Shown here piece after piece: positions 1 through 64,000 of a stretch of DNA of 64,000 nucleotides. Every line of letters starts with the position of its first letter. The stretch's first letter is position 1. The translations under genes and the position numbers were made by a program. The stretch lies in the NCBI RefSeq assembly GCF_910592395.1, contig NC_088313.1, positions 560,501 to 624,500 on the forward strand. The letters run 5' to 3'. The notes below the pieces were generated by a model. It searched no databases, was not told the DNA's origin, and saw only the letters and a program-made list of their open reading frames with translations. This stretch comes from Lineus longissimus. Taxonomy: Eukaryota; Nemertea; Pilidiophora; Heteronemertea; Lineidae.

Positions 1-171
1 TCATTGCAGCCGGTGAATAGTCCACAAACACTATTGAAGCCAATCAAGCCAAGGAAGGAGACTGAGGCAATGATGAGACAACAGATGTCATTGCAGCCAG
101 TGAAAGGTCCATATAAACCGTTGCAGCCAATCAAGCCGAAGAAAGAGACAAAGCAGAAGATGAAAAAATGA
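1..171 (+). CDS. possible C-terminal exon of an upstream gene, two degenerate repeats
   Basis: Frame 1 is open from the first base to a TGA at 169-171, while the other two plus frames have early stops. It reads as two diverged copies of a 27-29 residue basic unit, each starting SLQPV and containing KPIKP followed by a K/E-rich stretch; copy 1 is bases 1-87 and copy 2 is 88-168. A canonical AATAAA lies at 282-287, about 110 nt after the stop, as expected for a terminal exon. I do not recognise the protein, and the gene would begin left of the window. The alternative is a chance open frame across a short tandem duplication. Confidence 0.35.
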   Translation, partial: SLQPVNSPQTLLKPIKPRKETEAMMRQQMSLQPVKGPYKPLQPIKPKKETKQKMKK

Positions 172-281
172 CAAGCCAAGCTGATACCAATCTAAAGACT
201 TCTTGAGACAAATGTCTCAAATTGTATATAAGTTAAATGTTCGATTTGCAAAAACAAAATATGGTGCAAAACTACCAAAAA

Positions 282-287
282 AATAAA
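282..287 (+). terminator. candidate poly(A) signal AATAAA
   Basis: AATAAA in an A-rich stretch just downstream of the open frame that ends at 171. It supports a transcript end near 300-310. It is a six-base motif in AT-rich DNA, so the support is circumstantial. Confidence 0.3.
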
Positions 288-305
288 TATTTAAAAACCC
301 ATATA

Positions 306-2589
306 ATCTTTTTGTTTGTTTATAAAAGTTTGATATACTAACCTAACAGGAAATTTCATGTGTTTAGATGTAGTACAATTAATGATGTTGTACAATGTCA
401 TGGTTGTATAACAATATTTGGCATCATTTTGGAACAATAGCAGAGTTATGATGTCAACTTCGGTGACTGGCATGTGATGTGACCGGATATTTTGGCCACT
501 TTTGGTGAACAAAAAGGACACGCCGTCATAATGGAATAGGAAAAGTGCATTTTCGTCTCCTCCAAGAGAAACCCTGTCGTTTGTTCTCACTGAATGTGTG
601 TCTGTTTCTATTCAGAGCAGCACTGATTGAGTTGGAACCGAGGACTTGGGTGCTTTCAGCAAGTCTAGCCTTCATGTACCATTTAGTAGTTATTACATTA
701 TTAATGGCATTATTTGCATCAGCCACTAGATTTTCTGGTGAATTTCCAATGGCAAAAATCAATGGTTGCATGCCAGATAATGTGCCTGTTCATTTGTTAG
801 GCCTATATGAGCCAAAGGCCTCCGATCACTATGCTTTTACCACCGGTGCTCGGGAGAACCATCTTAGAGGAGGGTCTCTGGGGGTGTTTGTACAGCACAG
901 AGTGGAAGTTAGGGATCACTATGCTGGCAGAGGAAGTGTTAAGGGTTGACCATGGGTACATTGACACGGAATAGTCTTGCCGAGGTCCACAGCCGAGGCT
1001 CTTTGTAGCTGAACTTAAATCAGCTTGAAGAGATGACACAAGGAAAATGTAAGTTCTTTTCACCTTTCCTGATCTGAATTGCCGACTTCAGACCATGTTC
1101 CTTGCATGCGCGGACATCCACATCCAACAATCACTTCTATAATTTCCGAATGGCTGGTTTCGGTCAAAGAGATTTTTCAATTTTGTATGTTGAAGTGTTA
1201 ATAAAAGTGGCACACAAAGTCACTTTGTGAAACTTGCTCAGCATTCCGATATGATAATTGACGAGTCCAAGAACTTTCTGGTGCAGCTCCTTTCTCATTA
1301 TCTCGACGACAAAATACACTTAACACCAACATTTTAGTTAACTGAATTTAATAAGTCCATGAACAATTAGATAAAAATTAGCTCAACAAAACAATTCTAC
1401 AGATAACAAAAGACAACAAGGAGGATCAAGTCCTCTGAGAAAGTTACATAGACTGAAAGACTTAACTTTGACACAACAATACTTTTCTGCTGTATTGCAA
1501 GGCCAAAGAGTCGAGCAGTTTGTCACTCAGACCCGTCCCCCCTAAAGGCCTTATCGAGTCGGCAAATATTAAGATAAGCACGAATCTGATGTCACTCAAC
1601 AGATCCTGTCATGGCTTATAACGTTCCCAAAGACAAATTGTTTTTCGTTTTCTGGCGTCACCCAAATTCTCAGATGGCCATAACTGTATATTTTTTATTG
1701 CCGATGGTTAATCGAGATCCATGCAAGGTCAACCCTTCCTACAAGTTCACTAAATAAAACAATATCACAGATGAAAATACAACATGACTGAGACAGTATC
1801 ACAGAGACATTCATAAACCTGTAACAAAGTTGAAGGAAACATCTAGAACCGTTTTGGTACTTGTACATGTAAGTTCAAGCCTAATTTTGGCAGAAGAATT
1901 TTTGCCGATTTCAAAAACAAACTAAAAATCCTATTAGTGTTACGACAAACACAATGAAAACCACTCATATCACAGATCAAGACAGCTACAGTACAGAGCT
2001 GATCAAGTCAACACAAAACAACTTAACAAGTATACAACAAGTTTTTTTAAAGAGAGTCCAATAGTATCTAGTGTAAATAAGAATTAGAAGAGTATAAAAA
2101 CATACAAGTTTTCAATGACAGGCCCCCTGGCTTGTCATTGCAGACTTCTAAACTACTCTGACAATAAAGGATATGTCATCAAATATGCAATTACAAACCT
2201 AAGTGTCAAGCAATAATAACAATGTGAAGAACAAAACATAGCAGCACTGGAGTATTACTATACACAATTATTAGAAAAACATAGAACACTGTAAACTGTG
2301 ATATGTTCCCAAGCTAAAAGTTGGTCAATTACATCATTTCCAATAAGTAGACTAGATATACCAAAATTTGATATGTTAATGCATTAGAGTGCAAAAAACC
2401 CTTTCTCTCACAGAGAACAGGGGGTTAAAGCTGTTATTCAACAGGGTTCTTCTTTTTCTTTTAGTTGGACCCCTTCTGTTTTAAAGTCAACCTTGCACTG
2501 AGAGTTAATAATAATATGCCTCAAACTGATTCTGGCTTGGAGTTAAAAGGGTTAACATACCAAAACAAAGACAGACACAAACAAGCATT
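306..2589. other. intergenic stretch, including 3' UTR of the minus-strand gene
   Basis: No protein family is recognisable here. Between 300 and 1060 several moderate open frames overlap on both strands (the longest spans 545-949 on plus); none has family motifs and they contradict each other. The right part, up to 2589, is probably 3' UTR of the acyltransferase gene. A minus-strand AATAAA at 1694-1699 is one possible end of that transcript. Confidence 0.4.
1694..1699 (-). terminator. candidate poly(A) signal of the acyltransferase gene
   Basis: AATAAA on the minus strand (TTTATT on plus), about 890 nt beyond the stop codon at 2590-2592. No nearer canonical signal was seen, but variant signals cannot be excluded. 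Confidence 0.2.
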
Positions 2590-5500
2590 CTACACAGTTT
2601 GATTCAGAGATTCCTCCCCCTCTTTCTTTAATCCCTTCTTCCCGAACACATCAATGTAGAAACTACCGCCATTCCACGCAACCAACGTCGAGACGAGCAC
2701 CAGGAATACACAATGCGCGATGAAATAGTCGTACCAGAGTCGTACAAAGAGAAAGCCCACGAGACAGTAGATCATCGTGAACAACGCGAACATCCAAAAC
2801 TGAGCCCTGGAAAAGAGAAGAAGAACAAACTCTTCATTCTTCATTGAGGCGAGATATCATACCCGATCATCTTTCACGCATTTTGGTAGGCATTTGGTAA
2901 TTTTACTCCATCTTTGCAGCCAACCAGCCATTTCACGCATTCCAATCGCTAAATCAGCATCACGACTCAAACTTGACAGGATATGAACACGAATGGCATC
3001 CTGCATGTGCCAATTTCAATGATCTCAATCTTTATAATACAGAGAGAATAAAGACAGCTATTAGCAATGAAACCTGCTTACTTCACTCCACAGCAACGTG
3101 TTAATCTTGCAATAAAACCATCGTCCTTGCCCACAAGATATGAGTAGGTGTCTATAAAGCCTTCCTTTGGTCGTATACACACCCTCACAAGCACGTGATA
3201 GAATATCTGCAAAATTAGAAGAGAAACCATTGAATTAAGAGTTGCTAGAAAAATGTTTAAAAAAATGACGAGCAACACAGTACGTTTCGCCATACTTACA
3301 AAATGAGCTAGGAAACCCCCAAGAGGTACAGCAACTAGCCAAATAAAAGAAGGGGTAGCTTGTACAATAAATGGACTATACCAGTGTGTGGAGGTTGCTA
3401 CTGGATACCATCGTATGCTGAAATGGAATCAAAGAAAAGTACATTTTCAAATTTCATATTTCTACATTCTTGAAGCATCAACAATATCGTAAACATCTCC
3501 TCTTGCAGCTTTGGGTGGTACATTAAGAATAAAATGTTACTAGTACTTAAGTTCAAATACCTTTTGGCACACAAATAGCCAGTTTGGCCAGGTCAAAGTG
3601 TATATTGTGTGTTCCATCACTGATGCCTTGCAAGGCGAAATCTGGATCTTATGCGAATAACTTCAATAAGGCCAATGAAGCCAGTTATCCCAAGTGCCAA
3701 CTTTTGCCAGAGGGGGTCAAATTGATTACAAGAAGATATCCAATCATGAAATAGCTTCGATAAGATGACACTAGTGGCAATCAAGCTTTAGTTAGCTGAC
3801 AACAGGGGGCCATATTCTTGGCAAACTGGACTTGTGGCCTTGAACGAGTCATTTTACTTCTAATGTTACTCACCAGAATGATACAAATGCTGGTATGACA
3901 TGAATATAGGCCGAGGTGAGTCGGTCGTAATCATGGAATACTAGGGAGTTTCTGTAGGGAAGTATTGCAGACATCAACGGACCATTGGCTATAGCAAACA
4001 TCACCATGAAGACTTCATCATTACCAGGACACGCCCTGCAACAAAACACACCCACATGACACACACACTGACCCTTTTTTGCAGTTCAAAATGAATACAG
4101 AGACTTGTAGGCTTTTTCAGAAGTAAATGTCCATGTTTTTTTTGGCTGTAGACCCCCTTCCTTCAGTTTTCAAAACAAAATGATATTTTTTGATTTAATT
4201 CATTTCCACGAATCCTTGGCATTCCTTAGGACTCCTTGTTTCTTAGATTCCTTAAAATCTATATGGCCAGCCCTGATTGATAATTAAATTCAAAAAGATG
4301 ATTTGTTTTCTTTACTTACCATATTGATATGTAGCAAAACAAATTACCAAAGTAGCAGAAATCCAGGAGGAAATATTGATACTCGAGTTTACTGAAAAAA
4401 TAGAAGTTTATTTACACAGCATCTAATAGTTAGATAACAACTGATACAACTGATACAACCACAATTTGAATCCCTGAATGTCACCTCCATTTCTGCTGAC
4501 AGATCAAAACAATTTCAGGAAGACATAAAAATGGCCAATCCTCCAAAAATCAGAATCCCTGAAATACAATTGTGCACCCATTTTGACAAAAGATACCCAT
4601 TTACTTACAAAAAGAGAAAATATCTGAATACAATAAGTATTGGGAGTGAGACTGTGTAGTAGTAAGGGAGGAACCACTGGACCTCGAGGAGGCTGTAGAC
4701 CAATGTGATGACTGTCACCAGGGCTATCACGTAAATCAACTTCTCCATGATGTGCTGATCCCTCAATGACTGAAATCAAAAATATATCATCACCAAAAAC
4801 CTAGGCAGTTGGTATCACTTCATCTTTGCATGTGAGAATGATGAGATGAAATTTTAAACAGCAATATTTAATCTACGGCCAATTGAATATGAGCAAATTG
4901 GCCAAGTTCGAGCTTCATTTGTGAACATTTCATGGTTTACAGTGCTTGATAAGGTAAGGTAAAGTGGCACAATTATAGGCCCCTACCCAGCAGAGAATAG
5001 CTGGCAGTTAACAGTAATGCACGCAGAGGCTATAATTGTACAACTTAAAGAAATCATGATTGAGGACCCTCACAACTTATTGGAGTTGGTAGGGATCAAG
5101 CAGATGAAGGAGGACTTCCACAAAGATGTCTATACTTACTGCGATGCATTTTTCGCTGGAACCACAGGTACAATGAAATGCTGAATTGTTATCATCTCCT
5201 GTCTGCTTGCTACTCACAGTCACATGTTTAAGGGACACATCCCCATTTCTGTAAGTGAAATAAATGTTTTAATGTTTTCCATTACATTTCATATGATAAC
5301 ACAAGAACACAAACTGAGCAAAAGAAGGGAAAATGGGGATTAAATATAACCTGGTTCACAAATCTACAGCAAGGTAAGTTGAATGGGAAATGTCCCCAAC
5401 ATGTTTAATGGGAATAAGTTTTGGTACGAATGACAGAAGAAAGAGAAAATTCATACCTTACAATATCACCATTTATATCAATATTATCATTATGAGTAGC

Positions 5501-5731
5501 TCCATTTTTGGCGCTGGCAACCTGTGTGGATGATGCTTCATCAGCCATCTCTGTCTCTGTTTCAAGCCCTTCCACAACATGACTGTTTGTTATTTCCTCC
5601 CTGGTTTTAACGGATTTGACCTGCAAAATGGCAGCACCATTTTCATGGTTCGTCTGCGGATTGACTTTAGTCTGCTTTTTCAGCGGGGATTTTTGAGATC
5701 GGTGCCCTCTGCCAGTGTCCTCTTCAGTCAT
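2590..5731 (-). CDS. glycerophosphocholine acyltransferase (GPC1/DUF2838 family), 8 exons
   Basis: Coding exons in transcript order: 5731-5462, 5202-5140, 4769-4609, 4391-4320, 4035-3874, 3417-3300, 3206-3082, 2806-2590. They sum to 1188 nt (395 aa plus stop), all with GT..AG ends and matching phases. The N-terminus (about residues 1-111) is polar, probably cytosolic. From residue 112 the protein is a chain of hydrophobic segments. The family signature is in exon 5: FAIANGPL, then RNSLVFHDYDRLTS and an IH..P motif. Exon 4 gives the aromatic FLLDFCYFGN segment and the last exon the final membrane pair and a charged tail. The family transfers an acyl group from acyl-CoA to glycerophosphocholine in the endoplasmic reticulum, making lysophosphatidylcholine. 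Exons 3-8 are secure. The exon 1 donor and exon 2 acceptor were chosen because only that pair keeps the frame. It is divergent to EIF3A. Confidence 0.82.
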
Positions 5732-6486
5732 TTTTTTGATTGATATATAATCTCAATCTGAAAAGGCATAAAAAGCACAAACTTTACAATATATCGAGAG
5801 GGATACCCCCCCCCCTTTAGTTCATGTGCATTTAGAACCCCCTGCTGATTGGTCTTGGAATCCTCGCATCGAATATGGACATGAACCGGTGGCCTGAAGT
5901 CAAAGAGGGCCACAGTACTATAGATAGCATTCCAGTAAGGGGGGGGGGGGGATTTATTCAATTATTGGACGTGGTTCACAACATTCTTTTTCAATGACAC
6001 TGACACTTGTAGTTGTACATAGTTGATCTAAAATCTAAGCCAATTTCGCAAGAACTGCTAGAAAAACAAGCATTTTCAACCCGAAACAATCGCCCAGTTA
6101 AGGCCATACCCTTCTAGCCTTCTTGATAAACAAATTCGTCTCTCAAGGTAAACATTCAAACTGATGCCTGATATGGACACAAGGTCCCACATGACCTGGA
6201 TACTATAAATTCCACAAGGGTAGGCCTACTATTGCCTAAACTGGGGGATTTCTTGCATTTCTTGGCCTTGTGACAGTTGTGACAAGTTGGGTGGTTTTGA
6301 CAGCAGTTACCAATGTCAGAATGTGTTGGTGACGTCCAAATTTAGAGGCAAGTTCTCGTTCATTTTTCACATACAAAACACACGAAATCGGAGTTAAAGT
6401 GAGGTTTACGTTATTCTATAACAGTATAAGATAAAATTTATCTACACATTTTCCTCCCAAACATTATCATAGGCCCGACAGCTATC

Positions 6487-6808
6487 AAACTCGCCCCAGT
6501 GCCGAAATCAAAAAATTTCAGAACGAAATCAGCGCCTCCAGTGTCAAGATTGAGAGGCTTGGCCAATCTTGACACTAATCTTACAACGCCTCTAGAACTA
6601 GTAGGTTGCCACCATCTTGAAAAGCAGTACCGTGGATTTAGATCAGGAAAGAATCTTTCTTATTGCTGCGATATAGGTCTCATTAGAATTTGATTAGGCC
6701 TCGTGTCGGTTGCCCGGGGCCTATTTGACGCTGCCCTTGACATTGTCCTCCGCACTGTGTAGTGCCACCAGTATCTGAATTTTGTTATTTCGGCACTGGG
6801 GCGAGTTT
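6487..6808. mobile_element. palindromic MITE-like element, 22-bp terminal inverted repeats
   Basis: The first 22 bp (6487-6508, AAACTCGCCCCAGTGCCGAA plus two bases) are repeated in exact inverted form at 6787-6808. A second nested hairpin, GTGTCAAGATTG with its complement, lies at about 6541-6575. The element is 322 bp with no coding capacity and sits about 170 bp upstream of the EIF3A start codon. No clear target duplication is visible, so the transposon superfamily is not assigned. Confidence 0.6.
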
Positions 6809-6842
6809 GGGGAGATTGTAGAAAGTGCTTGCGTCATCAAAC

Positions 6843-6848
6843 CACGTG
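6843..6848. promoter_or_regulatory. E-box CACGTG upstream of EIF3A
   Basis: CACGTG within the palindrome ACCACGTGGT, 130 bp upstream of the EIF3A ATG. This is the canonical Myc/USF-type E-box, and translation-factor genes are common Myc targets. Use in this organism is inference. Confidence 0.35.
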
Positions 6849-6863
6849 GTTCGTTCTTTCCTC

Positions 6864-6872
6864 CGCCATTTT
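6864..6872 (+). promoter_or_regulatory. YY1-like CGCCATTTT motif near the likely EIF3A transcription start
   Basis: CGCCATTTT, preceded by the pyrimidine-rich TTCGTTCTTTCCTC, about 105 bp upstream of the ATG. Such motifs are frequent at TATA-less housekeeping promoters, and the pyrimidine run would suit a TOP-type mRNA start. The transcription start itself is not determined. Confidence 0.25.
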
Positions 6873-6977
6873 TATGAGACGGCGCATTTTGCGTCTTGGA
6901 GCCCCAGTTATCTGTGGGTTTTCTGACCAGTAGAAAAAACTAAAAGACTCCCTTGTTGGGTCCAGTAATAAATAAAT

Positions 6978-9900
6978 ATGCCCACTTACTTCCAGCGCCC
7001 GGAAAATGCTCTGAAGCGAGCTAATGGTGAGAAATTCGGGTTATCTTCTGGCCATATGGTTTCCCGGTGTTTGCCCAATGAATGCGAGTACATCGCGCGT
7101 GTGTGCACGTGCACGACCATGCGGAAAATATTTTCCGATTTGACGATGTTTGGCAGTTGTGTTAGCTCATCTGACGTATCTTTGTTTAAGAATGAATACT
7201 TATGACACAGTGATAACTGATATATATCTATGATGTCTTAGACTTGGAGAGAACGATTAATAAAGTGCTGAAACTTCGTTGGCTCGACCACGGCACAGGC
7301 CCCTAGCTGAAGGCTAGTTAGCGGGATTATCGGGCTAAACAATAGGATAAGCCAGGAAAGTACTATGAGAAGAGTAAAAAAGAAAGGTAGGCAAGTGCTG
7401 GACCAGATTTGAAGCGAGAGACAGCTCCACTTCGGACCCCTCGTACGCGCGGTGAGCAACAAATTGTTTGTTTCTCGGCGTTATCTGGTCATACGAGGGG
7501 TCTGAAGTGGAGCTGTCTCTCGCTTCAAATCTGGTCCAGCGCTTGCCTACCTTTCTTTTTTACCCCTGTCATAGTACTTTCTTGGCTTATCCCATTGTTT
7601 AGCCCGATAATCCCGCTAACTAGGCTTCAGGGGCCTGTGGCTCGACTCTGGAAGGGTGAAATTTGAGCGACTTCAACATGCAGACCGTGCTTTGAAAAAT
7701 TCCAAAAACTATTCTTTAGCGAGCTACTTACTCTCAAGTTACTCCTCATGTATCCATTGTTCTCCAAATCGGATCACAAATGGTCATTAAAAGTGCAAAA
7801 AAAACCCAACGAGCACAAGTGGTGTGACAAAATGGCGAAAAAGACAACACGGCCTGCTATGACGTCACAATCAACCTAATATAGATATTGCACATTCTCT
7901 TTCGGTATTTGTAGTAAACTCCACCCCGGTGGGATATATTGCTTATTCTTCTATTTTTTCCAGAATTTATTGATGTTGGAAAAAAGCAACGGGCTCTTGA
8001 TGCTCTCTATGATGTCATCAAAAGCAAAAAGCATCGGACATGGCAGAAAATCCATGAGCCGATTATGCTCAAATACCTTGAGCTCTGCGTGGACCTGAAA
8101 AAGAGTCATGTTGCCAAAGAAGGTCTTTATCAGTACAAGAACATCTGTCAGCAGGTATGGTCTTTGTTTTCTGTAGACATTTCACAAATTGATTACAATC
8201 CATGTTTTGAATTGATGATAAAAAGGTTGGCTGAATTACTTAACTTGGAAAAACTGTTGTAAATTTTCTGGGATATATTGGATTTGAAAAAGAAAGATTG
8301 AAAAATCTTGATTGCTGCAGTATCTTTCCAACACAGTTTTGTTTCGTGAACAGGCTTTGTGATCACCTACCTACCTACCATTTTCGAGCCATTACGACTG
8401 GCATCGAAATTAATCCAGCGTCTGTGTCTGTGAAATCCAAACAGTTCCCTTCTGACTTTCACCGTTGGAAGTGGAAACTAAGTTAAACAATCAGCTTAAA
8501 CAGGAATCCAGCATTAATCTTGACTTTGTTTCGATTGTTTTGGATTGTTTTTCAGGTGAACATCAAATCCCTGGAAGATGTTGTTCGGAAGTACCTGGCA
8601 TTGGCAGAAGAAAAGACAGAGGAAGCCCGGCAGGAGTCCCACCAGGCAGTTGCTGACATTGCAAATATTGATGATCTGGATGTTATCACAACCCCTGAGA
8701 GGTGAGAGCTATCTTCCATCCTGCGGGGCTGATCATTCTAACAACTACAGGCTTCACTCCCATAGTTGGAAAAATATCTGGGCCAGCCTCTTTCATGGGC
8801 TGTGGTACTGGTATCATCTCGCCAAAGAATGATTTGAAGAGGGGAATAATTGGGCTCGATTGTGATCACTCTCCTTTTAAAATGGAAGTCCATGCAATTA
8901 AGTGAATGGTCCAAAGTCCAAATGGTGTGCAGTAAGTCCTTAAAAAACAGAAACAACAATTTTTCAAAATTGAGTGATGAATGAAAGTTTTCTACTGTTT
9001 TATCTTCAGCCTACTGCTGAGCGCTGTCAGTGGTGAAGATACACAAGACAGGACAGACCGTGCCATTCTTACACCTTGGGTCAAGTTCCTCTGGGAGTCC
9101 TATCGCCAGTGTCTTGAGTTGTTGAGGAATAACAACAGAGTGGAGAAACTCTACCAGGACATCGCGCAGCAAGCCTTCAAGTTCTGCTTGAAGTACTCTC
9201 GGAAGACCGAGTTTAGGAAATTGTGCGATAACGTGAGTGAATATCAATAGATTTTCTTCAATTTAAACATTTATGAAATAACTCCAGATTGCAACTTCTA
9301 CTCTCAGTTATTTACAGCCACTCTTGTTCAATAACAAAAGTATGAACTTCTGGAGCTTGGATGCATGATATGTACCAATTCTAGTAAAGACAAGTCTAGA
9401 CATTAAAAAACTGGCTCGTAGAAAAAAATCCTTCATCTTTTTTCATGATTATTTCAGTTGAGAACGCACTTGGGTCACATCCACAAGCATCAAGCTCAGC
9501 AGACGGCCATCAACCTCAACAACCCAGAGAGTCAGGCACTGCACCTGGAGACCAGGCTGGTACAGCTAGAGAGTGCTATTCAGATGGAGCTTTGGCAGGT
9601 TGGTATTGCAGACACGTGCACCCTCCTTTGGTTCTAGAAGATATAATGGAGATGGCTTTTAGTTCGGCCAAAACCACATGAAACTATATTTTGGCAATTT
9701 CGTTGTTAATATTAGCCTTGTTAAGATCCTAACACTCCATCATCAGAATGTAAAGTACACTTGATGAAGTGTTTGACTTGACACTACTTGGTTGGTGCAT
9801 GTTTGCTACAGCTGTGCATGATGAACCTTGTCACGATGGTCTTCTGATTAAAACATGAAGACGCTAGTTGATATCTGACACAGATCGCCTTGAAGTAACA

Positions 9901-12900
9901 ATACTAGGAAAAGTAGCCAGGTTTGAAATTTCTATTCTTGTAAACTGAAGCTAAGCCTGACTGATCTTGACAGTGGCCACTTTGTGAAAAACTTTATTGT
10001 GCACTTCAGTTTCTCTATCACAAAGCTTATATAATTTTAGGAAGCATTCAAAGCTGTTGAAGACATCTACGGCCTTGTCTCCATGTCGAAGAAGCCTCCC
10101 AAGCCCTCCCTGATGGCCAATTACTATCAGAAGTTGGGCATGGTATTCTGGAAGTCTGGCAACCACCTGTTCCATGCCTGTGCCTGGCACCGCCTCTTCC
10201 AACTCTGCCGTGAACAGAAGAAGAGTTTGTCTGCAGAGGAACTACAGAGGTGAGGCGAATATGAAATTATAAGTCCTGAAAACTAAAGTTTGGTGACTAA
10301 TATTGAAATTTTTTTGACCAGTCGTAAACCGCCAAAAATGGGAACTGTTTGATGAATATTTGTGCATAACCCAGCTCCATAGTGTATCAACAGTGACACA
10401 TGTGGCGTTTAGTTTGTGCTAGAGAAACGTTGAACTGCTATCTGGCAACTTTGACTTGTGGGTTGTTAGCCACCGTTCACCTACAATCCCAAACTCATTA
10501 AAATAACAATGATTCATCTTCTGCATAACCCAGCTCCAAAGTGTATCAACAGTGACACGTGTGGCGTTTAGTTTATGCTAGAGAAACGTTGAACTGCTAT
10601 CTGGCAACTTTGACTTGTGGGTTGTTAGCCACCGTTCACCTACAATCCCAAACTCATTAAAATAACAATGATTCATCTTCTGCATAACCCAGCTCCATAG
10701 TGTATCAACAGTGACACGTGTGGCGTTTAGTTTATGCTAGAGAAACGTTGAACTGCTATCTGGCAACTTTGACTTGTGGGTTGTTAGCCACCGTTCACCT
10801 ACAATCCCTAGACTAATGTGTTCGTGCAGCTCCATTTTGTTTGAAAAGTCACAATTGTGGTATTTAGTTTGTGCAAAAACAGCGTTAGACTGTTATATGG
10901 CAACTGTCTACCATTGACACTTTCATAATTATGACATTTCTTTTCCTCAAGGATGGCCTCGCGTGTTCTGTGTGCGACATTGGCCATCCCGATTCCGCCA
11001 AATCGTGACAAGCTCGATGCCCTTATTGACCAAGAGATCAGCACGCTCGACAAACAGAGGCGGTTGGCTACGTTGCTTGGGTTGCAGAATCCACCAACCA
11101 GGATCAGTCTCATCAAGGACTTGGTACGTAGCAGCGGGAAATCTTGGGGCTTAATCTGAGATGAGATTGGATGAACTTGAGTCATTTTATAGATTTAGAT
11201 CAGGTGTGTCGTATGATTCCTTCAGTTCCTGCCAGCTTTTTGCCAACTCGGTCATTGTGCATAACCCAGCTCCATCGTGTACTGACATGGACACGTGTGG
11301 CGTTTAGTTTGTGCTAGAGAAACGTTGAACTGCTATCTGGCAACTTTGACTTGTGGGTTGTTAGCCACCGTTCACCTACAATCCCAAACTCATTAAATAA
11401 CAATGATTCATCTTCTGCATAACCCAGCTCCATAGTGTATCAACAGTGACACATGTGGCGTTTAGTTTGTGCTAGAAAAACGTTGAACTGCTATCTGGCA
11501 ACTTTGACTTGTGGGTTGTTAGCCACCGTTCACCTACAATCCCAAACTCATTAAACTAACAATGATTCATCTTCTGCATAACCCAGCTCCATCGTGTATC
11601 AACAGTGACACGTGTGGCGTTTAGTTTGTGCTAGAAAAACGTTGAACTGCTATCTGGCAACTTTGACTTGTGGGTTGTTAGCCACCGTTCACCTACAATC
11701 CCAAACTCATTAAAATAACAATGATTCATCTTCTGCATAACCCAGCTCCATAGTGTATCAACAGTGACACGTGTGGCGTTTAGTTTATGCTAGAGAAACG
11801 TTGAACTGCTATCTGGCAACTTTGAATAGTGATTTGTCAGCCACTGGTCACCTACAATCCTATTACAATAACATTATGTTCAACTGCTATCTGGCTACTT
11901 TGATAACATCCACCATAACTCTTGCCTTAGTTCTGCTGGTTAAGTTTTCTAACTTTCCTGGTGTCAAAATGGGCATACATAAATCAAGACATGCTTCATG
12001 CCAATACTTCCAATGGGTCTTCCAATGGGAGTAACCCTGTGGTGTTGTATGCCAATAGGGTGAAGTTGTGGCTTGACATCCCTTGACTATATTCATTGGC
12101 CAACAGCATATTGCGTTTTAATTGAACCACTTGAGTGGTGCAGGTCTTCTATTTCAATTTCTTTGCCTTAGTTCTGCTGGTTAAGTTTTCTAACTTTCCT
12201 GGTGTCAAAATGGGCATACATAAATCAAGACATGCTTCATGCCAATACTCCCAGTGGGTCTTCCAATGGGAGTAACCCTGTGGTGTTGTATGCCAATAGG
12301 GTGAAGTTGTGGCTTGACATCCTATTGCTAAAATATCATATAATCTTTATCAAGTCTTTTGATTACCCGGTATTCTTAGTCTTCAGCAAGACAGAGACAA
12401 TTCAGACGAAGACCTATCTGTTACATGTAGATTTGAAAGTTTGTTTTCTTCTTCTAGGTGAAGTACAATGTTATCCAATTCGTCAATCCCGAGCTACATA
12501 ACCTGTACAAGTGGCTTGAGGTCGAGTTTCACCCCCTGAAGCTCGCACAGAGGATATCATCGTCCCTGGAATACATTGAGAAGAATGAAGAATTGGTCCA
12601 GTTCATCCCACCTCTGCAGGACATTACCATCATGAGGATACTCAAGCAGGTAAGAAGCCTTGAAAAGGGCCATTGATTTGCCATATACAAAATTGCTCAG
12701 AACTCAAAGAGGATCAGAACTCCGTGTAGAATCTTGAAAATGACTTGGTGGTGGAATTCTAAATAATAGTTTCAATCAAACACTGTGCAGAATCATCTTG
12801 TCCTTCAGATTTTGGGTTTTAAGTCGAACTCAAACAGTGGCTAAAATAACCGCACGGATCAGAATGTGAAACACTGTGCAGAATCATCTTGCCCTTCAGA

Positions 12901-15900
12901 TTTTGGGTTTTAAGTCGAACTCAAACAGTGGCTAAAATAACCGCACGGATCAGCTTCAGAAGTAAATAAAACAGTTTTACTTTTGGCGTTCCCTACTGTG
13001 CCATATCAAAATCTGTACTCGCTATGTTGCATTCTTGAATGGTGGAATGTGAAACACTGTGCAGAAACAAAATTACATCCACAAAGTTTTGTCCCGCCGA
13101 GTTGAAGTAATATTCTGGAATTGGCACGGACTAGCTCCAAGACTTGATTACTTGTTTAAGTTTTGGCGTTCCCTACTGTGCCATATCAAACTCTGTACTC
13201 GCTATGTTGCATTCTTGACTAGTGGAATGTGAAACACTGTGCAGAAACAGACTGATTTGTTAAGTCTGTTGTGACTGAGCTCCACCTGTCACTAATGGCA
13301 AACACAGGAAAATCTAGATGGAGAACATTCACCTCGTTGTGGAGTATCACTTCTTATCTCTTGAATCTAGGTCTCCCAAGTCTACCAAACCATCGAGTTC
13401 TCTCGTCTTGAAGAGCTGATTCCATTCAGCAGTAGTTTCCATTTGGAGAGGGTGGTCGTCGAAGCTGCCAGAACATTAGATTTACAGGTAAGCAATCATT
13501 GCAGGAAGATAAGAAACGAGGCAATTGTCTTAGATGCCTCTGATGATTTCCAGGCACGAGATGTCTAAGTCTTGCCCTTGTGTTACTGGTCAAGCCCATA
13601 TATGGCTTTCTCAGCGTCAAGCAGGGCATAAAGTAACTGGAATGAGTCATCACTGGAGAAAGTCCGCGTGGATTTTCTCCGCTTTGATGATTCGTCCAAA
13701 CACTTTCTGAAATTTTGCAATAAGGAATGTCGTTGAACTTTTTCATTATGTGAAGGAAGGATTGTCTAAGCCAATTATTGCTTTCTCGGCTTCAGGCAGG
13801 GCATAGATTAACTGGAAAGCGTCATCATTACTCAAAGCTGTCCTTATATGTAATCCTTTGACTCGGAAGGTTCTTCCTTGCATTCCTCACCTGAGGAGTC
13901 CAAAAAATTAGAATTTGCATGCCGATCTGTTTTGAACAAAACTTGTAAACAATATTCTATGTTGCAGGTTCGAATTGACCATCGTACTCGCTGTCTGACC
14001 TTTGGGACCGATCTTGCTGGCTCCCAGAAAGAGGATGTTCCTGAGGGTCCGTACCTGCAGGGCATGCCGAGTGAGCAGATAAGAAATCAGTTGATATTGA
14101 TGGCAGAGGCACTACAGAAGGTCCAGAAGATGATGCAACCCAAGTCTTCATCGGTGAGTTGTGTTTCTGGAACAATGTTGAACTGTTATCTGGCAGCTTC
14201 GAAAAGTGACTTGCTGGACACCTTGCGTTATTGTAAAATATATTCAGTTATTATAAGAGTTATTACATGCATAACCCAGCTCCATCGTGTACTGACAGTG
14301 ACACGTGTGGCGTTTAGTTTGTGCTAGAGTAATGTTGAACTGCTATCTGGCAACTTTGACTTGTGGGTTGTTAGCCACCGTTCACCTACAATCCCAAACT
14401 CATTAAATAACAATGATTCATCTTCTGCATAACCCAGCTCCATAGTGTATCAACAGTGACACATGTGGCGTTTAGTTTGTGCTAGAGAAACGTTGAACTG
14501 CTATCTGGCAACTTTGACTTGTGGGTTGTTAGCCACCGTTCACCTACAATCCCAAACTCATTAAACTAACAATGATTCATCTTCTGCATAACCCAGCTCC
14601 ATAGTGTATCAACAGTGACACATGTGGCGTTTAGTTTGTGCTAGAGAAACGTTGAACTGCTATCTGGCAACTTTGACTTGTGGGTTGTTAGCCACCGTTC
14701 ACCTACAATCCCAAACTCATTAAATAACAATGATTCATCTTCTGCATAACCCAGCTCCATAGTGTATCAACAGTGACACATGTGGCGTTTAGTTTGTGCT
14801 AGAGTAATGTTGAACTGCTATCTGGCAACTTTGACTTGTGGGTTGTTAGCCACCGTTCAGCAACACGCAATAAGTATTTCTTGGCCTTTTATCAATTATG
14901 ATGAGCCACTAACTATTCAGTGTTGCCCTTGTGTTACTGATCAGGCTGGTTGTATGGCTTTCTCAGTGTCAAAGGGCAAAAAGCTGGTCTTGCCTCTGGC
15001 GTTGCTGGATTACCCATATGGTTCTTTCAGTGTCAACGGGGGCAGAAAAAAAATGCAGGGGATCCAATGATTGACACTGCTTGATAGTGTCATGATTGTA
15101 TTCCCTAGGACATGCTTGTCTTGAATGTTGTATTCTTGTAACATCTGCACGATTAAAACAACTACTTAAATATGACATATTACAGCTGGTCTTGCCTCTG
15201 GCGTTGCTGGATTACCCATATGGTTCTTTCAGTGTCAACGGGGGCAGAAAAAAAATGCAGGGGATCCAATGATTGACACTTCTAATAGTGTCATGATTGT
15301 ATTCCCTAGGACATGCATGTTTTGCATTGATTTGATGGTCACTTCAAAGTTTACTCAAGGCTCAGCAACTCTTGAGTATTAGCTTCTTGCAACAAAGTTT
15401 GGCTGAAAATGTCTTGATATCTACTTGCAGACTGTGCGTGAGGAATTGCGTGCCCACATCATTGAAACCTACCGCCACGTCTCCAAACGTGAACACCAGA
15501 GAATTCTCCTTCGTCGCCAAATCATTGAGGATAGGAAGGAACAGTTAGAGAACATCAATGTTCAAAGGGTATGTTTTTTTCGATGCCTGAAAAGGGATGG
15601 CTTAGGCATAGGCCTAAGTCGGCTGGTCCAGATTCATTGAAATTATCCAAAGAATATAGTGTGTGCCTACTTCTTTGTTAGCTGAATGTGTGTGTTGGGA
15701 CCAATCAACTGAGGATTCCTTGAGCATGACCCAAGGTGTCTAATCTCAATCAGACCTTACAGCAATATATCAACTTTCACTTTACCGCTGCCAACGCACA
15801 CTCAGTTTGGCAAGTTAGCAATATTCTGTGAAGCATGGATGAGAATCCTCTCGATCTTTTAATCCGGATCAAAAAAATAGGAAGGGGGGCTATTTTCCAA

Positions 15901-18900
15901 CCTGAAAACAATTTCTCAACTCTTCTGTAGGAACATGAGGAAAACCAAAAGCTTGAGGATGAAAGGAAGAAGCAAATGGATGCTGAGAAAGAGCGCCTCG
16001 AGCGTGAAATGGAACAGCGAGCACGCCAGCGTCTCCTGGAGGAGAGGAAGGAGATCGCTAAACGTCACGCCAAGGAGAAACTTGAGCAACTCAAGAAGTC
16101 CGAGATCGGTGCCAAGGCGTTCAGGGATATTGATGAGGAGGTAAGAATCAGTGGTATTTCTGTTTGTCTGGAACTGTTCCTCATATATTTGATAAACGCA
16201 TGTTTTTCTTGCGTCTTGATGCTCCTTTATCTCATGGAATTGTTTTCCTTTTAAGGATCTGGCCGGGTTGGATGCAGAAGAGATCATGGCAAAACAGGTC
16301 CAACAGATTGAGAAGGAGAAGAAGGAATTGCAGGACAGGCTCAAGTCCCAAGAGAAAAAGGTAAACAAGATTAAAACATGGAAATACTGGACTAGTGGGA
16401 TAGTGGAAATGAAAGTAAAAATAGATAAAATGACAAATGAGCCCTGGTGGTTCTGTGCTGGTTCAGCACGGACTCCTTTGCAAGTCGTTGTTGGTTCAAA
16501 CCCTGGTGTCGGCTTTCCTGAGTTTGTCATCTGACTTTGTTTGCCAATCAACGAATTCATTGGGTCTCACAAGTATGATGGAGCCTATTTTACGCCTTAC
16601 AGTTAATGACAATGCACACTGTCTAGAACCCTGACCTCTCAAGTTCCATCATTCTTGCGGCACAGTGGAGAGGACCATGGTGGGTTTGACTTGCAAAAAG
16701 TGTGCTAAACTTCCTCTTACATAACTTTCCCTCGTGTTTGTAGCACGACTACATGATGAGGGCTCGTAGAGAAGAAGAGATCCCACTCCTCCTGAAGGAT
16801 CGCGAGGAGGAAAAGGCCCAGGCAGAAGAATTCTGGAAGAAAGAGGAAGAGGAACGGGTAAGGATTGCTTTGTCGCATGACGCATTGAACCATCAAAATT
16901 ATATTCTGGAATTGGCACGGACTAGCTCCAAGACTTGATTACTTGTTTAAGTTTTGGCGTTCCCTACTGTGCCATATCAAAATCTGTACTCGCTATGTTG
17001 CATTCTTGAATGGTGGAATGTGAAACACTGTCCAGAAACATGTTGTCAATTCGCCAATCAGTTGGAAACCTCTGTTGATTGTCATTAAATGCTGCTGCAG
17101 TGTCTTGTCAGGATTGATTACCCATGTTCCTGGCCTGCTGTCGTTTGTTCCTGAAATACACTGAACCTTCCCAAGAAGACACTGATGAAGGACACTTGTG
17201 TTGGCCCATACTGGTTGTTTCAACGGACTGCACTTATCAGTGCCAAGGGTCTCCTAAATAGAGGGGTCCTACAGTACTGTTGTATAGCTCATTATCTTCT
17301 GCATATCGATGTCTGAATCATTGTTGTCTACAAATACTTACGCTGGAGTCTTACATCTCCTAGATTGCCAAACTTATTGAGGAGCACGACATTGCGATTG
17401 AGCACCGTGATCGTCTGCTGCGGATGAGAGGAGACCGAGATATTTTCTTGAATGACCTCAAGGACAAGAGGAAGACTGTTCACAAGGTAAGACGCTTGCT
17501 AGTGGTCTTGTCTGTTAGAGGTCATTTGATATCGTCATCAGGGCTGTATTGTCTGAGAAGTCAAGAAAACCTGGGCACAGATTTGCTTCAAAACTGAATT
17601 ACTTGTTTCTCTTTGGAGTAACCAACTGTGCCATATCAAAATCTGTACTCGCTATGTTGCATTCTTGAAAAAGTGGCATGTGAAACACTTTGCAGAAACA
17701 AAATTACATCCACAAGATTTTGTCCTGCCGAGTTGAAGTAATATTCTGGAATTGGCACGGACTAGCTCCAAGACTTGATTACTTGTTTAAGTTTTGGCGT
17801 TCCCTACTGTGCCATATCAAAATCTGTACTCGCTATGTTGCATTCTTGACAAGTGGAATGTAAAACACTGTGCAGAAACATTTGTGATGCGAATAGATGG
17901 AAAGTAAGTTCAGCAGCAGTACCAATTATAATATCTCTAATAACATAATGAAAACATTTAATCACGGTTCGGCCTATTTGACCTGTATACTTGTAGTCAT
18001 CTCAGAAGTTGTTTATGTTTACAGGACAACTTGAAGAACTTCGAGATAAAACTAGCTGAGGAGCGTAAGCTACGTGTCGCTGAGCGCAAACAGCAGCGAA
18101 AGGATGAGCGTCAAATGAAACGCCAAAAGGAAAGGGAAGAGGCTGAACAGCGTGCCAAGGATGAGGCTCTCAAGAAAGGTAACTGTCTTTCCTCTTGAGA
18201 AAACATTTTCCTGCTGAGCATAGCCAAAGGCTGATATCTTTTCTTAACTGATTCCTTGAACAGCCACTATGATTGGCCTGTGTTCAGCTGGCTGCTTCAG
18301 CCTCAGTTCATCTAATATAATTCCCACATAGGCGAGTACCGTAAGCAAAGAATATCTTAATGTTGGCCTTGTGACTCCTTTCAGAACGTGAAGAGAAGGA
18401 ACGTCTTGAGATTGAGCAGCGAGAGAAGGAAGAGGCTGAATACAGGGAGGTGAAAGAACGACTGGAAAGAGCTGCTGCCAAGCAGCGAGAGAAAGAGAGG
18501 GAGATCGAAGAGAGGCTGGCCAAGGAGAAGGCAGAAAGGGATCGGGAGCCCAAGGGGTAAGGTTGTGGCTACGCTTGGGGTCAAGAGGTAGACCATCATG
18601 GTTACTAGGGTCCTTCACATGCTCATGTTGGTTTGATAGGCTAAAAACCTGTACTGGTCCTCTGAGACATCAGAAAATGGTCTAGAAAGTCATATAGATG
18701 TCTGTAGCAGTGTGGTGGGCTGTTTTCGAAAGTGCTTTACTGTCGACGATGGGAAAGCATCAAGATGTCTGCCCCTTGAACAGCCAATTTAAGTTTTATG
18801 TTTGTTTTCTCAGATTCTGTCGTGTTGTTGGCACATTTCAACTGATCGATATTGTTTTTCAGTCGGGAGGATGATAAGTGGCGTCGTGACCGAGACATTG

Positions 18901-20592
18901 ATAGTCGACGAAGTGATGACCGAAATCGAGGCCGGGACGAGGCTGATGACGCCCATGGCCCGAACGCATGGCGTCCAAAACCTAAAGAAGGTAGCGGATG
19001 GAGGGATAGGCTGAAAGAGAAAGAAGAAAGATGGTAAGTGGAAATGATCTTCATGCAGGGTTCTGATCCCATCTAAGGGATTCTGTCACAGATCATCCAC
19101 AAAAGTAGGGCTCAAAATTCACCCAGGCAAAGCATCCATAGCATTTTATCTGATGCTGTGGAATATCGACTGCCAGTACTTGCTGAAATTTAAAAGAATG
19201 TGCTTGTTCTTCAGGGAAAAAGGACCAGTTGCGGATAGAGGTCGTGATACCTCACCTGGGAGAGATCGTAACCGTTCACCTCCCAGGCGATCACCACCAA
19301 GGGCAAGGTCACCACCACCAAGGGCAAGGTCACCTCCACCAAGGGCAAGGTCACCTCCCCCTAGGGCAAGGTCACCACCACCAGCCAGAGATGCATGGCG
19401 CCGTGATGACAGGGGTGGCGATCGTTGGCGTGATGAGCCACGGGGTGGTGATAAACGCGACGAGCGTGGAGGGGATAGAGATGGAGACCGGGGTGGTGAT
19501 TCCTGGAGGAGGGGCGGCAGTGGTGGTGGTGGTTTTGACCGTGGAGGAAGACGGGATGAGCCACGTCGTGATGACCGGGATGAGTGGCGACGTGGTGGTG
19601 GTGGTGGCAGTGAAAGAGGTGGAACTGGTGGTGGGAGCTCTTGGCGTGATTCTAGAGATTCTAGGGGACCACCGCCAAGGGATCGTGATGGTGATTCAAG
19701 AGATTTTAGAGGTGATAGAGATCGTGATAGGGGCGGTGATCGTGATTTACGTGGAGATCGAGACCGGGGTGATCGGGACATACGGAGTGATCGCGATGGA
19801 GGTCGCGGGGGTGGCGCTTGGAGGCGTGGAGGAGATGACACGTCCAGCAGAGGAGATGATGCGCCCAGCAGAGGAGGTGGTGGAGGGGCTTGGAGACGTG
19901 GAGGTGGTAAGTGTCCCTACTGTTAAGAGCGAGATATCTGAGAGGGCAGGGCAGAAAGGGCTAGTTGCAGCACCCCGGTTTGAATAGAAATGCATTGGAT
20001 TGTCCAGTAAGATGCTAACTCAAGTTGGTCCTTTTGACTTGTTAGGGTTGATTAAGCAATTGGTCTTGGTGATTCATACAGAAGGAATTTCAGCATATTT
20101 CACAATGCTATTGCAGCAAATTGTTGAAACCAATAAGTCGTTTGCTTAACGACTTCGACCTTTTCCATGTTGTCCCAAATTATGCCTTACCATTCATTCA
20201 CAACCTGCTTTTTAGATGATGGTCGTCGTGGTGGTGAGCGTGATGTTGAACCAAGGGGGTCGCCCACAAAAGATGATCGGTGGAGGAAATCGGAGGATAG
20301 ACCAAAAGGTGAGCCTTGGCTCTTTGCATTCGACATGAATAGGATAACTGGTTGTACCTCTGATTGGAAGGTTTCCATGCTGTATGGCTGTCTACGCTGT
20401 GCGCGTTTCTGGTATCCTCCATGGCAGTGCTAGAACACAACTTGTACACCGTAATCACCATGATTAGAATGAAGTTTCAGCAAAAACGTTGCTCTTAAAT
20501 CTCGAGATATAAAATGATATCGTGATTATCTTTCAGATCGACCAGCAGGATCTGATGCCCCAGATGACGGTTGGGTGCAAGTCCGGCGTTGA
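6978..20592 (+). CDS. EIF3A: eukaryotic translation initiation factor 3 subunit A, complete, 21 exons
   Basis: Coding exons: 6978-7026, 7964-8154, 8556-8701, 9010-9232, 9458-9598, 10041-10249, 10952-11123, 12458-12649, 13371-13487, 13968-14153, 15431-15568, 15931-16140, 16256-16360, 16744-16857, 17364-17486, 18025-18178, 18385-18556, 18863-19033, 19215-19906, 20216-20308, 20537-20592. Total 3654 nt, 1217 aa plus stop. All junctions are GT..AG and keep frame. The N-terminus [16 protein letters not shown] and motifs such as [24 protein letters not shown] and [10 protein letters not shown] are EIF3A hallmarks. Residues to about 541 are the helical-repeat and PCI region that scaffolds eIF3; about 542-880 are a charged coiled coil; 881-1217 are an R/D/G-rich tail ending DDGWVQVRR. 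The protein is the eIF3 scaffold and works on the 40S ribosome during initiation. It is somewhat shorter than the human protein, mainly in the tail repeats. Confidence 0.97.
7289..7637. mobile_element. foldback MITE in EIF3A intron 1, 9-bp target duplication
   Basis: The two halves (about 7305-7440 and 7490-7637) are inverted copies of each other, each with CAGGCCCCT/AGGGGCCTG near the outer end and a shared CTCCACTTC-type core. The direct repeat TGGCTCGAC flanks it at 7280-7288 and 7638-7646. A 9-bp duplication with long inverted arms resembles Mutator-like non-autonomous elements. The left end carries about 7 extra bases (CACGGCA) before the arm, so the exact terminus is uncertain. Confidence 0.65.
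7860..7867. promoter_or_regulatory. CRE-like TGACGTCA in EIF3A intron 1
   Basis: Full palindromic cAMP-response-element/ATF core about 95 bp before exon 2. An eight-base match; function is unknown. Confidence 0.15.
10364..10915 (+). repeat. 159-bp tandem repeat array in EIF3A intron 6
   Basis: Near-identical units begin GCATAACCCAGCTCCA at 10364, 10523 and 10682 (spacing 159 and 159). Each contains GTGGCGTTTAGTTT and AACTGCTATCTGGCAACTTT. A strongly diverged extra copy follows at about 10810-10915, so the sequence was in this intron before the recent amplification. The unit length and 2-4 copy structure resemble the cores of bivalve 'pearl' (non-autonomous Helitron) elements, but I see no element ends. 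Confidence 0.85.
11259..11910 (+). repeat. 159-bp tandem repeat array in EIF3A intron 7
   Basis: Four units of the same family as in intron 6 start at 11259, 11417, 11576 and 11735. The last unit loses similarity after about 11845, and a short diverged remnant lies near 11870-11910. Units from different introns differ by only a few bases. Confidence 0.85.
11922..12322 (+). repeat. 160-bp direct duplication in EIF3A intron 7
   Basis: 11922-12081 and 12163-12322 are nearly identical and separated by 81 bp. Both contain TTCCTGGTGTCAAAATGGGC. Related but diverged sequence occurs in introns 9 and 10 (near 13570, 13770 and 14930), so this is another intronic repeat family. Confidence 0.75.
12781..13250 (+). 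repeat. repeats in EIF3A intron 8: 80-bp duplication and 180-bp units
   Basis: An approximately 80-bp block, CACTGTGCAGAATCATCTTG onward, occurs at about 12781-12861 and again at about 12872-12952. It is followed by a 180-bp unit starting TTTTGGCGTTCCCTACTGTG at 12981, and a partial second unit from 13161 to 13250. The two blocks share the GAAACACTGTGCAGAA junction. Confidence 0.8.
14164..14860 (+). repeat. 159-bp tandem repeat array in EIF3A intron 10
   Basis: Four units of the same family as in introns 6 and 7 begin at 14269, 14427, 14586 and 14744. A diverged half copy (14164-14215) precedes them. The last unit ends abruptly near 14858. Confidence 0.85.
14982..15316 (+). repeat. direct duplication in EIF3A intron 10
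   Basis: About 135 bp starting AGCTGGTCTTGCCTCTGGCG occur at 14982-15117 and again at 15184-15316, nearly identical, with an insert of about 66 bp between. The insert carries no gene. Confidence 0.75.
16435..16515 (+). repeat. possible tRNA-derived (SINE-like) fragment in EIF3A intron 13
   Basis: A GGTTCAAACCC B-box lies about 50 bp after a TGGTTCTGTGCTGG stretch that loosely resembles an A-box. Short direct repeats resembling TGACAAA/TTTGTCA flank it in inverted form. No cloverleaf could be completed, so a functional tRNA is not called. Confidence 0.25.
16902..17040 (+). repeat. 180-bp family copy in EIF3A intron 14
   Basis: A nearly exact partial copy of the 180-bp unit of introns 8 and 15, from ATTCTGGAATTGGCACGGAC through the CACTGTCCAGAAACA end. 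It starts about 45 bp after exon 14. Confidence 0.8.
17600..17880 (+). repeat. 180-bp family array in EIF3A intron 15
   Basis: A diverged first copy (about 17600-17700) and a conserved second copy; the CCATATCAAAATCTGTACTC core recurs at 17631 and 17811, spacing 180. Same family as introns 8 and 14. Confidence 0.8.
19215..19906 (+). CDS. EIF3A: EIF3A exon 19: arginine/aspartate/glycine-rich repeat exon
   Basis: This 692-nt exon encodes most of the disordered C-terminal tail. It opens with about five tandem 'ARSPPPR'-type repeats (about 19285-19385, a 15-bp DNA period), then many DRGGD/WRR blocks. Human EIF3A has an analogous tail built on ten-residue repeats of a different sequence (DDDRGPRRG type), so the composition is conserved but the repeats are lineage-specific. 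It is part of the gene at 6978-20592 and is listed separately for its repeat structure. Confidence 0.9.
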
Positions 20593-21415
20593 TGGGGAAT
20601 ACAGGATGTGACGTCTGCCCATTTGTGACATCACTAAGCACAACCTATTATAGACTATATAACCCATTTATCGTACTCTTCAAACCAATGTCTGCAGTCT
20701 ACTGTTTTACAGATAAAGTGTCGGACACATTGCCTCATTGCCTATCTGAAACTTATCACTACCATGTACCATTCAAAACCTATATCTGCTGTGTATGCAA
20801 TAGGCTCCATGCAAGTCGCCCAAAATCTTTATCAATTTCTGTTGATACTTTTTGTCAGCCATGTCAAAAGATAACTGAAACCAGGGACAGTGATGTGGAG
20901 TCCAGTCAGAACTCGGCAGATTTGGTTCAGCAAGTTTTGTCGGTTGAATATTTCTGTGGGACTTCATGTTTTGAGCTGAAATTATGCCTTTGTTGTATCC
21001 AAAGAAAATAGCATCAATCTGTGTGCAGTAGTCAAGCATTTGTCATTGTTGTCATGTTATATACTCCAGTCTTCTGACACACTTCTAACTACTGTACTTC
21101 ACTTCCTTAGACATCCATATGATATGTGTAAGAACTTTGCTTTGCCTGAATGACAAATAGTGTCATAGTCTTGAAAATTATTTTGGAGGGTGAACATATC
21201 CTTTTGGTGGATTTGAATCAATTGCTACATGTGTTTGGGAGGGAAATGGGTTCAAGTTTCCAACAAGTAGCTGACTTAATTTATTTTGTATTTGCCTGTG
21301 CAGTGGGCTGATGAGCCGGTCGATCCTGTTTGTACAGTAATAAGCCTCGAGTTGCTGTAGACATGATTTTTGTCTAAATGGCGTGAATTGTATTCTCATT
21401 GAAATGTAATTATTG

Positions 21416-21588
21416 CATGTCGTCATCCTCATAAAAAAGTGCCCAAGTCATTTTTCCTTCTTTTGAGAAAAATAGAAAAAACTCATTAATTTCCTAACTA
21501 TTTCAAATTAATTTTGCCGCTAACTAAGAAATTTGAAATAGTTAGGAAAATATGACTTGGGTAATTATTTCATGAGGATGACGACATG
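21416..21588. mobile_element. palindromic MITE-like element
   Basis: CATGTCGTCATCCTCAT (21416-21432) is exactly inverted at 21572-21588. A second inverted pair lies inside (AATTTCCTAACTATTTCAAA near 21488 and its complement near 21530). It is about 173 bp, AT-rich and non-coding. The target duplication is not clear. Confidence 0.6.
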
Positions 21589-22675
21589 TTGTCTTGTTCT
21601 ATCGTAAAAAATACATTATATCAAGTAAACATTTCTTCTGTTGAATTATTGTCTTCATCGGCGATGATGCATGCAGTGACAAATCAAGAGCATCAGAGGA
21701 CATGGCCGTCACTTGATGGCGCTGACTGTCACTGGGTAGTGCATTGTGGTGACGGAGATGTGACATCAATTTTGAGTTGTGACGTCTTGATGCATATCCA
21801 AGTCAGTGCTGCATATTGGTCTGTCAATCACCTTGTTTGCAAACTAAAGATTGACTCGTCAACAGCCTTACCAGATGGGATGAATGGAGCTGATATAACT
21901 AAACAAAAGCTTTGGAGAGCTTTGGATCTGGAAAAATGACCTCTTTGTTGACTCAGAGCAGATTTGCCATGTAATCTGGTCTCGGCCGACCAATACTCTC
22001 TGTTCCTCTGGTGGCCAGTTTGTGTCATATTGTCACAGACTGAATGAGCACTATATCTACCCAGCAACACATGAGAATGTCAGCTGTTCCCGGGAAAACA
22101 AACTGTTGAGTATTGGAATAGTGAATTTTTGTCTGGTCCTGATTTCCTCTGCTTTATAGACCCCCATAGTAGTCCCTTGGTTGGTCCTTCAGGGGGGTCG
22201 AGACCAATACCACTGCATCTGGAATGTATTCCATTGTGTCTGATATTCAACTTATTGCTGTCCTGATGGGGACAATGTTGATAGCTGTTCCCAAAACCCT
22301 CATGTACAACTCGCACAAATCGGACACAGTTGTCCTTGATGACCATTTTGATATGGACACTGCTGTCTCTGATAACCTGCACAACCAGTTGTCCTTGATA
22401 ACCATTTTGATATGGACACTGCTGTGTCCCTGATAACCATTTCGATTGGGACAACCAGCACATGAAACCCAATTGTTCTTGATTGCTATTTTGATATGTA
22501 TACAGATTAAACTCGGAAAAGGACGAATTATGTGTATAATATAAGTCACATGGTCATAATTCTGGCATAACACCACTCAGGACGTTTAGTTCTATAGTAC
22601 TCCTCAATACGCGGCGTTGTCGTCGAACTGGTAATCACTCGTTACTAGTACCTTACACGATACGAAAACGCTTGA

Positions 22676-22725
22676 GGATGGATTAACAAAAGTCGAATTT
22701 TTCTAGGGTACAAAGAAACGCCAAA
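22676..22725 (+). promoter_or_regulatory. conserved block upstream of ferlin exon 1a
   Basis: GGATGGATTAACAAA about 45 bp upstream of the 1a ATG recurs before exon 1c (about 25143) and in altered form (GGATGGATAAAGAA) before exon 1b (about 24332). Its retention in three duplicates suggests a promoter or leader element; this is inference from comparison of the copies. Confidence 0.4.
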
Positions 22726-22819
22726 ATGACGCTGATAGTGAATGTGATCAGTGCTTCCAATCTCCCCAATATTGAGAAGTTTGGAAAGAGTGACCCGTTC
22801 TGTGTTGTGGAGTTTTTGA
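22726..22819 (+). CDS. ferlin alternative first exon 1a
   Basis: ATG at 22726 gives 31 codons plus one base, then GTAAG. It encodes MTLIVNVISASNLPN followed by IEKFGKSDPF and CVVEFL, the first two C2A strands and calcium loop 1. The loop keeps an acidic residue (E) and the SDP aspartate. The donor phase (1) joins exon 2 to give an Asn codon. The intron start resembles the one after 1b (ACAACACCCT...CTGACC...GCA), showing that the duplication included flanking intron. Confidence 0.85.
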
Positions 22820-25800
22820 GTAAGTTTTTGTGAGTTTTCGTGTGATGTGGACAACACCCTTTCTCCGACCGGCAGTGCATTTACATAGGGCACTATGTAT
22901 TGAGTAGAACCTCTCTACTAAGGTCACCCGTGGGACTCGCAAGTACTTTCCTTATTTGAGAAGTGGCCTGATTAGAGAGGTCAAATTGAATGGAAACAAC
23001 CAATTTGGGACCACAACTAGTGTCCTTAATAGAGAGGTGTCTGCTAAGGGAGGTTCCACTGTAGGTATTTTCTCTGAAAATAACAAAACTTTCTGGACTA
23101 ACCCGTCCCCCAAAACCAGAAAACCCACTGTTGTACAGTGGAGCCTCCCTTAATGGACACCTCTCTAATAAGGACAACCTCTCTATTAAGGACATTAGTT
23201 TTGGTCCCAAATTGGTTGTTTCCTTTCAGTTTGACCTCTCTAATCAGGACACCTCCCTACTAAGGACAGCATTTGTCAGTCCCGAGGGTGTCCTTAATAG
23301 AAAGGTTGTCCTTATTAGAGAGGTGTCCACTGAGGGAGGCTCCACTGTACTACAGTGGGTTTTCTGGTTTTGGGGGATGGGTTAGTCCAGAAAGTTTTGT
23401 TATTTTCAGAGAAAATGCGTGCCGTGGAACCTCCCTAAGCAGACACCTCTCTATTAAGGACACTAGTTGTGGTCCCAAATTGGCTGTTTCCATTCAATTT
23501 AACCTCTCTAATCAGGACACTTCCCTACTAAGGACAGCATTTGTCAGTCCTGAGGGTGTCCTTAATAGAGAGGTTTCACTGTGTATGCTTATAGACATGT
23601 TGCATTACATGCTGTCACATACTGGTTGGGCAGTTTACACTAAAGTAATGTGGCAGGTGACCCCCAATAGGAGGTGACCCCTAATAGGAGGTGACCCCTT
23701 ATAGGAGGTGACCTCTAATAGCAGGGATATGGTACAATAGACGGTAGCCAATAGACGTCCCAGGTTTAATACAGTTAGGAGGAATTGTTGTCAGTATTTT
23801 CTGTGGCAAAAAATAAAGATTTGGGAATGACTTTTTGACGGGACTGTGGGTGAACGATATCGACCTTTAGAAAGAGGTTGTTTGGACGCTGACCAGTCGT
23901 GCGTTTCACCTGAACGGTCACAGTGGCTAATGACATTCACATCGGCCTTCTGATGTCACGATGGTGTTGCAGTGACTAAATCATGAAATGACCAGTTCTT
24001 GTTTCAAAATATATTTAACTCGGGATAAGTAATGGTGTACATACAACATATCAAATTTGCCGACCTTGCTTATTCAATCTGAAAAAATGAGTGTTAAAGT
24101 TTTTTTCTTTTAATCCTTGTAATGTTCGGGAAGCTCTCCACACATGCACGGAGCGTGGATGGTCGAACATGTTGTTAATTGTCACTTTCAACATTAAATG
24201 TGATAATTTATGTTTATGGGCAAATAATATGACATACCTTCTGTTACTGCAGCATTCCTATATAGGTGCAGTCACAGCTAGCAAAATAATTGTTCACATT
24301 CAGTTAGCGCCCAACTTCTGAAAAGGCTGGATGGATAAAGAATCGCGTTATACTTTGGTAAAAAAACACCAAGATGGCGTTGATAGTGAATGTGATAAGT
24401 GCGTCCAATCTCCCCAATGTGGGAGTTGGTTTATGCAAGAGTCACCCTTTTATGATTATAGACTTTATGGGTAAGTAAATTTTTTTGTGCCACACGACAG
24501 GCAACACCCTGAACTCTGACCACTGGCAAGTGTGTGTTTATATTGAAATATTGTATTCTCACTTTTGAAAATGTCTCCTAGGTCTGACGGGTCAGTCTGG
24601 GGTGTTATTTTCTTCACTGTTAATATATCAATGGGTTTTCTGGATTTGGGGGATGGGTTAGTCCAGAAAGTTTTGTTATTTTCAGAGAAAAAATGCATAG
24701 GACAAAGGCGGGGATCGATAGTGCAGTAAAGGGTCTGACAGGATTTACCTCTCTGCAGTGGAGACAGTAAATTTTTGTCTGTATTTAAGCCTGGATTTTT
24801 ACACCAGAGTTAACTACATGTATAATAGGATGAGAAGTTTCATATTTTTGTTCATGATGGTGGAGTAGTGGCCAGATAAATTGATGCCTTTTGCACGACT
24901 GACTTTAGGTCCTGATCGGTACTAGCATTTCAAACTTGATCGAATAGAATTGTGGTGAGAAAAAATGCTAGCAGCAAATAGCTGTCATGTAATTTGTCAC
25001 TTTCAATAATTCATAGACAATTACCAAAAAAACAGACGTGGCTGTTGCCAGAAAATGGTCCCACTCCGCTGCAGTTACATTAGCTGTATTTCAGTAAAAA
25101 GATCAGCAAAATAATACAGTTTCTCCCTGGCGTCTGCCACGGATGGATGGATTAACAAACTTTGCAACATTCCTGGTGATACAAGCAATTAAAACTCTAT
25201 CAAAATGACGTTGATAGTCAATGTAATCAGTGGCTCCAATTTGCCAAATTTGGAGACGTTTGGGTTTAGCGACCCTTTCTGCATTGTGGATTTTATGAGT
25301 AAGTTCTTGATATGTTTAAGATTTTGAGGCATTAATCCCCTCAAGTAGAGGGGCCCAGGAGGTGTGACAAGGTTCATACGTTTTCTTGAATTCTGGACGA
25401 AAGCATTATTATCCATCTCAAGAACAATGTTTTGTTTCTTATTTTAGATGAGAAGAAAGAAACAAAAGTTATCGATGATGAGCTCAACCCAGTTTGGAAT
25501 GAGGTAAGGATGAGTATTGTTTTATGGGACTTGATTCTCGTAAATTCCCTAGATATTTATAGCCCCGGACCTTTTGGTACCCCAGTGATAATGGTTTAGT
25601 GATATATTCAACTTTAGGCTGATGTCAAAAAGTTCTCCTCTTCTTTGCAAAAAAGTGTAAAATATTACCAAGTACGAATTAATCTATACTTGATATTACG
25701 TATATTACAGGGAAACACAATTTTGTCATTGTCCGTTGAACCTAGAAGTATTCGTATTAGTATGCCTGGATATATTCAAGTGCTTTTGTATAATCTTTCT

Positions 25801-28800
25801 TTTTGATCAATGGATATTTGTCCAATGTGTGTGTCATTGTAACGAAGCCCCACACAGTGTTGCGCTCTACGACGCCCCAAGAATTTAAACTAGCGTCAAG
25901 GAAGCTAGGGGAACTTCCCTGTGCCAGAGATTTCGGCTTTTGGGAAGGACGGAAGTCTAAACAGATAGTAGTCAATCCCTAAACTATTCGTCATCTTGTG
26001 CTATTATTCCAATCATCTGTTCTCTAGTTCCAGAAGTTTGTATAGTCCTCTTAAATTTAGAGTCCAGAGTAGAGTTTTGATATGCTGAATGAACGCCAAA
26101 TAAAATGTTGATGCCATGCAGAAGACTGCCCTAATGTTTGTCTTTCTAGAGGGGGAGGGGGTCCATCAGAGAGATAAGCATGCAGTGTTCATTTGTTAGT
26201 CTGGAATCAATTTCGACATGCTCCCTCAACCATGCTTTGGAATGACAGTTACTTTTACCACGAAAAGTTTGCAGTTCATTGGATGAGTGCACTGTCCTAT
26301 AATCCTGATACAATCTCATTCATTTTTAATTGCCCCTTTGTTTGCAGAATAACAATAAAAAAGTTACAAATTGAAATTAAAATTGCATTGTTTTGTCTCT
26401 ATACTCTGCTTCCTGTGGCCAAACTGTGCATAGTGTTAGTTTCTTACCTATTTTATGTTCCTGATGTTGTTTTGTGTGCAAATAATGACTGCTAGCCACA
26501 CCTGCATGAAAAAAGCTAATGAACTCATAAATTTCCAGTGGGTAATTTTCGACATGTATTTTTGATGAGTTTCCAATTATTTTCTCTCTGAATATCGCAT
26601 AATTAATTTGTTGACATTTATTCCTGCTATATGCCAGTTGATGTTGTTGATGGTACCATTACTCTGAAAGAATTGACAGAACTTCATGGTTAATTTGTTA
26701 AGGAGGCTTTTGCCTATAAAATTGGTTCAAATATGCAAAAATGCTAATACACTGCTGCTTTGTTCCATCTCCATGGCCTTGTGTAAGGCACTTAACCACT
26801 CTCTTGAGGGTGAAAAGCTGCTTCTCATGGCGATGTTGAGTTTCCTCGACAAAACAAAATTTGTTGTCAGTTTTTCGAAATTCCCCAGAACTCGATAAGT
26901 CTTGCTGGGCTGTGTCTACACACATCGCCCATTGCCTTCTCACATGCCAGCTGTCACCATTTTAATTTCCTAAAGAATGAATAGCCTGTGTATCGAGAAC
27001 AACATGCAGTCTTCTATAGCCGAGGCCTTATTTATAAAATATCGCAATATCAAATTAATTGTGTTTTATCGATTTTGAAGTTTTTCTACTGGGTATTGAA
27101 ATTAACAAAGAATTCATAATTCTTATGGTATCAAATCTTGATAAGTTAGAAAAATGTAAGTTGGCGCGATAGAGGGGTCAAAAATCTTCCCTGAAAGTGG
27201 TGACTATCGATGACATTTAGTTCTCTTGTGCGACAGCTGAACTTGTTTCGATTGGCCACAGCTTTACAGTTAATAGTATACATTTGGCTCCTGCCTGTGG
27301 ACTCCCTTTAAGAGCCCAGCATGATTATAGTCAGTCCCATTTCAGAGAACACTTGTAACAACAAATATCATGAATGATTTGATTGTATCGATTTATGACA
27401 TTACACCATTTACCACAATCGGGTGGTGTCTGACATAGCAATATATTTTTACTCAATACAATGCAACTGGGTTTTAGTGTCGTTTGTTGGCTTTCAATAA
27501 TACGGTTCATAAATGCAAGCTCAAGTAGTTGCATGCAACAAGTGCAGTTGTAGTAGCTCTGGAGATGTTTCCAAGTGTTAGCAATTTTAACCCGCGTTCA
27601 TGTCATCTCCTAAGTTCTTGGAAGTTGGTTGTGAGATCAGTTGGTGCATACCGAGTTCTTCCACAGCTATGACAGCATAGGAGGAGACATACCCACCCCA
27701 TACCCCACTATCAACACCAACTCATACCCACTATCAACACCAACTCATACCCCATACCCCACTATCAACACCAACTCATACCCCATACCCCACTATCAAC
27801 ACCAACTCATACCCCACTATCAACACCAACTCATACCCCATACCCCACTATCAACACCAACTCATACCCCATACCCCACTATCAACACCAACTCATACCC
27901 CACTATCAACACCAACTCATACCCCATACCCCACTATCAACACCAACTCATACCCCGCTATCAACACCAACTCATACCCCACTATCAACACCAACTCAGT
28001 GAAAATATAATTTGAAACACTACTCTTTCAGGTGTCGTCATTTTTAAGAGGGTGTTAGTCTCAAGCAGGTCGCTTTAATGGCGGCTAGTGTATGATTTCT
28101 AACATGTGCATTGTTTGTCCCCTGATGCAGATATGACATGGTCTCACTGCTGTTCGTAGTCGTATAAAGTGCAAAACAAGACTTTCTCATAGTCATACAG
28201 GCGTACATGTTACAGTCATACATACTATGATTATATAACATATGTGTCAGACCCTTATTGGACTCTTATGTATGTATAGACACCCAAATGTGTTGGAATG
28301 CACTGAGGTAATGACAGCTAAATGCCATTCAACTTTGCCTATAATTATATGTAACTATTTCTAGGCCTAAGTCATATAAGTAAGGATGAAGTAATAAGCA
28401 CTTGATTGAGTGATCATACTGGCATTGATCATATGCTTGAGTATTTTTGTGGACAAATGGGAATTGTTGTAAACATGCCGGGTCTTATCATGAATGAATG
28501 AAAAGACATGTCTTTATCATTTGTCTTATTAACAAAGGTTCTTTGTGTAAGCTTGTATAGTCGCTTGGCGCTTGAAATGATATTGTATGACATATAAGTC
28601 CACATACTTCCCATTTTTAAGACCGGATACCTGGGTATTGAAACTATGAATCTTTCTCAAAATATCATTGAATTTTAAATGATAAGTAGAGATTATTTGC
28701 TAAGCTGTTACCTCGAGATATGTACATGATCTTCTATGCATACAGGAATGCGGAGATGGGTAAACACTTGAGTCTCAGTACAACCCACTCGGTGTCTCTC

Positions 28801-31800
28801 ATCTCTGTGGGCACAGTCCTCCAAGTTCAATGGCGATGTCATATGCAAACTGCTGCATTGCTTTCAATCTGGTTCAATTATGCTGCATAAAATTAATCAA
28901 GAATCAAAGAAATATCTCATATTTGCAGAATGTATGAAATGTACATGCACTTACCACATAGTATCCTGATGATGTTGATTTTATGGATTTTCAGAAATGG
29001 AATTAGGAATTTTTCTGATTGAAATGTCAAAAAATAAAGCTTAACTTTTTTTGTGGGTTTTTTTCAAATTTGGTTAGTATTTTGGTGTGTTTTGTTATAC
29101 ATATGTACATGTACATGTGTGTCATTTTGAGGAGAAGGATTGAGCATTACAACTTGAGTAAGTTTTAAAGGTAAGGTGGTCCAGAAAATTGATCGACCTG
29201 CGGTCATCAAACCCATCGATTAGTTGTTTACCTATAGACGAGAGATGTTTTCTGTCACACACAATTGATATCATAGGTTGCATATATTTAAGCTTGTGGG
29301 TCCTTATTTTCCTTCAACTGCATTTTGAGCGTGCTTTCATACGATTAGAGATGTGGTGAAAATGCCACATTTCTCCCTCCTCCCTGCGTGATATTGTATT
29401 GAGATGGTTTACTCTGTCTTTCAGAAACTGGAATTCGATTTGAAGACTAAACCATTATCGCCGAGAGATAAATTAGTTGTCCATGTTAAAGACAAGGAGA
29501 CTCTCGGACCAAACAAGTAAGTTGGAATTTCGACGGCTGATTGTAATTTTTCACTATCTTTTGTTCCAGAAACTTGAGTTTGATTTAAAGGGTAAAGCCC
29601 TCTCTGGTCGGGATAAGTTGGCCCTTTCGGTCAAGGATAAGGAGACTATCGGGAAGAATAGGTATGAGGTTCAGAGTGTTTGCAGTGCCTAACAAAATAA
29701 CCGCTGAGTGCTTGAATGATTGTGGCCTACAGCATATGACAACTTACTTGAAAACTATAGTTAGGGGCCTGCCATTGTTGAGTAGTATCTCTGCACCTTG
29801 GCATGAAAGAAGATGGACAATCAGTGAAAATATGGCTGATTTGTTGTTTTTAGTCTCAACTTGTATTGGAATTAGCAACAACAGACATGCCTGGGCTCAC
29901 AGAATGAAAAGTTTTTGAGCTTTTGAAAAACCGTTTAGGGTGTTTTAGCCAACACAATGTGCACCACGTGGAGGTTTTTCAGAGAAGTGAACAACACCTA
30001 AGGTAAAAAGGTTTTTCATTTACTGAAAAATGTACATTGTTGGTCGAAAAATCTTTTTCAAAACTCAAAAACCTATTACTTACCCAGAGTGCATCTTTTG
30101 GCTGAATTTTGGTGTTACAACTTGCATTGAAAAGGAAGAGTGTTCTATGGAAAACAATATTGTTTTCTAAGAGAAAATTTTCACTTGGAGAAGTTGTCAT
30201 CTGCATAATATCCTAACTGTAAAAATTCCCATTGGCTACAACTCTCACACCCTACTATACTTAGCATAGCGTTGAGCTTGCCTAACACGCCTCACCCTCT
30301 GTAACATTTGCACTGCTACTAAAGATACTTGCCTTCATTGCAGCTGCCTTCATGAAAGCATCTTTTTTGCTCAGTTTTGACTAAATTGCCTTGCGGGATA
30401 TGCAACTTCCTTTAATCAAGCTCAGTGTACAGATGGGAAATCTTGAGATCATCAAGAAACATATCTTGAAGATTTAATGGGATTAAAGTGCAATAAAAAC
30501 ATTAGTATTTATATCGCCGTGCAGCCTAAAGAGAATATGTCTTCAGGTCGGGAAGATCTCTTTAATTTCTTTTAAAATTCTTACTTCTCTCAACTGTCAT
30601 CTTCTGGGGAAAATTTGTAAAGTTTTCAAATTCTTCTTTTTATTATTGTCCACTGATATTCTTATTCAAGTTCTTTAATTCAAGTTGATTTTCTTGCTAA
30701 GAAATAAGACCCAGGGCAATTTATCATAGTGGCAATTTCTAAATTCTCAAACAACATGGGGAATGAAGGCTTATGTATATACTGTAGAAAGCATCTGAAT
30801 GAAGTCTGGCTTGTAAACCTCAGTGTAAATAGTCAACACAGTCTAATTGAACCCTAACAATGCACAGCCTGTGTAGATAGCATGAATGAACTAACAATTT
30901 CTTTTGCAGGGTATTATAACCTCTTTAAACTCGTCACGTCTGTGGATGTACTTTGGACTGCTACTACCCCATCAACCCTCCCCAACCCCATACCTATACA
31001 TAACCCTTGTGTCCCTTAACCTAGTAACAATTTCAGATGAGCCATCGTCAAGTGTTTTGGGTGACTAAATCTCCAGTAGACTGAAAATGAGTCTCAGTTT
31101 AGGTGCCTGTCAGTTAAAGTACAAAATGTAGTTGTTATGATCCCTGCATGACTGTGAAGTGTTCATGGCCCCCTCCAAAACATCTTGACATCGTTTCAGC
31201 CACTCTGCTTTAAATTTTGCCCCAAATTCTGCATCAATTCATGTATAGAAAGGTCAAAGGTTGCTGATCAGTATTAATAAATAAAAGAGTTTTTGATCAA
31301 TTTCATACACTATGCAATTAGTGTGCAATTGCTTCCTGCTCAGTTTATAGACTTGAAAGGTCACATTGTATTTGAAATGCTTTGTATTTACAGCGAATTT
31401 CATAATCATCTCTGACATAGAATAAAATGACATTTTGATGACAAATACATGGCCATAATGAATAGCTCTATAGTGTGTTACCTTTCCCACTTAGTCTTCC
31501 AATATCTGATGACTAGCTGTCTCATGCACCTGTTACAGCCTTTCAATAAATCCAATAGGCCTAAGGTGAATTTCAGGTGAGTTGGAAAACAACTCGAAAT
31601 CGTGTGGATGGAGTTTGCCCGACGTCCTGAAATTGCATTTTCATCAGCTTCATGATAAACTGTGTGTGATACTGCTATATGAAGATATATCGTCTCGTCA
31701 GTTTGCATTCAGAATGCTTTTGGCGTGTTTGCTGGGTTTTTCAAGTGAGGCTGTCAAAGCTCTATTCAATAGTTTCGTGCAGTTTACCAACTTGTTGTGA

Positions 31801-34800
31801 GAGAGCTGAGTGGTACAGGTTGTCGAAGAAAGCAAATAGAATGTCTGGTGGAGTAGCAATATGGGCAGAATGTGTGAAGTGGAAGTGGTGTTGGGGGTCA
31901 ATGTCTGTTTAACAGTAGAAAAAGATAAGGATATGAAAATACTGGAAGGAAAATACTTGTTGGAGCTGATGTTTTACCCATAAACAAGTAATCTTTTTAT
32001 TGCTCATCGCATCAATAAGCGTTGTAGATTGCAGCGACAAAAAGCACTGGTTTGCGTGGTGCTTAGGGAACTGGTCCATCCTAACCACACAGCCCTTGTC
32101 TTCGTCCTCACAGTCACCATCATGCCGCGCTTACATTACTTGCATCTGCTGCTCTCAACCAATCAACAAGCTTTATGATATCCGATCGTGCCCATAATTT
32201 CAGTCCAATAACACGCCGGTCATTAAACATTTAATGCTCAATATATTATGATGGCGGTCGTCAAATGTGGTGCTTTTATAATTGGCATCAATGTGGCTCA
32301 TTTTAACGAAGTTAGGATCTGGTTACACCAGCATATCGATTCAGAATATGCAAACATTTGTAATGATGGCACTAGCAGGATAGTTTGATCTATTGTTGGC
32401 ATAGCATGTAACCCTATAGTCGGTATTGCATGAAAAGGTAATGCTGTACAGCAGTGCATTCATTCAGTTGAATCTGATATCATGTTGGCAAAAAAGGCTG
32501 GTAATCCTATAGTATAATGAGATAGTACATGCCACCAGCTTGTCCTACACCCAATATGGCAAACCAACCGTCAACCGAACTCTTGCTAGATATTAGTTGA
32601 TAGATACTTGTATGGCTTTGAGTATAGCTCTTGACTCACTTTCCGCCGATGTTGACCCATTTTGTGCACATTCTCCCAGGGTTTTTGGTCCCATGGTGTG
32701 TTAATGGTTTCCCTTCAAGTTCCACTGTGGAGTGATATGGCTTCCTGTCAGATTTTGGGCAGTGATCCTACTTTGGCAGTTACCAGTTTAACTTAAAAGT
32801 CTTCATGATTAACCCCGTTCTCTCCAACTACTAACTTCAAATTCAACAAACATGTGATACTTTCAAGTCTCCTTGAATCGTTGAGCCTTTCTGTCTTATT
32901 CTAATTGGGGCGGACAATTCTGATGAAAAATAGTAAAATATATCTTGTATATTCCAGCCTCAGATCTAAATATTAGGTCAGGTAAGTTTGAATTGTGCCG
33001 CAAACATGGAAAACTGCGGTAACAGTCCAGCCTCAATGTCTGATAGTTTTGCAAGTTGGTAATATCGGTCAGAGGGATCCCTCTCTGTGTTCAGTTGTAG
33101 CGCAACAGAGAGCCATTATCATTAAAAAAAACACGTCATGAATATTCCAGTCTCTGATGTATATGATTGGCATTAATCATCAACAATAATGTCAATTATG
33201 TTTGGGTTTGTCAAGTAATTGGCATGGTTTGATCATATCATCTATTTTCAGCTTATTTTCCCAGTGCCTAGGAAAGACTTGACATGTATTTGGCATATTG
33301 TGAATGTTATTCCAGAGGAGTTCATATTGGCTCGTGCAGCTCCATGAATTAAACTGTTTTGCCCCATATTGCGATATTGTGTCTATAAGTATTGATGGTG
33401 GCCTTATTAAGTGTTTTGTGGTTGGTCCGTCTCGATGCAACAACAATCGGTTTCTGCATCATCCCTCAAGGTGACAAAACTGCTTACACAGATTGACTAA
33501 CTGGAGCTTGACCTCGGTAAGGCACAACCAGGCTAGTGTTTGAACCAATGATCTTTTGGTTACTAAAGTGCCTTGAATCTTAGTTGTCTGATTGACTTTC
33601 GGAGCAAGGACTCTCTTGTAGTCGACCAGGGTGGACATGGTCTCAGTTGGGCTGTGTAGTTTGAACCTTAGGACGATTGGATTGCGCACATCCGAACCAA
33701 TTAATACAACTGCTGTACACACTTCATACTGCACCATGTACAAATACATGTGCATAACATGTTATGGTATTGCTGAGACTGAGTTCACCATGGTAATAAA
33801 CATGCTTGCTGTGGTTATGGTTATGGCTATGGCAATTGTTCGACTCCCTGTGGGAAAACCATGTCATTTTCAAACTAATTGAAATATTGTCATAAGTTCC
33901 TGCATGCATATTATTGTGTACTACTACTCTGTTCTACTTAGTGACTGGAAAGAGGTCTATGTTTATTCGAAAAGGGTTGTACAGATGTCTATCCCCGATT
34001 GGCCGGGGTACTGTACTTTCAGAACAGCCTCCAGTCCTCTTGGAAGCTTATGCCGAAGTTACATAGACCTCATTCGTTCATTTCCCACGAGTCACTTTCC
34101 AGGTTTTTCTTTCATTCCTCGGTGAATGCACGCCACAAGCCCGTGCATTCACCGAGGAATGAAAGCAAAAGGGGGAAAATGAATCATGGGAAATGAACGA
34201 ATGAGGTCTATGTAACTTCGGCCTTATGGGTAACCTTGGGACATAAACTCGGTTAGTGGCGAGTGATGGCCCTGAAGTCCTACTATGATTGAATCAACCA
34301 ACCTTTCATTTGAAAAACTCTGATCATAAATTGATGAATTTTGTCCAAGTTCGACATTTTTGATTGATGATGGTGTCCATGAGTGAATATTTGATTGTTT
34401 GGTCCACTTCGTCCGCTCTTCCTTTGAGACTTCATAACGTTTCAACTGTCTGTATAAATAATGTTCATCGGTGCTTCAAATTGATATCAAATTGCTATAA
34501 GTACATAATATCTTTGGAAAGATATTTCACATTTCAGGATTTTTTTCCCCCTTACGAGGTTTGTTATAGAAGGTAATGTCCCAAATGAACGTTTTGTCTT
34601 TATTAAAAAATGGCCAGGGCCATTGTGCTCACCTCATGTGGAGGAAAGATTGATAAAGAGCATGGTCTTGTGTCATGTAGTGTTAGGTTTGATGTAGGTC
34701 CAAGCAATTACAATTTCCCCAAAATGGCCAATTTACAGTACATTCGACCTCTGTGACCTTGAAAAGTAGGTCAAATCAAAGAAGACCCGGGTGACACATT

Positions 34801-35643
34801 GAATGGTTGTTAGAATTAGATGTACCTATGATATAAAATTGGTGCCAATCGGGCAAGTCATTACTAGGAATAATGGCATTTTGAAGAATTTAGGATTTGG
34901 CCCCCTCCCTGGAGGCCAAACGGCAAATCAGATCGCACCAAACTTCGGTACCTGAGATCACCTGACCAAGGGGTACATGTGTACTTAATTTGTGATCAAT
35001 AGTCATTGCAGTTAAGAAACGTGCCATAGTTACGGCCTGACGGCCAATTTACGCCATTTGACCTCTGTGACCTTGACAAGAAGGTCAAATTAAAAACCTG
35101 TGTGACATATACTGTATGGTGGTTAGATGTACCCATGATATCAAATTGGTGGCAATCGGGCAAGAAGTTAAGGAATAATCACATTTTTAAGGTTTTTGGA
35201 TTTTGCCCCCTGGTGGTCAAGTGGTGAATCATATTGGACCAAACTTTGGTCCCTGAGATCACCTGACTAAGGGGTAAATGTGTAACAAATTTGGTATCAA
35301 TAGTCATTGCAGTTTAGAAACGTGCCATCGTTACATCCTAACGGCTAATTTACACCATTTGACCTCTGTGACCTTGAAAAGGAGGTCAAATCAAAAACCC
35401 GGAGGATATATGATGCACCTTTGCTAGAAGTACCTACCATATTTTTTTCAAAATTTCCCGACTACTATTAAGGGAGATATTGCATATTTTCACTTTTAAC
35501 GTTTGGCCCCCTGGTGGCCAAACCATGAAATGAATCGGACCGAAACTTGGTCTCCCAGGTGTCATTACATAAGGGTACATGTGTACCAAGTTTCAACTCA
35601 ATAGCTCTAACAGTTACGAAACGTGCCCTGCTAACGGACGACG

Positions 35644-35675
<32 letters not shown>

Positions 35676-38600
35676 ACGACGGACGCCACGGTATGGGATA
35701 AGCTCACCTCTGCTAAGAGGTGAGCTAAAAAGTAACAATTATTTACACTGCCAGGTTGGAAACTCTTACATGCTGTAGTTGCACAGCACAGCAACTCGAG
35801 GCGGATTCTTTGCCTAAAGCTGCAAGACACCCTCAAGCACGCACCCAAAATCAAGTTGCCATGCCATCATGATTAAATTTAGTTTTTATTTTGTGATTAA
35901 TTTTAGGTCGTCTTGCATGTTTGATTTGATGGAACTGAGCGGACTGTTTATAATGTGCTTGTTGTTGGAAAAATGTCATCCGGAAATAAATCCAATATCA
36001 ATGCATTGTCCATAATTCATTAAATGGATCCGGAAGATCCACCTAACACAGGTTGGTGACATTACGAAATTTATGAGATTCAGTAAATTCAGATTTAACA
36101 GATGTCTGTTATCATGAATAGTTGTCAAATTGAATCATACAACTTGTAATAAGGTTTTAGTATTGCATGTTTGCTCTTGTTGTTCATGTGAAATACTCAA
36201 TACGCTATAGTCATAAGGCTATTAGTCTATGTTGAATGTCATGTTGATCAGTGATACTTAAAGGATTATTCTCTATGAAATATACAACTTTTGCTAAATA
36301 AACTGGAACCAAATTCAAATATGGTTTCACTGAGTATTGATTAGAGACATGGTGTGTTTTATTCTTAACAGAATGATTAATGTAATGGCCATGTTTGGTT
36401 GCGAATATTTGTTCTATGGTGACTTAACAGATGTTGGGGGGGGGGGGGTGGGGAGGTCTCTGATGACCATTAGGATTCTGGTAATTGTGCAGTCTTAGTT
36501 TGTCTTTGTTTTTGGAGGCACAACATCGGAATTTATACACTAGCTGGGATGTTGACTGTGTCAAGTGGCTGTTTGTTCAGTTGACCTTTCCTAACCCATT
36601 TGTGTGAGACCTTTGGGAAGGTACTTCACTACAATTGCCAAACATAGTTCTCTGAATGACTTGACAGGACGAGACAAGTTGGTAATTATTGTAACCTTGA
36701 ATGATCTGCGAGGTCCATGAACAGCATGACACTGATGAACGTTGGATATGGTAGAGTGATCGCCATCTGAAAGCCAGTGAATGATTGTTGGCTTCTACTC
36801 AATGGTGATCATGTTGGCCTGGTCAATTTGTATAATTGACTTGTTTTGACCGACACTAAGATTCACTCAGTCGGCCCTACCCACCCCTGTACCACCTTAT
36901 TCATGCATTGAGACAATCCTGCTTGTTCAAAGCCATTCTGGAGTGTCTTTGGCATGATATGTCATGACCTAGACCTTTGGCTGGTCAGCTATTTGGATGA
37001 CTTCACACATTGTTTAAACCGGTCGGCCCATTCTTACATGACCTCGTCTCTGAAGACCTGTGTTGTGGTTCGCCTAATTTCTATGGGTGCCCTTGCAAGC
37101 CATAAAATGTCTTGGTTTAAGCTGATCAGACATTATTATGTTATTCGAAATTGAATGACAAATTGCTAGAACAAAGATCAGTTCTGACTTTAGATGAGAT
37201 CTGGATTCTCTTGTGGGGCTGATAGTTCATCTGAATTGTAGGTAAAAGCAAGCATGAATATTCGTGCAGATCAAGTGCCGATATAGGTACTCAAGGAGAA
37301 TGCATCACCCCAGTCATGGTGTAGGTAGACTGAAATATCTGATCAATGCTTGGAGTAATGGATCTTAACACTTTCTTGTCTGTGACACGTACTGGCAGGA
37401 GCGTATGACTGGTCATACACTGCTGGTACCAGCAACAATCCAGTGGCAAATGCAGGTACACTTGCTGATGCTGATCAGCCACAGAGCGGTGTTCTAGTAG
37501 AAGGGTAAGAAGTGTATGAGCCAGTGCATAGCTGCCAACATTAGTCGGGCAGCATGCATCAAAGAACTCTCTCCTTACCAAACGTGTGGAGTAACTGGGT
37601 TCTGGTCGCACATCACAAACAACAGAGGATATCCGTGCGAATTTGTGGAGGTCAATTTGTGAGACCGGCTGTTCAGACCTCGCCTCTCAGTTGAGGGAGT
37701 TTTAGCAGAATAACCCACAACAAGACATGCCAGTTCCTCCTTGTTCTTGGGACACAATAGAAGTCACCTCATTTTTAGCCAGACACATCTAATGTTAGGA
37801 CACTCCCTTAGCAGGAAACATTTCAATTCACAGTAACACTCCCTGCATTCAAATTGCCTGATTTCCCAGTTTTCTGTCATGAACTTTTGCTCTGCTCCAT
37901 TTCTCATTCTGCCAACACAAACTTGCTTTACACCACGAGGTCCTGAATGTGTTATAGGAGCGTGACGATATCGAACCTTCATAAAACACCCATAATTCTC
38001 ATTATAAAAGAGTAATGAGTTTTTTTACCAATATGTTGTCATGGTGTCAAGAAACTGTCTAGAGCCATTTTAGCCCAGTGACCAGTAAAGACGGGAAGAC
38101 TTCTGTCGTCTTTTTGTACCCTTGACAACACCATCTTGGCTGGTTCTAACCCACACAGATCGCTCTCTTTCAAAAGAAAATACTTGCATGATGAGACTTT
38201 GTGTTTGTCTTCACTGAATTACAAATGATTCTATTAAACATTTAACCGACTCCTTCTAAGAAGCGATTTGCCACACTATGTTGAGTTGTCAGACTACCTA
38301 CTAGACCAGAGATAATGGTAGATTTAGTTACATGAAGAAGATAAGTTTTGCATAATATTACTTAGGGGAATATCAGTGGTGTATGGCAAAGACAAAGTGA
38401 GTTATTTTGAAGTTTTCTTGTCTATTAGACTGTTAGTCCAGTCAATGAGGAAATAAATTCCCGGAGTGAATGTCTTCGTGTTTTACTGTTGTCAGCGTAA
38501 ACCCGTCCCTTTGGTTACCGTTGGATTATTCCATTGGTTTACTCTGGTCGATGAAGCCTTGTTTTAACCCTTTCACTGCCGGTAGCTTCTAATTTTTAGC

Positions 38601-41600
38601 TACCTCACCTGCCGGTAGGTTTCTTTGTTTTAACATGATTTTGAGTATGGATATTTCTCCACCCTGTAGAGAGAAAGCCTCTGGAGATAGAGCAAAACAA
38701 TGTATATAAAAGTTGTTCAGTATTGCCTACTCTTCAAAATGGGACCATAATTTGCCCTAATTTGCATACCGCCATCTTGAATTTATAATGAGGACGACAA
38801 TTTTTTTGAAAAAACTATGTAATTTGGAAAACACAATATACACACTCTCATTATCGCTAATTTGTTCATCATTTACATCAAAGTCAGGATCTAAATCATC
38901 ATCATCGACGAACTCCTCACCAGAGTCCGAATCGTTCACTATATCCAGCTCATCAAGGACCTCAGACACAGTCAGTTTCTTGGTCATTTTGGCTTCAAAT
39001 TACTCGATAAACTTCCAAACATCGAAATATAAAACCATCCGCCATGTTTTGCTGAACCATCTATACTACCGCGCCATCTATCAAACTTTACGCTAACCAT
39101 GCTCAATAACGAAATTTCAATGGTATTATAGTGTATGGATAATTGTCGCAGAAGTGCGCCTCCGGCAGTAAAGGGAATAATATTGATTGTCGCAGAAGTG
39201 CGCCTCCGGCAGTGAAAGGGTTAAGGACCTGAATTCCTGAGATTCAAGTCTATTTTTAGAGTGACGTGGAACACTTAGGCATTTACGTCAATAAGAGCCT
39301 ATAAATATAAAAATTGGAAAATTGCAATAAAAATTGCAATAAAAATTGCAAAGCATGCTAAATTTCCAATTTTGTTAATTTATTGGAAAATTGTTCTCAT
39401 TTAGATTTTAAAGAATTGTAAGTGGAACATCATTATATTCAGGCTATTTCATCAAGTATGGGACGATGTATTGGTGCTAAATGAATGAAAATCTAATGAG
39501 ATCGAGATAATGACAAGAGCGCTGGAATTCAGACACCACTTTGAATAAGTGGGTCTATTGACTAGAACCTGAAGTATCATTGAACAGTTGATTCGGGACT
39601 GGTGATATTAGGTCATCATGTTATCAACCCAGGACAGCCATTTTAAGTGGAATCAATGGGCGATTAACGTGTCTGTCGTATGTGGTTATTGATGAGATGT
39701 CAAACTATCTAGGTTGATATCTGTTTATATTGAACCTGAAATCAAAAACATTCCTAACCAATTCCTTTATAATTATCTTTCAGGGGAAAGTCTTAAAAGA
39801 CGGTTACCTGGAATGTTTTTGAACAACGCTTTATTTTGTGTATGTCATTCATGAAATTGTTGTCAACCTCATGATATTCACCATATCTATAGTTCAGCAA
39901 CTACAGTATATTTTCGTAACATTACAGCTCTGGTGCAGTGCTAAAGCCAAGGTTAGTTTGGAAAGAAAATAAGGAATGCTCAAAAAATCACATGTCATGT
40001 ATTAGGTGACACACACTGCTCCTTTTCAGATGCATGTATTTGACAATGTTTGTGGTTGTTAAGGCTCCTTGACAACTCCAGTTATTGTCAAGGCAACCCC
40101 GCTTGTTGTCAAGGCAACCCCGCTTGTTGTCAAGGCAACTAATTTTGTTGTCAAGGCAACTCTCTGGTTGTCAATGGAGACGGAGGAGAAAACTGGTTAG
40201 AGGATGATTCCCGGGGAATAGGCGGAGCATGATTGGGTTGATCACTGAAATAAATTCCTCTTCAGATGCATGACGTATGAGATGGTTGTCAAAGTGACTG
40301 GTCTGGACTGCGGCCATAAGAGAAACTATTTTGTTTGGAAAATGTATGTTAAAATCTAAAAAGTCTTAACAGGGAAGGAGAAGAGATTGCGAAATGATTC
40401 CACTTTGATATCAGAAATGTATTTGCAATACTGAAACCACCCTTGCTAATTCTGTGATACATTTCTGCCAAAAATGTTTCTCTTCATGGTACAAGGTGTC
40501 TGTCAGTCGTGTTGAACTTGTATGCAACAACAGGGTTATTTTCCACATTCCTTTTCAGTTGCATGATGTTGAATTGGGTCATCAAATGTTTGCGTTTGGC
40601 CATTAATGACAGTCTGGTCTGTCATCAATGGATTCTAAATGCTGGTTTGTTGCATGTATTTGGTGGATTTGCCATTAAGTCAGCGGCTCCACCTTAATCA
40701 GGTTTATCATATCAGAAGTAGGTTACTTTGCTTATCCGACTTATCAGTCAAATTGTCATTCAGCTCAAGAGTCCTGCTCAAGTGCGCCCTCCTATTGATA
40801 CTTAGTAACTTTTAAAACTTTTTTTGAAAAGTTCTCTTTTATCTGTCTCCTGATGGATAATTATTAAAGTAATGCGCGTAAAGACCACGGAGGAGACAGT
40901 TATCAACGGAAACTGCTCTACGTCAATTGTGATATGAATAAACAGTTCAAATGCATGGCCACTGATTGTTTAATGAACAGATATAATCTCCTCTGATATT
41001 AAAATTTGAATCTTTGTTCAAGGAAAGGCAAGTTTCCATGACAGATACATTGTGCGATATTGGAGAAAGTGCGTCATAACCGTCGACAGCTGTGGGATCG
41101 ATATATTTTCATTGGTCCAGCTGTCACTTCGGTCAACATTGATCACTGTCCTGTATTCAGTCGTGCGTTACAGTACATAACATACTGGCGCTATAGGCCT
41201 ACTTCAAGCAGTCAATTCTGCCCCAAGCATGAGGTTACTTCCATCCTAAGTTTCAGGAGGTTACTTTCATCCTGCATGTATGTGTGCAGTTACTATATCA
41301 TAAAGATATTACCACTTCTTGTGCATAAGCTGTAGTGTTAAAACCTTGTTGGTCAAGATGTTGTTACTTTTGTATAGGTTGGCAACAGAGTATCAGGTCT
41401 AATTATGTTGACATCAATCAAAAAAATTGTGATCGAAAAATGTTGGTAAGAACCTTTCGGTGGTTCAGCTGGCTAGCTATTCACATCACTACTTCAAAGA
41501 ATCCCTTGGTAGTTTAAGAGGTAGTCATAGACAGCCATATAAAGTGGCATTCTACTGGACAACTGGGAGTCTGGAAGGGAAAATGGGAATAAGATGCGAT

Positions 41601-44600
41601 ATAGATGACTAATGTTTCATACGGTTGGCTTTGATGAAGAGGTATTGTCTGACCATCATGATACACTATCAGACTGACTAATGATTCTAGGTTTGGTGGC
41701 TGGAGACGGAAAGATGGGGATGTAGGGCTATAAACTATAAAGAGCTTGTTGGGGCACTATGGTAAACCAGGGGATACCAGGCAGCTGACCCCAGCAGCTA
41801 GCCGCCCAAAACATCACAAACACTTGGTAATGAGGGGAGACTCTTGAACTGTCTCCCCGAATGCTTGGACCAGTTAGTTGGGCAAGGGCTTTGCAAAAAA
41901 CACTCTGAAGGCCCTGTCTTTGATTCATGCATGTACCAGGTGCAGAGATCCATATGAGATATAGTTTAACCATGCCATCAATAAAGACATAACCTTTTAA
42001 CGACTTGAACTTTTTTAAATTTTAAACTGATAAACTTTTTGAACCATGCATCGATTTTCTGTTTGAAGTGAAGGAGTTTGTCCTAAAATGCTGAGCTCGA
42101 GTGTTATATCGAGATAGTGGGTGTCTCTAAAATAATTAAGGCAGGGAGAAGTTAATTTTCTTTAACTTCTCCCTGCCTTTAAAAAAAATTGGGGTAAGAA
42201 GAAAAAAAAATTAAAAAAGTCTCCTGCACCCACTGGCCATTCCTGGGTTTGAACCCTGGGGCTCCTGGCTCTGACTCCCTGTCTCTACCACTAGACCACA
42301 GGGACCTCACACTGGCATAGTGACTTTCTTTCACTATGAATGAACTATTGTTTTGATCTAAACTTGGATCAGCTGTTCAGAACAATAGTCATCACGAGAA
42401 AGCAATGAATGGCTTGCTAACCTGAACTAACCTAAGCATTTGGTATGGCAATCTGGGTTGCTTCCTGAAATCAGTTTCGGAGATTGCAATAATCTCTGCT
42501 CTTTCGTGTATAATTCTATCTCACCCATCAATCATGGTCAATTTGGCTATCAGATTGTAAGAAGTAGTGTCTATATTGCAAGCCAGATGATGCTGACAGT
42601 TTGTTGGGTGTGTCTGTAGTTGGTGCTGATGAGATGTTGGGTCCTCGTCATGCTCATAAAATAATTAAGACAGGGAGAAGTTAATTAACTTTAACTTCTC
42701 CGTGCCTAAATAAAAATTGGGGGTAAAAAGAAAAAAATGAAAAAAAGTTTCCTGCACACACTTCCTGGGTTTGAACCCTGGGTCTCCCAGCTCTAAATCC
42801 CTGACTCTACCACTAGACCACAGGGACCTCACACTTAGCTGAGGGCTTTCTTTGAGTATTAATGAAAAGCTATTGTTCTGGTCTGGACTTGGATTAGCTG
42901 TTGAGAACAAGAGTGATTACGAGAAAGTAATGAATGGCTTGCCAACCAAGCATTTTGTTATGTATGCCAATCTTAGTTGCTTTATGGCAATCTTAGTTGC
43001 TTTATGACAATCTTAGTTGCTTTATGGAAATCTCAGTTGCTTTATGGCAATCGTAGTTGCCTCCCAAAATTTGTTTTGAGGATTGGAGTAATCTTTGCTG
43101 CTTCATATGTTATATTGCTATCAGATCGTTAGAAGTACTTCTACATAGAGAACCAGACGACTAAACTCAGGAAATTTGGTGATGTGCGTTTGGATCTTCA
43201 ACTGAATATACCCATAACCCCCAGTGGACAACTGCAAGCGAGCATTTCTCTGAAGACAGTGGACAACTGCAAGCAGGCATTTCTCTGAAGACACTTTATG
43301 GTACACTTGGAGGAAAAGCATCCAGGGACTGTGCAATCTGAAATCAGTATAGAGTAGCACCTCTCTATGAAGGATGCCCTTGGGACATAAATTCTGTCCT
43401 TAAGGTGCCCTGATAATGGAGGTGGATCATATACCCTATTCATCATATCTGTTGGATGCCATCTAAACTTGATAAAACATCCCCAGTTCGTGTCGTGCAC
43501 AAAATCTGTGCCACATCCACAATCTGGATCGATATCACGCTCATGGATGTTTTATGCAACGATGTGATGAGCCTTGTATTCCTGCTAAATGAGGAACTTG
43601 TGTATCACAGAAACCCATAAATGTGCAGTATATTAGGAGCGTCAGGTTGCAGTGTGAAGAGGCGAAGTTTGATGGAAAAGTTAACACTTTTTTGACAAAA
43701 ACAATTTTGGGGAACTCGTCAGAGGTAAATTTCTTCCATTGCCAGAAGCCTGGTCCCTAAATAAGATTGAGAGAACCCAATGCCATCTAAATCTCTAAGG
43801 ACTGACAAATTTTTGGGGGGCTGATGATATTTCTTCATTTTGACCAGAAAAAGAAACAAGTGAAAAAAATATTTGGACTCAGAAATTTTTTCACCCTCCA
43901 GAGTTGAATTTTTTCAGAAGTTCAGAAATCTGAAACATTTTCGAAGCCAAACATTTTTTGGGAATGATAATGTTTTTTCATCGGTAGCATGACAAATTTG
44001 CAAGATCGTAGACTTCATCGCGGAGGGTTTTGTTTTTGTCGAGATTTATCTTGTTGCAACTCAGTGGCTTTTTGGACCCAATGGCTCCAGATACGAAATG
44101 GAGATTGCAACCAATTTGTCGGTTTTTGTAACTCAATTTGTCTGTTTTTGTAACTCATCTCAAGACTCTTGCCACTTGTTGCCACTTGTCTTTATCATTA
44201 AGACCGCAGCGTTTTTTCATCCCATTTATCTTCTTTTGGCTTGGTGGGTTTAGACCTTGATGGACAAATGCAGTTAATAGATGACATCCGTCTCCTTAGA
44301 TTAAGGAAATTTATTGATGGAACTTCCAATAATTGCCTCTTCCCATGATGACGGCCGTAGTGATCTTCTGTGCTTAGGCAGTTCTAGAAGAACTTGTTAA
44401 AATGCTAGGCTATTGCCCAAGTCATGAACAGCTTATCAGGCCGAAACTTATGATGGATTCTGTTGCAAATGGTAATGGAAGTTATTTTTCACCACAACTG
44501 TATACAATTCAACATCACTTTTCCTTTATAACATTATGAGAATAGATTGCACTTGCACCACTATATCAAATTAATATAACTCTTGGAGCATATTTGCACA

Positions 44601-47600
44601 AGATCTCAAATAATACACTATGCTAACAAGAAAATTGATCATGTTTATTGTACATGTTGAATCAGCAGATCCTTTGAGACTTTCCTTTGAGCGGTTGTTG
44701 TACTTTAGAGGCCAAGTCTAACTAACTCTACTTTCTAGCTTGACGCAAAGGTCTTCCGAGTCCATCCTTTTGCACCATGAGACTTTCAGAAAATGTGTTA
44801 AGTGGCCTGCTGTCATATGTCTTTTGTAAATGCCCAGTATTAGTTTGATGACTAACCTTACTGGATGCTAGTGGACACTGTTAAAGATGACTCGAATGAA
44901 TAAACTTGGATTAAGATGAGCAATGGACTTGTGATATTGTCATGTTCACAGAGTGGAATCAGCTTCAACCTCTCTGAGCATTCCTGCCTCTCTGTGTGAT
45001 GGCCAACCACCTCTCTGAGCATTCCTGCCTCTCTGTGTAATGGCCAACCACCTCTCTGAGCATTCCTGCCTCTCTGTGTAACGGCCAACCACCTCTCTGA
45101 GCATTCCTGCCTCTCCGTGTAACGGCCAACCACCTCTCTGAGCATTCCTGCCTCTCTGTGTAACGGCCAACCACCTCTCTGAGCATTCCTGCCTCTCTGT
45201 GTGATGGCCAACCACCTCTCTGAGCAAAGTAAACATACCAAGGACTTGTTTAGAGGTGGTCTTCAGTTTGTGGCTGGATAGTGGCCAGAGAGGTGGTTGG
45301 CCATGACTTGGAGGGCTTGTGGCTGATTCTACAGGGTGATGTTGATGCTTGGCAATGATACAGCACCCACCAATAACACAATTGATATTTACCTTTGTAC
45401 ATGTGTCAAAATAATACACTGATTTAATAATAGAAACATTGATTCTCTTTATGAAATCCTAAGTATCATGATTTAATGAAAAGTGTAATTTATTCAACCA
45501 CCTGTCTGCGATGTAGAGTGTAGTTACATTCTGTGCATTATGCATGGGCTTATTTGCACTATAACATATGTCTAGGCCTATAACAATATTGTGATTTTCC
45601 AATGTGGTGTTACTTTTCTCAGAGTCACAAGTATGGCACACACTAGCGCCTTAATTGTGAGAGACAGAACATTGTCTTTGCTGAAATGCTGCATCGGTCC
45701 AAACTTGCCAAAAGGCCGACGAAAAAACTAATACGTGCTTGTGACAAGTGACTCATTAACAACAACAAGTGAATTCTCTATAATCCCAGCCTTACGTTGT
45801 TCACTGCTTGAATATTTCAAGCAGGCCTGTGGGGCCTGTTGTGATGCAATTTAGATACATGTTTTCCTTGTTGTCTTCTAACACGTGTTATCCACCATGC
45901 AGCTGTTTTCAAACTTGTTGGTTTTACCAGATGGTAGGCCTATTATTATCCTGCTGGGCATCATAACCATGTTACCCAACAAACGTATGTCATATGAGAG
46001 TAGAATTGATTTGAGGTTATGTTCAGAGTCCGTAATATCATTGTGTTAGGGAGGGGGATGCATTGTAGATTTCAATCCCCTTGCCAATGTTCTGATACGC
46101 TTTTGATTCATTGGGTCTACGTGACTTGTCAACTATTTTCTCATCTCGCTGAAGATGCTTGCAATTCCACTCTAGTAATTATTTGAAACCATTTGTTTCT
46201 CCAATATCATTCTTGATTAATCGATCCCTTATTCAAATGGCCTCCACTGAAACAATCCAATTTATAGCTTGCAAGGATATCCCAGTCTCTGGGGATGCAG
46301 CTTGTCTGCAGTGAGTACATGTAGCACATCAAAGAGATGATATGCATGTTACTGTGGATGTTTGGGGAATATTCTGAGGATGTTTTCAGCAGAGATGCAA
46401 TGCTAGCCTTCTTTTATACCTTGTCGCTGACTGAACAGTCTGTGTCTGTTGCTGGGGATCGTTCTTGATAAAGAGTCTCCTTACTGTGATGCTTGCAACT
46501 GGCACAGTCAAATTATAGCAGCTTTAAATGATTTGCTGAGCTGGAGCGTAATACAGAACAGTTACAAACACCACAATTAGTCATATCTTCAATGAAAACA
46601 AGACAATTATAATCAAATCACCAAACACCCGCTGAACAATCGAGACTCAATCATTCAAGTCAACATAAGGCCTAACGAGCAAGACATTGTTTGTCCCATT
46701 CATCGGTAACCATGGTTACGGTGCACATCTGCACACGCAATAAGTGTGGATCAAAGCAGCTGAATGAATACATTGTGCGGCAGCGTGATAAGCCACATAG
46801 GCCTTGGACAGTTATGGTTGGATTGCGGGGTCTCAACTGGGTTGTCAATTACATTAGTCATTGATTGATTGTGGTTTGTGGAGCCATATGGACCATGGCG
46901 ACACTGGCGTGCTCAATTGATATTTCCATCACAAAATGTGTCAATTAATAATGAGCCTGAAAGGTACCTTTAAAAACCTTTTGATGGTACTTGACCTCAT
47001 TTCAAAGTGTCAAATATGTGTTGACAATCTGTCCCCAATGTATCAAAAATCAATATGACATTGTTGTTCACCATGATTCAAGCTTTATAGTGGAACATTT
47101 CACCCCAGTTTGGGTAGAGGACATGAAATCGCTTAGCAACCAATGTCGCTTCTAGCAATTTCTGGTAGATGTTACAGTGATCATCCATCAAACCCGACTT
47201 GACATCAGCAACTATCTCGATTTCATCGCAAACATGCCGGCTGCCTGGGTGTATCATCTGCAAAATGACATTGTCTGATTTCGCCAGCAGCAAAGTGGTG
47301 AATTTAAATCCATTTAGAATGTCCGCACAGAATATTCCATGTTAAGTCGGCCTTGTTTATTTATTCTCTCAGACGTAATCTTTCAATGGTCGTTTTATTC
47401 ATGAAGTGGCCAGGTCAACCAGCCGTTGCCCTGTAACATTGATTTTCCATAACGAGAATGTCACATTTTATTGAAACTTTCATTCTGAGTTCTACAGTGT
47501 GTTCAACAACAAAAAAGTCAAGTATGGTGTTTTTTGCTCACCTTATGAAGTATTTTAAGTTTAATTATCATTGTCACTATCATTTTCTATAATAAACGTA

Positions 47601-50600
47601 ATTTTGCACTTTTCTCACAGTTTTTCTCATATCATTCCAGATTACTCGGTACAGCCAATGTCCCTCTCAAAGATCTACTCAAGGGCAGTAATACCATGCA
47701 GGTTAATGTCAACCTCATGGATGCCAGCGACAAGCCTAACACGGTACGTATTTCATCAACAAGTCTAGAATGACAACACTTGGTCAAAAGACCGAGACTC
47801 GCACAGACTTTGACCAAAGCAAAAACATACAAGGCAAGCTGGCGTAAATATTTTTGCTGAAAATTTGTGTGTGACAGTTTGACGCATTTTGGACACTGAT
47901 GAAATCTTCACCAAAATATGTGAAAACTTTGCACATTACCATGGCAATGTGGAGCAGACAATGGTGGCAATATGATGTAATCAGCATGATCATAGCTCAG
48001 TGGACACACAGAAGGTGACTAACAGAACAGCCATGAAAAGGCACATTTGAGTTGGAAGCTGGAGTCATATTATTGATGGGGATACTCGATGCAGGAATGA
48101 TGATGCTGAGTTGATCCATGGTCACATAACCACTCTGATCAATTAGTAACTAAGTGGCCATGACAGTCTCACTAAATGCAGGAATGATGCCCAGTGCGTT
48201 GACCTCTGATATCAAAACTGGTCACTATCCCCTCCACTGAATCAGTAACAGTGGCCGTGTTCCCCAGGCAAGGATTCAGGCAAACTGAAAACTCCTTTGA
48301 AAACTCCCTTTGCAGTCCTGTCTGTTGAGACATCCACCTGAATATCAGGCAAACTGAAAACTCTGCAGCCATCTCACTTTAGATGTATGATCTATGTAAG
48401 TGGTGATGACAGCTTATAGGGATTACTTGCCATGAAGTATCTTTGGCTCATCTCTTTCTCTCTGACCTGATCCAACCTGCAGCCACTCCTAATGCTGTTT
48501 GGCAGCATGGAAATAGTCACCAAGGGACTCAAGATTTATGAATCCTAATCAAATTGTGGATTTATAGGTGCATTCACAATTGTGATGGGAGTCGCAGTGG
48601 TGAAAGTATCATTGCATTGTTACATCATGATAGATTGTGCTGTAGCTATTCTTACGAGGATGATATTCCCGGTGGCCATGAAGTCAATTTTGATAGCGCA
48701 TGCAAATCGTGGAAATTTCAGATTTCTGAAGAAACTTTTTTTTTTTTTTTAATTATCATTTTGACTTAGTGTGATTTCTTTCAGTTTTTCAATCAAAAAG
48801 TTTTGTTTGGAAATTTTCATTTGATTCGAACATTTGGTGATTACAGTATAAAAAACTTGAGCCTATTTTGTCTGTCATGGCGCTACGTACAGTCTTGCTC
48901 GGCAGCCCAACCGATGATCAGTAACATATTCTCAAACCAAGGCAGGCTGAAGCTTAGTTGTGTAAAGATCTCATCAATTATGTGGCTGATTATTCCCTTT
49001 TGGTTTGCTCAGTTGTTTTCAGAGATGCTGAAGAAATGTACTGTAAACTTTATGGATTGCGCCGTCCAATACTGCGATTCAGTCAGTCCTGATGGGAATA
49101 TGAAGTAACAGGGATTGGAAGCTGCTGAAGAGAAAGATATTCTATGGATCGATGGGCTGGCGGATGAGTTCCTTTGGACTCACTGTCTACCTCCAGAACA
49201 AATTACTTGCACAGTAGTTCTTTCAAGTAGACAGTTGCAAAAACGACTGGTATTTTGTCCGTTTTTGTTTGAGATACTGAAAAACTTTAGACTTTAGGGA
49301 TTGAGCTGCCCAACTAATCAATTGTCAGTTCCATTGGGAGATCAGGACATCACTTACACAGTGGTTCTTTGACTTTGATTGTTGAAACAGAACCAGTGTT
49401 TTCTACATTTTTGGCTGCCTGATGATACAAAAAACATGATGGTACTTAAAACCAGACTGCCGATTGTCTTAGGAACGACTTGGTCACTTTTCTGTTGAAT
49501 GGCAACTGCCTTACAGACATGATGAGACTGCTTGAATTTGTATAACCAAGTCTTCACTCTGGGAACTTCTTGAACTGTTTAGTTTTTCATCAAAACATAT
49601 AGTGATTACATTAGCAATTGTCGAGGGAGGATGTGGAGGAATATCGCAGCCGTACTGTTTGTTGGCAGACGATATTGTCTGTCTGGGTTGTTCGAAACCG
49701 TATTCAGTTTAACAGAGTCGTTAGGATGAGCAGTTCCTACAGATTCAGATCCTACAAAATGGATCCTCTAAAACGGTATTGCAACCCCGAAGGTCTCAGG
49801 GTATAAAAAAGTCTCTCCTTGTGTCAGATATAAGCAACATGTCCTCATCTCACCTTGGCTGTATCCATAAACATTCCGAGAGGATGGGTGAAATAAATTT
49901 CCCGTTTCCCCCAACACTGTGAACTTGTGATGACCTGATATAATACCAATGGTCTATGGTTATTAGGGCAACTAGGGAAGTCATCAGAATGTGTCCAATT
50001 TCGATGTTGATAACATAATAAATGGTGGGGATCGTACAAAATTGGCTGCGTACAGAATTGTATCCATTCAGTCAGCGCCAGCCAGCCCTTCGAAGTGTGC
50101 TCCATCTTGACTCATGGCAGGTCTTGCTTCGTGCCTGAATTTTCAGGTTCCCATTCCTTCTCCTGTTTCCCTTCCATCTGCTCTTAACTCAATGTCAAAA
50201 TGGTTTGCCAAATATTGTTTATAAAGCCAATATCAGCAGACAATTCCACTTCAGAAACACCTAGGCAAGATACAGAAATAAAGTGGTCCTCCTGGACTAA
50301 TACTGCTCTAGTTGCATGCCATCAGTAATCCTAAATTCTAAATGAGTGTCCACAAGTACAGGAATGAGTTTATTAGCAATAGCCACTCACTGAAAAAGTG
50401 CAAGCGACTTTCATTTGGAGTTGTAGCATTTCAGTTGATTGAGAATAGGATTGGTGTGGCATTTATCATCTGTTAACATATTCATCGAGTTAAGTTATTG
50501 TTGATTGTTAATTAGGGTCTAACACTGTCCTCAGGAGGTCGAAAACAATACACATACTCAAGTTACGAGTTTGTTCCCTCTGATATTTTTCCAGTAGCTA

Positions 50601-53600
50601 CTATTTTACTAGTAGGTGAAAATGTGTTATGCTTGACACATTTGGTGTTTTCAGAAAGGCGTCATCACTGATATCAGGAGCTCATGACATGGCATGAAAA
50701 CACCATTTTGATAGTTATTCATTGCGACACATCGAAGATTTTGCCATGGCATTCAGTGGATTCAGTGGAGGCACTGAATAACTGTGCTTATCTTTGGAAG
50801 TGACTCTAAATATTTGGAAATCAATCCTCCTCAGACTTTAAACTGCTGCTTTATTCTTGCAAAACTAATGGCCCTCTTCTTGCAAACTAATGGGCCAGAA
50901 TAACAGCCTGGTGCACATCAGAGCACCACATTCTTGGCATGGAGTGCCAATGAGAGCTCATCGGGAATTGGGAATGATAATTGGGCTCACAGCGGTTTAC
51001 CAGTGCTACCACCTGGTGTTAAATCAGTCTAATAAATAAATCATGGTTTCAGCTTGTCGAGAGAGAAATTTGCTACCACGACTTATACCTCCAGTCGGTA
51101 TCAATTACAATCCTAAAACGCTTAAAACTAAATAAGACGTGATGACCCATGATTAGTATTGCCAATCATAACGACCAAAATCAGATGTTTGTTGGGGGCT
51201 TTAGAGAATATGAGGCCAACTTCACTCTGTCATACGATGTCTACCAATCAAGTGAACTAATATTAGACTTCCCATTTACAGATGGATGAAGCAGGGGAAC
51301 CTGTATCCCTTATTAAGGTGTGCCAAATAATTCTGATAAATTGTCTGAATGACTTATTGGGGAAGGTGGTGTTTAAGGGGAATATAGGCAATCTCCATTA
51401 CTGTCACAGAAAACCTAAATGGTGCAGATAGCGACTAACTCCGGGGTGTCAGTTTGAGCGACATATATTTTTCTTTGCAAGAGTTGTCGAATTGACCCTT
51501 CTTGACCAGTCAGAAGTGCTGATATATCTTTGTCAACCCATATCTGACTGTCATCCCAAATTTGTTGTTTGTGTGTGACAGGCCTAGGTGAAACAGCACC
51601 AGTGAGAAGGACTCCCAACCTGGTTTAGTATTCTTGAGATGAAATCGAATGCCTATATTCCCCCTGTATGTGTTCAGACATGGTGCCTGGCTATGGCCGG
51701 GGTAGCATGGGGCCCAAAGAATGTTTGTTTGTTGACTGATAGGGAACACCACTGCGCACCACATGATATCATATATGTTCTTGTTGAGAGTCGTTTATTT
51801 GGAGGTAGAGGAAATTTTAAGTAGAGTGATGGTTCCTGGCCGAGGTTGCTGACCAACTGCATGCTAAACATGTTTAGTCCAAAAGTATTCGGTGATTTGC
51901 AGCTTGTTGAGATCGCGGGAATCCACTCAATTTGGTTGGTAGCACAGTTGAGATTGCTTGCTCAACATGACTGGAATATATCAGTGGTTGAACCATGCAC
52001 CGCACAATCGTTCCGTTATTGGTTGACTGCGTGCGAATGACTGCATTGGCCCCAACCTCTCCACCAAACCATCGCACACCATCGCAGTCAGGAATGACAG
52101 TGGTGGAATCCGTGGTAGGCTACTGGGTTCCACAGGGCACCATTCCTTGCCAGCTCTGACAAAATGTACTGATGCACTCCTGTCTTCACCCCTGTTCATG
52201 CTGCACTTGGCTCTGGTGTTTATTAGTGTTACTTTTGATTGTATTTGTTTTATTTCTTTTGTTAGGATTCCAAGGTACTGTACAATTTCAAATTATCGAA
52301 CCTTAAACATAACAAACTAACCTCGTGTGTGATCATCTTGTACAGAGTTAACCCCTTGCTATCATCGACCGAAAGCTGATGAGTCAAATAGACTTGCAGC
52401 TCAACAACTTACATTTTCAGATGCATTCTAAGTTGAAATATTTGCTGCAATCTATCAATAACATGTCCCATAACAGACACTATCCTTTCTCCCCTTCTGC
52501 CACCTGCTGGTTGTGCTCAGCTTCCAGCTAATGCTAGTTGCACTTAATTGCAGCCAGTTGCAATGATAGCCACCAGTCACATGGTGGATGTGCTCACAAC
52601 TGTCATCAGTCACGCCTCCCGAGATCCATTTTACAGATCATAACACTGTTTACCCACCACTCCACCCCCCCCCCCCCCCCCGCATAACCCTGTGAACACA
52701 CCAGCTAACAATTCAACCCAAATATGGTCTCTTCTTCAAAAAAGATGTGTCAATTAAACATTGTATCATCATAAAGCAGTGAGATTGTACAAAGAGCTTC
52801 GATTGGTTGGCGTGCAATGTTGCTATATGGCCTGTCAGAGTGCTTATTGCGGTGTGGGCGTGCTTCCATGTAACCTTCCCTTTAACAGTGTCCCATTGCT
52901 AATACTTATGTCAACATAACCATCGTCATCCACAACAATTGTGAATGCTCTGGGCACAACAGTTGCACACTCAGTGCTCTATACAAATGACAGCTTCAGC
53001 TTTATCATGTCCTTCAGTAAGTTTCATTTACACTAGTAGCATTAGGACTTGTGCTTACACTAGTGAAGCAAACCACGCCCTAAAGGGTTAACTACAAAAG
53101 GATTTAAAACATGATGATATCCCATTCTACTACATGTTAACTTTTGATATCAATGAATGGGTCAGACAGTACAAATATGGACTGACACCATTTTATATCA
53201 GAATCTTTTCTTTGATTGATATATTATCAAAACAAACCTAAGGGTTAATTATGACCTGGTGTGGAATTCTAAATATTTGAACAATAGATTCGACAGTAAG
53301 ATACAATAATACAGGCCTAAAGGTCGTTGCAAGCCACGGACAGTGACAATATCGTACGTTGTTGGAAATGCTAGTGTCCGCCCCAACACACAGATGGCAT
53401 CAATTGTCAATTCATTCCACATTGAAATAAGTGTCTTTGAATGTTTGATAGAAGTTGTCCGCCACCAGAAGGAATTTCTGATTAGCTTCGCTAAATAAAA
53501 CAAGCTGGACTTCCAAAGTCCTCATGTAAAGCGCCATTATCATTGCTGCAACCTACGATCATGATTGCTTGCAACAAGAATCACTTGTCTGCGGTGGTCA

Positions 53601-56600
53601 CCACAGGTGGCTGCAACAGGAGTCACTCATCGCTACAACTTGTGATCAGGATCAAATCCAGCAATTATTGATGTTGCCTGTAAACGGGTTATCTGCAGCG
53701 ACAAGAATCGTCACTTGTTTGCTGGGTGATCTAGTGGAGGGCACTGCTAAGCCATAAAACTGATCAGACAAGTCCAATTTGGTGATTGATAATTGTTTCA
53801 CAATTCTCATCCGATGCTTCATTTCAGGGTACTGTCAACTTGCAAATTACGTACAATGCACCTTCCAACAGCAGCAGCGCGGCCGGAGGTGAGGGGCAGA
53901 CAGTTTCAGCATCAGGTAAGAAGGACATGAGCTCCAATATTTGCTGGAACTTTTGCTATAAAGAACATTCTCTTCTTTAATTCAATTAAACTAACAGTTT
54001 AGGAGATGCTTCTTCATCTTTCACTCTGTCAGCTTAAATAACAAGTCTCTTGTGGAGAAAAAGTCTTTCTTTCATAACCACACCTTCCATAATTTGGCGA
54101 GTGGAGAATTTTAATAAACTATTTTATTCCCAACTTCTTTTTGGAGAAGGTAACTTTACCTGTCTCTTAAGTTGCCCGTCCACCGTTTCAAGCCCCAGGT
54201 TTTTTTGTCCGTTTACCAATTAACTGCAGTAACATTGAAATCGCTGGCTCCTGTTTCTTAAGGAGCTTGATGGGACTATATAGTCTAAACATGAAAAAAA
54301 CTCTCAGCAATGATGTATTTCAAGCGCGATGATGTGTCAAGTAAAAGAGACCGTGAAAAAGGGCGATGTTTCCTTCAGTTTAGTACTCTCTTATTCCATG
54401 AGTGGTTGTAAATAATGACGTGATGTCAGGCGGCAACATCAGTTTAAGGGGTCAGATGTCCTCCTTAGGGGATCAGATCATGCCTTCTTGCAGCGTGATT
54501 GGTGTGTGATGGAATTGGTGTGAGTGTGTGACTTGTGTGATGCATCAGCAGATGTTGGAGAGAGTGGCATCTGGTTTGGATTGACAAAGTTCTGGGGAAA
54601 AAAGACACAACGAAGAATTGCTGAGAAATATAGAAATTTATTGAAAGGGCATATCTTGTTACAATGAATATTTATAGTATACATTAATATAAATAAGCGC
54701 ATCAGTGTTCAAATAAGAATGCTGCCTGACTAACGGATCGGAGTCATCAGATTGCACATGATGATGTTCTCCGGCCTCCGAATGGTTTAGAGCTTTCTAC
54801 CTTGAGGCTAAGTAAGTGACGTTGCCTCACAAATCCAACAATGCAGATATCCAATCAGTCTATGGAGATCGCATGGCTGGTTATCCTCCTGGCTTGTGCA
54901 AGAATTCCGAAAACATCTATTTTGGTAAGATTTTATTTGAGAGAAACTTCATCTCAATGCAAGCATTCCTTCAGGACACTTTCAACGATTTTGGAGGAGA
55001 GTGCACATTAAGTTAATAAATTAGCTATTAAGTTTTTTAAAATAAATTATATTGGTTCTGAGGTAAGAATTTGAATAGGATTACTGGTATGGCGAATCCC
55101 CTACAGGACAGGTTAAAATGCCAAAATTGTGACCTGACCTGCCGAAGATTTCTCTGTGACTGCGGTGAGTGCTACGATGGCTGTAGAATCTGCTACTCTG
55201 GGACCACAATGGCCATCATTCTTTCCCTGTTCTTCCTAAAATATTCAAGTCTTGATATACCCATTCTGAAATAAACCAAAGGGTACATTGAAACCACTGG
55301 TTGATGCATTTGATTGACATGTTGTCTGTTTCTTAATCATTACTCTCTAGTGTGTATCACTTTTTAGCTCAGCTGGTAAAATAACTATTCAGAATGGCGT
55401 CTGTCCCTCAATCCGTCAACATGGGTGCACATTTTATAACCGTAAGACCTGGGCACTTCAAATCTGACCATGAGGAAGAACTGCCAACGAATTGGCCCTG
55501 ACAGAAAATTTAGCAAGTTTTCAACTTAAATTCTTCTCACCAGGGGGCTAAAGGCGAAAATTACAAAGAAAATTTTTTGTTGTCGCTTTATTCAAACAGA
55601 TAGAGTCCTTTTTCTTCCCATGTGCCAATCGTAGTCAATTGATTCAGATGGGTTTTTTTTGGTATGCAAGCAAAAGGTAATTGACTTCTGAGCAGTATAC
55701 TTACTTGAGAAAGAACTTGTTGTCATTTCCATGTCTGGCTGGAGCTATCGCCAACATCGGTGCAGATAAGTGCCAGAAGTAGTGCCAACTCTGGAAGGTG
55801 TAAAAACAAATTCAGTTAAATTTGGCCCGTTTCATTCCAAATACAAAAAACCAAAAAGGGAACTCATAGATGTGTGATTATAGGGTTTTGCTGTTGTAGA
55901 TGAATTAATAATGCAGTTGATTCATATTGGAATATTTGAGGAAATGCCATGGCATTAACATTGGTTACATGTTAGTGAAAACAAATCCTGTGGGTTGCAA
56001 AACTGAAAAATAGACATATGAAAGTAACTTACAAGTTCCATTATATCCATTTGTGTCAAGTATTTTGTCAACAACATTTCATCGACTTCTTCAGGCTCTC
56101 CGTCAAGAATGTTCCTCTCCCGTAGATATTCATGTAGAAACTCACGCTTAAACTCGGGGCTGAATTCTGTGCCCTCTGGGTCGGGCATCATACCTGAAAA
56201 TTGATCAGAACCACATCAAATAACCCTCAAATAGCTCATACCAGGTGTACTGACACTTCACATCTGATCTTGGTCAAGGTACTTTACTTCCATTACCTTA
56301 TCCTCTGAATGAGATGTGAAACTGAGATCGTACATTGAGCCTTTGCCATGGCAACCAAATAACCAGTAAGAGTGAGGAACATCCTCCTTGTTGCTAGACT
56401 ATTCCCGATTCACTTCATCCTCAACAGATATTGCTGGGCTATAGGTCACGGATGCCAGGTTTAGCAATGCGAGTCACTGTAATCAATGAGAGGGCATAAT
56501 ATGGTTTAACGTAAATCTCACCTGAGGCAGCTCCTCCTAGGAAGGAAACCAGATCACTTATTGGCTGATTAATGCCTGCACATTCAAAGTCACAGAGGAA

Positions 56601-59600
56601 GACTTTGTCTGAAAAAAGTGATTGGTTAAGTTTAAAGACAGGGACTAGAGACTTTTTAGGAGTGCGGACCGCCATATTGAACAGGTGAATTTATCCAAGT
56701 GTGTCTCCTGCACATGTGAAAGTCTGCAATCAAGGTAACCTCATCCAGAACCACGTTATAAACACTAAGAAATTTCATCAGTTGTCTTGAAAACTATGAA
56801 TTCCCTTATACCTACCATTTTCTTCATCATATATCAGGTTGGTTGGGTTAGCATCTCCCTGACAATATGTTTTTGGAGTGATTGCAAGATTGAAGCGCTC
56901 CAGCAACATTTTAGCCTCTTTTTGGCGTTCTTCTAGAGTTGGGACCTGACTAGTGTACCTGGAAGATAAACTAAACTTAGAATCTATTTTTTTCACCATA
57001 GAACTTTTTGCAACACTTGAGTTTGTTCTATCCTTGTGTTGGAAACACAATTCATACTTAGCTCCACACTGGAATTTGGAATGCGGGATCCTTGACAACA
57101 CATCTGCGTTGCCTATGCCAATTGATACGGTTTGCCAACTTTCAGCCAAGTAATCAGGCTTGATAACTCTCAGTCAGTGGAGAAGGCCTCCCAACTTTCA
57201 CTCAAAGGATAAAGTTTGCCAACTTTCATCCAAGGGATAGGGCTTGCTGACTTTCAACCAAAGGATATGATCTGCCAACATCAAAGAATAACGTTTCCAA
57301 AGTTTCACCCAAGAGATAAAATGTCCTTGCTTCCAAATCAAAGGCAGCGGCTAATTCCTACCTGCCTGACTTCAGACAAAGGCAAAGGCTCATCTATTTT
57401 CAAACAAAGCTTGCGAACTTTCTCACCATTTTGTGGTCTCCTCATCAATGATGACCTCTGGAAAAGGCTTGCTAAACCACTCCTTTATCATGTCTTCCAT
57501 ATTTTTTGCTTTGTGGATGTCATATTTTTCTACGGCCAGCTTATGAGTCTCTTTGCAATGAACTTTGGCAAATGCCCGAGCTACTGCCCTGAAAGGAAAA
57601 GAATCCAAACAACTACAGCAGTGCATACTTGAGTCCTATGACCATGAATCTCAGCTCAGTACATTCAAATTGACTTGAATTATTCAAAGTCTTAATCATT
57701 CTTCTTGCTACTATAACTTATCACCAGAGTTTCTCCTGCGTTTTACTTTTGTGGATCTTGAAAACATGCATAAAAATCAAAAGAAAGTTTCATAATGTGC
57801 CGTAATAAAATACGTGCATTAAAGGATTACCAGTAATCAAAGGGAACTCACTTGCAAACTTTGATATCTCGAAACGCAGACAGATCAGTCCAGAAGAACG
57901 TCTTTCCCTTTATGAACTTGAATAAAAGCCCATTTTTGAAGGCTCCGTAGACAGGCGCACCAATCCCTATCTCAGCGAAAAGCTTTGAGTTTTTGATCTC
58001 AACATCCCTCTGCTGCCCAAAGTCTAAGTCTGTACCAAAGATTCTGGCAACGATCCAGTCATCTTTGTTGTCTTCATCGATGTAGCAAGCCAGCATGTGG
58101 TTCACGTATCCTTGGGTTAGGTACTGTGGTGAGAAAGTGATCAGTCATGATAATGTTGGTTAATGGAAAAAAGGGACATTATACAGTAAGCCCATTCTGA
58201 AGTTCCTTTCTTAGGGTCAACATGGTCAAAATGCAGTAAACCGTGACATTTTCGAGGTGCTATAATTGTTGGCAAATTCGTTCCTTTTCAGCACTTGCTA
58301 CATGAATTTCATGGTTAATAAATTAGCATTGGAACTTTCGAGCATTTAAAGTTCCCATTTGACATTGCATTCTCAAAAATCGAAAGATTTGGGAATAGAG
58401 TCCTTTTGCATATACCAACCTTGAATTTGATGTCATCCCTTTTCCAAGCCGGGCGGAGAGTCTGCAAGACATCTCGAAGTCCTTCCTCATAATTCTTTGG
58501 GTCAACTGTTATGTCCAACACAGGAATGGCAGCCATTGCAGTAGTTGTTTAAAACACTTCTTCGACCGAAGTTCTTTTGGTTAGTGGGTGTCTTGAAATG
58601 TTTATCTTATCGACTAAGCCAAATGATATGTAGGCCTTGGCCAATAGGTCTAGGTAACGATAGCTTATATCACAGTGTGTAAATATTACACCGACAATCA
58701 ATGACTTTGACCTAATAGACCATTGCTGCATGCTAACCTGGCAAATGAAGAATTTCATTGCAAAACCCGATAAGTGCCAAATCCAACATTTGATTGCCTA
58801 TAAGATATCGGATCTGTTCTTCAAATTGACGAGCCTTTAGGCCAACAGGATAAAAATGTTATTGCTCTTAAGCGTGTGAGGCCTTGCACATGTTAATATT
58901 GTGACTGGAAGTGATCTGCTGCAGAATCTGCTACCCTGGGACCACAATGGCCATCATTCTGTTCTTCATTCTGTTCTTCCTATAATTTGCGAGTCTTGAT
59001 ATAGCCGTTCTGAAATAAGCCAAAGGGTATATTTAAACCAGCAGACATTAGATAGAAAACAATTACCAATGGTTATTGCACTCAAAACTTCTATCTTATC
59101 AAACAAACACAGGGTGGAGTCGATCTTCTGTTGCTGAAGCATGCATTTACACTTGTGTGTATCATTTCTTTTCTCTATGTGATCAGGCATCTGTAATCTT
59201 TTTTCAAAACACAAAGTTGGCCTAGGCAAATAGACCATTGTTGACTGTTCAAATAGTTTGTGGAAAATTACATAGCCCAAGCAAGAAGACTAGGGCATTT
59301 TTACTGGAATTTGAAAACTTTTGAATATTTTCCTTCAGCGCCAGCCCCGGCCAAGACAACTGGTAATCTGTTTGATATGTTAATATTAGCTTCAGTCACC
59401 TTGGCCTTGAAAATCTGGACGTCTGGTCATATTGGACTATAAGACTTTTTACCAGTACAAGATTTGCCATTTTCATGCAGGGTCATATTGCAGCATCACC
59501 CTGATAAACTATTGCTGAGGAATGATTAGAATTCTGACTCAGGAACACTTTCAGAACTCTTCTAAAGTTATGTTACATCTCGTCTTGAGGGATTGACATC

Positions 59601-62600
59601 TTGTCTTGATCCTTGGTTGTGCTTAGTGTGATGCTGTGGTGGAGCCTTGTATGAGAATGACAAGTCCTGTTTTGGATGAAATATTAGCTTATGTGGATAT
59701 AGTACATGTTCTCCAACATGACCACAGAATCACCAGAGCATGCAGTAACGATGAGGATATCCACACGTACTTTTGCAGAGACAAGCATGCAGTAAATACT
59801 ATGAAGATATCCACACATACATGATCAAACGAAACCCTTCTTAGTTATGTGGGCGGAGTGGGGCTCACTCTTGGAAGCACTTGCCTTGAAAAATGTGCAT
59901 GTATGATGATTGTGACTCTTCCCCGAAAAAAGAAACAGTGTCATTTCTTCCTCTAAACCAAAAAAAGACTCTCCCTTCTTCCTCTAAACTAAAGAAACAC
60001 CATCATTTCTTCCTGAATGCCAGAGAATGGGTGACCCTTCTGAGTGCGGTGTGATTGAGGTTGGGGCAGTGTGGATGAGGTTGATAAGTTTGTGTACATA
60101 AGTGTTGGTGTACCTTGAAATACAGCCAAAACACCTTGTCAGTATCAGTAATATTGGCCTAGCATATCGTCAACGCCATAAAATTGCGTTCCACGCACAA
60201 ATTTTAAATAAATTGCCCTTCGTGACAGAAAAGTTGTCCTTCTAAAAATGCTGATATAGTTGATGATGTTGGCTAGACTTGTTGCAGGGTGTGGGATGAC
60301 CTGAATGAAATAAGCAAAATTTTACCACAAATTTTTCATCCAGGTCGTTCAGCTTGTGAGTATTATGGCAGTGGCGAGTGGTGTAGTGGTATAGTCAGTT
60401 GGCAGTAGATTGGGTATCCATCGCAGGGTAGCACAGTCGAGATGAGCATCCTTAGCTATTTTTACACCGGTGCTACCAGAAAATGAAATAGCAATAATTT
60501 CTGGTGCCACTGGTGTTTCTTTCTGACAGTTTTAGATATTGTAGACGTTTCATACTGAAATGATTAGTTCCCTTGTGAGTGAAAGCTGAGATGGAAGTCA
60601 AGATCCTGGTGTGATGCTTGGCTGTGGTTGTTTTCGGTAGGAAGGGGGTTTCCTGGTGTGTTCTATTTGGCATAAGGAAGTAAAAAGTCACTGTTGTGAG
60701 CTCATTCCTAAATCCATCAAAATTCACATTTCAACTTTAATATCAGACTGACACATAGAGGACATCAGTCAACCCTTTCACCCGGTTTTTCCTTCAGTTG
60801 CCGAAAGCACCGAAGGCGGTAAGGATAATATCCCCAGTGTACATAAGAGTGTACAAAGCTTCCAAACAGCCATATTAACAAACGTCTGCCTCGCTGCTTG
60901 TCATATCATAACAATGATACTAGCAACTTTCAGCACCGTTTCCAAAGCCTAGTGATGCATTTTACTACGCGTATTTAGTAACTTGTTCACTAATAATGAT
61001 ATATTTTTTGCTTGCAAGCCTGCTGATATCATACTGGGTGTTTAAAATAGCCTTTCATGCAGTTTGTTCTTGACTAAATGTTTCATTTTCACACAAACTG
61101 TGCACAGCATCACCGCATCTGTAAATAGTCCATTCAAACAGACTTTACTGAAACTTGAGTTGAAATGCACCAATTGTAGACTTCAAATATGCTGGCACTG
61201 AAAATGTTAATTATGGTGTCAACTGTAGGTGGAATTAGATGAAGGCATTGATATCCTATCATTATAGAACCTGACTCAAATCTTCCTTCATATTTTCACC
61301 ATCAAAAGAGAAGTATATCCTGTACGATAATGTACGCTGCCCTATTTGAAATGTGTACAAACAAACTTGTTAGGGTATCGATTTTGAATTGATTTATGAG
61401 GCAACAGCTGGGTCTATGAGATTTCATGAGCTTATATGCCAGCACTTCATTACATGGCTTCATAGGCTTTTTGTACCTTTGCAATATCAATTAATGGCCT
61501 GAAAACTTGACGTCACGATAGGTGAGAATCGATGAAGTCATTGTCATGGAGGCCAAGCCCCCCTATGATATCCATGACAACAAAATCTGGTTCCAGCGAT
61601 GTAAACTGGTCGATTAATTACTGAGAAATTGAAACAAAGGCCAGACCAGGACAATCAGACAGCTTGATGTTGCCAACCCACGTCTATCCAAATTGACCAT
61701 GTTGAATGGCGTCAAACGACCATATGTGTGTGGTATCATGCTTGAAATGATTATATATTTAGAACCGGTGTCAGATCGATGAAACAAGGTTATATGCTGA
61801 TTTCAAGCATATGAGAATAGAGATTGAATTTAACAGAAATTAAGGTCAAAGCAATCAAATGTATTCCTAAACAACTCATAAGTACAATAAAACACATCAA
61901 AAATCAATTTAGATACATATTGTACTGGTATGCCAAGAAATTAGTTTTGGCCCATCGCACAAAATAAATCCAAATTCGGATGAGCGGGTCCCATATTTTA
62001 GAATTGTAAGCCCTGACAGATAGTAAGTCCTATCGTTTTGATGGACATAAAGACACGATGAATTTGCCTACATTTGCTTGGTGATGGCTTGAAGGCTGTA
62101 TACAGCAGAACTGTTGTGGGAGCTAGTTGAATGTCCAATCTTGGAATTAAGGAGTTGAGATCTGGGGTTAGACAACCAATACCAAAAGTTCAGTAACAAA
62201 TTCTCTTCAAAAACACCAAACATGGGAATGTGTCCATATTTCGTCTCAACCCAACTGGTTGAGATTGGGACCAGTCTGAGAGATCTAATCTGAGAGGTCT
62301 ACCTGGGATGAGCTTGTGGGATGTTTAGTCCGTCTGATGCCATTTCTCATCTCCATTTTGAATCCTCCGCCAGTGTTCGGTTCCCATTCGATATCTGTCC
62401 ATATTCAGGACATTTTACGAGCTTCCACGACAGAATTGGTCAAACCCCGCATGTGCCTCCCACACCCAGTGTTAACCCTCTCCGTACCATTAACCCTCTA
62501 CCTTCCATTGACTTCTGATCCCATCTTTTCTTATCATTTGTAATTGTCTTCAGGAGAGATGGTTAGGCACAGTAAGTATGATTTGTAACAATGGCCATTG

Positions 62601-63327
62601 TTGTTGTTGTATGCGTCAGATCTGACTATTTCTGTATTACATTTCTGTATTGATTTTGTCCATGAATCTTTTCGTCTATAATTCAGTTTGTGAGTTTCAA
62701 AGTCTTAAATTCGGAATGTTAAAAGATATAAATTTATTTGAGAATGACAGAATTTGGTCTGTTGTCATTAATGATGCATGACTTTCTTTCTTCAAATGTG
62801 TTTATTTTTGATGATCTATAAATTGCATGTTACCTCGCCCAATATAGTAATTTGTTAATTTCCAGTTTTATGATAACTGAGACATTTTTTCTTTTTCAAA
62901 CTTTGTTATTGTAAAGCTTGGTAGACTGTATACTTTTGTGGTGTTATACATTATCGTCCTTTTATTTTTCGTCAAATTCAGTTTGTGTGATCTTTGCTAT
63001 AGCCTATGTAAGAACTGCAGTGATGTTATAGTATAGAGTTCATATTCATATATAGTATGAATTGTAACATCAATTTGACAATATTCGTTATGGTTCAATG
63101 TTGATGAACAAATTAAGTGATTATCTTTTTCTTTTAAAGTTTCTCAAAATAATTTCCTTTCAATGTTTTTCTTTGTGAACTCAGGTGTGGAAGAAGATGA
63201 AGAATATGAAGATGTTGGCGGTGAAGCTGAGGCTGGCGATGGTGGCATCGGCCCGTCGGGCAAAAAGCTGAGGAAAGCCAGGCGCAAGTCAAGGAAATCA
63301 CTCTCGACAAAACCACAAGATTTCCAG
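22726..63327 (+). CDS. ferlin family protein, N-terminal part with alternative C2A exons; continues beyond the window
   Basis: Exons: three alternative first exons 1a 22726-22819, 1b 24374-24470, 1c 25205-25298; exon 2 25448-25503; mutually exclusive 3a 29425-29516 or 3b 29570-29661; exon 4 47641-47743; exon 5 53828-53915; optional microexon 62554-62571; exon 7 63185-63327. All phases match. The product is a C2A domain (LIVNVISASNLPN, DELNPVWNE, FDLK, VKDKETLG, LLGTANVPL), then an acidic and basic linker ending KPQDFQ, the hallmark preceding C2B in dysferlin and myoferlin. Ferlins are tail-anchored multi-C2 proteins for calcium-triggered membrane fusion and repair. C2B onward lies to the right. 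It resembles dysferlin/myoferlin more than otoferlin, but the orthology group cannot be decided from this part. A kinase gene is nested in intron 5. Confidence 0.9.
22905..23585. repeat. interspersed repeat in inverted and direct copies between ferlin exons 1a and 1b
   Basis: A sequence built from CCTCTCTANTAAGGACA motifs appears in one orientation at about 22905-23065 and in the opposite orientation at about 23135-23345 and 23425-23585, so the first pair can fold back. A linked segment, GGATGGGTTAGTCCAGAAAG, occurs at about 23375 and 24650 and inverted at about 23090. It is non-coding; open frames across it are by-products of the repeat. Confidence 0.75.
23655..23730 (+). repeat. short tandem repeat, about 17-18 bp unit
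   Basis: Four to five copies of AGGTGACCCCTAATAGG-like units with small changes between copies. It lies in the intron between ferlin exons 1a and 1b. Confidence 0.7.
24374..24470 (+). CDS. ferlin alternative first exon 1b, loop-1 acidic residues lost
   Basis: ATG at 24374, 32 codons plus one base, then GTAAGT. It encodes MALIVNVISASNLPN, then VGVGLCKSHPF and MIIDFM. Compared with 1a and 1c the SDP motif is SHP, the upstream acidic residue is gone, and the loop is one residue longer. The frame, start and donor are intact and joining exon 2 gives an Asp codon. This suggests a functional exon whose C2A cannot bind calcium through loop 1. A decaying duplicate is the alternative. Confidence 0.75.
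25205..25298 (+). CDS. ferlin alternative first exon 1c
   Basis: ATG at 25205, 31 codons plus one base, then GTAAG. It encodes MTLIVNVISGSNLPN, then LETFGFSDPF and CIVDFM. The loop-1 E and SDP aspartate are kept as in 1a. Only 149 bp separate it from exon 2. The upstream GGATGGATTAACAAA block matches that of 1a. Confidence 0.85.
25448..25503 (+). CDS. ferlin exon 2 (shared)
   Basis: Encodes EKKETKVIDDELNPVWNE, the conserved C2 strand 3 and NPVWNE motif. It enters in phase 1 and leaves in phase 0. It is the common splice target of all three first exons. Confidence 0.9.
25504..29424 (+). other. ferlin intron 2
   Basis: No exon, gene or transposon was recognised apart from the minisatellite at 27687-27998. 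The sequence is AT-rich, and its open frames are short and without motifs. Confidence 0.6.
27687..27998 (+). repeat. minisatellite, units of 23-24 and 31 bp
   Basis: About eleven tandem copies of CTATCAACACCAACTCATAC with a variable CCC/CATACCCCA tail; unit starts include 27708, 27731, 27762, 27793 and 27817. Open frames through it are low-complexity artefacts. Confidence 0.9.
29425..29516 (+). CDS. ferlin mutually exclusive exon 3a
   Basis: A 92-nt exon between a TTTCAG acceptor and a GTAAGT donor. It encodes KLEFDLKTKPLSPRDKLVVH then VKDKETLGPN, i.e. C2A strands 4-6 and calcium loop 3 (the D-x-E of KDKE). It starts in phase 0 and ends in phase 2. Confidence 0.88.
29570..29661 (+). CDS. ferlin mutually exclusive exon 3b
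   Basis: Also exactly 92 nt, with a TTCCAG acceptor and GTATGA donor. It encodes KLEFDLKGKALSGRDKLALS then VKDKETIGKN. It aligns with 3a without gaps and differs mostly at the TKPLSP/GKALSG and VVH/ALS positions. Using both exons would add 184 nt and shift the frame; the 53-nt intron between them is also very short. Loop-3 acidic residues are kept. Confidence 0.88.
34052..34222. mobile_element. MITE with about 36-bp inverted ends and 5-bp target duplication
   Basis: The left arm, GCCGAAGTTACATAGACCTC continuing to about 34087, is exactly inverted at about 34187-34222. An inner inverted pair (CATTCCTCGGTGAATGCACG and its complement) completes a near-perfect hairpin. The direct repeat CTTAT flanks it at 34047-34051 and 34223-34227. 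It is 171 bp and non-coding. Confidence 0.8.
34610..35730. repeat. interspersed repeat with three imperfect internal units and hairpin ends
   Basis: Three diverged units of about 300 bp share TTTGACCTCTGTGACCTTGA, a GGCCCCCTGGTGGCCAAA-type segment and AGAAACGTGCC. The left end is a small hairpin (AATGGCCAGGGCCATT) and the right end is a perfect hairpin, AGCTCACCTCTGCTAAGAGG to 35726, preceded by an ACG microsatellite near 35640. No transposase is visible, so a non-autonomous element is likely. Sequence at about 55365 (TTTTTAGCTCAGCTGG) may be an end of a related copy. Confidence 0.7.
38568..39220 (-). mobile_element. piggyBac-derived non-autonomous element, TTAA target duplication
   Basis: TTAA flanks both sides (38564-38567 and 39221-39224). 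The ends CCCTTTCACTGCCGG (38568-38582) and CCGGCAGTGAAAGGG (39206-39220) are perfect 15-bp inverted repeats. A 33-bp subterminal segment, TGTCGCAGAAGTGCGCCTCC onward, is repeated inside the right end (about 39145 and 39187). TTAA plus CCC-type ends is diagnostic of piggyBac. Only the start of a transposase-like frame remains, so it is not self-mobile. Confidence 0.9.
38757..38987 (-). pseudogene. truncated piggyBac transposase N-terminus
   Basis: A 76-codon frame starting MTKKLTVSEVLDELD, followed by an acidic run (SGEEFVDDDDLDPDFDVND), typical of the N-terminus of piggyBac transposases, which often open with D/E/S-rich sequence. The DDD catalytic core is absent and the frame runs into unrelated sequence. 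Identification rests mainly on its position just inside the piggyBac ends. Confidence 0.6.
40077..40172 (+). repeat. short tandem repeat, GTTGTCAAGGCAAC units
   Basis: Four to five copies of a 21-22 bp unit with core TTGTCAAGGCAAC, two of them joined by CCCGCTTG. The core is partly self-complementary (GTTG...CAAC). Confidence 0.7.
42118..43165. repeat. tandem duplication of about 540 bp containing tRNA-derived SINE-like sequence
   Basis: 42118-42595 and 42655-43165 align over most of their length with moderate divergence; the second copy has gained a 20-bp repeat. Each copy has, on the minus strand, a tRNA-like head (GGTCTAGTGGTAGAG A-box and GGTTCAAACCC B-box, about 42235-42308 and 42763-42832), followed by an A/T-rich tail and a short hairpin, GGGAGAAGTTAA with its complement. 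The head resembles a tRNA-derived SINE rather than a working tRNA. Confidence 0.65.
42963..43053 (+). repeat. 20-bp tandem repeat
   Basis: Five units of GCAATCTTAGTTGCTTTATG with single-base variants, expanded within the second copy of the larger duplication; the first copy has only one unit near 42447. Confidence 0.75.
43205..43292 (+). repeat. 37-bp direct duplication
   Basis: CAGTGGACAACTGCAAGC through TTTCTCTGAAGACA is present twice in tandem with one or two differences. Confidence 0.65.
44969..45226 (-). repeat. 41-bp minisatellite
   Basis: Six full units and a partial one with start CCTCTCTGAGCATTCCTGCC, spaced 41 bp (44969, 45010 and onward). Because 41 is not a multiple of three and the unit has no stop on the minus strand, all three minus frames stay open and give the same repeated peptide, a sign that these frames are not coding. 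Confidence 0.9.
47641..47743 (+). CDS. ferlin exon 4 (shared)
   Basis: Begins with the base that completes the last codon of 3a (Lys) or 3b (Arg), then LLGTANVPLKDLLKG and VNLMDASDKPNT. This is the end of the C2A fold (strands 7-8). The acceptor is TTCCAG and the donor GTACGT. Confidence 0.9.
47744..53827 (+). other. ferlin intron 4
   Basis: No gene, transposon or structured repeat was recognised apart from a C-homopolymer at about 52662-52681. Open frames are short and motif-free. Confidence 0.6.
53828..53915 (+). CDS. ferlin exon 5
   Basis: Encodes GTVNLQITYNAPSN, the last C2A strand, and the start of a Ser/Ala/Gly linker. It ends in phase 1 with a GTAAGA donor. The corresponding boundary in dysferlin and myoferlin also lies just after the C2A domain. 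Confidence 0.88.
54637..54642 (-). terminator. candidate poly(A) signal of the nested kinase gene
   Basis: AATAAA on the minus strand, about 380 nt past the tentative stop at 55021-55023. It fits a 3' UTR running from 55020 to about 54615. Confidence 0.4.
55021..58536 (-). CDS. ethanolamine/choline kinase family protein, nested gene, 8 exons
   Basis: Exons in transcript order: 58536-58420, 58123-57852, 57588-57427, 56958-56816, 56608-56522, 56193-56033, 55790-55705, and a tentative last exon 55057-55021. With it the CDS is 1065 nt (354 aa), a normal length for the family. The N-terminus aligns with ethanolamine kinases (LRPAWKRDDIKFK, then TQGYVN where TDGITN is usual). Brenner's motif is CQGDANPTN (exon 4) and the second metal site is CDFECAGIN (exon 5). 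The catalytic Asp, the Asn four residues after it and the D-x-E are kept, but the usual His-Asn before the Asp is Gln-Gly. The family phosphorylates ethanolamine or choline, the first step of the Kennedy pathway, in the cytosol. Activity may be altered. It lies antisense inside ferlin intron 5. The C-terminal exon is weakly supported; the other seven are consistent in phase. Confidence 0.83.
62554..62571 (+). CDS. putative 18-nt ferlin microexon
   Basis: GAGAGATGGTTAGGCACA lies between a CTTCAG acceptor and the strong donor GTAAGTATG. Entered in phase 1 it adds GEMVRHS across the junctions and returns to phase 1, so it can be included or skipped without breaking the frame. Vertebrate dysferlin also has small alternative exons in this linker. 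It rests on splice signals and frame only. Confidence 0.45.
62572..63184 (+). other. ferlin intron 6
   Basis: AT-rich sequence with no recognisable content. Confidence 0.5.
63185..63327 (+). CDS. ferlin exon 7, linker to C2B
   Basis: Encodes an acidic stretch (VEEDEEYEDVGGEAEAGDGG), then a basic one (KKLRKARRKSRKSLS) and KPQDFQ at the donor. KPQDFQ is shared with dysferlin and myoferlin immediately before the C2B domain, which fixes the gene's identity and shows that C2B begins in the next exon, right of the window. Confidence 0.92.
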
Positions 63328-63660
63328 GTAAATTTTCTCAGTGTCTGATATTTTCTGGTAAAATTTGTTGTTGTGCTTTTTTGTTCCATGCTGTATACAG
63401 AATCTAACCTCTGACCTTGTTGCATTGTATCTAAGGTTGAGTGGTGTCAGTATATCCTACAGTACTGAAAATGGCTGACAGTACACAGTGATATAAACAG
63501 AGGTTATAATTGTACCATCCTACCTTATACTGCATTGTATAAGTCTGTCTCAATTGGGAAGATTCAATTTTTTGGTAAAACACTGTATAAACAGACATCA
63601 CACCACTTGGGCATATGTCATGCTGTATCGATTGGAAAGATTCCTGTTGGTTTCTTTTGT

Positions 63661-64000
63661 CTCACAGGACACCTCTGGTCTTGTTATATCAAGCTGAAGT
63701 TGTCTCACAGGACACCTCTGGTCTTGTTATATCAAGCTGAAGTTGTCTCACAGGACACCTCTGGTCTTGTTATATCAAGCTGAAGTTGTCTCACAGGACA
63801 CCTCTGGTTTTGTTATATCAAGCTGAAGTTGTCTCACAGGACACCTCTGGTCTTGTTATATCAAGCTGAAGTTGTCTCACAGGACACCTCTGGTCTTGTT
63901 ATATCAAGCTGAAGTTGTCTCACAGGACACCTCTGGTCTTGTTATATCAAGCTGAAGTTGTCTCACAGGACACCTCTGGCTTTGTTATATCAAGCTGAAG
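63661..64000 (+). repeat. 43-bp minisatellite running off the window edge
   Basis: Eight near-identical units starting CTCACAGGACACCTCTGGTC at 63661, 63704, 63747 and so on every 43 bp; the last is cut by the window end. It lies in the ferlin intron after exon 7. A diverged precursor (AAGATTC...GTATCGATTGG) is not part of it. Confidence 0.9.

Follow-up and report, generated by a model that had tools for sequence, protein, structure and literature searches.

Arthropod Dscam genes carry tandem homologous exons at several sites per gene, and the alternative use of these exons yields thousands of forms. Ferlins are proteins of the membrane-repair type, and in one of them, human dysferlin, the C2A exon swap reportedly separates calcium-dependent from calcium-independent binding, a result attributed to Fuson (2014). 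The alternate exon 1 of dysferlin exchanges strands 1 and 2 together with loop 1, generating C2A and C2Av1 (4IHB and 4IQH), the latter a solved structure. The abridged texts of PMC2923515 and PMC9333456 note this alternate exon and describe the C2Av1 pocket, respectively, and an excerpt of PMC13170716 places the start of human DYSF exon 2 at c.89 and the end of exon 4 at c.342. In the ferlin gene misfire of Drosophila, tissue-specific promoters are combined with splice isoforms (PMC1853072, in excerpt). Outside the ferlins, OGDH exons 4a and 4b are mutually exclusive, have branch points less than ~50 nt from the donor of the intron between them, and act as a calcium-sensitivity switch (PMC7969005, in excerpt); the same source and PMC5740500, also in excerpt, give a donor-to-branch-point distance below ~50 nt as a steric threshold. 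Among the titles and opening lines of abstracts listed, no exon-3 swap in a ferlin was found.

Here, we compare with these systems a stretch of 64,000 nt (the window), very probably from Lineus longissimus chromosome 6, in which an initial annotation had seen a Dscam-like combinatorial recoding of C2A calcium loops 1 and 3. Our overall model, in which we place considerable though not full confidence, is that a single ferlin gene, probably of the DysF type, would build its C2A from three alternative first exons combined with one of two exclusive exons, 3A or 3B, on a constant frame.

Gene identity and exon anatomy of C2A

The window covers the 5′ portion of a single ferlin gene spanning at least 91 kb. 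Residues 24-2049 of a human myoferlin probe were matched colinearly on the plus strand (tblastn, with the plus strand alone listed), the few exceptions to probe order being cross-matches between C2 or DysF repeats. A both-strand listing at E 0.01 likewise contained ferlin matches only on the plus strand, in the window as well as in pieces L009-L014. The top PDB sequence matches were myoferlin (E 6e-38) and dysferlin (E 1e-31), as whole chains. The tandem C2 domains, FerI, FerB, and C-terminal membrane anchor of a ferlin are all present, and C2A begins at the initiator methionine and is nearest to known ferlin C2A domains. Ten exons were compared with Pfam; five scored above the cut-off (C2 in two exons, FerI, FerB, and Ferlin_C), one scored below it, and four had no match. 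The myoferlin DysF stretch gave tblastn matches with E values of 8e-19 to 4e-9, and by Pfam one of its three exons matched Pex24p below the cut-off and the other two matched nothing. The locus is classed as a single ferlin gene, probably of the DysF type. A synaptotagmin or rabphilin identity was rejected, as ferlins score far better and the remainder of a ferlin follows downstream. EIF3A, on the same strand, ends ~2.1 kb upstream of exon 1A.

Between the first ATG and the last base of exon 4 (22726..47743) lie three tandem copies of exon 1, two of exon 3, and one each of exons 2 and 4 (Table 1). Within the window, tblastn paired 1A with 1C (E 3e-14), 1A with 1B (E 4e-8), and 3A with 3B (E 2e-10), well above what chance would give. 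The next-best matches of the seven exon peptides were weak (E 0.017-0.03), exon 1C's own reverse strand being among them, so no further copy was counted in the window. All six joins between an exon 1 and an exon 3 are open and in frame. With these coordinates, matches, and joins, the 3 x 2 set of tandem alternative C2A exons put forward in the initial annotation is real, and six C2A combinations are possible from one gene; its assignments of loop 1 to exon 1, of loop 3 to exon 3, and of a constant part to exons 2 and 4 were also borne out. The annotation lacked exon 5, the ATGs of the exon-1 copies, and a third tandem pair located outside the window.

Table 1. Exons of the C2A region and the intron between exons 3A and 3B, in window positions
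Feature	Positions	Strand	Sequence and content	Phase
Exon 1A, coding part	22726..22819	+	MTLIVNVISASNLPNIEKFGKSDPFCVVEFL; start codon, strands 1 and 2, and loop 1; donor GTAAGT	1
Exon 1B, coding part	24374..24470	+	MALIVNVISASNLPNVGVGLCKSHPFMIIDFM; donor GTAAGT	1
Exon 1C, coding part	25205..25298	+	MTLIVNVISGSNLPNLETFGFSDPFCIVDFM; loop-1 E and D retained; donor GTAAGT	1
Exon 2, constant	25448..25503	+	EKKETKVIDDELNPVWNE, preceded by a split N or D codon; third strand, loop 2	1 to 0
Exon 3A, 92 nt	29425..29516	+	KLEFDLKTKPLSPRDKLVVHVKDKETLGPN(K); contains loop 3	0 to 2
Intron 3A-3B, 53 nt	29517..29569	+	branch-like A at nt 24 or 37	
Exon 3B, 92 nt	29570..29661	+	KLEFDLKGKALSGRDKLALSVKDKETIGKN(R)	0 to 2
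Exon 4, constant	47641..47743	+	LLGTANVPLKDLLKGSNTMQVNVNLMDASDKPNT, preceded by a split K or R codon	2 to 0
Exon 5	53828..53915	+	GTVNLQITYNAP...; last C2A strand and start of C2A-C2B linker	0 to 1
Next exon after exon 5	63185..63327	+	acidic and basic linker, end STKPQDFQ; precedes C2B	

Proposed selection among the exon copies

Each exon-1 copy has a start codon and a same-phase donor to the common exon 2. Because every copy has its own ATG, the three are most likely alternative first exons, selected by promoter choice rather than by splice-site competition. A 5′ flank motif is common to the copies, and their donors rank at the 94th percentile in 1A and 1C (moderate) and at the 99th in 1B, the best of the three. 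In-frame stops lie 14 (1A), 5 (1B), and 5 (1C) codons upstream of the ATG, which rules out coding internal exons of a longer N terminus. It is quite improbable, too, that one promoter drives a common non-coding leader from which the exon-1 copies are spliced in a mutually exclusive manner. There is room for such a leader in the stretch between EIF3A and exon 1A, ~2.1 kb of which no feature has been assigned, and AGs with partial pyrimidine tracts occur upstream of the ATGs (at -19 in 1A, -108 in 1B, and -110 in 1C). As 3′ splice sites, however, even the best of these are weak: ranked against AGs in the locus, they reach the 65th (1A), 89th (1B), and 85th (1C) percentiles, whereas the acceptors of exons 2, 3A, 3B, and 4 fall between the 98.6th and 99.4th. 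The candidate AGs also lie at unequal distances from the ATGs despite homologous flanks, and exon 1C has no AG at all between its in-frame stop and ATG. Alternative first exons thus remain the preferred reading.

Exons 3A and 3B are adjacent homologous exons of like length and phase. Any usable branch point in the intron between them falls less than 50 nt from the donor, and joining both exons, or skipping both, brings in a stop codon. Given the shortness of this intron and the stop that arises in either of these cases, the pair is, to judge from its layout, built for mutually exclusive splicing. The third tandem pair concerns the C2C loop-3 exon; its copies measure 80 and 77 nt (phase 2 to 1), and a frame stop bars their double inclusion. 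Allowing for this pair, up to 12 forms are possible. The acceptor scores weighed above against a common exon-1 leader are not decisive, that of the proposed C2C copy b ranking at the 83rd percentile and that of the exon after copy b at the 94th. Beyond exon 1, exon 3, and the C2C loop-3 exon, no other tandem copies in the gene emerged from two plus-strand self-comparisons, one of open frames of at least 20 residues paired within 30 kb and the other of 33 exon pieces (3A and 3B counted apart) with matches up to E 0.05. The remaining self-matches joined different C2 or DysF stretches to each other, involved intron repeats, or were weak.

Coding constraint and loop chemistry

Residue changes between copies were compared with those in 3000 neutral runs. 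Exons 3A and 3B differ by 34 nt yet by only 8 residue changes in 30 codons, and none of the 3000 runs was as low. The same was observed for 1B/1C (30 nt, 11 residue changes; 0/3000), and a single run was as low as 1A/1C (21 nt, 7 residue changes; 1/3000). The 1A/1B pair (25 nt, 12 residue changes) gave a P value of 0.018; constraint is weakest here among the C2A pairs, exon 1B being the least constrained copy. Silent change exceeds amino-acid change per site in every pair, indicating that the copies have been kept as coding sequence. Openness alone is weak evidence, because open frames frequently survived neutrally (56% of runs for 1A and 30% for 3A; 13% when open frame, ATG, and donor were all demanded). 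Chance open frames or pseudo-exons are nevertheless excluded by constraint for 3A/3B, 1A/1C, and 1B/1C, and less firmly for 1B versus 1A.

The initial annotation had placed the alternative exons exactly where binding chemistry is set. This stands insofar as exon 1B, with a loop 1 longer by one codon, replaces both loop-1 acidic positions (by G and H), but the loops are not significantly enriched in variable columns: these make up 7 of 12 columns in loop 1 versus 7 of 18 elsewhere in exon 1 (Fisher P 0.25), and 3 of 9 in loop 3 versus 6 of 22 elsewhere in exon 3 (Fisher P 0.53). Six of the nine exon-3 changes are thus outside loop 3, and the central loop-3 acids, D and E, are the same in 3A and 3B; a recoding of that loop by exon 3 choice is thus not supported in the form proposed. 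At the five synaptotagmin aspartate positions, which we take to mark the ligand positions of the worm C2A, the 1A and 1C forms have E, D, D, E, and K or R. Calcium binding by any C2A form is uncertain, since even 1A and 1C lack the full five aspartates.

These features bear on how many copies function and on what their differences do. Exon 1B, and perhaps also C2C copy a, might be a duplicate in decay, in which case the real C2A forms would number 2 x 2 or fewer. Such decay would suit the weak 1A/1B constraint (dN/dS 0.47 overall and 4.0 in six strand-2 codons), the inserted codon and missing loop-1 acids of 1B, and the poor donor of C2C copy a (GTTGGT, 85th percentile). We consider it unlikely, as 1B retains its ATG, its frame, and the best exon-1 donor, is constrained relative to 1C, and has a first strand conserved relative to 1A (dN/dS 0.10), and as the acceptor of C2C copy a is the strongest among seven scored. 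Somewhat unlikely is also a role of the exon-1 copies in expression control only, through tissue-specific promoters, the loop differences being tolerated drift with little effect on binding. The loss of both loop-1 acidic positions in 1B is drastic, and the matching swap in human dysferlin reportedly distinguishes two modes of binding. Such a role would nonetheless agree with the absence of significant loop enrichment and with misfire, another ferlin gene, for which testis and ovary promoters appear in the excerpt of PMC1853072.

A two-cassette model and its precedents

From the exon anatomy, frame logic, and coding constraint of the locus, we infer that C2A would combine a constant frame with two interchangeable cassettes. 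The first would be 1A, 1B, or 1C, each of which has a start codon of its own and probably a separate promoter; joined to exon 2, this cassette would determine strands 1 and 2 and calcium loop 1. The second would be either 3A or 3B, made exclusive by the reading frame and by a 53-nt intron predicted to be too short to splice, and would determine strands 4 and 5, calcium loop 3, and the loop at the opposite end. With the promoter picked by cell type and 3A or 3B by splicing factors, up to six C2A forms could result. The 1A and 1C forms, whose acidic pocket is partly retained through E and D of loop 1 and D and E of loop 3, may be calcium responsive, while 1B, devoid of the loop-1 acids, may support calcium-independent binding to membranes or partners, as dysferlin C2Av1 does; 3A versus 3B may tune loop-3 charge and the side face of C2A.

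More tentatively, this gene may belong to a combinatorial ferlin toolkit, in which the C6 ferlin would recode C2A loop 1, C2A loop 3, and C2C loop 3 (at most 12 forms), and the other two ferlin genes detected would have interchangeable last exons for the membrane anchor, two in one and four in the other, so that membrane-contacting parts of three ferlins would be duplicated and chosen by cell type. The exon-1 and exon-3 sets offer a ready C2A series that varies in loop 1 and around loop 3 on an identical frame and, if expressed, would be natural mutants for the open question of calcium and membrane sensing by ferlin C2A. They may also be relevant to nemertean wound repair and regeneration.

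The locus shares with arthropod Dscam tandem homologous exons at several sites of one gene, but with three, two, and two copies it has neither the large arrays nor the thousands of forms, and protein and role are unrelated; the proposed Dscam-like logic was overstated for a system of 6, or at most 12, forms. Misfire is likewise a ferlin gene, but its isoforms vary in length and domain number, and tandem C2 loop exons are not described in the excerpted text of PMC1853072. Human dysferlin is closer, as its alternate exon 1 swaps the same part of C2A, and the DYSF exon boundaries, as given in the excerpt cited above, have the same phases as the worm exon 1/2 junction and exon 4 end. It has two exon-1 versions versus three in the worm, and in the portion encoded by exon 1, identity is 59-78% among the worm copies versus 20-47% between them and the three human sequences compared. 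Owing to this higher identity among themselves, worm and human copies look separately duplicated, which would suggest that the C2A loop-1 position is a recurrent tuning site of ferlins. OGDH, an unrelated protein with a single exon pair, parallels the 3A/3B arrangement in its mutual exclusivity and short donor-to-branch-point distance. Collectively, the worm system is a real variant of the isoform diversity known from ferlins, unusually elaborate though below Dscam scale; its closest precedents are the C2A/C2Av1 pair of human dysferlin and the calcium switch of OGDH.

A ferlin gene with tandem C2A exons

The Lineus longissimus genome that holds the window (C6:560501-624500) comprises 391,118,348 bases in 30 contigs; this nemertean, the bootlace worm, is described as having 391 Mb in 19 chromosomes and 32 scaffolds (PMC8593623). 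tblastn of human myoferlin against window positions 20001-64000 and six 10-kb pieces, with plus-strand hits listed, gave matches running collinearly from probe residue 24, at window 25429, through residue 2049, at extended coordinate 114127 (C6:674627), the exceptions being a few cross-matches among C2 or DysF repeats. Residues 668-766, among other stretches, found no match in this target. When both strands of the window and the downstream pieces L009-L014 were searched (E 0.01), ferlin matches lay on the plus strand only. Pfam scored above cut-off in 5 of the 10 exons given (C2, FerI, FerB, and Ferlin_C), matched Pex24p below cut-off in one exon of the DysF stretch, and returned nothing for the other four. 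Exon 1 was located by searching with its own peptides. Collectively, collinearity, Pfam domains, and the exon 1 matches indicate a single ferlin gene, of which the locus covers the 5′ part; counted to the anchor exon, the gene spans at least 91 kb. Among PDB sequences, its C2A domain came closest to myoferlin (E 6e-38), followed by dysferlin (E 1e-31). The upstream neighbor on the same strand is EIF3A (about 7918-20592), called from matches to solved eIF3a; its C-terminal frame, which presumably resembles the human eIF3a C terminus, ends at about 20592, ~2.1 kb before exon 1A.

Exons of C2A and the C2C tandem pair (window positions; extended coordinates continue this numbering past 64000)
Feature	Position	Strand	Details
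Exon 1A	22726-22819	+	94 nt, end phase 1
Exon 1B	24374-24470	+	97 nt, end phase 1
Exon 1C	25205-25298	+	94 nt, end phase 1
Exon 2	25448-25503	+	56 nt
Exon 3A	29425-29516	+	92 nt, phase 0 to 2
Exon 3B	29570-29661	+	92 nt, phase 0 to 2
Exon 4	47641-47743	+	103 nt
Exon 5	53828-53915	+	88 nt, phase 0 to 1; codes last C2A strand; absent from the initial annotation
C2C copy a	extended 71114-71193		C6; L009 7114-7193
C2C copy b	extended 72092-72168		C6; L009 8092-8168

The initial annotation proposed six C2A versions from three exon 1 and two exon 3 copies, and all six combinations indeed translate without a stop. We take human DYSF exons 2 and 3 to be likewise 56 and 92 nt long. Exon 5 carries a second in-phase donor after 61 nt (GAG/GTGAGG, 53886-53894), use of which would cut the linker by 9 residues. 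In variant tables, human DYSF exon 2 has c.89 as its first position and exon 4 has c.342 as its last (PMC13170716), placing introns 1 and 4 in phases identical to those of the Lineus gene; the C2A exon frame thus looks ancient.

Probable alternative first exons and predicted exclusive pairs

Each exon 1 copy probably serves as a first exon. All begin with an ATG preceded by an in-frame stop (14 codons upstream in 1A, 5 in 1B and 1C), and their 5′ flanks share sequence that includes GGATGGAT, located 45 to 64 nt upstream of the ATG. Splicing of the copies from one shared upstream leader would call for an acceptor before each of them, and acceptor-like AGs do occur there, the best reaching percentile 65 for 1A, 89 for 1B, and 85 for 1C among locus AGs; they lie at non-corresponding places, and the acceptors of exons 2, 3A, 3B, and 4 rank at the 98.6th to 99.4th percentiles on the same score, a simple consensus with generic weights. 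We regard such a leader as unlikely and favor separate first exons. Within the 5′ flanks (22676-22686, 24329-24336, and 25141-25155), ATGGATTAA precedes 1A and 1C as an upstream frame of two codons; in the 1B flank, AAA replaces TAA, so that the frame would overrun the main ATG in a different phase. This short frame possibly reflects translational control or chance.

By build, 3A and 3B are a predicted mutually exclusive pair. The intron separating them is 53 nt long, and any usable branch point would therefore lie no more than 50 nt from the donor (branch-like adenines occur at nt 24 and 37); a distance below about 50 nt between 5′ splice site and branch point is described as a steric threshold (PMC7969005, PMC5740500). 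Inclusion of both exons leads to a stop after 6 residues, and skipping of both to a stop after 16.

Self-comparison of the gene's open frames unveiled one further tandem pair, outside the window, at the exon following the C2C stretch IKDW. Copy a codes DRITGDDALGTYVLKVSEISSFAEDI and copy b DRLTEDDPIGTTTIALSQVSAQGDG, both in phases 2 to 1, and including or skipping both yields a stop. Judged by its D-rich pattern, this exon codes the putative third calcium loop of C2C. Copy a combines a strong acceptor with a poor donor (85th percentile); in copy b, the acceptor tends to be the weaker site (83rd, against 97th for the donor). Plus-strand hits to 33 exon pieces of the ferlin gene (E up to 0.05) included no additional tandem copies. 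With the C2C pair, isoforms could number up to 12.

Divergence of the copies and the calcium loops

Pairwise tests of ~30 codons each were run against 3,000 neutral runs that ignored mutation bias. Between exons 3A and 3B, 34 of 90 nt are different, yet the residue changes in only 8 of 30 whole codons (a ninth change falls on the split codon); neutral runs averaged 19.9 residue changes, and none of the 3,000 was as low. With the extra codon of 1B excluded, 1A/1C differ by 21 nt and 7 residues (1/3,000 runs as low), 1B/1C by 30 nt and 11 residues (0/3,000), and 1A/1B by 25 nt and 12 residues (P = 0.018). Counting against constraint, the six strand-2 codons of 1A/1B gave a dN/dS of 4.0, amino acid change exceeding silent change. 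The first 21 codons of the C2C copies differ by 30 nt and 12 residues (P = 0.01), the remaining codons, unequal in number, being excluded. Since silent divergence is 0.6 to 1.3 per site between exon 1 copies and silent sites are saturated between 3A and 3B, exon 3 was probably duplicated before exon 1.

C2A was aligned to the C2A domains of synaptotagmin-1, myoferlin, and dysferlin, with loop limits set by hand from the alignment and the usual assignment of calcium-binding positions. At the two loop 1 aspartate positions, 1A and 1C have E and D, whereas 1B has G and H and is also longer by one residue. Exons 3A and 3B agree in the central pair of loop 3 acids (D, then E); the final position of this loop is occupied by K or R. 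Variable columns make up 7/12 of loop 1 versus 7/18 elsewhere in exon 1 (P = 0.25), and 3/9 of loop 3 versus 6/22 elsewhere in exon 3 (P = 0.53). From these counts and the ligand positions, exon 1 exchanges loop 1 together with strand 2 as a single unit; by the counts, exon 3 exchanges not just loop 3 but, to an equal extent, strand 5 and the opposite-end loop. The earlier proposal, which placed the alternative exons precisely at the binding chemistry, is correct for 1B and only loosely so for the rest.

Proposed regulation and comparison with other ferlins

Loop 1 would be set by promoter choice, and 3A or 3B as well as C2C a or b by splicing, the two kinds of choice being independent unless cell type links them. 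By analogy with human dysferlin C2Av1, 1B forms would be expected to work independently of calcium, and forms with 1A or 1C to retain a weak calcium response.

A second Lineus ferlin gene carries four last exons in tandem (C10:5112043, 5113127, 5115533, and 5117086), all of which specify SRP/RP..., then a membrane anchor and a stop; they are assigned, by inference from their position, to the ferlin body at C10:5.107 Mb. They are reminiscent of vertebrate otoferlin, which has two alternative anchor exons. An otoferlin-like gene on the minus strand of C4 (about 25.0568-25.0573 Mb) has two tandem last exons, which code near-identical membrane anchors and end GA-stop.

Among the top matches in the open-licence literature, titles and abstract openings held no report of an exon 3 pair or three first exons in a ferlin. 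A dysferlin alternative exon 1 is noted in PMC2923515. We class the Lineus exon sets as a new form added to known ferlin isoform diversity. Like the Lineus gene, human dysferlin is variable near the C2C site, where skipping of exon 17 shortens a C2C subdomain (PMC9333456).
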